From Cenococcum geophilum 1.58 (taxonomy: Eukaryota > Ascomycota > Dothideomycetes > Gloniales > Gloniaceae): 64,000 bases of DNA. The DNA lies in NCBI GenBank assembly GCA_001692895.1, contig KV748185.1, forward strand, positions 1,612,001 to 1,676,000, read 5' to 3'. The translations under genes and the position numbers were made by a program. The notes beneath the pieces were generated by a model, which saw only the letters and a program-made list of their open reading frames with translations, was not told the DNA's origin and did no database searches. This document shows, in pieces, positions 1-64,000 of this stretch. The stretch's first letter is position 1; the number at the start of each line of letters is the position of its first letter.

Positions 1-150
1 CTAGATTCCAGTTCGTTGTATATTTAATCCTATTTCTCTCTCCTATTTTACATATAGCAGTTGCAATTAATTTATTGTCTTTAGAGCCATCTATATAGTA
101 TATATCTACTAGGTCCCACTCTAGGGATTCTTACTATAAATTTTCTACTA
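1..150 (-). pseudogene. LINE RNase H domain, N-terminal part, cut by window start
   Basis: The minus strand reads a peptide with a YIDGSK-type motif followed by a beta-strand-like stretch (ATAICKIG). This matches the first catalytic Asp region of RNase H (usual form TDGS) found at the end of Tad1-like pol proteins. It would degrade the RNA strand of the RNA/cDNA hybrid during target-primed reverse transcription. The remaining catalytic residues would lie left of position 1. The stretch between this and the RT (about 150-760) is the thumb/linker of the same frame and is interrupted by stops. Confidence 0.6.
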
Positions 151-699
151 GTCTTAAATATTCTTGTGCAGCTTCTTCTTTACTACCCCTTAAGATAGAA
201 AAGAATGCAGAGATAGGAGGAGACCACGGTTTTTGCCATTCTAGAGAGATTCTCTTTATTTTCCAGTTTTAAATTGGTTGCTAAACTCTAGAGGCTAAAG
301 ATAGTAGCTATGTCTTTGGCTGTAAGAGGTACTTTATAGTAGAGTTTTTAGGGCTAGAACTAGAGCTAGAATTAGCTGCTAATTCGTTCCTATCTTTGTT
401 GATCTCTTCTATATAGACGTTCTTAATTACGTGGTTTTCCTTAAATTTTAGGATTCTTAATGCGTAGTTATTGCAAAGCTTTTTAAATCTAATTCTAGGA
501 GGAGGAATAGAGGCTTTGATCTCTACAGCTTGGCTAGGAGATCCTCTAAACGCTCCTAGAACTAGTTTTAGGGCCTTGTTTTATAGAGATTAGTATCTAT
601 CTAATAGGTAGTCTCTAGATTTGCTTTTCCACCAGCATTATATACTATAGTCTGCTATAGTGGTAACGTAAGCTATATAGAGCTGTCGTAGGGCTTNTA

Positions 700-1950
700 G
701 AGATAGACCTCTTTATATATTACCTAGTCTTCTAATTAAATAGAAGGCTGTTTTTGCTTTAGAGATTTATATTTCTATATATTGTTTAAAAGTAAGCTTA
801 GAGTCTAGAAATACCCCTAACCACCTAACTAGGGGTTTAGGAGATATTTCTACGTCTCCTAGCTTTAACCCTTCTTCTATAGTAGTGCGTTTACTATAGA
901 AGTGTATAAGCTCTGTTTTGCTAACGTTAAAACTAATAGCAGCTTCCTTGGCTTTAGACATTAGCTCTAGCGCTATTCTCTCTAGCTTTTTATAATTAGA
1001 CTTAGCTAAATTTAAGGTAACTGTAATTGCAAAATCGTCCATATAGTTAAGAGAGTAGGCTCCTTCTATCTGTATGCTGCAGATATTGCGTATATATAGT
1101 AGAAATAAAATAGGGGATATAGGCGATCCCTGTAGTATCCCTGTTTCTAGTTCTACTTTTTCTTATATTTGCCTATTAAAGGAGAGCTGTAGCTTTCTAT
1201 TGCTAAGGAAAGTAGCTACCTATTATGTAAATGCTATAGGTAGTCCTAGTTCCTTATAGATAGATAAAAGCTAGTTTTTAGAGACATAGTTAAAAGCCCC
1301 TCTTACGTCTAGGAATAACGTAGTGGCTATCCTTTATCTAGCTTTTTTCCTACTATTTTTAGATTGGATATTATTTAGAAGTAATAAGACTGCGTCTATT
1401 ACAGACCGCTATCTTCTTCCTCCTAGTTAAGAATCTTAAAGTAAGCTAGTAGTACTAGCTAGATATCCTAATCTAGTAGTAAAGATCTTTTCTAAAGTCT
1501 TTCCTAGGCAGTTTAGTAAGGAGATAGGTCTATAGGACTTTGGTAAGGAATAGTCCTCCTTATTTACTTTAGGGAGAATAACTCCTTAAGCTTCTCTCCA
1601 GACCTTTAGCTGATAGCCTAGGATAAACAAAATCCTATAGATTCTATATAGAAGATCTTCTATAGTAGGGTAGGTCTTTTATAGAATTGCAAAAGATATC
1701 CCATCTGGTCCTGGAGCCTTTTTATTAGAGCTAGAGAAAATTGCTTGTTTAACTTCTATTTTCTCTAGTTCTGGCCATTCCCATTTATTGTCCATTATAT
1801 AGTCCTTCCACTCTATAAGGCTAGTAGAAGGGGGGGGTTTAGGGAATAAAGTAGTTATAAAAGCCTTATACTGGTCCTTAAAGCTTTCTACTAGTCTAGT
1901 AGTCCCGTCTTTGCTATACTGTAGACTAGGGATTATTTGCAATGTTCTCT
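700..1950 (-). pseudogene. LINE reverse transcriptase domain (pol)
   Basis: On the minus strand the frame shows the LINE RT opening motif KAPGPDGI at about 1690-1730, a palm segment ending PKSYRPISLLNC, and the catalytic box YMDDFAI at about 1025-1045. After the box comes the SKTELIHF / RWLGVFLD signature of the RT thumb region. These are the hallmark blocks of the RVT_1 family in non-LTR elements. The longest intact stretches are only 87-91 codons (767-1042 and 1679-1942); TAG/TAA codons break the rest. Both catalytic Asp codons of YMDD survive, but the protein cannot be made whole. Confidence 0.88.
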
Positions 1951-2479
1951 CCTTTGTATATTTTAGGGCAGTAAAGACTTCCTTTCCTTGTGCCTTTTTT
2001 AGGAAGCTATTCCAGCAGCTAGTCTTAGCTTCTTTTATTGCGTAGAAGTATTGATTTTTGGCTTCTTTATAGGCTTCTAGTCTAAAACTTCTAGTAGGTT
2101 GTTCTTCTTAAAGTCTTCCTAGTTTTACCATTTTTTGTCTTTTCTTTAGAAGCTCTTTATTCCACTATAGTTTAGAGAATTCGCAAGTTCTAGATCTAGG
2201 GATAGCTTTCTCTACTGCTAGCTTTATACCTCTAGTAAGATCTATTACTAGATTATCTACTAGTGTACTTAAGCTTCTATCCCTAGGTCTGTAGGAGTTT
2301 TCTAGAGAGGCTAGGGGACCTTTTTCTCCTATCTCTATATAGGGGTTTTCTCCTACTAGTTCTTCTAGTACTAAAAGTTTCGCTTCTAGTTCTAGCTCTA
2401 GAACTTACTCTTTTAAAGAGGTAGAGAAAAGCTCCCAGTTTACCTTTTTTATAGAGAAAGGAGTTTCTTAAGGAGGGTT

Positions 2480-3275
2480 TAGGTATCTTTACGTCTCTCT
2501 AGTAAATAGAGAGAATGCTATAGTCTTATAATCAGATCCTGTTTCTTCTATTATAGTCTAATTATCCCAGGTATTTTCTTGGAAGTTTCCTAAGTAGAAG
2601 GCTAGGTCTATAATAGACTTTTCCCTTATATTAGATCTATAGAAGGTCCCTTCCTGTTTATCTAAATTTAGCAGTTGGTAGTTATATTTGTCTAGCCAGT
2701 CTACTAGTTCTTTAGCCTCCCTAGTTAGGTTCCTAGCTAGCGCGTTCCACCGTTTATGGTGTAGGTTATAGTCTCCTATTAGTACAAAAGGGAGATCTAT
2801 TTCCAGTTCTAGAATGGCCCTAGAGATAGTNGTTNTACTACTTCTTTNGGTTCTAGAGTTTTNNTCNAGTTNTCTCTCNTTATAGATGTTAAATAGTAGA
2901 AATCTTTTAAGTTGGCCATAGATTTCTAATACTATAATATCTGTATCTTTATAGATATCCTCCCTATTTCTATATTATAGAATACTAGAAATAGTTTTCC
3001 TTATATAGATAGCTACTCTAGGTCGAATAGCTAGATTACTAGGAAGGATTAGGTTAAATGCAGGATGTGGAATAGAAAAGTAGGATTCTTTTTGTCTATC
3101 TTTCCAGGTACTAGGCTCTTGTACTAGAATAATATCTATTTTTTTCCTAAATCCTATTTCTAGTAGGGTTTGCTATACTTCTTGTCTTTTTCCTACATTG
3201 TGTTATATAAAGGAGATTTCTCCCCTAGTTTTAGAAACTAGAGAGATCTCTTCTTCTTCTTATATAGAACCTTCT
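2480..3275 (-). pseudogene. LINE AP-type endonuclease domain (EEP family), N-terminal part of ORF2
   Basis: The minus-strand frame begins ISFI*HNVGK, followed by DIILVQEPST about 30 codons later and RPRVAIYI. These are the Asn- and Glu-containing metal-binding motifs of the exonuclease/endonuclease/phosphatase fold (consensus QxNxxK and QEP). Downstream a segment containing SIIDLAFYLG resembles the later Asp block. The enzyme would nick target DNA to prime reverse transcription. Stops sit at former Gln codons. An N cluster at 2831-2879 obscures the middle of the domain. It lies directly downstream of ORF1 and is continuous with the RT frame. Confidence 0.82.
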
Positions 3276-3289
3276 AGGCTTATACTCAT

Positions 3290-4180
3290 TAATATACTAG
3301 CTTAGCTGCTTTAAGAGACTCGCAGTCTTTGCTATTAGCACAGTGATTTTCTTTACAATTGCTACAAAGAGGGGTAGTATGCTCGTAAGGTCTTCCTATT
3401 ATATTATAAGTAGAACAGGAGTGGTCCTTAGATAAATATACCGCTGCATAAAATCAACAGGCCTTGGTAGAGCATCTATCTCCTATATAGCCAAATTTTT
3501 GGCAACTTGTACACTGTGTAGTAGGAGAGACTTTTAGGTATTTAACTACCTTAGCAGCTACCCCTGCAATTAGGATTTCCTTCTACTTAAGAATTTCCTA
3601 TCTTTTCTCCTTATTTTCTATAGCAAAGACTATAGAGCCGAACCTAGTTTGTGGATTATATCTCTTTTCCCTAGGTAAGATCCATTTAGGTAATCCCTGT
3701 ATTCTAATAGGATTAAAAGTCTCTATTTCTTCTTTTAGAAGTTTAGAGCCTCCTTCTTCTAGGAAAGGGGAGATAGGGACGCCGTAAGCTACTACCTAAG
3801 CCCAGGGCTCTAGTTTTTATTCCCTTTTAAAAGAGAAGCAGTTGGACCAGATTTCCTTATATTTAACTAAATACTCTACATCGTATTCTTCTGTAGTTAT
3901 AAGGAGAATATTCTACTTTTCTCTAGTTCTAGCTATAGTAGCTATTACTAGCTTCTCTATTTGCAGTTTGGATATAAATAGTTAATTAACTTAATTTCGT
4001 AGAGAGAAGACATCTAGAGGCTGGTCCTTTTAGTCTATAACTAGGACTAGTCTCCTTTCTTATAACTGCTTCTTTTTTCCTCTAGTAGAGGTAGAGCTAG
4101 TAGAACTAGTAGGGGGAGATAAGGAGGGAGGGGGAGAGGAAGAGAAGGAGCAAAAGTAGAAGAAGAGAGGCCCTTCTTAG
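3290..4180 (-). pseudogene. LINE ORF1, gag-like protein with CCHC zinc knuckles
   Basis: The minus-strand translation has a low-complexity Ser/Thr/Pro N-terminus, a central segment (EYDVEYLVKY, then GLPKWILPREKR) and a C-terminal cluster reading CTSCQKFGYIGDRC and then CSNCKENHCANSKDC. These are CX2CX4(H/Y)X4C-type nucleic-acid-binding knuckles typical of LINE ORF1. In the first one the His position reads Tyr (CAC to TAC/TAT), as RIP would cause. The start codon is uncertain because the N-terminal frame is degraded; I place it near 4180. The ORF1 stop nearly abuts the ORF2 endonuclease start. Confidence 0.78.
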
Positions 4181-5570
4181 CTTCTCTGCGTAGCCCTCTG
4201 ACGAAATAGAAAGTAAGAAGCCCGGTTCTACTGCTCTGAGGTTGCTTTGTGGGCGCACCCCTTACGGAGCGCTCTTACCTTTACCTCTAACTAGCTCCTT
4301 TTAGGACATCTCTTTCCTTATCTTTCCTTTTCTTTTGTAAAGGAATATTTCTCTTACTAGGACACCTGTATGTAGTCCCCCTATAGTAAATTAACTTGCT
4401 CTTTTCTTCTTTTTCTTATTCTTTAGCCCTTCTTTAACACTATAATAGAGCCTGGTTTATATTATATAGAACCATTATAAGGTATGCTGTTTGAAGAAGT
4501 GAGAAGAGGAAGTATACTAGCAAAATTAGCCTTACATGATATAGTAGCCTTTCTATTAGTTTAGTCTCTTTTATTCTATTTTATGAAGAAGGATTGCCTC
4601 CTTATTTTATTTTTTCTCTACGTCGCACCCTAGATGGGCAGGGAAAAGGCGGATGAGAGAAGAGGAAGAGATAGTAGTAAGGTAAGTAAGGTAGCTAAAT
4701 GGTAAGCTAAGAGTTTTATCCTTAACTTATCTTATAGTAGTGCCTTTACCTCTAAAAAGCTTAGTATAGCCTAAGGTTCTCCTGTCCCAAATAGGCTAGG
4801 TAAGAGGGGAAAAGGAAACGTAAATTCCTTATTAACTTGTCTCTATATTATTGTCTTTAGGAGGCTTTTTGGCTTAGTAGCCTAAGGATTCTTTCAACAT
4901 TTTATAGGGGGGTTCCTAGTTTTTTAGTAGATAATAACCCCTTAGGTCTCTTATCTCCTAATCCCAGAGGTAAAAAAACTAGGCAAAAAGCCTTGCTAGT
5001 TTTTACTATCCTTTTTTACCTTTTCTCCTTACTAATCCTACTAGAGGATTTCTAGGGAGACTAGGCTAAAAGGTAGTAAAAAAACTAGCTGAAAAAGACT
5101 AGCGTAGTTATTTTCTTTTCCTTTTAGAAGTAGAAAAAACTACTAAAAAAAGGACTTATTGGCTTTTGCTAGCAGAAAAGCCCTAAAGGCAATCCTCCTC
5201 TTACTAAGGAAAGTCTGGCTAAAAGAGATATAGAAAAAGTACCTACACCCCTATTTTATTAGGCTTTTACTTTCTATAGAAGAAAAACCTAGGAAAAGTC
5301 TATACTTTGTAGTTTTGGTATTAGTAGTGGTAGTAGTAGTAGTAGTTTTGTGTTTCCTGTCCGTGCTTTGCTTATACGCTAGGACCCCTTTTGCTAAGGC
5401 CTCTGTCGCAGAATAAAGGGGGTAATAAGGGGATAAGTCTACCTCTAGCTCGCTAGGTAGGCAGAATTAGGTCTTAGGAGTTAGGAAAACGATAGTTTTT
5501 GATGGTAAGATGGGTATGCGTAAGTTTGGAAGTGCGGCGCCACCTTTTAGTAAGGTTGCATGTGTGGTTA
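4181..5570 (-). other. Non-coding stretch upstream of LINE ORF1, probably LINE 5' UTR
   Basis: No open frame or recognisable domain on either strand. The stretch has pyrimidine-rich runs (4290-4450), a GTA/TAG-type triplet repeat (about 5320-5345), and a strong hairpin at about 4975-5006 whose arms contain AAAAACTAG and CTAGTTTTT. A second AAAAAACTAG copy lies at about 5078-5090. It retains more CA/TG than neighbouring elements in places (4200-4260, 5490-5560). Position suggests the LINE promoter/leader, but part may be unrelated sequence. Confidence 0.45.
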
Positions 5571-5901
5571 CCTTTTTCTTTAGTAAGCTTGTAGATTAAA
5601 AAGAACTTTAGACTTATTCCTGGTTCTAATTCTATTTTATAATCCTATACTATATACTCTAACACCTTCTTGCTTTTTGGCGACTATAGTTTCTTACTAT
5701 ATTTATAGTATTTCTTTAGTATATAGCTTAATCCTTTTTCTATTTCCTTATAGGTCGCTCCTACTTAGTACTATACCATTTTAGCTTATTATTACATTTT
5801 ACGGCGTTAAGTATCCTTAATATTAACCTAACCTATAATCTAATTAATCTTTAGATTATATTTCTGTAACTAAGGCATTTCTAGTACTACTTTATTATTC
5901 C
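5571..5901 (-). pseudogene. Gypsy G pol fragment: end of protease and pre-RT region
   Basis: The minus strand reads a VVLEMP*LQKYNP segment (the alpha-helix/flap end of retropepsin, consensus VLGMPWL..YNP) and, later, a YKIELEPG segment. The latter is the Gypsy pre-RT signature (H.I.L.PG..P). This continues the protease from 12205-12470 across element A. It stops at the LINE boundary near 5570, just where the RT would begin. Confidence 0.75.
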
Positions 5902-5906
5902 CTAAT
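5902..5906. repeat. Target-site duplication of element A, left copy (CTAAT)
   Basis: The five bases immediately before the 5' LTR of element A are CTAAT. The same five bases follow its 3' LTR at 12200-12204. A perfect 5-bp duplication is the expected integrase product and fixes both LTR ends. Confidence 0.9.
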
Positions 5907-6099
5907 TATTACGGAACCCTACCGCAGGGGCCTCTATAGGAGAGCCCCGTGCTCTTGTATATACCTTACGTATAGCTTATATCAGCTACGCGTAGGTATA
6001 TTACCTCCTTACGCCCTTGACCCTTATAATCGATTGCGTAACGTCCTATAGACTCCTTGAATACATACGCTTTATAGCCACTGCCTCCGCCCCATGACA
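5907..6099 (+). repeat. Element A 5' LTR (193 bp)
   Basis: Begins TATTACGGAACC (originally TGTTACAG- type) and ends CCCATGACA. It is nearly identical in layout to 12007-12199 and, inverted, to 34991-35182 and 42953-43144. It contains the conserved block GCAGGGGCCTCTATAGG and an AT-rich promoter-like middle. Confidence 0.92.
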
Positions 6100-6359
6100 T
6101 TACATTGCGCCTTTTTTACTACTAACGCTCAGCCTACAACTAATTCTACGTCTTTGTAATACTGCAGGCGCTGCTAAAAGCAGCGTATCTATAAATTACC
6201 TTACTTTATACTTCCAAGGAACCTATAATAGTAAGATAATATCCCTTATTAGCTACTATATTAAACCTAAAGAACAATCTAATACCTATACTTAACCTAC
6301 GACGCCAATTAATTTTAGGAGAATTTGATTTATTAGCCCTAGCCTTAACCCTTAAGGAG
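6100..6359 (+). other. Element A leader between 5' LTR and gag, with a small hairpin
   Basis: Non-coding leader. A perfect short hairpin (CGCTGC, loop TAAAA, GCAGCG) lies at about 6169-6185 and is partly kept in copy A'. The corresponding position in A' (near 42712) is where the 1808-bp TA element inserted. The uninterrupted site here reads GCCCTAGCC around 6340. Confidence 0.6.
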
Positions 6360-7760
6360 ATGGATACTAATAATATCTTATCTTTTATTAACTATATAAC
6401 TACGGACAAGCAAATAGAAGGGCTACTACCTATTAAAATTAAAATACGAGACGCCGAGATGTTTATAAAAATGGTAGCATGAGACCTTAATAAATACTAC
6501 CGCCTTCTATAGAACTATTACCTAAAGCTTATAAGGCGCTCGCTAATAACATACGTTAAGAAGCTAAAGACAACCTCTATATATCTAAACGCGACGTCCA
6601 ACAGTTAAAGAAGGCTAAGATTATACTAATTGCTATAGTTACTAAAAGAGAAGGTATAATTAAATACCTATAATCTTAGCTTAATAAGCACATTTATAAT
6701 AACGCTAGATACCTTTTTATTATATATAACGCCACCTAAGTCTCTACGCCCCCGGTAACTTTACCTATTTAACACTTAATAAAGGGCTAGCGCTAAGCAG
6801 CTTCACCTAATAAGAACCCCTACTAAAGTAGCGATAATAAAAGCTATAATAATTAGACCTAAACTGCTACTATAGGGTCTAATGTACGCTACCCTAATCC
6901 CCTAATCTTCTAGGGAGACTATAAGGAATACAGCTACTAGAAGATATAAATCTGTAAGAAACTAACTTAGAGCGCCTACCTTTTTCCTACAGAAGACACT
7001 AAGATTGGCTATATTATTGGGTAAATAAAGGGTATACTATTTAATAGACTCTTCGCCTAATAGGAGACTAGTAGCCCCTAAAAGTGGTAGTCCTACTAAG
7101 AAGTCCTTAATAATCTTAACTTAATATACTGTAACTATAACCTACTAGCTACTAACCGAGCCCTAAAGATAAGCCCTACTAAATTATTTAATAAATTTTA
7201 TATTAAATTCTAGGAATACACTAAAGCCCTCGCCTAAGATAATACTAAAGACTAGAAGGACCTCCTTAAAAAAGTTACTTATTGCCTTAGTTACGCAGCC
7301 GCCAGCTATAACTATAATAATGTTTATAATATAGTAGCAGCTTTATAGAAGATTAAACGATAACTAAATTAGATTGCTACTACTAACCCTTACCTAAAGA
7401 CCTCTTTATAAAAGCCCCCTAGGCCTACTAAACCTATATATACTAAGCTACTAATACCTACTATCTTAAGTACTACCGGAACTAATATTAATTTCTCTAT
7501 ACTAACCTTCCTATAAAAACTCTTAAATAGAGAGCATAAGCTACTCCGGAAACTAGGACGCTACTATAGATGCTATTAAAAAGGCTATTATCGCGATAAC
7601 CTAAACTACCTAATAGCTAGGTTTAGTAGCTACCGCCTAATACCTAACCTAATACCCCAAAAACCAAATATGTTACTATACGCCACTACTATATAAGATA
7701 AAGACGTAGTAATAGTAGTAAAGTCGGATATGGAAATAGAAAACGCTAAGTCCTAGCCCT
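6360..7760 (+). pseudogene. Element A gag pseudogene with zinc knuckle
   Basis: The frame opens with ATG at 6360 (MDTNNILSFIN), matched by the intact-looking start of the A' copy. It runs through a capsid-like helical region to a CCHC knuckle at about 7555-7605. There the translation reads YYRCY*KGYYRDN: of the expected C..C....H....C residues most Cys and the His are now Tyr (TGC/TGT to TAC/TAT, CAC to TAC). The gag would package element RNA into virus-like particles. Multiple TAG/TAA codons make it non-functional. Confidence 0.8.
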
Positions 7761-7839
7761 AAGTCGCGGGTTAGGACGCCCTAATAACGGAGGGATCTAT
7801 ATATTGGTTTGCTTAATAGATAACTCTATAAAAATAAAT

Positions 7840-10800
7840 AGACGGAAATAAATAGTTTTATCTATAATAGGAACTACTGCTACAAAACAATATAAAAGCC
7901 GTTTTATAATTAATTGCGGAGCTACTAATAAATTTATAGATACCTAATTTATGCGTACTTATAACCTACCTACCTTACCCCTTACTAAAGCCCGCGCCCT
8001 ATAACTTACTAACAGTAATTATACCGCATAAAAGATTACCTATATAGCGTAACTCCACCTAGATATAAATGGGCACTAGAAAGAACTTTAGGCCTATATA
8101 GTACTACTTATTAACTACCCTATTATTCTTAGAATAAACTAGCTTAAATAATATAACCCCGCCATTAACTAGAAGAAGAGAGAAGTAACCTTTAACTTTA
8201 AATACTGTAGAGAGACTTGCCTAGGGCATAGTTCAGCCGCCTCTATTTACTCCCTAGGATATTAACCTAAAGAACCCCTTATTACCCCACCTATAACTAA
8301 CTACTATTACGTAAGTGCCCTAGCCTTCTACTGTATAGTACGTAAAAAAGGCTAAACCGTTACTATAGCTTCCTAATTATAACTCTATAAGCTTAATAAA
8401 GAATAGGACTACGTCCTCTATAGTAATAGGATAGACATAGTTAACCTTTTAAAAGATAACGCCTCTACGGAACTCTACGGACTTTTACCTTTAAACTTTA
8501 AGAAGTTTATAAAGCTTAAAAAAGGACTTACTAATAAAGAACTCCGTAAGCTCCTCCCTAAGAGGTACTATAACTTTACTAATATGTGCTTATAAAAGAG
8601 CGTAAATATACTCCCCCCACATTAACCTAATAACTATGCCATTAATATTAAATAAGGAAAAATGCTACTTTATAAGAGACCTTACCTAATATTAAAGAAC
8701 GAGCTTTTAGTTATAAAAAAGTATATTAATAAGCACCTTAATAAAGGATTTATTCGTCCTAGTATAATACTAGCAGCCGCCCTTATCCTTCTTATTAAGA
8801 AGCTAGAAAAAGGTATTTAATTCTATATTAACTATAGAGGACTTAACGCTATTATAATTAAAAACTAATACCTAGTACCGCTTATACGTAAAACCCTTAA
8901 GTAGCTTAGTTAAGCTAAAATCTATACTAAGCTTAATATTATCGCCGCTTTTAACTATTTCTAAATACGGAAAGGTACCGAATAGAAAACCGTATTTGTA
9001 TTGCGCTTCGGCTAATTTAAATATACTATTATACCCTTTAGCGTATATAACGGCCTAAACACCTTCTAAAGCTATATTAATAACGCCTTATAGGACTACC
9101 TTAATAACTTCTGCTCTGCGTACCTAGACAATATACTTATTTATAGTAATAACCCCTTTAAGCATACCGAACACGGTTAAAAGGTCCTATAGCGCCTTAG
9201 GGACGTAGGACTTTATATTAATTTAAAGAAATATAAATTCTTAGTTATAGAAGTAAAATACCTTAAACTAATTATTACTACTAAGGGTATCTGTATAGAC
9301 CCTAAAAAGGTATATATAATTACTAAATAGCAAGCCATTAACTGCATTAAGGACGTGTAAGCCTTCTTTAGTTTTGTTAACTTCTATTAAAAATTTATAT
9401 ACAACTTCTTAGGCGTAGTAGCACCACTTATAGCAATAATGCGAATAAAGGGCCTTTCTATAAAAGGAAGAAAAACGCACCTACGCTTTACCTGGACGCC
9501 TAAACGCGAGAAGGCGTTCTAAGACCTTAAAAATGCCTTTACTAAAGCACCTATCCTAGCTTACTTTACACTAGGATAACAACCCTACCTTAAAACTAAC
9601 TCCTTAGACTACGTTAACGTAGATATTTTTTTCTAGATAGGTGACGACAGTCTCCTTCACCTAGTTATATTTTACTTATCTAAGCTTATACTATAAGAGT
9701 ATAACTACAAGATCTATAATAAAGAACTCCTTATAATTATATAAGCGTTTAAAGAATTCTAACTAGAACTCTTCTTAGTAGAGCCTAACTAGCTAACTAA
9801 AGTCCTTACAGACCATTGTAACCTTAAGTACTTTATAATTATAAAGTAGCTAAACTAACGCTAAGTACGTTAAAACGAGTTCCTCTCTGGTTTTAACTTT
9901 AAAATTATATATAGATTAGGAGTATAAGGCACTAAACCTAATAGCCTAATACGCCGCTCGTAAGACCTTCCTTAGTCTAAAAATAACCCCTATAATTAGT
10001 TCTAATAATAAACGATCTTAAAAGTATAAAATTTAGCCCTAGGCATACTACCTATAATAGAGCTAACTATACCCTAGATTTATACTATAGAACTAAAGTT
10101 ACCTCTTAAAATTAACAAGCTTATTACTACGGTATATAACGCCTCTGTTAACCTATTACTATATTAACTTATTGCCGCAAAGACCGCTAGCGCTTATACG
10201 CTGCCTACTAACCTCTAAAGCTTAGGCTAGATTAATATAGTAGCCTTAGAAGTAAAAGAGAATAGGCTCTATTATAGAGGCCGCCTATTTATCCTTAACT
10301 TAGAAAATCTACAACGGTAACTAATCTAAATGGCCTATGACCTCTAATTAAGCGGCTACTTAGGTAGAGAAGGAACCTACAAGCTTCTTAGCTAATACTA
10401 CTTTTAGCTAAAAATAATAGACTTAGTTAAACGCTTTATAGGCGCCTATTATAGTTATAAGTGCGCTAAGGCCTTTAATATAAAGTACTAAAGACTACTG
10501 TACCCTCTACCAGTACCTATATAACGATAGGTAGATATTACTATAGATTTTGTTATTAACCTACCACCCTATAAATAATATGGCCGTACTTATAAGAACA
10601 TCCTTATAATAATATACCGACTTATAAAAGAGCGCCACTATATTCTAACTAAAGGCGTAGCCGTTAGCGACGTTACTAACGCCTTTTTTTGCAAAGTTTA
10701 TTAACTATATAGGTTACATAACTTAATTACGTCTAACTAAGGTATATAATTTAACTCCGATATATAGAGACGAATCTGCTAACGCCTTNGCATCTNTATT

Positions 10801-11717
10801 AANATATCTATATCCTTTTACTATAAAACTACTAGGTAACCGGAAAACGCTAATGCTAGTATAAAAGCGTACCTACAATAGGTAGTCGCCTATAGTTAAG
10901 ATAACTAGGTAGATTACCTTCTACTAGGTAAATTTATAGTAAATAACTACGTCTTAACCACTATAGAACTTACCCTGTTTTTCGCGAATAAGGGTTATTA
11001 CCCCTAATCTAGTATAGAGCCACTAAAACCTATTAATAAGAAACTGCTATATGGAAAACACCTTAAGATGCTACTTACTGACTAGCATACAGACTGTATA
11101 AAAAATCTACTTAACTACTATAAGGGAGAAATAGCCTGGGCTTAAGTAAAGTAGGCCTACTTCGCCAACCGCTATAGAACGCCACTACTGGAGATGCGTA
11201 TTGGCGACTGGGTATGGCTAGATATATATAATATCTTTACGCAGAGGCCTATAAAGTCACTCAATTATAAGAACCTTAGCCCCTATTTAATTAAATAAGT
11301 TATTAATAAGGGAGCCGTATATAAGCTAGAACTTTCGCCTACCCCAGCTACCTATAGGATATAGCCCGTATTTTACCCGCAGCTACTATACCTTTATTAG
11401 CCTAACCCCTTACCAGGGCAGATATAGCCTAAACCCCTACTAGTATTAATCTAAGATAAGAACGAAGATAAGAACTATAAGGAATAGACTATTAAATAAA
11501 TTATTAACTCTAAATACTTTAGTAAAGTTAGAGGACGACGGCTCTACTATAGAGCTATATATATAGGATTCGACATAAATTAGCTAGAATGGTAACTATA
11601 GAAAAACTTTAAAAATGCAAAGGATCTAATTAGCGACTTTTACTATATAAACCTATAGAAACTGGGCCTAAGTAGAGACTTTATACCTAATCCTCTATAG
11701 GAGCCCTTATAGAGTTA
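7840..11717 (+). pseudogene. Element A pol pseudogene (protease, RT, RNase H, integrase, chromodomain)
   Basis: Protease at about 7895-7990 reads INCGATNKFIDT in place of DSGAT..FID. RT at about 8620-9330 shows INYRGLNAI and the catalytic box YLDNILIYS, in which the second Asp of YxDD has become Asn. RNase H follows (about 9480-9870, with [11 protein letters not shown]). Integrase at about 10330-11250 shows FWLKMI and DFVINLPP. A chromodomain lies at about 11500-11640 (RLYYRAIYIGFD, then FKNAKDLISDFY). The domain order is that of Gypsy chromoviruses, whose chromodomain guides integration to heterochromatin. Stops occur throughout; an N patch lies at 10789-10803. Confidence 0.87.
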
Positions 11718-12006
11718 AACCGTTATATATTACTACGTAAGGGTAAATTACCGTTAGATTGCCGTTAAATTGCGGTAAAGTGCGATTATGTAACTAGAAT
11801 ATTGTTAAGATGTCTAGGAACTTTAACTAACAGTTAAAGCTATCTAATTAGTTGGATTCTTAGATGCTAAGCCCTATTATATAATATTGTTTTAAGCCTT
11901 TAGTAATACCCCCCTTTTCTTCTTTTCTATACTTTAAGTGTCTCTCTTATATATATATAGTAACCACAGCGTCGCCGGAGCTCCGCCTCTATAAAAGGGG
12001 GGGTAG
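11718..12006 (+). other. Element A 3' UTR with degraded palindrome motif and polypurine tract
   Basis: Holds short ATTGC(C/G)GTTAAAT-type repeats (11740-11785) and a diverged copy of a 23-bp palindrome at 11819-11841, followed by ATCTAATTAGTTGGAT. The purine run AAAAGGGGGGG at about 11993-12003 sits just before the 3' LTR and is the likely plus-strand primer. Confidence 0.65.
11819..11841. repeat. Palindrome copy 1 (element A, diverged)
   Basis: Reads AACTTTAACTAACAG then TTAAAGCT; flanked by ATCTAATTAGTTGGAT. See the matching copies at 14813, 32259, 35347 and 46963. Confidence 0.65.
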
Positions 12007-12199
12007 TATTATAGAACCCTACCGCAGGGGCCTCTATAGGAGAGCCCCGTGCTTTTATATATACCTCGCGTATAGCTTATATTAGCTACGCGTAGGTATA
12101 TTACCTCCTTACGCCCTTAACCCTTATAATTGATTGCGCAACGTCTTATAGACTCCTTAAATATATACGCTTTATAGCTACTGCCTCCGTCCTATAACA
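12007..12199 (+). repeat. Element A 3' LTR (193 bp)
   Basis: Same length and layout as 5907-6099, starting TATTATAGAACCC and ending CCTATAACA. The differences from the 5' LTR are mostly CA/TG to TA changes, so they record RIP, not age. TSD CTAAT follows. Confidence 0.92.
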
Positions 12200-12204
12200 C
12201 TAAT
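12200..12204. repeat. Target-site duplication of element A, right copy (CTAAT)
   Basis: Perfect match to 5902-5906. Confidence 0.9.
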
Positions 12205-12480
12205 AGTAATATATTAAAAGATATCTTAATTTATCTCCCTTTAATAGTTAACTAAATAGGTCCTATTTTAAGATTAATAATGCCTTCTCTATAGGCTATT
12301 AGATCTCCTAAAATCGTTACTAATAGGTAAGCATACTCCTTTTTCCTGTATAGTAATCCTATTTTTTTAACTGCTACTAGTAATATATAGTTCCTTATTA
12401 CTCTACTATCTATTAATACTTTAAACTGTTAATCTTGCCACTTAACTTATAGGTTTAGGTATTATCCTTAAATTCTTTTA
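12205..12480 (-). pseudogene. Gypsy G aspartic protease, first part
   Basis: The minus strand reads FKVLIDS.VIRNYIL, the retropepsin active-site region (consensus LIDSGA..NFI; the Gly codon is altered). It continues through a strand-rich segment INLKIGPI and then IKISFNIL. The frame continues across the element A insertion into 5850-5901. Stops are former Gln codons. Confidence 0.78.
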
Positions 12481-14314
12481 AGGGTTTAAGGCTCTACTAC
12501 TAGTTCCCTTTAGTTTTATAAGCCTCTACTTTTCCTAACTATTAGCTGCTTAATCNTATTTATACTTAGTCCACTTTTAGCTAATACTTAATTCGCTTTT
12601 TATCTTTAATATACTATAGATACGTATTCTCTAGGCATTCCTACCACTATTGTCCTTCTAGGTATTTTTCCGTAAGGAATCTTCCTAGCTAAAGTATTAA
12701 GTCTTTTTAGCTTTGCACTTTTACGGGGTGCTAACTATATATATACTTAGCGTTCCTATATTTCGCCTTATCTAGTACCTAATATATTCTTACTAGGTAC
12801 TTCTAGTTTTTATCTTTAAGTACTCTATATATATTATACGCATTATTTATATATATAATCTATGCTAATATATAATATACTTAGTATCTTAGGTTAACTC
12901 TTAGCTCGTTTTTATCCTTAAGTTTAAACCTTCCTTATACTGATTTAAGCGTTGCGACTTTATTTATAGGTATTAAGATTTATATCTTACTTCTCTAGTC
13001 CTTTAATTACTCCTCTAGATCCTTTATTATTATATTTAAGGCTCCTTTAATATAACTTATAGCCTTTTCTATAATCGGGTGATCTTAGATAACTTTTTTA
13101 TCTAGCTATATATAGAAATCTTCCTATTTATTATTATGTTGCTGTCTATACCTCTTTTAGTATAATCCCTTAAGTATATACGGCTTATTTGTAAGGAAGT
13201 ATCTCCTTATTACTATATTGTAATAGCCCTTTATATATCGTTCTTTAAACCTAGTAGAAATCCCTAGATCCTCTTCTTATTCTAGTTTAATAAGCTACTT
13301 AGCTCTTAGTATGCCTATTCTAGGCCTATTAATAATTCTTTATATAGGTGCTTAGTCCCTTATATAACCTAATATACTAGATCTCTTATTTAGTTTCTAA
13401 TCTTGCTATAAGGTAATTCTTACCCCAAACCCCTCTATAATTTCTTTTTTTTCACGCCTTGCAAGTAGATCCTTAAAGTCTTCTTACTTCTTAATCTTGT
13501 TAATAGTCCTTATTTATGTCTTAAAGTCTTAGTTCTATAGGATTCTTAATCCTAAGCTTACTTCTATTTTAAGCTTTACTCCTACCTTAGTCTAACTAGG
13601 CTTAGGTATTCTCGTCTTATCTTAAGAATCTTAAATCTTACTTATTTTATCTTAAAAATTTTATACCTATAGGAAACTCTGTCCTAAGCTCATTTATATA
13701 TCTTTAAACTAAGCTATCGCCCTACTCTATTGGTTTCTGTTTATTATAGGTCCTTAAGTATGCCTTATCTTATCTTAAGAATCTTAGTCGTCTCTTATCT
13801 TGTTTTAAGAATCTTAAGCCTTTAGCCTTTTACCTTTATTAAGTAATAAATTAGCACTAGCAGTTATCTACTTACTTAGTCCCTATAAAACACTCTTCCT
13901 TTTATTTTATAAAGTAATAGATACCGTATCTAATAGTGTTATAATTCCCGTTACTAAACCTTGCTCTATAGCGGTTTTAGTCTCTACTTTTAATATAACT
14001 TTTCCGAGGTTTATACGCTCCTAGTAAGCTGCCTTTATTGCCTTATTATCTGTAAATATTTTGCCTATATTAAACTTATCGTTTATAATATCCGATCTAC
14101 GTAATAGCTTATTGGTTCCTCTATATTTTAAGGATTTTAGCTCCTATAGCTAATAGCTTACGCTATACTTAGCATCTTTATAAATTTAGTATGCGTTATT
14201 ATAATAAAACGCAAAACTCCTAATTAAATATTCTTTTGTTCCTTATAGTACACTATTGTCCCTTTATACGTATATGTCTTCTACTTATTTAGTTCTCTTT
14301 ATTATATAGTAACT
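12481..14314 (-). pseudogene. Gypsy G internal coding segment of unknown function between zinc knuckle and protease
   Basis: On the minus strand a long frame broken only by TAG/TAA can be followed across this stretch. Next to the knuckle (14314 downwards) it reads FAFYYNNAYQIYKDAKY-like sequence (Gln at stop positions), which resembles Cys/His-rich tails found after gag knuckles in fungal elements. Further on comes a helical, charged region (for example KDLEEQLKDQRSKI with restored Gln). I do not recognise a named domain. It is unusually long (about 1.8 kb) for the gag-protease gap. It could be a gag extension or an accessory gag-pol segment. Confidence 0.5.
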
Positions 14315-14319
14315 CTAAC
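14315..14319. repeat. Target-site duplication of element B, left copy (CTAAC)
   Basis: CTAAC precedes the left LTR of element B; the same five bases follow the right LTR at 20529-20533. Confidence 0.88.
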
Positions 14320-14505
14320 TGTTAGAAATATAGGGTGACTCACCAATAACGACTACTCGAGTAGGGTTATAGTGATATTGGTTAATTCTTATTAATAGGA
14401 ATAAGGAAAGGGGTAAGGAACTTAAGGTTCCTTACCACGCTAGGGCCACGTTAACACGTGACGGCAATATGCTTTATACGACGGCAACTTACCTTATTCC
14501 TAATA
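14320..14505 (-). repeat. Element B 3' LTR (186 bp, left side)
   Basis: Starts TGTTAGAAATATAGG and ends CCTAATA (ancestral CCCGACA). It matches 20343-20528 along its full length. A purine-rich run on the minus strand next to it (complement of about 14506-14525) is the likely polypurine tract. Confidence 0.92.
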
Positions 14506-14860
14506 CTAGCAACTCTTCTTTTTATGGTTGCTATATATATATATACAAACAGACAGTATATAATAATACCAGACAATATATAATAAAACTAGATAATATA
14601 TAACAAAACCAGACAATATATAACAATGCGGCAGTTAGCAGAATTTAGTAAATAACGCGAAGATGGGTGGGCCGCTAAGACGCTAGTAGTAAGCAAGCTA
14701 ATGGCAATTTTCTATGCTGGGCATGGAAAATCCTAATTAGTTGGCAGAAGTCCACACCGCCACCTAAATTAATTAGGCGTAGCGCTTTTGGCAAGGATCT
14801 AACTAATTAGACAACTTTAACCGGCGGTTAAAGTTCTATAAGATCTTAACTTCTCTAAAT
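14506..14860 (-). other. Element B 3' UTR: tandem repeats, palindrome and a motif shared with element I
   Basis: Contains about four degenerate copies of a 20-22-bp unit with core AGACAATATATAA (about 14550-14630). Next is a block containing GAAAATCCTAATTAGT (about 14720-14750), which recurs in Gypsy I near 47080. A perfect 23-bp palindrome at 14813-14835 is preceded by GATCTAACTAATTAGA. No coding potential seen. Confidence 0.7.
14813..14835. repeat. Palindrome copy 2 (Copia B, perfect)
   Basis: Arms AACTTTAACCG and CGGTTAAAGTT around one central base; flanked by GATCTAACTAATTAGA. Confidence 0.85.
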
Positions 14861-17050
14861 TTCCCTCTTAACCTAACCTTTAACTTATATACGTAGAGTA
14901 TTTATATTAATAAACGTCTCTAGTGCCTTGTTTAGGTTTGCCTTTATTATTATATCTACTAGGTTATCTTGGCCATTAATCTATTAGATCTTAAAAAGTT
15001 CTTAACGCTCGTAAAACTGCTAAAGTGCTATAATATTAATTATAAGACGCTTCTCCTTTATAGTACTAAGCTTAACTAAATACTTATAGAGGAAATATAA
15101 GTTGGTGTATATAATTATAGGGATAGCGGAAAGTTTGAGCCGGTCTATAATTATCTTAAGGGTAGTTCCAATTGCAATTGCTATATTAACTCCGCTAACT
15201 ATTCTATATATCTCTAACGCTAAAACGCTTTAAGTGACGCGCTTACTCTTAGTTAAGCTCTAATAAATAAGGTTGCCGTAAATTATAAAGTCATTCTCTC
15301 TAGTAGATTTATTCGCAATAATAATCTTATATCCTAGCTAGGAGCTAAAATCTTTATTGTTTATAAACGATCTATTAACGAATACAAAGAGCTTAGTAGT
15401 AGGAAGGCTAATAGGCACGTAAAGTAGTCCCCTATCGAGATGGTTTATTTGCTAAAAAAGACGCTTATTTAGGGCAAGAACGTTATCCTTAGTTAGTTCC
15501 TAGTATTAAGCGGTAATAAAGAAATTAAAGGAAGCTTTGGGTTAATAGATAGAAGCCATATAAGCTCCGTAAGCGCGTTGCTCTATATATCCTTACTTTA
15601 GAGAATTAACGTTAACAATATTAATCTTCTTGCCTTAATCCTTCTAGCGTAAAGCAATGGAGCCCTTATTTAGGGAGAGGATACATCTATTAAAGAGTAA
15701 TGGTGTTACTAAGTTAAGTCTTTCCTTTGGCTTTACTATAAGATTTGCCTTTACTAGCTCATCTTCTTTAAGAGCTAAGAATTGGTTGTCTCCTAAGATA
15801 ATTATATTGTCTATTTATATGCCGACGATTTTAAATAGAGTTCCCGTAGTTATAATAAGGAAGCAGGGATTAAATATAAAAGTAGTCATTAAAAGCTTCT
15901 CCTTATAGTGCTTGCTGTAGGTAGCCCACTAATAAATTCCTGCCTCTGCGATTTTATATAATGGCTTAAGTACAACTATAATTGTATCCTCGGGATATTA
16001 GTAGCGAATTTACTCTAAAAGGTATGCTAGTATTAAGCGCTAAAGGCGCGTCTCTAATTAGGTATAGGCCTAAGTAATATCTTATAGGTAAACCGCCATC
16101 CTATTCTTTATTAAGGAGGGAGCTAGTATAATAATAACTTATTAACTAGCTCGTTAAATTATAGGGGATTACATAAGGATTACTTCCTTGCTGTTATTAT
16201 TATAACCTTAAATAACTAGCCTTAACTTCTTAAATAGGGTATTAGTAGCTTTGCCTTTAATCTTATTAACTATTCTTAACTTAAATATGCGGACTTTATC
16301 AAACTTAGTAGGGTTATATTTCTTGAATTTAAAGACTCCTCTTATAATAAGACCGTTAATCTCCTACTTATTAGATACTTAAAAAGGAGCTCCTAAAGTT
16401 ATAATACGGCCTTCCTTTTAAAGCTATTTTGCAAGTTTAAAGTTAGCCTTCTCTTTAGCTATTATAAAGGCTATTAATAGTTTATCTCTATTCTTAATAG
16501 CGGTAACGAATTGCTCTTTGAAATTAATAAGATGTTGGCGATTTTGTGATCCCTTTAGGCAACCTCTACCGCGTCGTAGTTGCGGTATATCTACTATAAT
16601 TATATTAGAATCGCCTTCGCCTTCTAAAGCACGTTAATCGTAGTTCTCCTCCGGGGTATCCTCTAGGGCATCCTATAAAGGCTCGGAGCTGTCATCCCTA
16701 TAGTAGGGCTTAATAATAGTTGAGCGGAATTAAGTAGGTCCATAGGGCATTATCCTCCCTTTTTACGCCATACGCGTACCTCCGATTGGAGTGGCAGATT
16801 AAGCATAGTTGAGGTGTTTAGGCCATTTCTTATTCCTAATGCGTTGTTGACCTAGCGCATGGCGTAGAGACGTTGCACCTCCTTTATTGCCTTGCGAATA
16901 GCCTTAGCTTATTGCGTAATAGAGGGAGATAGTAGAGAATTGTTAGTTATTTAAGGGTAGGCACTAAAGACTAGTAATATAGGTACGAGCCCATCTAGGC
17001 TAGCGGTATCGTTAATAGCCTTAACAGCCATCTATAGGATAAGCTCTTTA
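14860..17050 (-). pseudogene. Copia B reverse transcriptase and RNase H
   Basis: RT (about 16560-15600) reads RGVFKFKKYNPTKF, then KIRIFK/RIVNKIKGK-like sequence, then RLVI*GYNN. These are the first blocks of the RVT_2 family (consensus RIF.SR.V.E.K). RNase H (about 15400-14900) reads FVNRSFINNKDFSS*LGYKI, then SKRVT*SVLALEIY, matching the Copia RNase H motif (D.SFA...D.SSQ.G, with V..SEL) with catalytic Asp/Glu positions partly lost. A block KEKRLIINIIALRQ follows. This would make cDNA inside particles. Stops are at former Gln/Trp codons. The plus-strand open frame at 15657-15908 is a shadow of this region. Confidence 0.82.
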
Positions 17051-17960
17051 CTAGCACCCTTTAGTTCTAAAGAAATAATCTTATATACGCGGCGTAATAG
17101 CGTATAATATTATTTTACTTTTCTAATACTATTATATACCTTAACGGGGACTTCCTTAACCTTAATTATTATTGCCTTTACCTATTATTAAAACTCTATA
17201 GATAAGAAGTTCTTTTTTACATTATAAACAATTTAATTAGGGGGTCCTAGGTAGATATTAATCTAGTATAATTAAAGAGTATCCTATACGTTCCTAGCTA
17301 ATATATCTTTTAAAAAGCGTGCGGCTTAGAAGGAGGTTAAAAAGTCAATAACTTAGAGTACTAGCTTGCCGCTAAGATATATAACATCTATAATAATATA
17401 GAAGTTAAAGTTATAGTTATCTTTAAGAGTAAACTTAAATCGGCTAGGGGACTTCTAGTTTATTTAGTAGTAGTAGCAGTACTTTATAAAATATTTAATT
17501 ACCTTAACCTTAACTTTATAACCTACTTACTAAAGGACCCTAAGTAATTAGTAAATAGATAGGTGGTTAAAACAATAGTGTAGTTAACGTAACTCTAACT
17601 TAGTTAGGTAGCTTTAAGTAACACTCCTTTCTAGCTGTTAAAGAAGCAACCAAGGGTAACCCTATTTGCGTATAACAGGCACCTAAATATCTCCCTAGAC
17701 AAGTATATTCTTAAGGTTATTAAGCTTAATACCTAATTTATCTATATTTTAGATGTAGAATAGGAATAGAGTATTTGCGGGGATAATATAGAAAGTAATA
17801 TATCCTAACGGGGTTTGGACCTTAATTATGCTAAGAAAGATTATAGTACCCTTACTAAAGCGAATTATATATTAGCCTGCTATTAATTAGTTAATCTAAA
17901 TAGAGCTATTAAGCTGCTAAAGAGCTTAAATTTAAGGCTCTTCTGCTATAGATACTCCTG
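17051..17960 (-). pseudogene. Copia B GAG-pre-integrase and integrase
   Basis: The minus strand reads LRQLHYCFNHLSIY-like sequence near 17580 (GAG-pre-integrase HHCC zinc finger, consensus LH.RFGH), with Cys/His partly kept. Near 17250 comes NIYLGPPN*IVYN, the integrase core block around the second acidic residue (consensus YLGPPD.I.HDAG.NF), then VPVKVYNSIRKV. Several acidic residues are changed to Asn. This enzyme would insert the cDNA. Confidence 0.78.
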
Positions 17961-20150
17961 CGGCTCTAGTATCTAGTATAATGCTATAAAAGATATTCGC
18001 CGAGTATCTGTTATTAAAGGAGAACGCGGAACTTTTCTTTAGCTTATTAAAGATATTTAACTTTATAATAGAATGGAGCGTAGATTAGTTATTAAGGATA
18101 GCAACGGTTTATATGCCATTTACCTTACTATACTCAGTAAAGTATTAGTTAGGAGAGTAGTCCTCAATTTCCATATCTATAAGGAGCTATTTAGCCTTAT
18201 TAACCTCACCCTTAAGATTTTCTTCGCCTTTATATTGAACTAGGAAGTTTTTAAAGTAGGCTATAGTAACTTTTTAGTTTCTAACGTTTCGTGCGCTCTG
18301 GCGAAACCTATTATATACCTCCTTTTATCTATTAAGAGGGTATCTAGTTAACTAGCAATTTAGCTTCTTATAAACGTAGCACTTCTTCTAATAATTGCTC
18401 TAAAGTGAACCTCTATAAGGACCTCCATGATTGCCTTATAGTTAACATTAATTATACCATTTACCGTATTCCCTACTACATCCACTATATATTTAATCAG
18501 TCTAGTTATAATTATATTAGTCGTCCGGGTTAATTAAGGTAGGTTAGAGTTAGGCGTTAAATTACTATACTTCTTAAGAGCGTAGAGCGGTGCTAATAGA
18601 GGATCTTAATTAAGTATATACTCCTTTATAAGTACTTACAGGGTTAAAGAGAGCGAGATTGCATTCTTTAATACCTTGGCATACGCTAATAACTTAATCG
18701 CGTAGGCTAAGGTCCTCTTAATATAATTTAGATAAACTATACTAAATTATCTAAAGTTAATTAAAGAGCTTTTAAAGATAATTAAGCTAAGAGACACCTA
18801 GGTTCGTAGCAATAATTCTTAAAAAGGTAGTCTCTCTCTACTCTAATATATATTACTGCTTATTCTCTTCTATTTTAAAGTGGCATCTTATCTTATATAT
18901 TATTCAGTTAAAATTATATCCTTTTCCTACCAAACGATTATAATAGAAGGTACTAGCGCGGCCCTTAAGTATAACGGAATAGGCGTTATAATATTAGTTA
19001 GGTTCTAGTCCAACCTTCTAGTAATAGTTGTAGAAGATACGCAGCTTCGAATTAAGGATGTTATATAGTTCCCTACTAAACTTCTTCTCCTAGTCCGTAT
19101 AGAGCTTTATAAGCTCTATAAGCATTTTTAAGGTGCCTTTAAGTAGTATTAAACCACATTAAAATTGCATTAGAGATTAAGGTAGGGATTGCTTTATAGG
19201 CTGCAGTGGAGATATAGGGCTTAATGGAACACGGCGTGGTACCTAATCTTCCTATAGTAGAGTTTAAAGGTTATTAAATCGCGAAGTAAGGGGATCTTGC
19301 GCTTGCTCTTAAGGGGTAGTAGTTAATATTACTAGTTAAATTAGTAGATCCTAGGGAGCTAGAGATAGAGGTAGAAGCGATAGATATAGAACGTGAGAAC
19401 TTATACCTAGAGTAATGGAATTAGAGCGCGTCTCTATTAGCGTATTATTTAGATTCTATTATAAGTTAAGCTTCCTTTTAGTACGTAGTTGGTGCTTAAC
19501 CTTTTATAGAGTCTATTTATACTCTTTTTTTACGTTAATAACTTGCTCCTAGATATTATCTTTAATGGTACCCCCATTTATAGGAATAAATACTCTATTC
19601 TCCTAAAGGAAGTTACGGAAGTCTTATACGACGTCCTTCTTTATAAGAGCCTATATTTCTTTTATCTATCTAATAAAGTCCTCCTTTATATAACACTGTA
19701 GCTTAGTATTATTATATTCGCTATCTATATAGTATACTATGCGGTATACTAAGAATCCGTTTAGGTCCTGTTCCTTAGCGTTTATAGGGTCAATGTCTAT
19801 ATCCTACATCTCCGGGTTAATGCTTTTCTCGTACTTCTTTAGGTAGGTTAACGCTATAATAGGTATAAAATTAACGGGGTGTCGTACGTTAAAGGTAGGT
19901 AGGGTTTTTGGCTTTATAGAATCTCGTAGGTTTGCTATTAAAAGGTAGGTAATTAAGATATTGTTAACGCGTTTTAGACGTTAACTTTAGGACCGTAGGT
20001 TTAGTAATACTTCTAACCTAAAGTACTTAACTAAATCTTCGTATGCGTAGTTATTTAACGCGTTTTAGACGTTAATTTTAGGACCGTAGGTTTAGTAACA
20101 CTTTTAACCTAAAGTACTTAACCAAATCTTTGTAAACGTAGTTGTTTTAT
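17961..20150 (-). pseudogene. Copia B gag, zinc knuckle and protease
   Basis: Minus strand: an N-terminal gag-like region (about 20150-18500), a zinc knuckle at about 18380-18310 reading CYVYKKLNC*LTRYPL (consensus CxxCxxxxCWxxxH, with one Cys and the His now Tyr), and a protease active site at about 17980 reading ILDT.AAGVS (consensus LDTGA). The N-terminal part contains a tandem duplication of about 90 bp (19965-20051 and 20056-20142). Confidence 0.72.
19965..20142. repeat. Tandem duplication of about 90 bp in the gag region of element B
   Basis: Two adjacent copies, each starting TAACGCGTTTTAGACGTTAA and ending CGTAGTT, differ at only a few sites. The duplication falls at the N-terminal coding end of B. 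Confidence 0.85.
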
Positions 20151-20342
20151 ATAATAGACGCAACTTGGTATCTCCTAGTACTTAATAACACTTCTGTTAC
20201 TAGTTTTCTGCAAGTCTAAGGTAGTATAGTATCGCCGGGATCTATTCCATATAAGCGCATATAGTACCCCTATACGAGACTGTCTCTTCTATTTAAAAAC
20301 CTAGCTGCTTTATAGTTAACTATATATTTAACCACTAATTAG

Positions 20343-20528
20343 TATTAGAAATATAGGGTGACTCACTAATAACGACTACTTAAGTAGGGTTATAGTGATA
20401 TTAGTTAATTCTTATTAATAGGAATAAGGAAAGGGGTGAGGAACTTAAGGTTCCTTACCACGCTAGGGCTATGTCGACACGTGACGGCAATATGCTTCAT
20501 GCGACGGCAACTTACCTCATTCCCGACA
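20343..20528 (-). repeat. Element B 5' LTR (186 bp, right side)
   Basis: Starts TATTAGAAATATAGG and ends CCCGACA. It keeps more CA/TG (for example GTGACGGCAATATGCTTCATG) than the 14320-14505 copy. TSD CTAAC follows at 20529-20533. Confidence 0.92.
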
Positions 20529-20533
20529 CTAAC

Positions 20534-21588
20534 TATTTTTATAATCCCTTATAAAGTAACCTTGTTTTCTATAATTTATATAAGCTCTATTTTTAAACCA
20601 CTAACTTTGCTATAGAGTCTGCCTAAATATCTTCCACTACTAAGATCCCTGGTTTAGCCTTTGCTTCTTAGCCCTATAATTACTAGATTCTTAGCCTCTA
20701 GGTTTTTATAGTTTTTTACTTTATCTCTTATAGGCTTTTTTAGTACCACTTAGGTTTATTAGCTCTGCGCTATACTATAGTTTCTAACTTAGCTTTAGTC
20801 GTTACGTACTTTATACCTTATATAACTATAGAACTTTATCCTAACCTCTTTTAGCTTATTCCCTTTAGTAGATCCAATTATTAATCTTAATTACTTAATC
20901 TATTCAATCCTATAGGGTGTCCATATCTTCTATTAGGATAATTACGTTCTAGACTTTAGCCTTAAGTCCTTATTTATACTGTGCTATAAGCGCCTTATTA
21001 TTCTACTTAACTTATATTACTAACGTCTAGAATTGCGTTGTATACTTAATTACTAAGGTTTATTACGTAATATCTTAGAGTTTTCTTTCCGCTATAGTTA
21101 CCGCCTTTAGGTCTCTAAATATTTATATAAGTTACTCTATAAACCCTTCCTAACTTAAGAATATAAACCGCACCTCTTAATTAGTGGTTGTTATTCCGTT
21201 TACCTATATTTCCGTAAGGTAAGGCTTAAACTACTTAAGTGCCCTTCCTAATAGGAATAGTCCCGTATAGGCTATTCAATCTATAGGTGTTAGCAGCTTT
21301 ACCCCTTTTTATATAACTTTAAAGTGCATTTATATAAGAAATCCCTTAAGCTTTGCTCTTTCTTCTAAGAATCTCTTAATTAATAGTAGCTTAATTTTTG
21401 CTGCTCCGATCCCATTAATCCTTTATTTTAATATTTTAATATTTTCTATTAACTAGTTAACTATTTTTTTGTAATCGTCTAACCGTCATAGGTTGCTATA
21501 AGTTAGTGTCCGCTATATTAGTGTTATTTCCTAATCTTAAAGTAGTTGCCGCCGTTAATGGCGTTGTGGTGGCTACTTTTGGTGGCAT
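20534..21588 (-). pseudogene. Gypsy G gag with zinc knuckle
   Basis: An ATG on the minus strand at 21588 opens MPPKVATTTPL. The frame, with one apparent shift near 21330, runs through a retrotransposon gag domain (IEQLIQIFRDLKAVT, then TTQFQTLVIQVKWN, with Gln/Trp at stop positions). It ends in a knuckle reading NRAYINYRK*GYFI just before element B; C..C....H has become Y..Y....Y. It would form the particle shell. It is heavily broken. Confidence 0.75.
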
Positions 21589-21779
21589 ATTATTTAACTT
21601 TCTTTATTTAATACCGTAACTAGGTAGTAATTGTGTAATAAAACCTTGTAGTAAGTACTACAATAGGCTTATTATTAGGCTAGGTATGTAGGTAATGTAA
21701 ATTAAGTTATAACGTAATAATAACTAGTGGAGTGGTTGCCTAATAGATTAACTTTAATTATATTCTGAGAATTACTATA

Positions 21780-22055
21780 AGGAAGGAACTATCTAGGTAG
21801 GGACTATGGTCCTTTAAATACACAACTATACTCTTATAAAATCCTTCTTGTATATAATATACGTATACTCTATATACTTAGTTATAGATTATATAAATCC
21901 TATAAATTATATAGATTATATTATATAACCTTAGTTACTATTCCTCGTTATATAGTTCTATCGGCTCTATTCTGGGCCGTGCTTAAATTAACTAACTAGC
22001 TTCTTTCGATTCCTCTCTAAGTAGTTGTAATATTATACTTAAAGCGCCCGTAACA
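21780..22055 (-). repeat. Gypsy G 5' LTR (inner boundary approximate)
   Basis: On the minus strand this begins TGTTACGGGCGCTTTAAG at 22055, a common fungal Gypsy LTR start. It has an AT-rich TATA-like centre and lies about 190 bp before the gag ATG. No second copy is present in the window, so its inner end cannot be fixed by comparison. If G is inserted in C1, the expected TSD copy is AAAAT at 22056-22060. Confidence 0.6.
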
Positions 22056-22069
22056 AAAATACTAAAAGG

Positions 22070-25000
22070 ACTAGTATTCTACTATAAAAAGGATTCTTAA
22101 AGAACCCAAACCTAAATTTAATACTAACTTTGTACCTAATACTAAACCTAAACCTAAATAAAAAACTATAGATAATCTAAACAAGCTTAGCACCCTAGAT
22201 ATCCGTATAATTGGAGCTACCCCGCTAGTATAACTTGCCAAGAAACCTAAATATATAATCTTCGCCGTCACTATAGCAGATATTAAGAAGGCCTTAGTAC
22301 CGAAAAAGTATACTAACCCTGCTATAAAGGTACTAGTAGAGTACTATAACTGCCTAAAGGTATTTTTATAGAAGGAAGCCGATAAGTTACTAGAATACCG
22401 ATTGTATAACTATAAAATTATACTTAAAGAAGAAAAGCAGCCTAGATTTAGACCCCTATATAGGATGTTCTAAAACGAACTCTAAGTATTATAAAAGTAT
22501 TTAGATAAGAACCTAATTAAAGAATTTATTAGAGTAAGCTCGTCGCCTATAGCCGTACTAGTAATCTTCGTTAAGAAACCCAGCGGCGGTTTATACTTCT
22601 GCGTAGACTACTAAGCTCTTAACACTGTTACCGTTAAGAACTAATATCCGATCCCGTTAATATAAGAGACGCTAAACCAACTAAATAAGGCTTGTTACTA
22701 CACAAAGCTTAATATTATCTCTATATTTAACCATCTCCGTATTATAAAGAGAGATAAATAGTTTACTGTATTTTATACCCGATATAGACTATTTAAGTAC
22801 TTAGTAATACCCTTTAGCCTTATAAACGCTCTAAGCTTGTTTTAACATTATATAAATAACACCCTATGTCCCTACCTAGACGTCTTCTATACTGCTTATA
22901 TCAACAATATCCTAATATATAGTAATAACCTAACCGAATATTGGAAACACGTTAACCTTATCCTATAAGCCCTGCATAGAGCTAGCCTTTAATTAGATAT
23001 AAATAAATGCAAGTTTTATAAAATGGAAGTCCTATACCTTAGGCTTCTTATTTCTATAAACGGTATATAAATAGACCTAAAGAAAGTCGAAGTAATTATA
23101 AACTAGTAAGAACCTAAGAACGTTAAGGATGTAAGAGCCTTTATAGGATTTGCCAATTTCTACTAACGGTTTATTAATAACTTCTCTGCCCTAGTTTTAC
23201 CCCTTATTGCTCTAACCCAAAAGGATAAAGCTTTTATCTTTGATAAGGAATGTAAGAAGGCCTTTACTTATCTAAAGGTTATATTTATTACTGCACCTAT
23301 ACTTTAACACTTTAACCTAGAATGAATAAGTATTATAGAGGCCGACTTATCTAATTACGTTACTAGAGGCATTCTGTCTTAATATAACAAAGAAGGAGTA
23401 TTACACCCTATAGTATACTTCTTAAAATAACTAAGCCCTACCGAATATAATTATAAGATCTACGATAAAGAATTACTAGCTATTATTAGATACTTTAAGC
23501 AATGGCGACCTAAGCTAGAAGGCACCAGATTTCTAATTAAGGTCCTTAGCGACTATAAGAACCTATAGTACTTTACAACTACAAAATAGCTAAGTTATTA
23601 TTAAGCCCGCTAGTTAGAATATCTATTACGCTTCCAATTCTTAATTACGTACTACTTAGGCGTTTAAGACTAGAAGCCTAATGCCCTAACCTAACGCTCG
23701 CAAGACGCGCTAGCCCTAGAGGAAGCGCGCTCTTACTAAAATTAGACCCTACTTCGCCCTAAACTATTTAACTCTCCTACTAAAGACCTTATAGTATACG
23801 TCCTTAAAATAACTAATTAACTAATTAAATAGATTATAGCCGACGAATACCTAAATAACGAGTTTATTTAAGAAATGCTTAAGCTAATTTAAGATAGCGC
23901 CAGACGCTCTAAAAAGATTTCTTTAAGTAAATACGAAGCTTGCGGAAACCGCTTATATTACTAAAACTGTTTAGTTATCCTTAATTATAATAAGCTTAAG
24001 CTTAAGCTCCTTAAACACGTATATAATCTACCTATCGCCGGCCACCTAGGCTAAGGAAAGACCCTAGAACTACTTTAATGGGAGTATTACTGGCCGAATA
24101 TATATAATATAATATAAAGGTACGTCTCTAGCTGCCACACCTGTTAATGAGCTAAAGCCTTATATAAGATATATAACGGTCTTTTAAAGCCGCTGCCTAT
24201 TCCGGACTAAAGATAAAAGGATATCATAATTAACTTTATTATTAACCTCCCCAAAAGTAGAGGCTAAATAAATATTATAGTAGTTATAAACCAACTATCT
24301 AAGATAAGGCACTTAATCGCCTGTCCTAATATATTAACGCCTACCGTTACCTAACTATTCCTAAATTACGTATAAAAACTCCACAGACTCCCTAAAATAA
24401 TTATCTCTAATAGAGGTAGCTAGTTTATTTCTGTATTTTAGGAAGAAACGGATAACTAAACGGAATATATAAATGCTATAATGGAATAGTATATTTGGAT
24501 ATACACGTTATACTTATAAGATAACTAGATTAACTGGCTTATATTTGCTAAGTTTATAATAAATAATTCCGTCTTAAAAACTATAAAGGTCTCCTCATTT
24601 CTAGCCAACTACGGCTAGTATCTATAAATAGGTTTTAAACCCTTTAGCAACGTTCCTCGCCCCGCTTATTAAGCTTTATAAGTTATAGAAGTGAATAAAT
24701 TTATAAAAAAGATAGAGGAACTGTAATAGTTTCTTACTAACGAAATAATATAGGCCCAATCCGTTTATAAAGCCGCAGCGAATAAGAAATAACCCTAGCA
24801 CTAGCTTACTAAATTGGTAACTTTATCTGGCTAGATATAAGAAATCTAAACATAAAACGACCTGCTAAGAAACTTAGTTAGAAGAACGCTGGCCCTTATA
24901 AGGTTAAGAAGGTTATCTCCTCTTACTCCTACTAATTAAAGCTCCCTAATACGGTTAAAATCTACCCTATATTCCACATATTAGTCCTCTATTTTACTAC

Positions 25001-25262
25001 CCCTATATTAAACGCCCTGCCTAAACAGATATAGGACCCTCCCCTACTAGTTAAAGTTGATAGTAAGAACAAGTACTTTATTAAAAGAATTTATAATATT
25101 AAGTATAATAAACGGAAGCGCTAATATATATATCTTATAAAATGGAGAGGCTTTACTAAGTCCTTATAGGAACCCGTTAACTCTATAGGATTTATATAAG
25201 CCGCAGAAGACTTTTATAAACTCTACCCAGAACTACTACAGCCCTATCTCGCAGAAGCTTAA
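22070..25262 (+). pseudogene. Element C1 pol pseudogene
   Basis: Pre-RT and RT at about 22330-23080 read YNYKIILKEEK, then [25 protein letters not shown] and the catalytic box YINNILIYS (both Asp of the YxDD box now Asn). RNase H at about 23200-23680 has [14 protein letters not shown]. Integrase at about 23960-24700 has the HHCC remnant AGHL and NFIINLPKS. A chromodomain at about 25080-25230 reads YIYLIKWRGF with downstream AAEDFYKLYPE. It would catalyse reverse transcription and targeted integration. Many TAG/TAA codons are present. Confidence 0.85.
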
Positions 25263-25279
25263 GTTTAAAGGGGGGGTAC

Positions 25280-25639
25280 TATTATAGGACATATCTATAA
25301 CACCTTGTATACATCTACCTATTTCTACTAACTTAGCAATAAGAGACTAACCGTAAAATAGCAATCTAATAGCAATCTAATGGCAATCTACAGTATTCTG
25401 CCATATTCTACTAAATTCCACTAAATTTTACTAAGTTCTGCTAGGACCACGACCTAAACCCTATTCTGCCCTATATATATATTAACTAAGTAACTAAGTT
25501 AACAATATATGCCCTTTCTTCCCGTTCTCCTACCTTCTCTCCTTATATAACGTCTTAACCTCCTTATATAGTCTATATATATAGCTTAATAATATTTACC
25601 TTACTATATATTATCGTCGTTTATACTTACTCCGTAATA
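25280..25639 (+). repeat. Element C1 3' LTR (360 bp)
   Basis: Starts TATTATAGGACA (ancestral TGTTATAGGACA) and ends CTCCGTAATA. It matches 32937-33265 but is 31 bp longer, through two indels of about 11 and 20 bp. It includes three AGCAATCTAA-type units and an ATTCTGCCATATTCT block also seen in element D. The next five bases are CCTAT, the expected TSD copy. Confidence 0.88.
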
Positions 25640-26525
25640 CCTATAAGTAAAGGCTATATAAATATTATAGTAGTTATAGACCAACTATTTAAGATAAGGT
25701 ACTTAATCGCCTACCCTAATATATTAACGCCTACCGTCGCCTAACTGTTCCTAGATTACGTATAGAAACTCTATAAACTCCCTAAAATAATTATCTCTAA
25801 TAAAGGTAGCTAGTTTATCTTTATATTCTGAAAAGAATTAACTACCTAACTCTGTATTAAAGTACTACTATTTATTATATATTACCCAGAAATAGACGGT
25901 TAAACGGAATATATAAACGCTATAATGGAATAGTATATCTAGATATATACGTTATATTTATAAGATAACTAGCTTAACTAGCTTATATTTATAAGATAAC
26001 TAGCTTAACTAGCTTATATTTATTAAGTTTACTATAAATAATTCTGTCTTAAAAACTATAAAGGTCTCCCCGTTCTTAGCTAATTACGGCTAGTACCTAT
26101 AAATAGGTTTTAAACCTTTTAGTAATATTCCTCGCCTAGCTTATTACGCCTTATAAGTTGTAAAAGTAAATAAATTTATAAAGAAGATGGAGGAACTATA
26201 ATAGTTCCTTACTAGTGAAATAATATAGGCCTAATCTATTTATAAAGCCGCAGCGAATAAGAAATAAACCTTAGTACCAGCTTACTAAATTAGAAACTTT
26301 ATTTAGCTAGATATAAGAAACCTAAATACGAAACGACCTACTAAGAAACTTAATTAGAAGAACGCTGGCCCTTATAAAATTAAGGAGGTTATTTCCTCTT
26401 ACGCCTACTAACTAAAGCTCCCTAATACGGTTAAAATCTACCCCATATTCTATACGTTAGTTCTCTGCCTTACTACCCCTATATTAGACGCCCTGCCTAA
26501 ATAAATAAAAGACCCTCCCCTACTA
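25640..26525 (+). pseudogene. Element C2 integrase and downstream pol fragment
   Basis: Opens at the block equivalent to C1's INIIVVI.QLSKIRHLI and follows C1 to the residues just before the chromodomain. A tandem duplication at about 25967-26026 repeats TTATAAGATAACTAGCTTAA and is absent from C1 (24510-24545). RIP stops are at different sites from C1, so the two copies were mutated independently. Confidence 0.78.
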
Positions 26526-26530
26526 GTTAA
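26526..26530. repeat. Target-site duplication of element D, left copy (GTTAA)
   Basis: GTTAA before the D 5' LTR; the same bases follow its 3' LTR at 32709-32713. The interrupted C2 sequence CTAGTTAAAGT is intact in C1 near 25050, which confirms the empty site. Confidence 0.92.
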
Positions 26531-26740
26531 TGTAACGGCGCTATCGCATATTACCTGCCAAATTCTACCATATTCTGCCAACTTATAATTGGCCCGCCTA
26601 AAGCTAGCGCCTTAGCGGCTTACCTTATATATTTGTTTATATCAGTCCTAGCGACCCCTTTTCCTTCTCTTTAGCTTAGTATCTTTGTAATATAGCATTC
26701 TATAAGCTTTGGTTTAGAGGCATTTATATAAGCCGTAATA
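26531..26740 (+). repeat. Element D 5' LTR (210 bp)
   Basis: Starts TGTAACGGCGCTATCGC and ends AAGCCGTAATA; it matches 32499-32708 at full length. It contains ATTCTACCATATTCTGCC near its start. Confidence 0.93.
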
Positions 26741-26955
26741 TTATACTAAGCTTACCCTACTTTGCCTGGGAAGGCCTTAATAATATCCCACCCTAAAGAA
26801 ACTTCGTCTACAACAACGCATTAACGCACTATACTTAGACACTAAAATAACTCTATATTACCTAAGAAGGCCTAGATAATATCCCACCTTATAAGCTAGA
26901 TAGGACTAGACCTGTACCCCTAGAATTAAAACTAAAGTATAGAATACTAACAAAC
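26741..26955 (+). other. Element D leader with a near-duplicate segment
   Basis: No coding sequence. A segment with AAGGCCT..ATAATATCCCACC occurs at about 26773-26794 and again at about 26869-26890, spaced about 96 bp. It lies between LTR and gag, where packaging or translation signals are expected. Confidence 0.6.
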
Positions 26956-26959
26956 CTTA

Positions 26960-28110
26960 GGAAGCTAATAATGGCACCTAAAGTAAGCTTATTTAAGAGA
27001 GTTGCCTTTACCTAAGAGGAACCTAAGATCTAATTAGGATTAGAAATTAAAGATAATAATAACGTTATAGACGTATGTAAGTAGATTCGCGCCTTTATAG
27101 CTAGCTAGGAAGCTAATTATCTTAAAGCGAGAAATATATAAGAGACCTTATAAGAGATTCTAGAAAGCCTTACGGCCCTATAAAATAGCCTAGCTTCCCC
27201 TTTTTAAAGCCCTAGCTAACCTATTTACTCTACTAAATATAATATACTAGGGAGTATAGATATAATAACAAAGCAATTAAAGTCCGTTAAGCTTTTTAAC
27301 CCCCTACTACTATCTAACAGGATAGACCCTACCTTTAAAAATTAGAGGATTTAAGTATAAGGAAAGCTCCGCGTTAACTATAACTATTTCTTTTTTAAAA
27401 AAGCTAAAATGCTCTACCTCTTTAGTTAAACCACTGGGGACGCCTAACGGCACCTTTAAGCCAAGTTTAAGGATAACTCCCCTATCTAATTTATATCTGT
27501 TAATAAGATAATATAGCACCTAGCGGCTATTTACGTTAACCTAAACAAAGTACGGGATACCTATTATAACTATAATCGCCTAATAATAAAACTGAACTAA
27601 CCCTTTACTAAATTCTAGACTTAATTCCTATACCTTATAGGAGAAGGCCAGGTTTCCCTTAAATACTACTAATTGGACCTATATAATAAGCTAACAATCT
27701 AGCTATAAGAAAAGATCGCTATAACCTTAAATAACCTACTAACCCACAAAAAACTCGTAGCTTATTACCTATTATTAGACTTAAAACTAAAGCAGATTAA
27801 CGCCTACCCTAATTAGTAGAAGTAACTCTATAATAATTGGAACTCGCTAGCTATACCTATAGGAGCTAGAGTAGGAAAATAAGTTATAACTACTCTTATA
27901 CTAAAGGCGGTTATAACTACGTACTAGTAAGCCTCGCCCGATAAGTTATATACTATGCTATTAACTAGTATCTGCCGTAATACTCTAATTAACCCTACCT
28001 TGGCTACGTGCTTTAATTATAATAAGTAGGGTTATATTATCTTATCCTGCCCGGAGCTAAAGGATATAGGCAATATTAAGGAGATAGAGAAAGAAGAAAC
28101 GTCCAATAAG
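26960..28110 (+). pseudogene. Element D gag with zinc knuckle
   Basis: The plus-strand frame gives a typical fungal Gypsy gag. Around 27360-27540 it reads GKLRVNYNYF, then KAMLY/KMLYLFS and TTGDA*RHL; around 27590-27700 it reads NQPFTKF and GEGQVSL (with Gln at stops). The knuckle at about 28000-28045 reads CFNYNK*GYIILSC: first and last Cys kept, second Cys and His now Tyr. The minus-strand open frame at 27310-27519 is a shadow. Confidence 0.82.
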
Positions 28111-28199
28111 TTAGGGAAAAAAACCCTAGGGAAAGACTCCCCCTTAGGGTACCCTATTAATCTTAAAGAGATTAATCTTAGTTAGTTAATAGGTAGAAA

Positions 28200-31100
28200 G
28201 CATTTTACGGTTCTATATATAGTATCTTAAAATGGATATAGAGTTAATATAACCGCCCTTATTAATACTAGAGTAAATAGCTTCGCCTTTATAAATACTG
28301 CCTATATAAATAATATTGCCAAGTTTCTAAATATAGAAGCCATCCGACTAGGGAAGCCTATTTAGGTAAAAGGCTATAACGGCTAAGCCGGTTAGCCTGT
28401 TACCTACGTTTTAAAGTTATATATCGCTCTTAACGGACGACGCTAATATAGTATCCCCTTTTATATCCTAGACCTAGGGTCCTATAATATAATCCTTAGA
28501 CGAAAATAGATGTCCTATTTTAATATTTAGTTAAATATGCGATAAAGATAGTTTATCTAGCCAGAAAATAGACCAAGGTTACCCTCCTTTATTAGGGAGA
28601 TCTAAACTAACCGTAAGACACTAGCCGTAAGGGCTAACCCTACCTATTAGTAGAATGTCTAGGCCCGTAACCTAGCCTTTGCCTAAAAAGACGCCTACCG
28701 CGAAGCTAAAAAGAACTCCGTACGAATAAAGATACTCTCCTAAAGCGCTATATTTAAAAAGGACTCTACGTATAAAAGCGGAATAGATAGTAATATAGAC
28801 AATGTCTAAATTACATAGATCTAACTAGTATAGAAAAGAACGTATTAATAGGATATAAGGGATAACCTCTAAAATATGCAGTAGGAGCTAAAAGGAGTAA
28901 TAATAACGCTAGTACCCTAGAAGTCCCTAAAGTTATATACGCCCCTATTATTAGGCAACCCCATTATAAACATTACTACAATTAGCGCTATAGCGTTCCA
29001 CTTTAATATATACTAAAAGGATAATAAGGTCTTTATAACGAGCCTATATAAAATTAACTAAATTATTAATAATAGAGAGGAAAGGCTAGATAAGGAAACT
29101 AACAAGAAACTAGTTAAATACTTCCTTCCTACTATTTATACAGACTATAAGAATGTATTCTTAAAGGCGGCTTTAAATAAATTACCCCCCTACCAAATAT
29201 ACGACTATAAGATTTAATTAAAAGCTAATAACTTACTAGGCTATAGCCCCCTCTACTATTAATTAACGGATAAGCTAAAAGTAATAAAGTAGTACTTAAT
29301 TAATAACCTAGATAAAGGGTTTATTAAGCTAAGTTAAGCCCCTTTTACTTCCCCTATTCTATTTATAAAAAAGCCTAATAACGGCCTTTATTTTTATATT
29401 AACTATTAAAAGCTAAATACTATTACTTAAAAGGACTAGTATCCTATTCCTTTAATTAACGAGACCCGTACACGTCTAAGCTAGGTAAAGATTTTTACTA
29501 AACTTAATATCCGCTAAGCTTTCTACTAAATTAGGATAAACCTTATATTTAAATATTTAATAACATTCCGTACCTGTTATGGTTCCTATAAATATAAAGT
29601 TCTTCCTTTTAGACTAATAAATGGACCAGCTATATACTAAAGGTATATAAATAACATTCTTTTTAATTACCTTAATAAATTCTGCATAGTATACCTAAAT
29701 AACATTCTTATATACTTAGACAATAAACTTAAGCATTAAGTTTATATTAAGAAGGTCCTAAAGAGACTATAGAATATAGGCTTATAAGCTAATATTAAAA
29801 AATATAAGTTTAGGGTAAAACGTATAAAATACCTTGGATTTATTATAACCACAGAAGGAATTAAGGTTGACCCTAAGAAGGTAGAGGCAATCCGTAACTA
29901 GAAGCCCCCTTATATAATAAAAGGAATCTAATCCTTTCTTAGTTTTTATAACTTCTACCGCTAGTTTATCTATAACTATAGAATTATAGCAAAACCTCTC
30001 GTATAACTAACCAGGAAGGACACGCCTTTTATCTTTAATAATAGCTGTATAGAAGCCTTTAAAGAGATAAAGAATTGGCTTATCTCTTTCCTAATCCTTT
30101 ATTACTATAACCTAAACTTTAAATTAATGCTAGAAACGGACGCCTTTAATAGGATTATAGCGGGAATCCTATTATAGTTATATCTAAATAGCGAATAATA
30201 CCCTATAGCTTTCTTCTTAAAAATAATAGACTTAGCTAAGTATAACTATAAAGTATATAATAAAGAAATACTATGTATTATTTAATTACTTTTTTAATAG
30301 TGTGTAGAGCTTAAAGGTATAAACTCCCGGATTAAGATATATACAGATTATAAAGCCCTAGAGTACTTTATAACTATAAAGTAGCTTACTAAATAATAAG
30401 CCTAGTAGGCTAAAATACTCTTCTAATTCTTCTTTACGATTATATATTATTCTAGTAAGTAAAACTCTAAGGCTAATGCCCTAACCTAAAGAGAATAAGA
30501 TATAGGCCCCTAGAATAAGCTAAAGACCTAATATTAGATACGCGCCCTCTTTATTCCAGAATAGCTTAACCTATAGATTCTTAAGGAGCTAGACTCCTAG
30601 TAAAACGAGCTAGCACTAATAGAGGAGTTCTTAAATAAGCTAATAGGGCTAATTAACCGCCTCCTAACTGCAAACCGCATGGCTAACGCCTTAAGAGCCC
30701 TCTATAAATAAGCTATAAAAGGAGACCCCAATTTTAAAATAGAGGAAGGATTGCTCCTATACTAGGAGCGGCTTATAGTCCCTAATATTAACAATCTACG
30801 GACTAAACTAATCCGCGAAGCTTATTACTAAGTCTCTATAGCATACTCTAGCAAAAATAAAACCCGTAAAATTATTAACTACCGCTACTACTAGCTAAGA
30901 ATAGTTATAAATATCAATTAATATATACGGAACTGCAAAAACTACTAAAGAGCTATAATCCCACGGAATAAAACCCTAGGACTATTTAAGCCACTCCTAA
31001 TACTAGAGCGCCTTTAGTAGTATATCTTTAGAGACTTTTATAAACTACTTAGGGACCGTAACGGATATAATATAGTTATAGTTATAGTTAACCACTTTAG

Positions 31101-32200
31101 TAAACGCCCGTTTTTAATTCCTTATTATAAGAACATTAATATTAAAGAGGTAGCCTAGCTATATATCTATTACGTTTACTAAATCTATAGACTACTAGAT
31201 ACTATTATATCTAATTATAGGCTATAGTTTATATCGGCCTTCTAGAATAAGTTTACCTAGATCTTAGGCATTAAGCTAAAGCTTTCTACGGCTTATTACC
31301 CCTAGATAAATAGTTAGATAGAGATTATAAATTAGTACCCAGACTAAAGGCTTAGGCCCTTTATTAACTATTTCTAGGATAACTAGTTTAAACTACTACC
31401 CTTAATAAACTACGCGTAAGTAACCTTACCCTATAACTCTATAGGGTTTACCCTAATTTAGCTAAAAATAGAATACTTACCCTATATAAGCTTTAACTAA
31501 AAAAGGCTAGAAGAACCCTAAACTGTATAAGAGAAGCTATCTTATACTAAGGCCTAACAGTATGCTAAATGATTGGAGGAGGCCTAGATAGTAGCCCACG
31601 AGAACCTAGAAAAAGTTTAAAAGTTAATGGAATAGTAGGCAAACAAATACTATTAAGAGCCCAATTTTGCCCCTAGCGATATAGTTTGGGTTATAATAAG
31701 GAATTAAAAGACCGAACGACCTAGCTATAAGCTAGACTACTAAATAATAGGACTATATAAGGTTCTTAAAAAAATAGGTAACTTATACAAAATAAAGCTC
31801 CTAGATTTAATTAGGGTTTACCCTATTTTCTTATTAGATAAGTTACCGAAAGCTATAAATAACCTATTACCTAGACAAAAGAATAAGCCTTCCCTACTAG
31901 TTTAAGTAAATGGTAATAATAAATAGAAGGTTAATAAAATACTAGCCTATAAGATAGTATAGAGAACGCTAAAATACCGTATCTAATAAAAGGGCTATAA
32001 TCCTAACCTAACCTAGTACCCTATATAAAACTTTATAGGCTACTCCTAGAAGCTTAAAGAATTTTATAACTAATACCCTAATATACTTAAACCCCTAGAG
32101 TGCCTAGACAAATAAATAAAATACTAGTATAATAAAGATAATAAGTTACCGGAAGAATATAGGGACAAAAACGCCCTAAAGCCCTAATACAGCTATCTGC
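28200..32200 (+). pseudogene. Element D pol pseudogene (protease, RT, RNase H, integrase, chromodomain)
   Basis: Protease region about 28240-28500 (ALINTRVNSFAF for the ALIDTGA active site). Pre-RT YKI*LKANN. RT about 29290-29880 with NNGLYFYINY, YPIPLI and YLNNILIYL. RNase H about 30000-30480 with LETDAFN and NKEILCII. Integrase HHCC and core about 30820-31480 with NKTRKIINYRYY, DTIISNY and LSTAYYPQ. Chromodomain about 31930-32060 with YRIQ-type strand and FIGYSQKL. Substitutions of Asp to Asn at YLDD and DSG mark G-to-A RIP. The protein would be about 1300 residues if uninterrupted. Confidence 0.88.
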
Positions 32201-32498
32201 TAAATTCTGCCATATTCTGCCGTTTTCTGCTAATACCGTAAAATTTTAAATATCTAGAAACTTTAACCGCCGGTTAAAGTTATCTAATTAGTCAGATCTA
32301 TACTAAGACTTTTAGCGGCTACTCTTTCTAGCCTAGTGCTTATACTTAGCCCACGATCGCCCTTTATACTTAGTTTAAACGTACTTATATCCCCTTTATC
32401 TCCTTATCTTATATTTTATAATCCTATGTTTATAAGCCTAGTACTACCTTATTTCTAACTAAGCCTAAGGGCAGGTTTTCTTTTAAAAAGGGGGGTGA
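32201..32498 (+). other. Element D 3' UTR with perfect 23-bp palindrome and polypurine tract
   Basis: Holds three ATTCTGCC-type units (32212-32240), the palindrome at 32259-32281 followed by ATCTAATTAGTCAGATCT, and the purine run AAAAAGGGGGG (32486-32495) directly before the 3' LTR. Confidence 0.8.
32259..32281. repeat. Palindrome copy 3 (Gypsy D, perfect)
   Basis: Same arms as at 14813-14835 with the opposite central base; flanked by ATCTAATTAGTCAGATC. Confidence 0.85.
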
Positions 32499-32708
32499 TG
32501 TAACGGCGCTATCGCACGTTACCTACCAAATTCTACTATATTCTGCCGACCTATAATTGGCCCGCCTAAAGCTAGCGCCTTAGCGGCTTATCCTATATAT
32601 TTGTTTACATCGGTTCTAGCAACCCCTTTTCCTTCTCTTTAGCTTAGTATCTTCGTAATATAGCATTCTATAAGCTTTAGTTTAAAGGCATTTATACAAG
32701 CCGTAATA
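32499..32708 (+). repeat. Element D 3' LTR (210 bp)
   Basis: Full-length match to 26531-26740, starting TGTAACGGCGC and ending GCCGTAATA; TSD GTTAA follows at 32709-32713. Confidence 0.93.
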
Positions 32709-32713
32709 GTTAA

Positions 32714-32936
32714 AGTAGATAGTAAGAACAAGTACTTTATTAAAAGAATTAATAATATTAAGTATAATAAACGGAAACGCTAATATATATATCTTACAAA
32801 ATAGAGAGGCTTTATTAAGCCCTTATAGGAACCTATTAACTCTATAGGACTTATATAAGCCGTAAAAGACTTTTATAAACTCTACCTAGAACTACTACAG
32901 CCCTATCTCGCAGAAGCTCGAGTTTAAAGGGGGTAC
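32714..32936 (+). pseudogene. Element C2 chromodomain end and polypurine tract
   Basis: Continues C2 after D. It reads KNKYFIKRI, then an IYLTK*RGFIK-like chromodomain strand, then DFYKLYLELL, parallel to C1 at 25060-25262. Ends with AAAGGGGG before the LTR. Confidence 0.8.
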
Positions 32937-33265
32937 TATTATAGGACACCCCTGTAATACCTTATATACATCCACCTATTTCTACTAACTTAGCAATTAA
33001 AAACTAACCGTAAAATAGTAATCTAACGGCAATCTATGGTATTCTGCTATATTCTACTAAGTTTTACTAAATTCTGCTAAGTTCTACCAAGACTATGACC
33101 TAAACCCTATTCTGCCCTATATATATATTAACTAAGCAACTAAGTTAACAATATATGCCCTTTTTTCCTTATGTAACGTCTTGATCTCATTACACAGTTT
33201 ATATACATAGCTTAATAATATCTACTTTGCTATATATTATTGTCGCTTATACTTACTTCGTAATA
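32937..33265 (+). repeat. Element C2 3' LTR (329 bp)
   Basis: Starts TATTATAGGACACCCC and ends TTCGTAATA. It aligns with 25280-25639 except for 31 bp of indels. Copia H sequence follows directly, so C2 appears inserted in H; the TSD partner is outside the window. Confidence 0.88.
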
Positions 33266-33279
33266 ATATAGCTCTATAA

Positions 33280-34990
33280 GCTAATAAAGTCTTAGCTAAA
33301 CCTTCTGCCAACCTTATTTTACTAGAAGGATCTAAACAAATTTAATGTTAAGCGTATGCAATAGCACTAGCCAATCTATTTACTATATTTGGTTACTACG
33401 CTGGATTTGCTATAGGACTAGTAAAGGACGTCAGCCGAACTAGATCCTTATCCTTATCTCTATATTATAACAATCTACCTCCTAAACTAAAGAATCTTAA
33501 AAAACTAAGAAAGTACCCTTTAACTACTAGATTTTAAAAGGCTATAGAAAAAGAATATAATAACCTAAAACGCTAAAGGACATTTAAGACTGTACTAAAA
33601 GCAGAAGCAAGTAATAAGTAGATCCTTTTACTAAAATAGGTCTTTAAATATAAGCTTAACAGCGACGGTTACTTATAAAAGCTTAAAGCTAGACTATATG
33701 TCTGCGGAGACTTATAGATTACTAAAAAAGAGACCTATACAGCAACCCTAGCTGCTCGAATATTCCACGCTCTTATAGCTATAGCAGCCGTATATAACCT
33801 GGAAATTTAACAGTATAACGCTATAAACGTATTTATAAACGCTAAGCTTAGTAAACTAATCTACTATTACTGCCTAGAAGAATTTAATTAAAACGGATAT
33901 ATCCTAAAGCTACTTATAGCGCTATATAGATTAAAAATCTTACCACTACTTTAGTATAAAGAGCTTACTAATACACTAGCTAAATTCGGATTAGAACTAG
34001 TACTAGGCATTAACTACCTATTTACTAATAGACGACTTATTGTCTTCTTTTATGTAGATAATATTGCCGTCCTATTTGCTAAGAAGAACCTTTTAAGGCT
34101 TAAAGAATTTGAAGTAAAATTACTGCACCAATACGGGATCCGTGCACTAGGAGACCTATAGTAGTTCCAAGGTATTTAAATTAGTCGAGATTAAGTAAGT
34201 AGAAAGCTCTAGCTTTGCCAAGACTCCTATATCAAAAAGATAGCTAATTAATTTAATATTTAACCACTAGAAAGATTTCCTAAGTTACTACTTCCTACTA
34301 AAGAACTAATTCCGTCCGACTAGTAAACAAACCCTTAAAGAACCCTAGCCTACCAGTAATAATTAGGGTTACTTATATACCTTACCATATTTAGAAGACT
34401 TAATATTGCTAAGACGCATTTTAAGCTAGCCGAATTCCTAACCAATCTAAATTAAAAGCACCTCGATGCAACAAACTAAGTAATTACCTATTGCCTTAAA
34501 ACAAAATCTATAACTATTAAATACTTTAGCGAAGTATTTAGAGCCTATATCTACTTTAGAAACCCTAAAGAAGAAGATATTACCTTTTACAGAGCATTTA
34601 ACGCAGTATTTGCAGACTATATAGAAACTAGATAAAACTTTTAAGGATATCTTTTTATGCTATTTAGAGGACTAATTAATTGGAAAGCAACCCTATAGCG
34701 ATTTGTTACTCACTTAACTACTAAAGCAAAGCTTCTCTCCCTACTTACTACTACCGTTAAAATTATCTAGTGGTAACGATTCTTTAAGGCAATTGGCTTT
34801 AACGTAGAACGCGAATTTACTATACTCTACAACAATATATAGACTATGCGACTCCTAAGATAGGATACACTAAAGCTTAACACTAGGCTTTAATATATTA
34901 ACGTCTATTAGCACTAGCTAAGACAGGAAGTCCAAGATAAAAAGATTAACGTTTAATAGGTCCCTATAGATAAGATACTTACTAACGGCC
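33280..34990 (+). pseudogene. Copia H reverse transcriptase and RNase H
   Basis: Plus strand: FKAIEKEYNNLKR-like start, WVFKYKLNSDGYL*KLKARLYVCG (RVT_2 opening block), NGYILKLLIALYRLK (consensus L..ALYGLK), and the catalytic box FFYVDNIAVL (second Asp now Asn). Then the RNase H segment near 34640-34850 (WKATL*RFVTHLTTKAKLLSL, consensus W.S.KQ..VA.SS.EAEY.AL). Stops are RIP-type. The C-terminus continues at 43145. Confidence 0.85.
34986..34990. repeat. Target-site duplication of A', left copy (CGGCC)
   Basis: CGGCC before the left LTR of A'; repeated at 43145-43149 after the right LTR. Removing A' restores the Copia H frame. Confidence 0.93.
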
Positions 34991-35182
34991 TGTTATAGGA
35001 TGGGGCAGTGGCTACAAGACGTATGTATTCGAGGAGTCTATAAGACGTTACGCGATCGATCGTAAGGGTTAAGGGCGTAAGAAGGTGATATACCTACGCG
35101 TAGCTGACATAAGCTATACGTGAGGTGTACGCAAGAGCACGGGGCTCTCCTATAGAGGCCCCTACGGTGGGGTTCTATAACA
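34991..35182 (-). repeat. A' 3' LTR (192 bp, left side)
   Basis: Starts TGTTATAGGATGGGGCAG and ends GGTTCTATAACA. Inverted relative to 5907-6099 and 12007-12199. The C-rich run at 35184-35192 is the polypurine tract of the minus strand. Confidence 0.93.
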
Positions 35183-35460
35183 CTACCCCCCCTTCTATAG
35201 AGGCGGAGCTCCGGTGACGCTGTGGTTACTATATATATATAGAAGGGACACTTAGGGTATAGAAAAGAAGAAAGGGGGGTATTACTAAAGGCTTAAAACA
35301 ACGTTATATAATAAGGCTTAGCATTTAAGAATCCGACCAATTAGATAACTTTAACCGCNNGTNNAAGTTCCTANACATCTTAANGATATTCCGGTTANNT
35401 AATNNNACTTTACCGCAATCTAACGGCAATCTAACGGCAATTTGCCCCTANGTNGTAATA
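35183..35460 (-). other. A' 3' UTR with palindrome and N patches
   Basis: Mirrors element A's 3' UTR, including the palindrome at 35347-35369 (several N inside) next to a TAATTGG motif, and ATTGCCGTTAGATT-type repeats. N bases cluster at 35359-35455. Confidence 0.65.
35347..35369. repeat. Palindrome copy 4 (A', contains N)
   Basis: AACTTTAACCGC with four N and AAGTT at the far end; flanked by CCAATTAGAT. Better preserved than in element A. Confidence 0.65.
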
Positions 35461-35469
35461 TATAACGGT

Positions 35470-38400
35470 TTAACTCTATAAGGGCTCCTATAGAGGATTA
35501 GGTATAAAATCTCTACTTAGGCCCAGTTTCTGTGGGTTCGCGTAGTAAAAGTCGCTAATTAGATCCTTTGCATTTTTAAAGTCTTCCTATAGTTGCTATT
35601 CTGGCTAATCTATGTTAAATCCTATATATATAGCTCTGTAGTAGAGCCGTTGTCCTCTGCCTTTACTAAAGTATTTAGAGTTAATAATTTATTTAACGGT
35701 CTACTCCTTATAGTTCTCGTCTTTGTTCTTATCTTAAATTAGTACTAGTAGGGGTTTAGGCTATATCTGCCCCAGTAAGGGGTTAGGCTAATAAAGGTAT
35801 AGTAGCTATAGGTAAAATATAGGCTATATCCCACGGGTAGCTAGGGCAGGCGGAAGCTCTAGCTTGTATATAGCTCCCCTATTAATGACTTATTTAGTTA
35901 GGTAGGGGCTAAGGTTCTTATAATTAAGTAACTTTATAGGCCTTTGCGTAGAGATATTGCGTGCATCTAGCTATACCTAGTCGCCAACATATATCTCCAG
36001 TAGTAGCGTTCTATAATAGTCGGCGAAGTAGGCCTACTTTACTTAAGCCCAGGCCATTTCTCCCTTATAGTAGTTAAGTAGATTTTTTATACGGTCTACT
36101 TACTAGTTAGTAAGTAGCATCTTAAGGCGTTTTCTATATAGCAGTTTCTTATTAATAGGTTCTAGTGGTTCTATACCGGATTAGGGGTAATATCCCTTAT
36201 TCACAAAGAATAGGGTAAGTCCTGTAGTAGTTAAGACGTAGTTATTCACTACAAATTTATCTAGTAGGAGGTAATCTACCTAGTTATCTTAACTATAGGC
36301 AACTACCTATTATAGGTACGCTTTTATACTAGCATTAGCGTTTTCTAGTTGCCTAGTAGTTTTATAGTAAAAGGATATAGATATCTTAACGGAGATGCCA
36401 AGGCGTTGGCAGATTCGTCTCTATATATTAGAGCCGAACTATATACCTTAGTTAGACGTAATTAAGTTAGGTAACCTATGTAATCGGTAAATTTTATAAA
36501 GGAAGGCATTAGTAATATTGCTAACGGCTACGCCTTTAGTTAGGACGTAGTGGCGCTCTTTTATAAGTCGGCATATTATTATAAGGATGTTCTTATAGGT
36601 ACGGCCATATCGCTTATAGGGTAGTAGGTTAATAACGAAATCTATAGCGATATCTGCCCATTATTATATGGGTATTAGTAGAGGGTGCAGTAGTCTTTAG
36701 TACTTTATATTAAAGGCCTTAGCGCGCTTATAACTATATCAGGCGCCTATAAAGCATTTAACTAAGTCTATTATTTTAGGCCAGAAGTAATATCGGCTAA
36801 GAAGCTTATAGGTTCCTCTTCTACCTANGTAGCCGCTTAATCGGAGGTTATAGGCCATTTAGATTAGTTGCCGTTATAGATTTTCTAAGTTAGGGATAAA
36901 TAGACGGCCTCTATAATAGAGCCTGTTCTCTTTTACTTCTAAGGCTGCTATATTAATCTAGCCTAAGCTTTAGAGTTTAGTTAGCAGCGTATAGGTGCTA
37001 GCGGTCTTTGCGGTAATAAGTTAATATAGTAATGGGTTAACAGAGGTGTTATATGCCGTAGTAATAAGCTTATTAATTTTAGGAGGTAATTTTAGTTCTA
37101 TAGTGTAGAGCTAAGGTATAGTTAGCTTTATTATAGGTAGTATACCTAAGGCCAAATTCCGTACTTTTAGGATCGTCTATTATTAGAACTGGTTATAGGG
37201 GTTATCTTTAGACTAAGGAAGGTCTTATAAGCGGCGTATTAGGCTATTAGGCTTAGTACCTTATACTCCTAGCCTATATATAATTTTAAAGTTAAAACTA
37301 GAGAGGAACTTATTCTAGCGTGCTTAGCGTTAGTTTAGCTATTTCGTAGTTATAAAGTACTTAAGGTTGCGATAATCCGTAAGGACTTTAGTTGGCTAAT
37401 TAGGTTCTGCTAAGAAGAGTTCCGGTTAAAATTCCTTAAACACTTATATAATTACAAGAAGTTCCTTATTATAGATCTTATAGTTATATTCTTATAGTAT
37501 AAGCTTAGACAAATAGAATACGACTAGGTGGAGGAAACCGTTATTACCTATCTAGGAAAGAACGCCTGCGTTAACGTGGTCTAAGGAGTTAGTCTTAAAA
37601 TAAAGTTGTCGTCCTAGTATAAAGTAAGCTAGGATAGGTGCTTTAGTAAAAGTATCTTTAAGGTCTTAGAACGCCTTCTTATATTTAGGCGTCTAAATAA
37701 AACGTAGATATATTTTTCTTCCTTTCGCGGAAAGGCCCTTCGTTTGTATTATTGCTATAAGTAGTGCTATAACACCCAAAAAGTTATATATAAATTTTTA
37801 ATAAAAGTTAGCGAAACTAAGGAAAGCTTATACGTCTTTAATGCAGTTAGGGGTTTACTATTTAGTAATTATATATACCTTCTTAGGGTCTATATAGACA
37901 CCCTTAGTAGTAATAATTAGTCTAAGGTATTTTACTTCTATAACTAAGAATTCGCACTTCTTTAAATTAATATAAAGTCCTGCGTCCCTAAGGCGCTATA
38001 GGACCTTTTAAACGTGCTTAGTATGTTTAGAAGGGTTATTGCTATAAATAAGTATATCGTCCAGGTACGCAGAGCAGAAGTTATTAAGGTAGTCCTGTAA
38101 GGCGTTATTAATATAGCTTTAGAAGCTGCCTGGGCCGTTATATACGCTAAAAGGCATAATAGTATATTTAAATTGGCTAAAGCGCAATGCAAATGTGGTT
38201 TTCTATTTATTACCTTCTCGTATTTAGAGGTAGTTAAAGGCGGCAATGATATCGAGCTTAGTATAGATTTTGGCTTAGCTAAGCCGCTTAAAAGTCTTAT
38301 GTATAAGCGGTATAGGGTATTAGTTCTTAATTGTAATAGCGTTAAGTCCTCTATAGTTAACGTAGAATTAAATACCTCCTCCTAGCTTCTTAGTAAGGAG

Positions 38401-39400
38401 GATAGGGGCGGCTACTGGGGATATGCTGGGGCGAATAAACCCTTTATTAAGGTGTTTGTTGATATACTTTTTAACAACTAGAAGTTTATCTTTTAATATT
38501 AGGTAGGGTCTCTTATAGGGTAGCGTTTTTCCTTATTTAATATTAATAGCATAGTTATTAGGTTAATATAGGGGGAGTATATTTACGCTCTTTTATAAGC
38601 ACACGTTAATAAAGTTATAGTACCTCTTAGGGAGGAGCTTACGGAGTTCCTCGTTAGTAAGTCCTTTTTTAAGCTTTATAAACTTTTTAAAGTCTAAAGG
38701 TGAAAGTCCGTAGAGTTTTATAGGGGCATTATTTTCTAGGAGGTTAACTATATTTATCCTATTACTATAGAGGACGTAGTCCTATTCTTTATTAAGCTTA
38801 TATAGTTGTAATTAGGAGGCTATAGTAATGGTCCAGCCTTTTCTACGTGCTATGCGGTAGAAGGCCGCGGCACTTATATAGTGGTAGTTAGTTATAGGTA
38901 GAGTAATAAGGGGTTCCTTAGGTTGGTATCCTAGGGAGTAGATAGAGGTAGCTAGGCTATATTCTAAGCAGGTCTCTCTACAGTATTTAGAGTTAAAGGT
39001 TACTTCTCTCTTTTTCTAGTTAATAATGGGGTTGTATTATTCGAGCTAGTTTATTCTAAGGATAATAGGGTAGTTAGTAAGTAGTGTAATATAGGCCCAG
39101 AGTTCTTCCTAGTGCCCATTTATATCTAGGTGGAGTTATACTATATAGGTAATCTTCTATGCGGTATAACTACTATTGGCGAGTTATAGGGCGCGGGCTT
39201 TAGTAAGGGGTAAGGTAGGTAGGTTATAAGTATACACAAATTAGGTATCTATAAATTTATTAATAGCTCTGCAATTAATTATAGAACGGCTTTTATATTA
39301 TTTTTTGGCAGTAGTTCCTATTATAGGTAAAACTATCTATTTCCGTCTATTTATCTTTACTAAGTTATCTATTAAGCAGGCNAATATATAGATCCCCTTA
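35470..39400 (-). pseudogene. A' pol pseudogene
   Basis: Minus-strand counterpart of element A pol: chromodomain (about 35710-35540), integrase (about 36900-35950), RNase H (about 37760-37350), RT (about 38620-37850, with the start YINYRGLNAI-like block near 38350 and the YLDD region near 38060), protease (about 39340-39230). Near 38060 the catalytic box reads YLDDILIYS with both Asp kept, unlike element A (YLDN). The open frames at 37962-38246 and 38173-38385 are shadows. Interrupted by TAG/TAA. Confidence 0.85.
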
Positions 39401-39479
39401 TCGTTAGGGCGTCCTAACCTGCGACTTAGGGCTAGGACTTGGCGTTTTCCGTTTCCGTATCCGACTCTACCGCTATTAC

Positions 39480-40883
39480 TACGTCTTCGTCTTATATAGT
39501 AGTGATATATAGCGACATATTTAGTGTTTAAGGTACTAGGTTAGGTATTAGGCGGCGGCTACTAAACCTAGCTATTAGGTAGTTTAGGCTATAGCTATAA
39601 TAGCCTTCTTAATAATATCTATAGCAACGCTTTAGCTTTTAGAGTAGCTTGCGTTCTTTATCTAGTAGCTTCTACGGGAAGGTTAGTATAAAAAGGTTAA
39701 TATTAGAACCAGTAGTGTTGCTTAGGGTAGTAGGCGTTAGTAGTTTAGTAGGTCCGGAGGGCTTCTATAGGGAGATCTTTAGGTAGGGGTTTGCAGTAGT
39801 AATCTAATTTAGTCGTTGTTTAATCTTCCGTATGGCTGCTACCATATTATAAATATTATTATAGTTATGGCTAGCGGCTGTATAACTAAGGCAATAAGTA
39901 ACTTTTTTAAGGAGATCTTTCTAGTCTTTAGTATTGTCTTAGGCGAGGGCTCTAGTGTATTTTTAGAATTTAATATAGAACTTATTAAATAATTTAGTAG
40001 GGCTTATCTTTAGGGTATGTAGTTTAGCTTGGTTAGTAGCTAGTAGGTTATAGTCGTGGTATATTAGGTTAAGATTATTAAGGACTTCTTAGTAGGACTA
40101 CCACTTCTAGGGGCTATTGGTCTCCTATTAGGTAAAGAGTCTATTAAATAGTATACCCTTTATTTACCCAATAATATAGCTAATCTTAGTGTCTTTTGTA
40201 GGAAAAAGGCAGGCGCTCTAAGTTAGTTTCTCGCGGATTTATATCTTCTAGTGGCTGTATTCTTTACGGTCTCCCTAGAAAACTAGGGGATTAAGGTAAC
40301 GTATATTAGACCTTACGGTAGCAGCTTAAGTTTAGTCGTTATAGCTTTTATTATCGCTTTAGTAGGGGTTCCCGTTAAGTAAGGCTGCTTAGCGCTAACC
40401 CTCTATTAAGCGTTAAGTAGGTAAAGTTGCTAGGGGCGTAGAGACTTAAGTGGCGTTATATGCAGTAGAGAGGTGTCTAGCGTTATTATAAATGTACTCG
40501 TTAAGCTAAGATTATAGGTATTTAATTATGCCTTCTCTTTTAGTAACCGTAGCAATAAGTGCAATCTTAGCCTTCTTTAACTATTGGATGTCGCGTTTAG
40601 ATACGCGGAGGTTATCTTTAGTTTCTTAACGCGTATTATTAGCGAGCGCCTCACGAGCTTATAGGTCTTAGATAATATCGCGATCTTAGATAGCACGCAT
40701 CTCGGCTTATATAAGCTTTAGGTGGTAGTTCTATAGAAGGCGGTAGTATTTGTTAGGTTCTTATGCTACTATTTTTGCGAACGTTTCGGCGTCTTATATT
40801 TCGATTTTAATAGGTAGTAGCCCTTCCGCTTGCTTATCCGTAGTTATATAGTTAATAAAAGATAAGATATTATCGGTGTCCAT
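39480..40883 (-). pseudogene. A' gag pseudogene
   Basis: ATG on the minus strand at 40883 opens MDTDNILSFIN and follows element A gag, with stops at fewer sites near the N-terminus. It continues to the zinc-knuckle region near 39650, where the frame still holds some Cys codons lost in A. The leader upstream is split by the TA element, whose end lies about 20 bp before this ATG. Confidence 0.8.
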
Positions 40884-40924
40884 CTCCTTAGGGGTTAAGG
40901 CTACATCAGCATTTTGTTGGGGTG

Positions 40925-41145
40925 CCAAGATCCTAGAGGCCTCCTGACAGGATTTTGATTGTCCTGGAGGTCCTGGAGGTCCTGACAGGCTCCTGACAGG
41001 CTCCTGGCAGGATTTTGATTTTCCTAATCGTCCTGGTTGTCCTGACAGGCTCCTACCAGGATCTTTGATTTTCTGTCAGGGTCCTGTCAGGTCCTAACAG
41101 GAAACTAGTATTTCCTGATCGTCCTGTCAGGTTCCTGGCAGGATA
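40925..41145. repeat. Left subterminal GTCCTGACAGG-type repeat block
   Basis: Many overlapping copies of CTCCTGACAGG, GTCCTGGAGG and related 9-12-bp units, including self-complementary CCTGACAGG/CCTGTCAGG pairs. A like-oriented block lies at the other end (42510-42690). Confidence 0.88.
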
Positions 41146-41149
41146 CCCC

Positions 41150-41345
41150 TAAGCAACACCCCTCCTAATACCCCCCCCCCAAAAGCGACACCTCTGCACA
41201 CCCTCAAGCAACACCCCCAATGCGACACCCCCCTTATTGCGACCCACCCCCCCCACCTTAGGTGCGCGCGCGCGCGACACATAGTGCTATCGGGCGCGAC
41301 ACACAGTGCTATCGGGTCCCCACTATATTCCCGATAGCCTACACA
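41150..41345. repeat. GC-rich segment with GCGACAC repeats and a (CG)n tract
   Basis: Irregular CAACACCCCC / GCGACACC units, a CGCGCGCGCGCG run at about 41262-41276, then two copies of a unit containing CACAGTGCTATCGGG. CG runs of this kind can adopt Z-DNA; that is a general property, not tested here. Confidence 0.75.
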
Positions 41346-41444
41346 CATGCCTCTGCCAAGTTACCCCCTTATAGCCACCTTATTTTTTACCCTTCCTTAC
41401 ATCCTCCCTACCTTAGGAGGCACTAGAAAACAGCAGCCAGCAAA

Positions 41445-42235
41445 GGACCGTCCGCTAGAACCAGACGACCGTCGCTAGAACCAGACGACCGTCGCCAGAA
41501 CCAGACGGACCGTTGCCAGAACCAGATGACCGTCCCTAGAGCCAGACGACCGTCCTAAAACTAGACGACCGTTACCAGAACTAGACGACGACCTTTCCGA
41601 ACAACCAGCCAGCGAATACCACGAACGATTCAATTGATCGATCGATCGAATTAAACCAGAGAGCTTCGATATCGGCCCCATCACCGAATCGAATCAAGGC
41701 CTCCTAGGGAGGCACCCTAGACGACCACCGTTCGAATGTACAGCTAGCGAACGGCCATAGAGAACGATCTAAATCAATTAGATCCTTCGATCGGGCCAAC
41801 CCCTCCCCCGAATTGAATTGGATACTAACATAGGCAGGCAGGCAGGAGGCAGGTAGGAGAGGACCGTCGCCAGAACCAGAGACCGTCGCCAGAACCNGAC
41901 GACCGTCGNCAGAGCCAGACGGCCGTCGTCAGAGCCAGATGACCGTCGCCAGAGCTAGACGACTGTCGCCAGAGCCAGACGATAATCGTTCGAACGACTA
42001 ACCAGCGAACACCACAATCGATTCAATCGATCAATTAAATCGAACCGGGGCCTCAATATCAGCCCGTTACCGAATCAAATCGAATCAAGGCCTCCTAAGG
42101 AGGCACCCCAGACGACCACCGTTCAAACGTACAGCCAGCGAACGACCATAGAGAGCGATTCGAATCAATACAATCAATTGAATCAAGCAGAACCTTCGAT
42201 CGGGCCGACCTCTCCCCCGAATTACAGATACAGAC
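41445..42235. repeat. Large direct duplication (about 400-bp unit) containing GACCGTCGCCAGAACCA minisatellites
   Basis: Unit 1 (about 41445-41825) and unit 2 (about 41865-42225) share the same order: minisatellite of about 19-20 bp (CCGTCGCCAGAACCAGACGA), an AACCAGCGAA..CACGA segment, GATCGA-rich sequence, AATCAAGGCCTCCTA.GGAGGCACCC, ACGACCACCGTTC, and a TCGATCGGGCC.ACC end. They are separated by AGGCAGGCAGGC-type repeats at 41833-41862. Identity looks about 80-90 percent by eye. Confidence 0.85.
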
Positions 42236-42295
42236 AGGTAGGCATAGACAGGTAGGCACGACAGGCACAGGCAGGCACAGACAGGTAAACACCGC
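42228..42295. repeat. ACAGGCAGGCACAGACAGGTA short tandem repeats
   Basis: Degenerate 8-12-bp units of CAGACAGGTAGG/CAGGCACAGG. They match the AGGCAGG tract at 41833-41862 in kind. Confidence 0.8.
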
Positions 42296-42509
42296 CGATC
42301 GACGATTTGGAGCCTCCGCGAGAGGCTCCTCAGTCGATCGCCCGACGCTCGAGCGATCGTAGAGCTCCATGACAGACACAGGCGGTAGGCAGAAAAGATT
42401 GATTTGGATTATTTAGATTATATATAATTAAATTTTAAATTATATATTTTTTTCACTAGCTGCAAATACTGTTATTATCCTTATTTTTAAATCTAGAAAT
42501 TTTATTATT

Positions 42510-42690
42510 GTCCTGATGGTCCTGATTGTCCTGATTGTCCTGATGGTCCTAGAGGTCCTGGAGGTCCTGGTAGTCCTGGTGGTCCGGGCGACCTCCTGAC
42601 AGGCTCCTGGCAGGATGCCGAGTGTGAGTGTCTCCTGGAGCTCCTGACAGCCCTGACAGGACCTGTCAGGACCTGTCAGTACTGTTAGGA
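42510..42690. repeat. Right subterminal GTCCTGATT/GTCCTGGAG 9-bp repeats and CTGACAGG block
   Basis: About ten tandem 9-bp units of GTCCTGATT then GTCCTGGAGG type, then CTCCTGACAGG and ACCTGTCAGG copies as at 40925-41145. On the minus strand the 9-bp phase reads as a repeated Arg-Thr tripeptide frame (42440-42697), an effect of the repeat. Confidence 0.88.
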
Positions 42691-42952
42691 GGCACAAACA
42701 TTTTGCTAATGTAGGGCTAATAAATTAAATTCTCCTGGGATTAATTGGCGTTGTAGGTTAAGTATAGGTATTAGATTATTCTTTAGGTTTGATATAGTGG
42801 CTAATAAGGAATATTGTCTTACTATTATGGGTTCCTTAGAAGTATAAAGTAAGGTAACTTATAGGCACGCTACTTCTAGCAGCGCCTATAGTATTGCAAA
42901 GACGTAGAATTAGTCGTAGGCTAGGTGTCGGTGGTAAAAAGGCGCAACGTAA

Positions 42953-43144
42953 TGTCATGGGACGGGGCAGTGGCTATAAGATGTATGTATTTGAGGAGTC
43001 TACAAGACGTTGCGCGATTGATCGTAAGGGTCAAGGGCGTAAGGAGGTGATATACCTACGCGTAGCTGATATAAGCTGTACGTGAGGTGTACGCGAGAGC
43101 ACGGGGCTCTCCTATGGAGGCCCCTGCGGTGGGGTTCTGTGACA
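42953..43144 (-). repeat. A' 5' LTR (192 bp, right side)
   Basis: Starts TGTCATGGGACGGGGCAG and ends GGTTCTGTGACA. It is the best preserved LTR of the A family in the window, with TG/CA at sites that are TA in the other three. TSD CGGCC follows at 43145-43149. The plus-strand frame 42894-43085 is not a gene. Confidence 0.93.
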
Positions 43145-43408
43145 CGGCCTTACTAAGATCCTACCTCGTTAAAAGCACGAAGCTCAGATAAAGCAATTAA
43201 ATTTGGTGGATATTTGACATTAGATTAATTAATTCCATTTGCAATATTCGCAATATCCGCAATATCCGCAATATTTACAATATCTGTCACAATTACCCTA
43301 TCCGTTTACTACTCTCAAATTATATCTAAATTTCCTATTTTAGTATAGCTTCTACCTTCATTTTATATTCTATAGCTTTAACTATACTGTTAAATCTAGG
43401 GGGGGGGG
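43145..43408 (+). pseudogene. Copia H pol C-terminus, 3' UTR and polypurine tract
   Basis: The first about 75 bp read the Copia C-terminal block (LTKILPR*KHEAQIKQLNLVDI) up to a TGA. A 3' UTR with four GCAATATCC-type units (43234-43285) follows, then a run of eleven G at about 43398-43408, the polypurine tract. This stretch keeps many CA/TG and is much less mutated than H's RT. Confidence 0.82.
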
Positions 43409-43653
43409 TGTAACTAACTACTGACACTGTGCTAAGATATAAGATTACTACTTGGAAGGCTCTAAGACAGCGTTAATACCACTATATATATTGATTGCAG
43501 GTTAATATTACTTGTAAATCACTGTTCCTTTTTTCGTTACCTATTACCCTATTATGTCTTATTACCTCCACATTCTTTATGTATATATAGAGGCTTTAAA
43601 GCTACATTTAAAATTAAGTCATTTATTTAATTCTTCGCACTGTAAAGCTTATA
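43409..43653 (+). repeat. Copia H 3' LTR (right end approximate)
   Basis: Begins TGTAACTAACTACTGACAC directly after the G run. The end is set near 43653 because sequence alignable with element K integrase starts there and CTTATA (ancestral CTTACA) would mirror the start. No second LTR is in the window. Confidence 0.65.
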
Positions 43654-45252
43654 TAAAGTATAGCTCTTACTAAAACTTACTAGTAAAGATACTGCTATAG
43701 TTAGATATAATCCCTTTAGGAATTCTAAAACAGCGTACTACTTTATTAAGAAAGAGATCTGTAAGTTTAGTTATAGTAATAGTTTTTACTATTAGTAGAT
43801 ATAAGGCTATTTTAGTATAGTGGTTAACTACTACGTATATTGCGTTATATACCCTATTACCTCGTCTACTAGGCGGTAGGCCTGTAATAAAGTCTATTAT
43901 AATCTCCTACTATAGATATTCCGGGTGAGGTAGCGCTTAGAGCTCACTATAAGGGTAGTATTAAGGTGTATATATACGTTAATATATATTATAGGTAGAG
44001 ATATAATTTGCAACGTCCGTATTTATACTAAGGCTAGTAGTACTTATATAAGAGTAGATCTAGGGTCTTTTTCTTACTAAAGTGCCTAGCTAGGGCATTA
44101 TTATAGTAGATCTATAGAAGTTTTATATAAATTACTAGGTCTAGGGGTATATATAACCTCCTATAGTAATAAAGTAGTCTAGCGGAATTAAACTGCTATA
44201 CTAGCTTTAAGCGGGCGCGTTAATAGCGTCTTGTTATATCTACGCTATTACTGCGCTTTTATAGTATAAAGTTATCTTTAGTCTAAAGTCCCTTAATAAG
44301 CCTAATCACTATTTCTATACTAGACTTATAAGCACTCTTTTAAGTACTTACTTCTCTAACTTAAGTTCTTATTATATACTACTTAATAGCATATATATAG
44401 GTTGCCTAATTAAACCGTAATACTATATTGCCCAGGCGTACCGCCGTTGGGTCGCTAACTTATAGCTATAAAAAATACCTCTATAAAAGGCTCGCTTTCT
44501 TATACACTTAATAGGATTTTTATTTTAGGTTAATAGCCCTATATTTCTAACGTCCTTTAAAGTAGTAGTAGTATAATATCTTCTTCTTGCGGACCCCCTA
44601 CGCCTAGGGGTCGCCTTAACAGCGCGTCTATAGCGTTAATTTTTCCCGCCCTATGCTTAATTATAAAGTTATAGGCAGCTAATGTTAATGCCTATCTAGC
44701 TTGCCGTCTATTAAGGGCTTTTACTTTTATAAAACCCTTTAAATTATTATAATCTGTAAGCACTTCTAGGCGGCTTAATAGCCCCTTAATATAGTATCTT
44801 TAATGCTTAAAAGCCTCCATAATAGCTAGTAGCTCTTAATTATAGGTTTTATAATTATGCTCTACTAGCGAAAGCTTCCTAGACTAAAAGGCTACTAGAT
44901 ACTAAAGGCCGTCTTTAAATAGCTATAATATAATAGCTGCTAGGCCTTATATTAAAGCATTAGTCTTTACCTAGGTTAGTAAGCCTAGTATATAGTATTA
45001 TAGAAGCGGCGCCATTATAAAGGCGTTGTAAAGCTAGCGTATTACCTACTCCGCCTCTTCTAGCCAACTAAAAGGCCCAGCTTTACGGCCGATCTTTACT
45101 TCCTTTAGGAGATTAGTAATAGTCTTTATAATAGTAGAGTACTTATAAATAAACCGGTAATAGAAGTTAGCAAAACCTAGAAAGACCTAGATATCCTTAT
45201 AGGATTAAAGGCTCTCCTACTTAGTAATAGCTACTACCTAGCTAGGATCTAT
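43654..45252 (-). pseudogene. Element E' pol fragment: integrase, RNase H, RT end
   Basis: The minus strand from about 44330 to 43654 matches the K integrase (zinc finger HHCC region, then the core block DFI.GLPP and R..DRYTK-type motif, RIP-mutated). 45000-44640 matches RNase H with NYKTYN*ELLAI-like sequence. 45250-45010 matches the RT thumb (FANFYYRFIYKY-like). Every divergence from K seen by eye is dominated by TA changes in either copy. Confidence 0.8.
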
Positions 45253-45439
45253 TGTTACAGTACATGCGGACTGTTAAGGTACGTTATATAAGGTGACTGT
45301 ATATAATTAATAAACGATATCGTGTGAGGATCTATGTAGGAGGTGAGGCGGTATATATATACGTCGCTTAGGGGTTAGGTCTGTGCTCGTGTTATAACAA
45401 CACTAAGTTATAACAATGTGTTAGGTCAGTGCCGTAACA
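45253..45439. repeat. TRIM left LTR (187 bp)
   Basis: Starts TGTTACAGTACATGCGG and ends GTGCCGTAACA; full-length match to 46256-46442. Contains a TATATATATACG box followed by GTTATAACA palindromic units. Confidence 0.9.
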
Positions 45440-46255
45440 GCATATCCCCCTTTAGAAGGCGAGCTCCTATAAGCTAAGTGATGGTAGTAAAAATACGGAA
45501 GTAAAAAAAAATAGATATATATCCTTATCCTTCCAGTCCTTAAAGGTTCTCGTCCTTTTAGTCCTTAAAGGTCCTCGTCCTTATAGTCCTTAGACCCTCC
45601 TACCTATATCCTTACTATATCGCTCTCCACTAGTGCTTATCTCGAGCACTAAATAAAGCCGAAGGTAAAGGGGTAAAACGAAGGAGATAAGAAATTTTTT
45701 ATCTACGGGGTGTATAGCGGATATTAACACTTAAAAGGCTTAAAGTTACGGAGATTGAGGTTAAGGCGTAGACTTAAAAGGCTTGAGGGGTAGAGATCGA
45801 GGTTAAAACGTAGATTCTTGTCGCGGTAAACTTAAAGTACTATCTATGCAAATTTGAAGACGGAGACGGAGACGAAGAGACGAGGTCGGTAACCTATAGT
45901 CTTACACTATAATTAAGACACGAGGAATATAGCCCGCAGGGTATCTCCCTATAGCCGGCTTTAGAAACTTAGGATGTAAAGTAAAAGCATAGCTAGATAT
46001 AGAGGCTTAGAGACTAAGACTAAGACAAGGAACTATAGCCCGTAGGGTAAACTCCCTACAGCCGGCCTAGGAAACTTAGGTAGATAGAGAGATCGGCTTA
46101 GGTACTTAAATGGATTTAATAGAGATTTTACTAGGTTGCATTAACGTGGAATAAGGGTAAGAATCCCGCCTAAGGTAAGGTCGTAGCTTTAGAATATAGC
46201 TTTAGAACGGTAAAAATAAAGCCCTACTAGGGGCATAAGGTATAATACGACATAC
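45440..46255. repeat. TRIM interior with internal duplications, non-coding
   Basis: Holds AGTCCTTAAAGGT(C/T)CTCGTCCTT units (45530-45595). Two copies of a segment reading CCCGYAGGGTA..CTCCCTA.AGCCGGC then GAAACTTAGG lie at about 45930-45975 and 46030-46082. No frame longer than about 60 codons stands out. Confidence 0.7.
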
Positions 46256-46442
46256 TATTATAGTACGTGCGGACTATTAAGGTACGTTATACGAGGTAAC
46301 TATATATAATTAATAAACAATATTATATAAGGATCTATATAGGAGGTAAGGCGGTATATATATACGTCGCTTAGGGGTTAGGTCTATGCTCGTGTTATAA
46401 TAATACTAAGTTATAACAATGTATCAGGTCAGTGCCGTGACA
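46256..46442. repeat. TRIM right LTR (187 bp)
   Basis: Starts TATTATAGTACGTGCGG and ends GTGCCGTGACA; differs from the left copy mostly by TA changes. Confidence 0.9.
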
Positions 46443-46571
46443 TATATTACTACGCCTTTAGGACTAATAATATATTCTAGGAACTTAACCTCTTATACGC
46501 TAAACTAGCACTTCTTAAGGTTTATATATAGTTAATATTACTATAACCTACGTAGCACTTTTAGTACGTAG
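46443..46571 (-). pseudogene. Element E' RT fragment, continuation
   Basis: The minus strand matches K at about 58745-58875 (region LRRLRQYQLYINLKKCRF and KFLGYIISPKGVA in K). Ends at the TA(T)AAGGTAAGG start of Gypsy I's LTR. The last five bases CGTAG are the presumed left TSD of I. Confidence 0.78.
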
Positions 46572-46762
46572 TATAAGGTAAGGATATAAATAGGGAGTTT
46601 AATAATAGAATAATAGGTATATTATATAGACAGAGATAAATCCTTAAGGGAAAAGGAGGAGTCTGTGTATAAGGTAGGAAGGGTTTTTTCTAGGTATATG
46701 TAGAGCACGTGCCTTATAGGCGAGTCACCCCTAGGTTGCCCTAGGGTCGCCTATACCTTACA
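46572..46762 (-). repeat. Element I 3' LTR (191 bp)
   Basis: Ends are perfect inverted repeats apart from one RIP change: TATAAGGTA on the left and TACCTTACA on the right. No second copy is in the window. A CCCCCCTTTTT run (46795-46806; purine on the minus strand) lies about 35 bp inside. Confidence 0.78.
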
Positions 46763-47870
46763 GCTATATAACTATCTACTTAGGTTTTACCTAATAATGC
46801 CCCCCTTTTTAAAAAGGGTTGTTCCTAATCCTTTATATACTTAAGCCTTAATAAAACCCCATAAAAATCCTTAGTAAGGAAAAAATTTAAAAGGGAAAAA
46901 GTGTTTTAATTTCGTGTATAGAGAGACGGGTAGTATATATACGCGGCGTGAAAATATTAAGGAACTTTAACCGGCGGTTAAAGTTGTTTAATTGGTTAGA
47001 TTTACCTTACTAAGACTCCCCCACATTTAACTAAGCTAGTAGTAATTTTATATACCCGGTATAGAAAATCCTAATTAGTCTATTTAATAGGTAGAGCTAG
47101 TAGAGCTTAATACTATCGCCTAAATTTAGTAGACTAGAAGTATTCTAAAAGCTTACTTATATAAGTAGGTCGCTAGTACCTTACGGGTTAGTTATAGGTT
47201 ATTTATATATAGCTAGATTTATAGACAGTAAGGCTATATACCTATTAAACCCGCTACTAACCCTACTTTAGCCTTACGCTATACCAGCGTAGCACTATAT
47301 ATACTTCGCGGGTAGGTTATAGGTTACTTATATATAGCCAGATTTAGGATAGGAAGGCTATATACCCATTAAATCCGCCGCTAACCTATACTTTAGCCTT
47401 ACGCGTTATCTATATAGTATATACATAGAATAGTATAAGTTATTAATATAGGTTACCACTAGTGGGTTACTAGTAGGTTATAAACCCCAGTTAAATAGAC
47501 CCTAGTTATAAATAGGCCTATTTTCTAATATATAAGCAATCTGCTTAGCTAGCATAGAGTAATAAACTAGGTTTAGGAAGGGTACTTTCTAAATTAAGCT
47601 TTGTTACCGGTATATACTATAGCCTTACCTATAAGTCACTAGTATCGCCGGGTTATATTAAAGTGTAGCTTATATAGGATATTAATAAATTAAAACTTCA
47701 CCCTATATATATGCCGCAATTCTTATAGCAATCGTTACTTATTCTTTAATCCTTTAGAATATCCTCTACTCCGCTTTAATATAGATTATATTTTAATAGC
47801 GGCGCTTACTTTTCGCCTACGCTTTAGCTATAAGGCTAGGGCATCCTATTTACGGTACTTATCTAGCAGT
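46763..47870 (-). other. Element I 3' UTR with palindrome, shared motif and tandem duplication
   Basis: Perfect 23-bp palindrome at 46963-46985 followed on the plus strand by TTTAATTGGTTAGAT. The motif GAAAATCCTAATTAGT near 47080 is shared with Copia B. A direct duplication of about 120 bp (from about 47185 and 47308) has units containing GGTTATTTATATATAGC..GATTTA and AAGGCTATATACC.ATTAAA. No coding frame seen. Confidence 0.7.
46963..46985. repeat. Palindrome copy 5 (Gypsy I, perfect)
   Basis: Identical in arms to copy 2, flanked by TTTAATTGGTTAGAT. Its flank orientation is opposite to the transcription of element I, unlike the other copies. Confidence 0.85.
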
Positions 47871-50800
47871 TAATAGCAATTCTAAAGTTCTATCTTGTAT
47901 TTCCATTTATTATACTTATTTAGCCATCCTAGCTATTTAATAAGGTACTATGGTTATCTAGCACGATCCTAATAGGCGATAATTACTTTTACTTCCTAGC
48001 TGCCTTCCTTAAGCTCTTTTACTACTAGGGGTTAAAACCTAGGGCGTGACCTATAAGGCTTTAGTAGGGAGATATAGAAGACTAGGTAGAGCCGTATTAT
48101 AGTAAATAGAAGCTCTAGCTTATATACTTGCTGCCCTATACGCTCTAGGATCTAAAGCGGTCCTATAAACTTATAGTTAAGCTTTTTATAAGGACGTTTC
48201 GTGCGGATATTCTTAGAGGAAAGTAGGGCTCGTTTACCGATGGCGAAGTGCTTAGCCAGGTGGTAACAATTATAGTATTTTACCTAAAGCTTTTAGGCGT
48301 GCATTATTAACGCCGCTACTACCTTATATATAAGGCGCAGGCGTTATAGATACATCTCTATAAGTTAGATATTTGTTAACTTAGACTCCTCTCTACCTTA
48401 CTAGGCGTTTTAAACGCTATCTAGGACTCCATTTAGGACGTTTAGTAGCTAGCTATAGGCGAGCTTAATAGGGGAACACTTTATTATAGTATAGACCTTA
48501 GAGTTATAGGCAAAGGCTACTTCTTTAAGTAGGGAGGCCTAATTAGACTGTTCCCAGTTTATAAATATATATAGGTATACCTTAAGCTCCTAGTTCTAAC
48601 GCTCCGTTTAACTATTTATCTCTAGGTAAAATATAGTACTAAGTTTACGTTAAACGCGGAGATAGTAGTATATAGTACTCTAGTACTCGCTTATAAATAC
48701 ACTACCCCTATTAGAGATAATATTATCTAGAGGCCCTATTTATGCAAAGACTCTAAATAAGAGTTCTGCGAGTTATGTAGCATTAATTATCTTACACACT
48801 AAATAGTAGCGCACTAGCTTTATAAAACGGTCTATGAGGATAAGGACGAAGTTATACTCTGCTCTATTAGGAGTTTTAAACTCTAGAAAATCCATAATAA
48901 AGTTAAGTAAATAATACCACTAGGCTTAGGTGGGGGCCTAAAGAGGCTACAGCTTACTATAGGGTTTATAGCGGCGCGATTTAGAGTATTAGTAGGTATT
49001 ATAATTATCTAGGTATTTGTGGAGGTCCTAGGTAAGGCCATTCTAAGTATACTTCTGCGCGATTACCTTAAAAGTATAGTTAAAACCATAGTAGCCGCCT
49101 ATAGGATCGTTATAATTCCGCTTAAGGATCTCCTATTATAGTAGTGTGCAATTCAGCACCTAAACCTTATTATTTTACCTTAGGAGTCCTTAATTATTAA
49201 GGATATAGTCCTTATTACTAGCAGGAACTTATTCTTAGGTTAACTAATTATATATAAAGCGTATAAAGGCGTCCCTTTTTTATACTCTATAAATAAAATT
49301 AACTAGTAATTTAGGGGGGTGTTCTATAAACACCGTTTCGGCTAAAGCAGCTATTACTACCTCTTACTATAGCACGAGACTCTATATAAAGTTAGTGCTA
49401 GTAAAGTAATATATAATACGTAGGTAACTCGCTAAGTTATTATAGGGGACTATAGCCTAGGCTAAGGTGTCTTCCCTAGGGTTAAGCGCCATTAGGTTAG
49501 TTAAAGTAGTTTTAAAGGAAATAGCAGGACGCTCTAATCCGCCGCCGCTAAGTTTACAAGGGTTACTTATATACTGCACGCATACTACTTACTAGTTTAG
49601 TATAATAGCACTAGGGCCACCCACAAGGCCTATAACCCGCAACTTTTGCTATAATATAGGCAGTATAGCATTAAGGAGTGTCCTCTTACTGCTATCTTTA
49701 AAACCTTTAGTATAATCCGGGCGCTAGGATAGTATATTAGCGGGATTTACTTTACCTAGCCTATATTTAATCTTAAAATTAAACTTAGCTAGTTCCTTAG
49801 CGTACTAGGCCTAGTAAGTAGATAAGCTCTTAGTGGTTATAAAGTACCTAAGATTATTATAATTATAGAGCACGCGCGTTATATACGCGGCGTATTTAAG
49901 GTAATAGCGCCATGTCTTAAAGCATTGTACTATAGTAAGTAGTTCCTTATTATATATATTATACTATACTTCTAGGCCGGTAAGCTTCTAACTATAATAA
50001 GTAATTAGGTGCTAGTAGAGTTAATCTCCCTACCCTAAAGGCTGCAAAAGTATACCGCTATAAGCGTAATCGGAAGCGTTAGTAATTACTATTAGGGGTA
50101 GATTAGGGTCAAAGTAGTAAAGTAGAGAAGCCTATATAAACGCAGCGCGTAGCTTATAAAACGTTTACTATACGTTATTAGGCTAGGACCAAGGTTAATA
50201 CCATTTAGTAGGCCCTTTTAACTTACGCTTTTACTTCTTCTCCCTATCTAACGTTGGGTCGCGATATGCCTATATAAGATATATATATAGGGGGTATATA
50301 GTATTTAAGTAGTTCTAGATAAATTGCCTATAGAAGTTAGCAAAGCTAAGGAAGACCTAGATATCCTTATAGGACTTAGGCTTAGGCCATTCCTTAATAG
50401 CTTTTATATAGTTAGGGTTTATTATAATACCCCTAGGGGTAATAATAAAGCCTAGGAACTTAACGTTCTTAGTATAAAAGATATATTTTAATAGTTTAGT
50501 GTATAGGCCCTAAGCGCGGAGCTATTATAGTACCTACTTAACGTACTTAACGTGCTTATCCTTATTATTTAAGTAAATAAAAATATCATTTAGGGAAACT
50601 ACGTAAATAGTATCTACTAGGGTTCCTAGAGCTTTATAAATATAGCTTTAAAACATTATAGGGGCATTAATAAGACTAAAGGGCATTACTAGGTACTTAA
50701 AGTAACTATAGCGTATCTTAAATACGGTCTTTTATTTATCTCCCTTTTTAATATAAATTTTATAGTACGTATTACAAAGATCTAGCTTTATAAATATCTT

Positions 50801-51540
50801 CGCATAGCTAAGCCTATTAAAGAGTTCGCCAACTAGCGGTAGGGGGTACTGGTTCTTAATCGTAATCTTATTTAGGCGTCTATAGTTAATATATAGCCGT
50901 ATTATACCGTCTACTTTTAGCATAAAGAGAATAGGCGCTCTAGTAGGCGACTTACTAGGCCTAATCCAGCCCTTTTTAAGAGCACTATCTAGGTACTCTT
51001 ATAAGATCTATAACTCTTTCTATAAGAGGTTATAGAGGGGCATTTACGATAGCGTTTTGCCTTCTTCTAAGTCAATTATATATTTATACTCAGAGTTCTA
51101 CGGTAGTATACTTACTAGCTTATTAGAGAAGATATTAATTTCCTCCTTATATATATTTAGTAGGCTAGGGGCCACGGAAGTTAAAGCAACTATTACGTAG
51201 TAGTGTGCTTCCGGAAGCTAGTGGAGAGAAGGGTGCGGCCAATATGCGTTTTATAGATATACTCGCACTAAGAGTATATATAGCTCTGCTATAGTATACT
51301 TAATAGTTTTAGGGTTTTAATTACCTCCCCCTTATATATAGGTAATCTACACTAGCACCGGAGGGTCTTTATAGGTACTCGCTATTAGTAACGGCAGGTC
51401 CTCTACTATATTTATAACCGGTATCTTTACGTCCAGAGGGTCTATACGGGTACTTACTGCTAGTAATAATAGGTCCTCTATTATATTCATAACCGGCGTA
51501 AAAAAGAAGTCTTTTAGCTATAGAAAATAGACTATTTCGC
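47871..51540 (-). pseudogene. Element I pol pseudogene (RT, RNase H, integrase, chromodomain)
   Basis: Minus strand. Pre-RT about 51150-51030 reads YKYIIDLEEGKTL. RT about 51000-50250 has an intact 63-codon stretch at 50732-50923 with INYRRLNKITIKNQYPLPL and IKLDLCNTYYKI, and near 50590 the box FLND/YLDD-equivalent VVSLNDIFI. RNase H about 50100-49640. Integrase about 49150-48030, ending in SSKNIRTKRPYKKL and YISLLKPY. Chromodomain about 48010-47880 reads Y*YLIK*LGWLNKYNKWK. The order is Gypsy chromovirus. TAG/TAA codons are throughout. Confidence 0.84.
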
Positions 51541-51551
51541 CAGCCTTAATA

Positions 51552-51748
51552 TCTATTAGGATGTTACAGCACTAACCTAACGCATACTGTTTTATACTGT
51601 CTCGTACTATTTCCTACTATTAGCTAGCTTACCACTAGTGACTTAGCGGCTAGCCCTACTATTTATATACAATACCCCCTTTCTACCTTCTTCCCCTCTT
51701 TATACTATAACGTAGTTATTCAGTCTACTTTATTACAGCACTGTAACA
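51552..51748 (+). repeat. Element J 5' LTR (197 bp)
   Basis: Starts TGTTACAGCACTAACC and ends ACAGCACTGTAACA; the 8-bp ends TGTTACAG/CTGTAACA are perfect inverted repeats. J coding sequence follows on the plus strand. The preceding five bases are TAGGA, the presumed TSD with partner outside. Confidence 0.8.
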
Positions 51749-51769
51749 GTTTGTGGTATCTTTAATTTG

Positions 51770-53100
51770 CGCCCCATCGCGATTATTAATTCCTTATACC
51801 TTAGCTAATTAACCTCCGCCCTAAAGCAACCGCGACCTATATACGCCTCTGCTAAAACTAATACGTCCCCAGCATAGTCCTAGAACGATCCTTAGTTTTT
51901 ACCTAGCGCCTAAATAGGTAATTCTAACGACGCCGAAATAGCCGAAACCTAAAACCTCTGCGACGTTTTTATAGACCTCTTTATAGAGATATACCCTAAT
52001 ATCGCGTAGATAATCTACCGCTCCCTACTATACCCTAAGACCTTTAAGCCTAGTAAAGCTTACCTTACCCTTATTAACTATACCAATAAGTTCCTTAATA
52101 ATATTAAAGTAGGACTATAGTATATATATAATATAAACACCGCTAATAAGAAAGCTAACGAAAACCTTAGTGCCCTTATTGCTTTCTAAATAGGAACTAT
52201 TAACTTCTAGGCAAAGACTATTACCGTTATAAAATAATTAACCCCTATAACAACGGTAGTAACCTAGTAGAAAAAACNGAGATCTAAAGACCCGCCAATA
52301 TTTAGNNNAAAAGGTACCCCNCTAGAATAATAAGCTAATTTTAAAACCTGGCATATTAAGATTAAGGGAGTCTTTAACTAGGACTAGGACTACTTTAATA
52401 TAGTTTAGTCCCAGATTCTTTATATCTTAGATATACTAGAGAATAAGGCCTATAAGTTTATTAAGTAGGGCCTAGAGCTTATNNANAAGAACNNAAATAA
52501 TATATNTNNNTNGAAATGGCCTACTAAGGAANATATNCTTAAAGACCTTACTNCCTACTATAAGGTCCTTAATATAACCTAGGTTATAAAGAATAAGCTT
52601 AACTATTTTCCCTAGGGCGAGCGTAATTACTAGTTTTAAAAGGGAGAGCTTAATAAGCTAATAGTCTGCGCTAAGAAGACAGATAAATAGAAGGTAGACC
52701 TGCTCTAAAAGTTTATTTTTTTAAAAGATGGAAGAGCTAGTACTTAGACTTGCCTATAAAATTAATAATAGTAACTATATAGGTTGGAGTAAGCAGATAG
52801 ATGTATTTACTAAAAACTTCGCGAACTATATACACTAAGCCAACCTTAAAAAGAACGCTAACTACCGCCTACCTACCTAAGCCTCTGCCCCTATATTAAC
52901 CCTAACCCTAGTAGTAACTAGAGAACCTATAGACCTTAATAAAATCTTAAACACGGAGCGTAAGCGCCGCGTTAATAATAGACTGTGCCTTACTTATGGC
53001 CTACCTAGCTACTAGAAGGACGCCTATAACCCTACTAAAATAGTAAACCTAGTCCTAATGCCACCCTATTAAATAACGTAAACTAATAACCGCGGGCGCG
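51770..53100 (+). pseudogene. Element J gag with zinc knuckle
   Basis: The frame can be followed with shifts and TAG/TAA codons through a gag-like helical region (about 52040-52700) to a knuckle at about 52985-53040 reading CLTYGLPSY*KDAYNP (consensus CLTCGLPSHWKDACNP; first Cys kept, others and His now Tyr). N clusters at 52278-52321 and 52482-52552 hide parts of the capsid region. Confidence 0.7.
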
Positions 53101-56085
53101 GCGACCGCGGAGCCTATTATAGCCGCGGTAGACAACCCCCCCCTTTAACCTTACGGCTTAGTTACTTTAAACTATACCCTATATAGGAGCCTAACCCGTT
53201 AATAACGCCTAGTATTAGCGACTTTACGCTAGCGAATATAAACACGGCTATGTTATTGGCAAGGTATTGTCTTCCTATACCCTAACTAAAACTAAGACTA
53301 ATACCGCTAGCTAGACGGACACTAGACCGCCTTACTAAGATAGCCCTATACCCTAGTTGTTAAAAGGTAAACCCTTAAACTAAGTCGCGTTTAAGGGCCC
53401 AAACTATATAAGGAGGAAGATAAGAAGATTAGGTCCCTATTACTAGATTAATTAGTCCTTTCTATTAGTAAGCTGCCANTTAATTTTAGATTAGTAAATA
53501 GTAATAAGAAATTAATCCTTATTTAAACCTAACTCTTCTTATTATATAACCTATACCCCTAAGTTTATATTAATATAGTAAGCCTAATAGACTCCGGTAG
53601 TACTATAATGGCATTTACCGATATAGAGTCTATTATAAGAAAATATAATGTTATAACTAAGAAGCTGCTAGCACCTAGGCCACTGCGCCTTATAAATAGT
53701 ATCCTAACTTTGCTTATTACGGACTACTTTACCACCTAAATATTAATCGGCCTCTATACTAAAGCTATGCTCTTTTTCGTTACTAAACTCTTGCCTATTA
53801 CCCTAACTATCTTAGGTATACCTTAGCTTTAGAAGCATAAGCCCTGTTCTAGCTTTAGGAAACTTAAGATCTGCTTTAACTTAGACTACTACTTTAGGCA
53901 CTGCCTTCTGTAGGGGATAACTAACGGTAGTAGGGACGCCCTATATAAATACTTAGCACTACTAAGCCTAGTGCCTAGAACTATATATAAAGCCCTAATA
54001 GTAGAAGACGTTTCTAATAAAGGGGAGCCTATATAGCTGTAAAGAAATAAGATAGTGGAAGACTGGACTACCTTAGTACTTAAGACTAAAATAATGGGCT
54101 AGCTAGCCCTACTAAGACCTAGGAAGAAGGTCTGCTTTATACCGCTACTACTAAGAATTTAACCCTAACCTAGGCACTATTTAAACCCTAGCCGCCTAGC
54201 CTAATACTTAAAACTAAGCTATATACTATATACGTATACTATAGCTCGCGTTATAGTAAGGACTAGCTATAGAACTATTGAGACCCAGATAATAGAAACA
54301 GCGTCACTATAACGCCTAACCTTATACCTATCTCCCGCGTATACTGTATAAGGCCGCCACCTTATTTCCGCCCTTTTGGGCCAACTAAGCTATACTAGCC
54401 TAGCTATAGCACTGGAGAACTAGATATACCCTAACCTAGATAATATTAAATATACTTATGCTATTAATTTTACCCAGTTTTATAAATAAAAAGACGTAAA
54501 AGTAATAAGGATCTATATGGCGGAGCTAGTAGAACTAGTTAAATAAGATAAGCACTAATAGCTGCTTAAAAAGCTGCCTATAGGCTTAATAGAAGTACCA
54601 AACTTATTAGACAGGTCTTTCTGCTAGCTAGTAGAAGGCGACTATATAATAAAGGAAGCCCGTAAAGTACTCCCCCCCTATTTTTATAATTTCCTTAAAA
54701 TAAATCTAAAAACTAAACCCAAGCTTCTATGTCGGAAGATAGTTAATACTAATATTAAAAAATTCCTAAAAAGCAAACTAGGATTAACCCGCGAAGATAT
54801 TCTATAACGCCTACTAAAGGAGTTTTGTAAATATATTAAGCACTTTCTCCCTAAAAACGCAGATAAGCTGCCCCTTTACCGACTATAGGACTATAAAATT
54901 AAGATTATCCCTAAAAACTAGGCCCTGTACTATAAAAATAGACTACTCTTACCTACTAAACTTAGGTATATAAAGAAGTAGATTAATAAGATACTGGATA
55001 AGGGTTTTATCCACGAATTAACCTCACTAGCTACTATACTACTTCTCCTCGCTACTAAGCCTAGCGGCGGTATACGAATCTACTATAACTACCAAAGCCT
55101 AAATATAGTTATTATTAAGAATTAGTACCCACTACTACTAATCCGCGAGATACTTAACGCACTTTATAGTGCTAAGTACTTTACTAAACTTAATATAATT
55201 ATTATGTTTAACCAGATCTGGATTACAAAGGGCTATAAGTAGCTTATAGTATTTATTACCTAGTTTAGACTCTATAAGATACTAATTATACTATTTAGCC
55301 TCTATAACGCACCTGCTATATTTTAAAACTATATTAACTATATTCTATATAACGCCCTTAACGACTACTATACTGCCTACTTTAATAATATCCTTATCTT
55401 TTCTAAAACACGCGCCGAGTATACTAAGTATATAAATAAAGTTATTTAAAGACTCGGTAATGCTAGACTTTATATTAATATTAATAAATTTAAGTTCTAC
55501 TCTACTAAAATAAAATACCTCGGCTTAATTATCTTAACTAATAGTATAACTATAGACCCTAAGAAGGTATAGGCCTTATAGGAATAGAAGGACCTAATAT
55601 TAATTAAAGAACTATAATAATTTCTTAGCTATGCGAACTTCTACTAACAATTTATCTAAGGCTAGTTTGCTATTGCTATACCTATAATAAAACTCCTAAA
55701 GAAGGATACCGGATGGCTATAGGAACTAAAATAAACTAAATTATTTAAGGCCCTTAAGGGAGCCTTTACTTTAGCACTAGTACTAATATACTATAACTAT
55801 ATAAAGAAAACAGTAGTAGAGATAGATGTATTAAATTAGGCTTCCGGCGGAGTCCTTTCCTAATATAATAATAATGGAAAATTAAGACTGGTTGTATTCT
55901 TTTCCGTAAAGCACTCTATGCTAGAGTATAACTATAAGATCTATAATAAAGAACTCTCAGCTATTATTAAGGCTTTAGAGGAATAGCGTCTTAAGCTATA
56001 AGGGACTAAGGAGCTATTTAAAATTATTACCGACTATAAAAACCTATAGATATTTATAACTACTAAGTAGCTAAATTAGTGCTAA
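53101..56085 (+). pseudogene. Element J protease, RT and RNase H (first part)
   Basis: Protease at about 53580-53640 reads SLIDSGSTIMAFTD with the catalytic DSG triad intact. RT at about 54900-55600 reads KPSGGIRIYYNY, YPLLLIREIL, AYFNNILIFS (both Asp of YxDD replaced by Asn) and KIKYLGLII. RNase H at about 55790-56085 reads VEIDVLN.ASGGVLSQYN and [15 protein letters not shown]. The last codons before K match ..FITTK*LN*C*V. Continues at 62688. Confidence 0.84.
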
Positions 56086-56090
56086 GTCTA
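56086..56090. repeat. Target-site duplication of element K, left copy (GTCTA)
   Basis: GTCTA before the K 5' LTR; repeated at 62683-62687 after its 3' LTR. Joining the two flanks restores the J RNase H frame. Confidence 0.93.
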
Positions 56091-56293
56091 TATTAGGCCA
56101 TAGAGACGCACTGGCCGTAACCAGCTTAGCGCAGGCGAGGCGCAGGCGAGGCGCCTATAAAACGTAGTCGCCCCGCATCAGAGAACAGCAGAATTCAGTT
56201 TTACAGTTCTACTTCATCAAGAACCAGATACTCTTTGCATCCCGCTACTGTTATTATGTTACTACATGCCCTAAGGACCTTAGCGTCCTAATA
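56091..56293 (+). repeat. Element K 5' LTR (203 bp)
   Basis: Starts TATTAGGCCATAGAGACGC and ends GCGTCCTAATA. Contains GCGCAGGCGAG/GCGAGGCGC repeats and CTATAAAA, a TATA-like box at about 56155. Retains many CA dinucleotides. Confidence 0.94.
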
Positions 56294-56506
56294 GTACTAA
56301 ATTCTCATCCCTTTTTAGGGGTAGTGGCCCAATAACACAGCGGTCTACTAAGGCCACGACTACGTAGCGGCAACCCTCTGTCGAGAAGACGACCTATATT
56401 CATTAACTATATCGCAGCCTATCGACCTAATGGCGAGACGGGGCGTACCAGCGCAGTGCGTACTACCGAGCCTAGGGATCGGCCCTAGGATGACATAGGC
56501 GAACCT

Positions 56507-57610
56507 ATGTCGTCCCAGACAGAACCGGAAGCTATAGACGAAGGGGATATACAGGAAGAAATACAACGGCTAGAAAATAAGAAGCTACAACTCCTAGAGT
56601 AAAGTAAACTATACTTGCTTAGGGAAGAGGTGGAAGTGCTAAGACGGCGTTAATGCGGTAAGGCAACGTTAACTCCCATTCCTAACCCAGATCTATAACC
56701 TTAAACTATCTTATTAGAGTACTTAAATAGTAGCTAGATACGTCCAAACCTTAAGCGGAAGGCTACTAATATAATAGGCGCTCCGTTAAAACGGGCCGTT
56801 AAAATAGAGAAGATTGCTCTATATTATAGTAAGACTATATAANAGCACCAAGACTTCCGCGANAGCTTAAAGCTAGCGTTNNGCCTAGAGNANAACGGCT
56901 TNNNNGATAAGNATACTAAAGTCGCGTTTACTATATAATATATAAAGGGGACTAACCGAACCCTTTAGCTGCAGTACGAAGATAACCACCTAGACATGTA
57001 GTTTACCTAGAAGGAGCTAATAGAATTCCTAATTAACTAAATTAAAAGTCCTATTAATTGAGAACTCTATATAGCCCTAATATATATAAGGGCAATGCAA
57101 TAAACCAATTAACCTATAAATAAGTTTGCTGCTTACCTAACCTCCTTAGAAGTATAAATTAATCCTCCCTATAATATAAAGCATCTAATAATATACCTAT
57201 TCGCGAAGCTACGGCTAGAGCTACGGCTTGCGGTTATTAACTATTAGGAGTTTCCACAAACTTAAAATTAGCTAGTTTCCCTAGCTACCCTATTAGAGGA
57301 AAACTAGAAGAGCGCGAGCGCCCCGCAGGCTAGAAGCAATAGGCGCGCCGCGAACTCAAATATAAAGACCACCCTATTAGGTAACTTAGGGAAAGCGGAC
57401 TCTAAAACCACCGCTAGCAACGCGACGGCGGGGCGAAGTAGTACCGCTGGGGGTTCGACCCAACCCAAGGGGAACTACAAAAATTGTGGCAAGCCAGGAC
57501 ATTAGTGGCGACAGTACCCAGAGCCACAACAGTACTAGCCGTAGTTAAGTAGCGTAAACGCCATCTTAACGCCGGGAAAAGGTAGGCGCCCTTAGAGCCC
57601 CTTACACCTA
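56507..57610 (+). pseudogene. Element K gag with nearly intact zinc knuckle
   Basis: ATG at 56507 opens MSSQTEPEAIDEGD, followed by a coiled-coil-like helix (IQRLENKKLQLLE, then LREEVEVLRRR). The capsid region (about 56820-57290) reads LYIALIYIRAMQ and INKFAAYLTSLEV with Gln at stop positions. A basic linker and a knuckle at about 57478-57530 read YKNCGKPGH*WR*YPEP (C..C....H....C with first and last Cys now Tyr). N bases cluster at 56843-56912. Pol appears in a different frame downstream, so a gag-pol frameshift is likely. The minus-strand frame 56360-56566 is a shadow. Confidence 0.82.
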
Positions 57611-60600
57611 TAGGGCGTAAGCTACTACTAGATTATAAGGAAGCTATTACTATTTTAGGAGAAGTCCTATCCAAGTAAACCTAGAAGGAGACCTTAATAA
57701 TGCTTAATCTCGGCGCCGAAGTAAATGTAATTAATTAGCAATTTGTAATGGAGTGTAACTTTAAAACACTAAACGTAGAATTGCCTACCTACTCCTGGTT
57801 AAATAAAACTTAGGTATATTACTATAAAGCCTATAAGGTACTATTAAGAATAAAGAACAGCTGGGGTAGGATAAGGGAAGTAACCCTTGTCTGCTATAGA
57901 ATAGCTAATATATCCCCCACTATTACCCTAGGTATGCTAGGGTTAAAGAAGGCCCAACTTCTTATTAACTGCGAGGCGAAGGCATGGCAATAGAAGCTAG
58001 ACGGCTTATCCCTGTTACTATAAACCCCTAAAGGTTTTACGGAGTCTCTCTAGAGGGAATCTAGGGTCTTCGCCTTAGTGATTACTGGATTAATGCCTAG
58101 TAAATAAGATGACGGCAGCTTATTAGTCCTTCCCCTACAGTTAAAAGAAGCTAGCGATATCTTCTTATATAAGGAAGCAGGAAAGCTACCCTAATACCAC
58201 TAGGGCGACTATGCTATTAACCTAAAAGAGGGACAGGAGGTCCCGTATGGGCCGCTCTATAACCTCTTAGTTAAAGAGCTAGAGGTACTAAGGGAGTACT
58301 TAGATAACGCCTTAGCTAAAGGCTGGATTTGACTAAGTATTAGTCCTATAGGGGCACCTGTCCTATTTGTACCTAAAAAAGATAGGAAGCTGCGGCTCTA
58401 TATAGACTATAGAGGCCTTAATAAGGTAATAATTAAGAATTGTCTCGCACTACTATTAATTAGTGAGACCTTAGACCGCTTAGTAGGTTCTAAGATCTTT
58501 ACTAAGTTAGACCTAATAAATGCGTACTACCGCCTTCGTATCCATCGGGGCGATAAATAGAAGACGGCGTTCTGTACGCGTTACGGCCACTTTAAGTATT
58601 TAGTTTTGCCTTTTAGGCTAACCAACAGACCAGCAACCTTTTAGGGCTATATTAATCGGGCCTTGTTAGGACTGATAGATATCTTCTATATAGTCTATCT
58701 TAATAATATTCTAATTTTCTCTAAAAATTTAGAGGAACACTGGCGCCACGTACTAGAAGTGCTACGTAGGTTGCGGTAATATCAACTATATATAAACCTT
58801 AAGAAGTGTAGGTTTAGCGTACGAGAGGTTAAGTTCCTAGGATATATCATTAGTCCTAAAGGCGTAGCGATGGATTCTAGCTGGGTAGAAGCTATTACTA
58901 AGTAGGAGAGCCCTTAATCCTATAGGGATGTCTAGGTCTTTTTAGGTTTTGCTAACTTCTATTACCAGTTTATCTATAAGTACTTTACTATTGCGAAGCC
59001 TATTACTAATCTCCTTAAGGGAGTAAAGAACGGCCGTAAAGCTAGGCCTTTTAGTTAGCCTAAAGAGGCGGAGTAGGTGATGCGCCGGCTCTATAACGCC
59101 TTTACGACGGCGCCGCTCCTGCGATACTATACGCCAGGCTTACCAACTTAGTTAGAGACGGATGCCTCTATATAAGGCCTAGCAGTAATTATATTATAGC
59201 TATTTAAAGATAGTCTTTGGCATCTAATAGCCTTCTAATTTAGGAAGCTTTTGCTAGTAGAGCGTAATTATAAGACCCATAATTAGGAGCTACTAGCTAT
59301 CATAGAGGCTTTTAAGTATTAGAGACACTATATTAAGGGGCTATTAAGCCGCCTAGAAGTGCTTATAGACTATAATAATCTAAAGGGTTTTATGAAAGTA
59401 AAAGCCCTTAATAGACGGTAAGCTAGATAGGCTATAGCATTAGCTGCCTATAACTTTGTTATTAAGTATAAGGCGGGAAAAATAAACCCCATAGACGCGC
59501 CGTTAAGGCGACCCCTAGGCGTAGGGGGTCCGCTAGAAGAAGACACTATACTACTATTACTCTAAAGGACTTTGGGAATGTAGGGCCACCAACCTAAGGT
59601 AAAAGTCCTATTAGGTGTATAAGAAAATGAGCCTTCTATAGAGGTGTCGTTTCTACGGCTATAAGCTGGCGACTTGACGGCGGTACGCCTAGGCTATATA
59701 GTATTACGGTTTAACTGGGTAACCTACATGCATGCCGTTAAGTAGCGTATAATAAGGACCTAAGTTAGAAAAGCTAGTACTTAAGAGAGTGCTTACGAGT
59801 CTAGTACGGAAATAGTTATTGAGCTTATTAAAGGACTTTAGACTAAAAATGACTTTATGCTGCAAAAGCGCAGTAATAGTGTAGATACTGTAAGACGCCG
59901 TTAACGCGCCCGCTTAAAGCTAGTGTGGCAGTTTAATTCCGCTAGACTACTTTATTACTGCGGGAGGCTATACATGCCCCTAGACCCAGCGGTTTGTGCA
60001 GAACTCCTATAAATCCACCACGATGATGCCCTAGCTGGGCACTTTAGTAAGAAAAAGACTCTAGATCTACTCTTGCGTAAGTACTACTAGCCTAGTATAA
60101 ATACGGATGTTATAAACTATATTTCTACCTATAATTTATGCCAACGTATGCGTGCGCCTTAATATTGCCCTTACGGCGAGTTCTAAGCGCTGCCTTGCCC
60201 GGACCAGCCGTAGTAGGAGATTATAATGGACTTTATTATAGGCCTACCGCCTAGTAAATAAGGCGATAAGGTATATAACGCAATATGTGTAATAGTCGAC
60301 CGCTATACTAAGATGGCCTTATATCTGCCTATAGTAAAAACTATTACTACAACCGAACTCGCGGATCTCTTCCTTAATAAAGTAGTACGCCGTTTCGGAG
60401 CCCTTAGGGGGATTATATCTAATCGCGGCAGTATCTTTACTAGTAAGTTCTGGTCGGAGCTATGCTTTACTACGAAGATAAAACGTAGGCTAAGTACGGC
60501 CTTTTACCCGCAAACGGACGGGCAAATAGAATGCTAGAACTAAACCTTAGAGTATTACCTCCGTGTATTCTATGACGAAAAGCAAAGCAACTAGGCAGGC

Positions 60601-61330
60601 CTCTTATTACTAGCCGAATTTGCCTATAATAATGCTAAACATAGCAAAACGGGTATAAGCTCGTTTTATACCTGTTATAGGTTTTACCCGCGTTTAGAAT
60701 ACGAGGTTAAGGCGGACGATAGTAGTTCTATTCTAGCCGCCTCTAAGAGGATTAAAAGGATATCCCTTAAACGCGAAGCGCTGGCGAAACGCTAGAAATA
60801 TACTGCTGAGGTACAGGCGAAATACTATAATTATTATCACCAACTATAGGTATATAAAGTAGGGGATTTAGTCTTACTATTAACTAAGAACCTTAAACTA
60901 AAAAGGCCCAGTAAGAAACTTACAGCACGCTTTATTAGACCTTTTAGTATAGCTAAACTAGTCGGAAAGCAAGCATACCAACTATATCTACCTACGTCTT
61001 ACTATATCCACCTAGTGTTTTATATTAGCTTGCTAGAGCTATATAAACAACATAAGGGCACTACTACAGACCCTTTACCGGGGCCTATTAAGCTAGATAA
61101 TTAAGCGGACTAAGAGGACCGATACGAGGTAGAAGAAGTACATAGAAGGAAGGGATGTAACTAGACCCTATAGTACCTAGTTAAGTAAAAAGGCTAGCTA
61201 GAAGAATATAATAAATAGGTCCTAGTAGAGGACATTAATAAGGACGCAAAGGAGACGTATAATAGTTACTTTACCCTAAGGGGCAAATGGAAAAGAAAGT
61301 AGGTAGGAGAACAAAAAAACTTTTAATTAT
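57611..61330 (+). pseudogene. Element K pol pseudogene (protease, RT, RNase H, integrase, chromodomain)
   Basis: Protease at about 57690-57750 (LIMLNLGAEVNVI; Asp and Ser of DSGA altered). RT at about 58330-58900: [43 protein letters not shown] (Asp to Asn in the box). RNase H at about 59140-59420: LETDASI.GLAVI, NYKTHN*ELLAIIEAF. Integrase at about 59990-60800: HHDDALAGHFSKKKT (HHCC His pair intact), DFIIGLPPSK, and an intact 74-codon stretch at 60313-60537 covering LFLNKVVRRFGALRG, IISNRGSIFTS and AFYPQTDGQIE. Chromodomain at about 61130-61260 (YLVK*KG*LEEYNK). Fewer stops per length than A-D. Confidence 0.9.
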
Positions 61331-61412
61331 AACCGAGGTTACGCCCCACTAGTAGGGCGACGACGAAACGACGGTAAAGCGACGGTAATACGCCAACAGA
61401 AATACAGATACT

Positions 61413-62290
61413 CTACAGCTCCATCAAATCCTCCCTCTCCTCCCCTCCTTCCTTATCCTCCTCCTCCTCTCCCTCCTTATCCTCCTCCTCTCCCTCCTCC
61501 TTATCCTCCTCACCCTTATCCTCCTCCTTATCCCTTACAATAGGAGGCATATTGGCCTATAGGTACTATTAGTATACGCTATAACGGCAAAACACCTGCG
61601 CTATAACACGTACTAAAGCGCGCATTACGTTAAGAATTCCTTTAAGAGTACGACGGATAGCCTGTAATTCCTACACTTAGAGCAGAGGAAAGTCTTCGCC
61701 CTTTAGGCGTTAGCGGAAACCGTACTTGGCGCCGGTACGTACTAAGGCCTTAACATCCTTCGTAAAGGACTTCTGGGCGGCAGCAACGCAAGCGTTAAGG
61801 TCAGCCGTGTCCCCGCCAGTAACCCGCCGGCGCTTAGCCCTATTAATAAGGGCAAGCAGCTTGTTTAGGCGGCTATAAAAGGCCTTAGAGACCTAGTTTA
61901 TTAGCTATCAGAACTTAAACTAACGCACTTAGATATACTAGTTAGCACGACTTATTTAGTCGTCAGCAGTACCCGCAATTGCGGTTAGCCTACTTACCGT
62001 AGGTGGCCCGCCCAGTAGTGGCTATACGCTTGGCGCAATAGAGGCAGATTAGTTCCAGCAAAGCTAGGGGAGCGGCTTACGAGCGGCGTGGGAGCTTTGA
62101 CGGCGCCTAGTAGGGTTAGCAATAGCTACAAGCCAGTATAAAGAATACTTACGGAAGACTCGCGAGTAGGCAAACCAACGGCTTAGCGTTTGCGATTTAT
62201 AATTAATTAAAAGTCGTAAAGAAGGCGAGTCGCAGGCTAAATAAATTGAAATGGAATTAGAAGGGAAATCTAATATCCTACCTAGGTGGG
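61413..62290 (-). pseudogene. Antisense reading frame in element K between pol and 3' LTR, unknown function
   Basis: On the minus strand one frame of about 290 codons runs from about 62290 to a TAG at 61413. It is interrupted by TAG/TAA codons that are explicable as former Gln/Trp, plus one TGA. Readable parts: WFAYSRVFRKYSLYWL and LVAIANPTRRRQSS near the start, a central helical basic segment (AFYSRLNKLLALINRAKRRR, then AAAQKSFTKDVKALV and FRQRLKGEDF), and RRTLKGILNVMRALVRVI. A C-terminal acidic tail of Glu/Asp-Lys repeats is encoded by the tract at 61430-61545. No family recognised. Antisense extra ORFs between pol and the 3' LTR are known in some plant Gypsy lineages, but I know no fungal match. 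The start codon is not clear. Confidence 0.55.
61428..61548. repeat. Polypyrimidine (TCCTCCTTATCC)n tract
   Basis: About 120 bp of nearly pure C/T on the plus strand, with unit TCCTCCTTATCCTCC. It encodes the acidic tail on the minus strand. Such tracts may also form triplex DNA. Confidence 0.88.
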
Positions 62291-62312
62291 AACTCCTACC
62301 TTTATAGATCTC

Positions 62313-62375
62313 TACAAGGTCCTATTATTATATTATCCTATTATTATATTGCCCTATTATTATATTATTTAATTT
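62313..62375. repeat. CCTATTATTATATT(AT/G) short tandem repeat
   Basis: Three to four units of a 17-bp sequence CCTATTATTATATTATC/GC in the K 3' UTR, upstream of the antisense frame. Confidence 0.85.
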
Positions 62376-62479
62376 ACTTAAAATTGTCAAAAACTTTTTA
62401 TTTAGAGAAGGGCAATAATAGCACTCCTATTGTATAATAGCGTCGGCTAAGGACAGCCGCTTAAGAAGGGGGGGGCAAT

Positions 62480-62682
62480 TATTAGGCTATAGAGACGCAC
62501 TAGCCGTAACCGGCTTGGGGTAGGCGAGGCGTAGGCGAGGCGCCTACAAAACGTAGTCGCCCCGCATTAGAGAACAGCAGAATTCAGTTCTATAGTTCTA
62601 CTTCATTAAGAACCAGATACTCTTTGCATCCTACTACTATTGTCACGTTACTACATACCCTAAGGACCTTGGCGTCCTAACA
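62480..62682 (+). repeat. Element K 3' LTR (203 bp)
   Basis: Starts TATTAGGCTATAGAGACGC and ends GCGTCCTAACA; full-length match to 56091-56293. The purine run AAGAAGGGGGGGG just before it (62463-62475) is the polypurine tract. TSD GTCTA follows. Confidence 0.94.
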
Positions 62683-62687
62683 GTCTA

Positions 62688-64000
62688 GTAAATAGAGTTC
62701 CTTTTATAGTTTAACTTTGTAATTATATATAGACCTAGCAGTAAAGCCACGCTCCCTAATACCCTAAGCTGGCTACTAGGAATAAGGCCTAAGGATACTA
62801 ATAATAAACGCCTCCGCTACTAAGCCTAAGTCGTTATACCACCCTAGAAAGTTAACCCTATAATCTTAGAAGAATTATTATATAAGTCCCGTAATTCTAA
62901 TAATATAGAGTTTATAGCCGCTCTAAACCCTAAAATAGCTAAAAAGTTACTAAATAAGTTAATCTAGCTGGGATACTAGGAGAATAAACTTGTAAGAGAT
63001 ATAGTGGCGGCCCTATATAATTAGAAAGCTCGCTATTAGCTTTAAAAAAAATTAGGAAATTACTTTATTGCAATAAGTTAGAATATAGTATTATTAACAG
63101 ATAGATCTACTTCCACTAATATCTCTTTATCCCTAACGCCCTAAACCACTACCTAAAAGTTACCTATTACTCTTATAGTAGCGGCCCCACTAGTTACCCT
63201 AGCTAGGTTAAGACTTTTAACCTTTAAACCGAATATACTAGTGGCTAGGAATCTCCTAGTTTACGGCTACCTTTATTAAAGACTATGCCCTATACTTTTA
63301 TACTAAGACCCCCTATTCTGCCCCGCTTAGTTTCCTAAAGCTATTAAAATTATCTACTCGCCCGTAAACCGATATCTTAATTAACTATATTATAACGCTA
63401 CTGGTATACTAATACTACGGTAAGGTATATAAATATATCTTTATTATTATAGACCGCCTAACTAAAATATAATACCTTATTTTAGTAATAGGACTCTTAA
63501 TAAAAAAGCTAGTTAATAGCTTTATTAATAACGTATATAAGCTCTACGGTATACTAAATACAATTATCTCTAATTATAGCATATAATTTATTAGCGACTT
63601 CTAGCGATGACTAAGTAAATACCTTAAGACAACCTTATAACTAAGCTTAGCCTAGTACCTAAAAATAGACGGCTAAACTAAAATTATTAACGCTGCTATA
63701 AATAAATACCTTTATACTTTTATTAGCTTTATATAAGATAACTAGGTTAACTATCTACCGCTTACTAAGTTTACTATAAATAACTAAGTTAACGAGAGTA
63801 TAGATATCTCCCCATTTTTTATAAACTATAGCTTTAACCCTCGCCTCGGAATTAAGCCTACTAGCCCCTATTTATTAACACTATTAGTATAAGTAAAGAA
63901 GGAGTTCTTCCGCGTAGACTTTATGGCCAACCGTTTTAAGCGGATATTAATATAGCTTAAGGCCCTAGCCTGGATTTTATAGTAATACTATAAAGATAAT
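62688..64000 (+). pseudogene. Element J RNase H end and integrase, cut by window end
   Basis: After K the frame reads VIIYRPSSKATLPNTLS (consensus I.YRPG..N..ADALSR), then LGIRPKDTNNKRLR, then an integrase core near 63410-63600 with KYIFIIIDRLTK and TIISNYSI*FIS, and near 63660 YLKIDG*TKIIN. It ends in the linker to the C-terminal domain (FMANRFKRI) at the window edge. Many stops. Confidence 0.83.

Follow-up and report, generated by a model that had tools for sequence, protein, structure and literature searches.

How does one short palindrome come to lie in the 3′ non-coding regions of LTR retrotransposons that otherwise have little in common? The window analysed here—the whole 64-kb stretch of DNA—holds three exact copies of a 23-bp palindrome and two further copies, each beside a linked AT-rich block (Table 1), and 100 dinucleotide shuffles of it yielded no exact copy.

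A palindromic module in several element lineages

The recurrence noticed by the initial annotation proved larger than first claimed: the 177-Mb genome holds 1207 exact copies of the 23-mer, against 1 for a reversed-pattern control. Counts rose far above the control when mismatches were tolerated (3188 copies with up to two mismatches, control 1) and when the palindrome was searched in RIP-degenerate form (3663, control 1). The exact 23-mer had no match in the prokaryote genomes and none in the viral contigs searched. Of the two window copies described earlier as altered, that in element A is indeed degenerate, while that in A′ carries four Ns and is otherwise identical, which makes it masked rather than altered.

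The AT-rich block also stands, as (A/G)T(C/T)TAATT(A/G)G consistently to one side of the module in all five window copies. Across the genome, the RIP-degenerate palindrome with this tail directly attached was counted 3392 times (1703 plus 1689; control 0), a figure in which a site with tails on both sides would score twice. A tail-only probe found 1758 places (control 0); within the first 2.97 Mb of contig C1, 33 of 35 such places adjoin a listed palindrome.

Table 1: Module copies and carrier elements in the window. Module limits are −15 to +43, from the flank-type agreement profile; ends and target-site duplications (TSDs) of A, A′, B and D were set by eye, and LTR pairs were computed.
Feature	Positions	Strand	Details
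Module copy, Gypsy element A	11804–11861	+	degenerate palindrome 11819–11841, 4 mismatches
Module copy, LTR element B	14793–14850	−	exact palindrome 14813–14835
Module copy, Gypsy element D	32244–32301	+	exact palindrome 32259–32281
Module copy, Gypsy element A′	35327–35384	−	palindrome 35347–35369, 4 Ns
Module copy, Gypsy element I	46948–47005	+ (antisense to coding)	exact palindrome 46963–46985
Gypsy LTR element A	5907–12199	+	TSD CTAAT; RT ~8632–9957; LTR pair, domains
LTR element B	14320–20528	−	TSD GTTAG; LTR pair; no Pfam domain found; strand set by PPT-like tract AAAAAGAAGAG adjoining left LTR
Gypsy LTR element D	26531–32708	+	TSD GTTAA; RT ~29200–30495; LTR pair
Gypsy LTR element A′	34991–43144	−	TSD CGGCC; RT ~37231–38556; LTR pair
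Gypsy element I	46570–51561	−	RT ~49745–51088; domains; homology to L033; 3′ LTR outer end ~46570, extends at least to ~51561
PPT of element I	46800–46810	−	152 bp left of palindrome

Carriers comprise the Gypsy families A, D, E and I, all four with RVT_1-type domains, together with LTR lineage B; reverse transcriptase identity among carriers is 33–41%. Each of the window elements A, A′, B, D and I has one palindrome (matching at five mismatches or fewer), and every module copy in the window lies outside the LTRs. A complete Gypsy element at 56091–62709 has no palindrome within five mismatches, so the module is not required by all Gypsy elements.

The initial annotation had placed the motif always in the 3′ UTR. 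This is borne out for A, A′ and D, with Gypsy reverse transcriptase upstream and polypurine tract (PPT) and 3′ LTR downstream; in I the motif is also in the 3′ UTR, but inverted, the reverse transcriptase lying on the strand opposite to the module. In B, it lies about 300 bp before the 3′ LTR of a complete LTR element. Module orientation relative to coding is not constant—sense in A, D, E and type a2, antisense in I—and its place within any one family is constant. Among the 47 sites described below, the module precedes the PPT at 31, and the remaining 16 have no Gypsy-type PPT within 340 bp.

Those 47 sites comprised 40 of the 1207 exact copies (the first 40 on C1), the five window copies and two inside loci; a sample chosen through the exact 23-mer is biased towards RIPed copies. 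For the C1 sites, the sequence examined was 10 kb at 19, 5.3 kb at L032 and 600 bp at 20, and four of them (L037, L041, L042 and L049) carry no element assignment. BLAST linking gave 10 groups; 12 flank types were set by eye, and these are not independent, as a1, a1p and B have a common body. Across the 12 types, RIP-blind agreement was 1.00 from 0 to +33 (where the 23-mer was itself the selection criterion, and +23 to +33 was not), 0.87–0.93 from −15 to 0 and from +33 to +43, and 0.59–0.69 beyond, against a null of 0.61. Conservation thus spans a unit of roughly 58 bp. A recently acquired passenger block would look conserved too.

RIP and the probable original form of the palindrome

According to the initial annotation, the arms are poor in RIP targets, which may help the motif to survive. 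The genome does not bear this out: both arms still read TTCGA...TCGAA in 44 copies, intermediates are common, and TTTAA...TTAAA is the RIP product. RIP changes C to T and G to A exclusively, so we strongly infer a pre-RIP form, AACTTCGACCG-N-CGGTCGAAGTT, of which the genome holds those 44 copies. On sequence grounds, AACTTTAACCG is the end product of RIP on that palindrome, and the sequence looks like one worn by this host mutation defence. Under RIP, a palindrome that contains CpG can become a perfect palindrome rich in AT, with the look of having escaped mutation.

Arm letters are equal in all flank types apart from RIP changes, and before RIP the dyad symmetry was perfect. The inner pre-RIP 17-mer belongs to the full 23-mer in 44 of 46 copies. 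Among 100 listed copies, the centre base is G in 61 and C in 39; the left CCG is kept in 71 and the right CGG in 83. Of the 44 pre-RIP copies, no more than 21 carry the tail; the 23 without it contrast with about 7% tail-less palindromes among all RIP-degenerate matches, and these tail-less pre-RIP copies argue against one indivisible unit.

Exchange between lineages, and the identity of lineage B

From −43 to +57, a block of 100 bp, Gypsy type a2 and the B-lineage type a1p have a RIP-blind identity of 0.97–1.00, and just outside it they fall to 0.47–0.63, near chance (this comparison excluded L053 from type D and did not use E2, G, H or J at all). One exchange between the a2 and a1p lineages is well supported by this pattern. 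Of the origins that the initial annotation had offered, an exchanged module is favoured by such a sharp-edged block in two LTR lineages, and the retention of core and tail letters across unrelated flanks makes a site for a common host factor plausible.

The assignment of B to Copia was not borne out: Pfam gave no domain on either strand of the window copy, no match on the plus strand of L018 and none on the plus strands of L017 and L025 at E up to 10, and for lineage B tblastn gave no match better than E 0.1 among those listed. Of 910 candidates for Copia-type RVT_2, 150 places were scored and compared. Six lie on C1, each at least 4.7 kb from the nearest listed palindrome; that list spans to 2.97 Mb, and the RVT_2 places at 3.15 and 3.45 Mb were matched only against the tail-bearing list. 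When the 44 pre-RIP palindromes were compared with RVT_2, two of the 150 places (C81 and C82) were flanked, with one palindrome 1.27–1.30 kb downstream and another 3.4–3.7 kb upstream.

What the module may do

In the reading that we favour, at about even odds, the palindrome is a cis-acting site at which a dimeric host protein binds DNA, and it spread through 3′-end exchange before being RIPed. It would form the core of the roughly 58-bp module in the 3′ non-coding regions of divergent LTR lineages, and the module would be bound as double-stranded DNA by a putative dimeric, sequence-specific protein—perhaps of the zinc-cluster kind, given the everted CCG-N-CGG at its centre—and serve the element as an enhancer-like or chromatin site. 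Both the host protein and its effect on the element are what we infer here. Lineages would have acquired the module through 3′-end exchange, by template switching in reverse transcription or by gene conversion, and retained it since it benefits them; RIP would afterwards have converted most copies to the AT-rich form. More tentatively, such a dimeric host-factor site could tolerate either orientation and be traded by 3′-end exchange among Gypsy, domain-less and possibly Copia elements, with the bound protein setting when or where they are expressed, copied or silenced. If true, retrotransposons would have control parts in common across lineages, and one binding protein would be a handle on thousands of elements.

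A rather unlikely alternative is that the palindrome works as an RNA hairpin, a transcript stem some 10 bp long, capped by a three-base loop, that serves stability, export, packaging or dimerisation. The 3′ UTR position fits, and the hairpin is present in the minimum-energy fold of five of six module stretches (z-scores across the six of −3.3, −1.9, −2.4, −3.2, −2.8 and −1.1), but a perfect palindrome folds regardless of its role. Moreover, the stem letters are kept, the arms differing by RIP-type changes alone, a pattern that speaks neither for nor against covariation; the asymmetric tail is kept though inverted in family I transcripts; and the window gave no Rfam match. We consider it unlikely that the block is a functionless passenger of 3′-end exchange whose copies RIP makes alike. 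The well-supported exchange in one lineage pair and the tendency of RIP to drive both arms to an identical end product would suit such a passenger; the fall in RIP-blind agreement on either side of a constant −15 to +43 across lineages, while the limits of the shared block vary by pair, is not expected of one.

A protein bound at the module might instead stall replication forks or steer insertions into element-rich DNA, in the manner of Sap1. The carriers do sit among other RIP-worn elements, and the available text of PMC5371812 provides a precedent in the Sap1 site of the Tf1/Tf2 LTRs of fission yeast, likewise a conserved host-factor site in fungal LTR elements, although the factor here is putative. 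According to the same text, that site lies inside the LTR and has known polar barrier activity, and programmed barriers usually need asymmetric binding; the module here is in the 3′ UTR and its core is symmetric, and we regard this explanation as very improbable. Scarcely credible is a tiny mobile element that inserts into LTR elements, the remaining origin proposed by the initial annotation. Thousands of copies across several element families could be so explained, but the edges of the module block shift between family pairs—a misfit with fixed ends that leaves a small inserted element unsupported—and the place within a family is constant, with no fixed ends seen.

For a cis-acting host-protein site, the nearest precedent is the palindromic RM box of plant Sireviruses, which according to the accessible part of PMC2829016 occurs 8–32 times per element, within the LTRs and ahead of the env gene. 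Both are dyad-symmetric non-coding LTR-retrotransposon motifs in otherwise very different elements, and a cis-regulatory role is suggested there as it may be here. CGG and CCG make up the core of each, but in different order: the RM core is an inverted CGG-CCG, whereas ours is everted; RM boxes are many per element, whereas each window element has a single palindrome in its 3′ non-coding region; and they are restricted to one Ty1/copia genus, whereas our module spans several Gypsy lineages and the domain-less lineage B.

The zinc-cluster protein PrtT of Aspergillus targets CCGHCGG, judging from the portions available of PMC10781853 and PMC8419926, and in copies with an intact core one strand has CCGCCGG at the central CCG-N-CGG; that target matches only 7 of the 23 bases, however, and lies in host-gene promoters, and PMC10781853 reports, in its available portion, that the PrtT family is viewed as unique to Aspergillus and Penicillium. 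Template-switch LTR chimeras of Triticeae similarly combine the sequence of two parent elements, but those in the accessible text of PMC1950507 are large complex elements, whereas our block covers only about 100 bp around one motif. Literature searches gave no related work by title among the matches listed for the arm letters, no match for CCGNCGG (with most subscription journals outside coverage), and nothing on point by title on palindromes common to fungal or RIPed LTR elements.

The E-box-like motif YACGTR lies within 70 bp upstream of the module at 14 of the 47 sites and downstream at 1, against an expectation of 0.046 per 70 bp in the window, the 47 copies being related.

Palindrome copies and their likely ancestral form

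The 23-bp palindrome, centred on CCG-N-CGG, occurs exactly at 14813, 32259 and 46963, as reported in the initial annotation, and in none of 100 shuffles of the window. Of two further copies described there as altered, the one at 11819 has four mismatches, while that at 35347 carries four Ns and is otherwise identical to the 23-mer. The window corresponds to C10:1612001–1676000 in a genome of 177.19 Mb and 162 contigs, and a search of this genome returned 1207 exact copies and 3188 with up to two mismatches, against one for the reversed-pattern control in each case.

Depletion of CpA/TpG and excess of TpA extend throughout the window except at ~41–43 kb. Such a bias is the signature of repeat-induced point mutation (RIP), from which we take a filamentous ascomycete as the probable host. 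Among 100 oriented copies listed (of 3392 bearing the AT-rich tail), left-arm positions 6–7 read TA in 75, CG in 10, CA in 10 and TG in 5; the matching right-arm positions read TA 86, CG 8, CA 5 and TG 1. The full CG (pre-RIP) form, AACTTCGACCGNCGGTCGAAGTT, is present in 44 copies (control 0), its inner 17-mer in 46 (control 0; 44 within the full 23-mer), symmetric intermediates towards the AT-rich palindrome in 6 and 3 copies, and a RIP-degenerate pattern, which allows RIP-type changes, in 3663 (control 1). Because RIP changes only C to T and G to A, we take the CG form as the ancestor and the AT-rich palindrome as its end product; such CG forms and intermediates contradict the earlier view that the arms are poor in RIP targets.

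Extent and carriers of the module

The tail, (A/G)T(C/T)TAATT(A/G)G, is attached in 3392 RIP-degenerate matches (control 0), ~93% of palindromes. An 18-base tail-only probe matched 1758 places in the genome (control 0), and the palindrome adjoined 33 of 35 such matches on contig C1 up to 2.97 Mb. Only 21 of the 44 pre-RIP palindromes have the tail; its lack in the other 23, compared with ~93% overall, speaks against the unity of the module, and these 23 may represent another setting.

We read 47 sites, all with a flank GC of 0.26–0.43: of the 1207 exact copies, the 40 that come first on C1, together with the five window copies and another two within the loci. Sorted by eye, their flanks form 12 types; linking by BLAST gave 10 groups. 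When bases are reduced to purines and pyrimidines, which makes the comparison RIP-blind, the 12 types agree at 1.00 for 0 to +33 from the palindrome start (sites had been chosen by the 23-mer, with +23 to +33 playing no part in the choice), 0.87–0.93 at −15 to 0 and +33 to +43, and 0.59–0.69 beyond (null 0.61). Because agreement drops to about the null outside −15 to +43, the conserved unit is ~58 bp.

Window elements A, A', B and D have paired LTRs and are all complete LTR elements. Gypsy reverse transcriptase (RT) domains were found in A, D, I and type E (locus L021), with tblastn identities of 39–41% among A, D and E and 33–37% for A or D against I copies. A complete window Gypsy at 56091–62709 has no palindrome at up to five mismatches. 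Element A' measures 8.15 kb and A 6.29 kb; inside A' lies an un-RIPed GC-rich stretch (~40900–42700) with 9- to 61-bp tandem repeats. At 45243–46442, two 197-bp direct repeats (87% identical, 1003 bp apart) split a minus-strand Gypsy within its RT homology (45258 | 46450), and look like a nested short LTR element of ~1.2 kb. Minus-strand open fragments at 770–2974 resemble, by eye, a non-LTR retrotransposon RT.

Types a1, a1p and B, the B lineage, account for 13 of the 40 sites read on C1. Of the eight B-lineage loci that were read at 10 kb, six have >4.2 kb in common with window element B, whose 3' LTR lies ~300 bp past the palindrome; L020 is homologous in two displaced pieces and L016 over only 1.2 kb. 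Pfam searches gave no domain match in this lineage, so that the initial assignment of B to Copia is unproven; B may be non-autonomous. In a Copia survey (150 RVT_2 places listed, of 910 candidates), two places had a pre-RIP palindrome 1.27–1.30 kb downstream and another 3.4–3.7 kb upstream. The spacing would fit LTRs, but the tail is on one of the four palindromes and absent from three. On C1, none of six RVT_2 places had a palindrome within 4.6 kb among those listed (lists incomplete past 2.97 Mb).

Features of the module and its carriers (target duplications read by eye; PPT, polypurine tract)
Feature	Position	Sites, spacing or sequence
PPT, type A	150–151 bp past palindrome	5/5
PPT, type D	201–207 bp past palindrome	7/7
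PPT, types E + E2	177–250 bp past palindrome	6/6
PPT, type a2	63 bp past palindrome	3/4
PPT, type a1p	36–37 bp past palindrome	3/4
PPT, type I	151–153 bp, opposite side of palindrome	7/7
Pre-RIP palindromes flanking Copia-type RVT_2	C81:584282 and 589677	5.4 kb apart
Pre-RIP palindromes flanking Copia-type RVT_2	C82:262441 and 268165	5.7 kb apart
5-bp target duplication, A		CTAAT
5-bp target duplication, A'		CGGCC
5-bp target duplication, B		GTTAG
5-bp target duplication, D		GTTAA

Orientation and probable exchange between lineages

A Gypsy-type PPT, counted from at least nine purines, is present in 31 of the 47 sites; the 14 sites of types a1, B, G, H and J showed no such tract. Orientation was counted only from RTs situated in an element's own homologous body, RT matches at other positions (e.g. 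L016, L022, L023, L026) being treated as neighbours and left out. The module is sense in all nine copies of A, a2, D and E (A, A', D, L021, L027, L030, L031, L032, L035); the two clear I copies (window I and L033) carry it antisense. In L019, an I copy whose homology ends at ~1 kb, an RT lies farther out on the same strand.

The RTs of a2 (L027, L031) and D are 52–60% identical, and DNA from −424 to −38 of a2 (L026) matches D copies at 72–79% (gapped BLAST); by these sequence comparisons, the a2 body is a D-like Gypsy. The a1p body belongs to the B lineage, and RIP-blind identity between a2 and a1p is 0.97–1.00 over −43 to +57, against 0.47–0.63 immediately outside. In three of four a1p copies this common block leads into a Gypsy-type PPT, which there lies in the lineage interior, the LTR beginning much further on, judged by window B. 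We infer an exchange in which a B-lineage element probably acquired a Gypsy 3' end, via template switching or gene conversion. A mobile unit with fixed ends is disfavoured, because block borders differ among other family pairs.

Putative function and known systems

Arm letters are the same across all types except for RIP changes, and part of the tail is kept too. The module also lies either sense or antisense to the transcript. From these observations we read it as a putative protein site on double-stranded DNA, with binding, effect and benefit all presumed. RNA folding gave the expected hairpin in five of six module stretches, but is undecided on role because palindromes fold whatever their role; Rfam had no match within the window. 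Dyad symmetry and the CCG-N-CGG centre suggest, by analogy with the PrtT site CCGHCGG (PMC10781853, PMC8419926), a dimeric zinc-cluster protein as candidate binder.

Among the papers listed in the literature searched, we found no report of this module. The Sirevirus RM boxes of plants (PMC2829016) are nearest in kind, although copy number, place, core order and carrier all differ, and Sap1 sites in Tf LTRs (PMC5371812) offer a functional precedent. YACGTR, the RIP-degenerate form of CACGTG, occurs up to 70 bp upstream of the palindrome in 14 of the 47 sites, mostly at −25 or −32, within a spot ~17–32 bp upstream.
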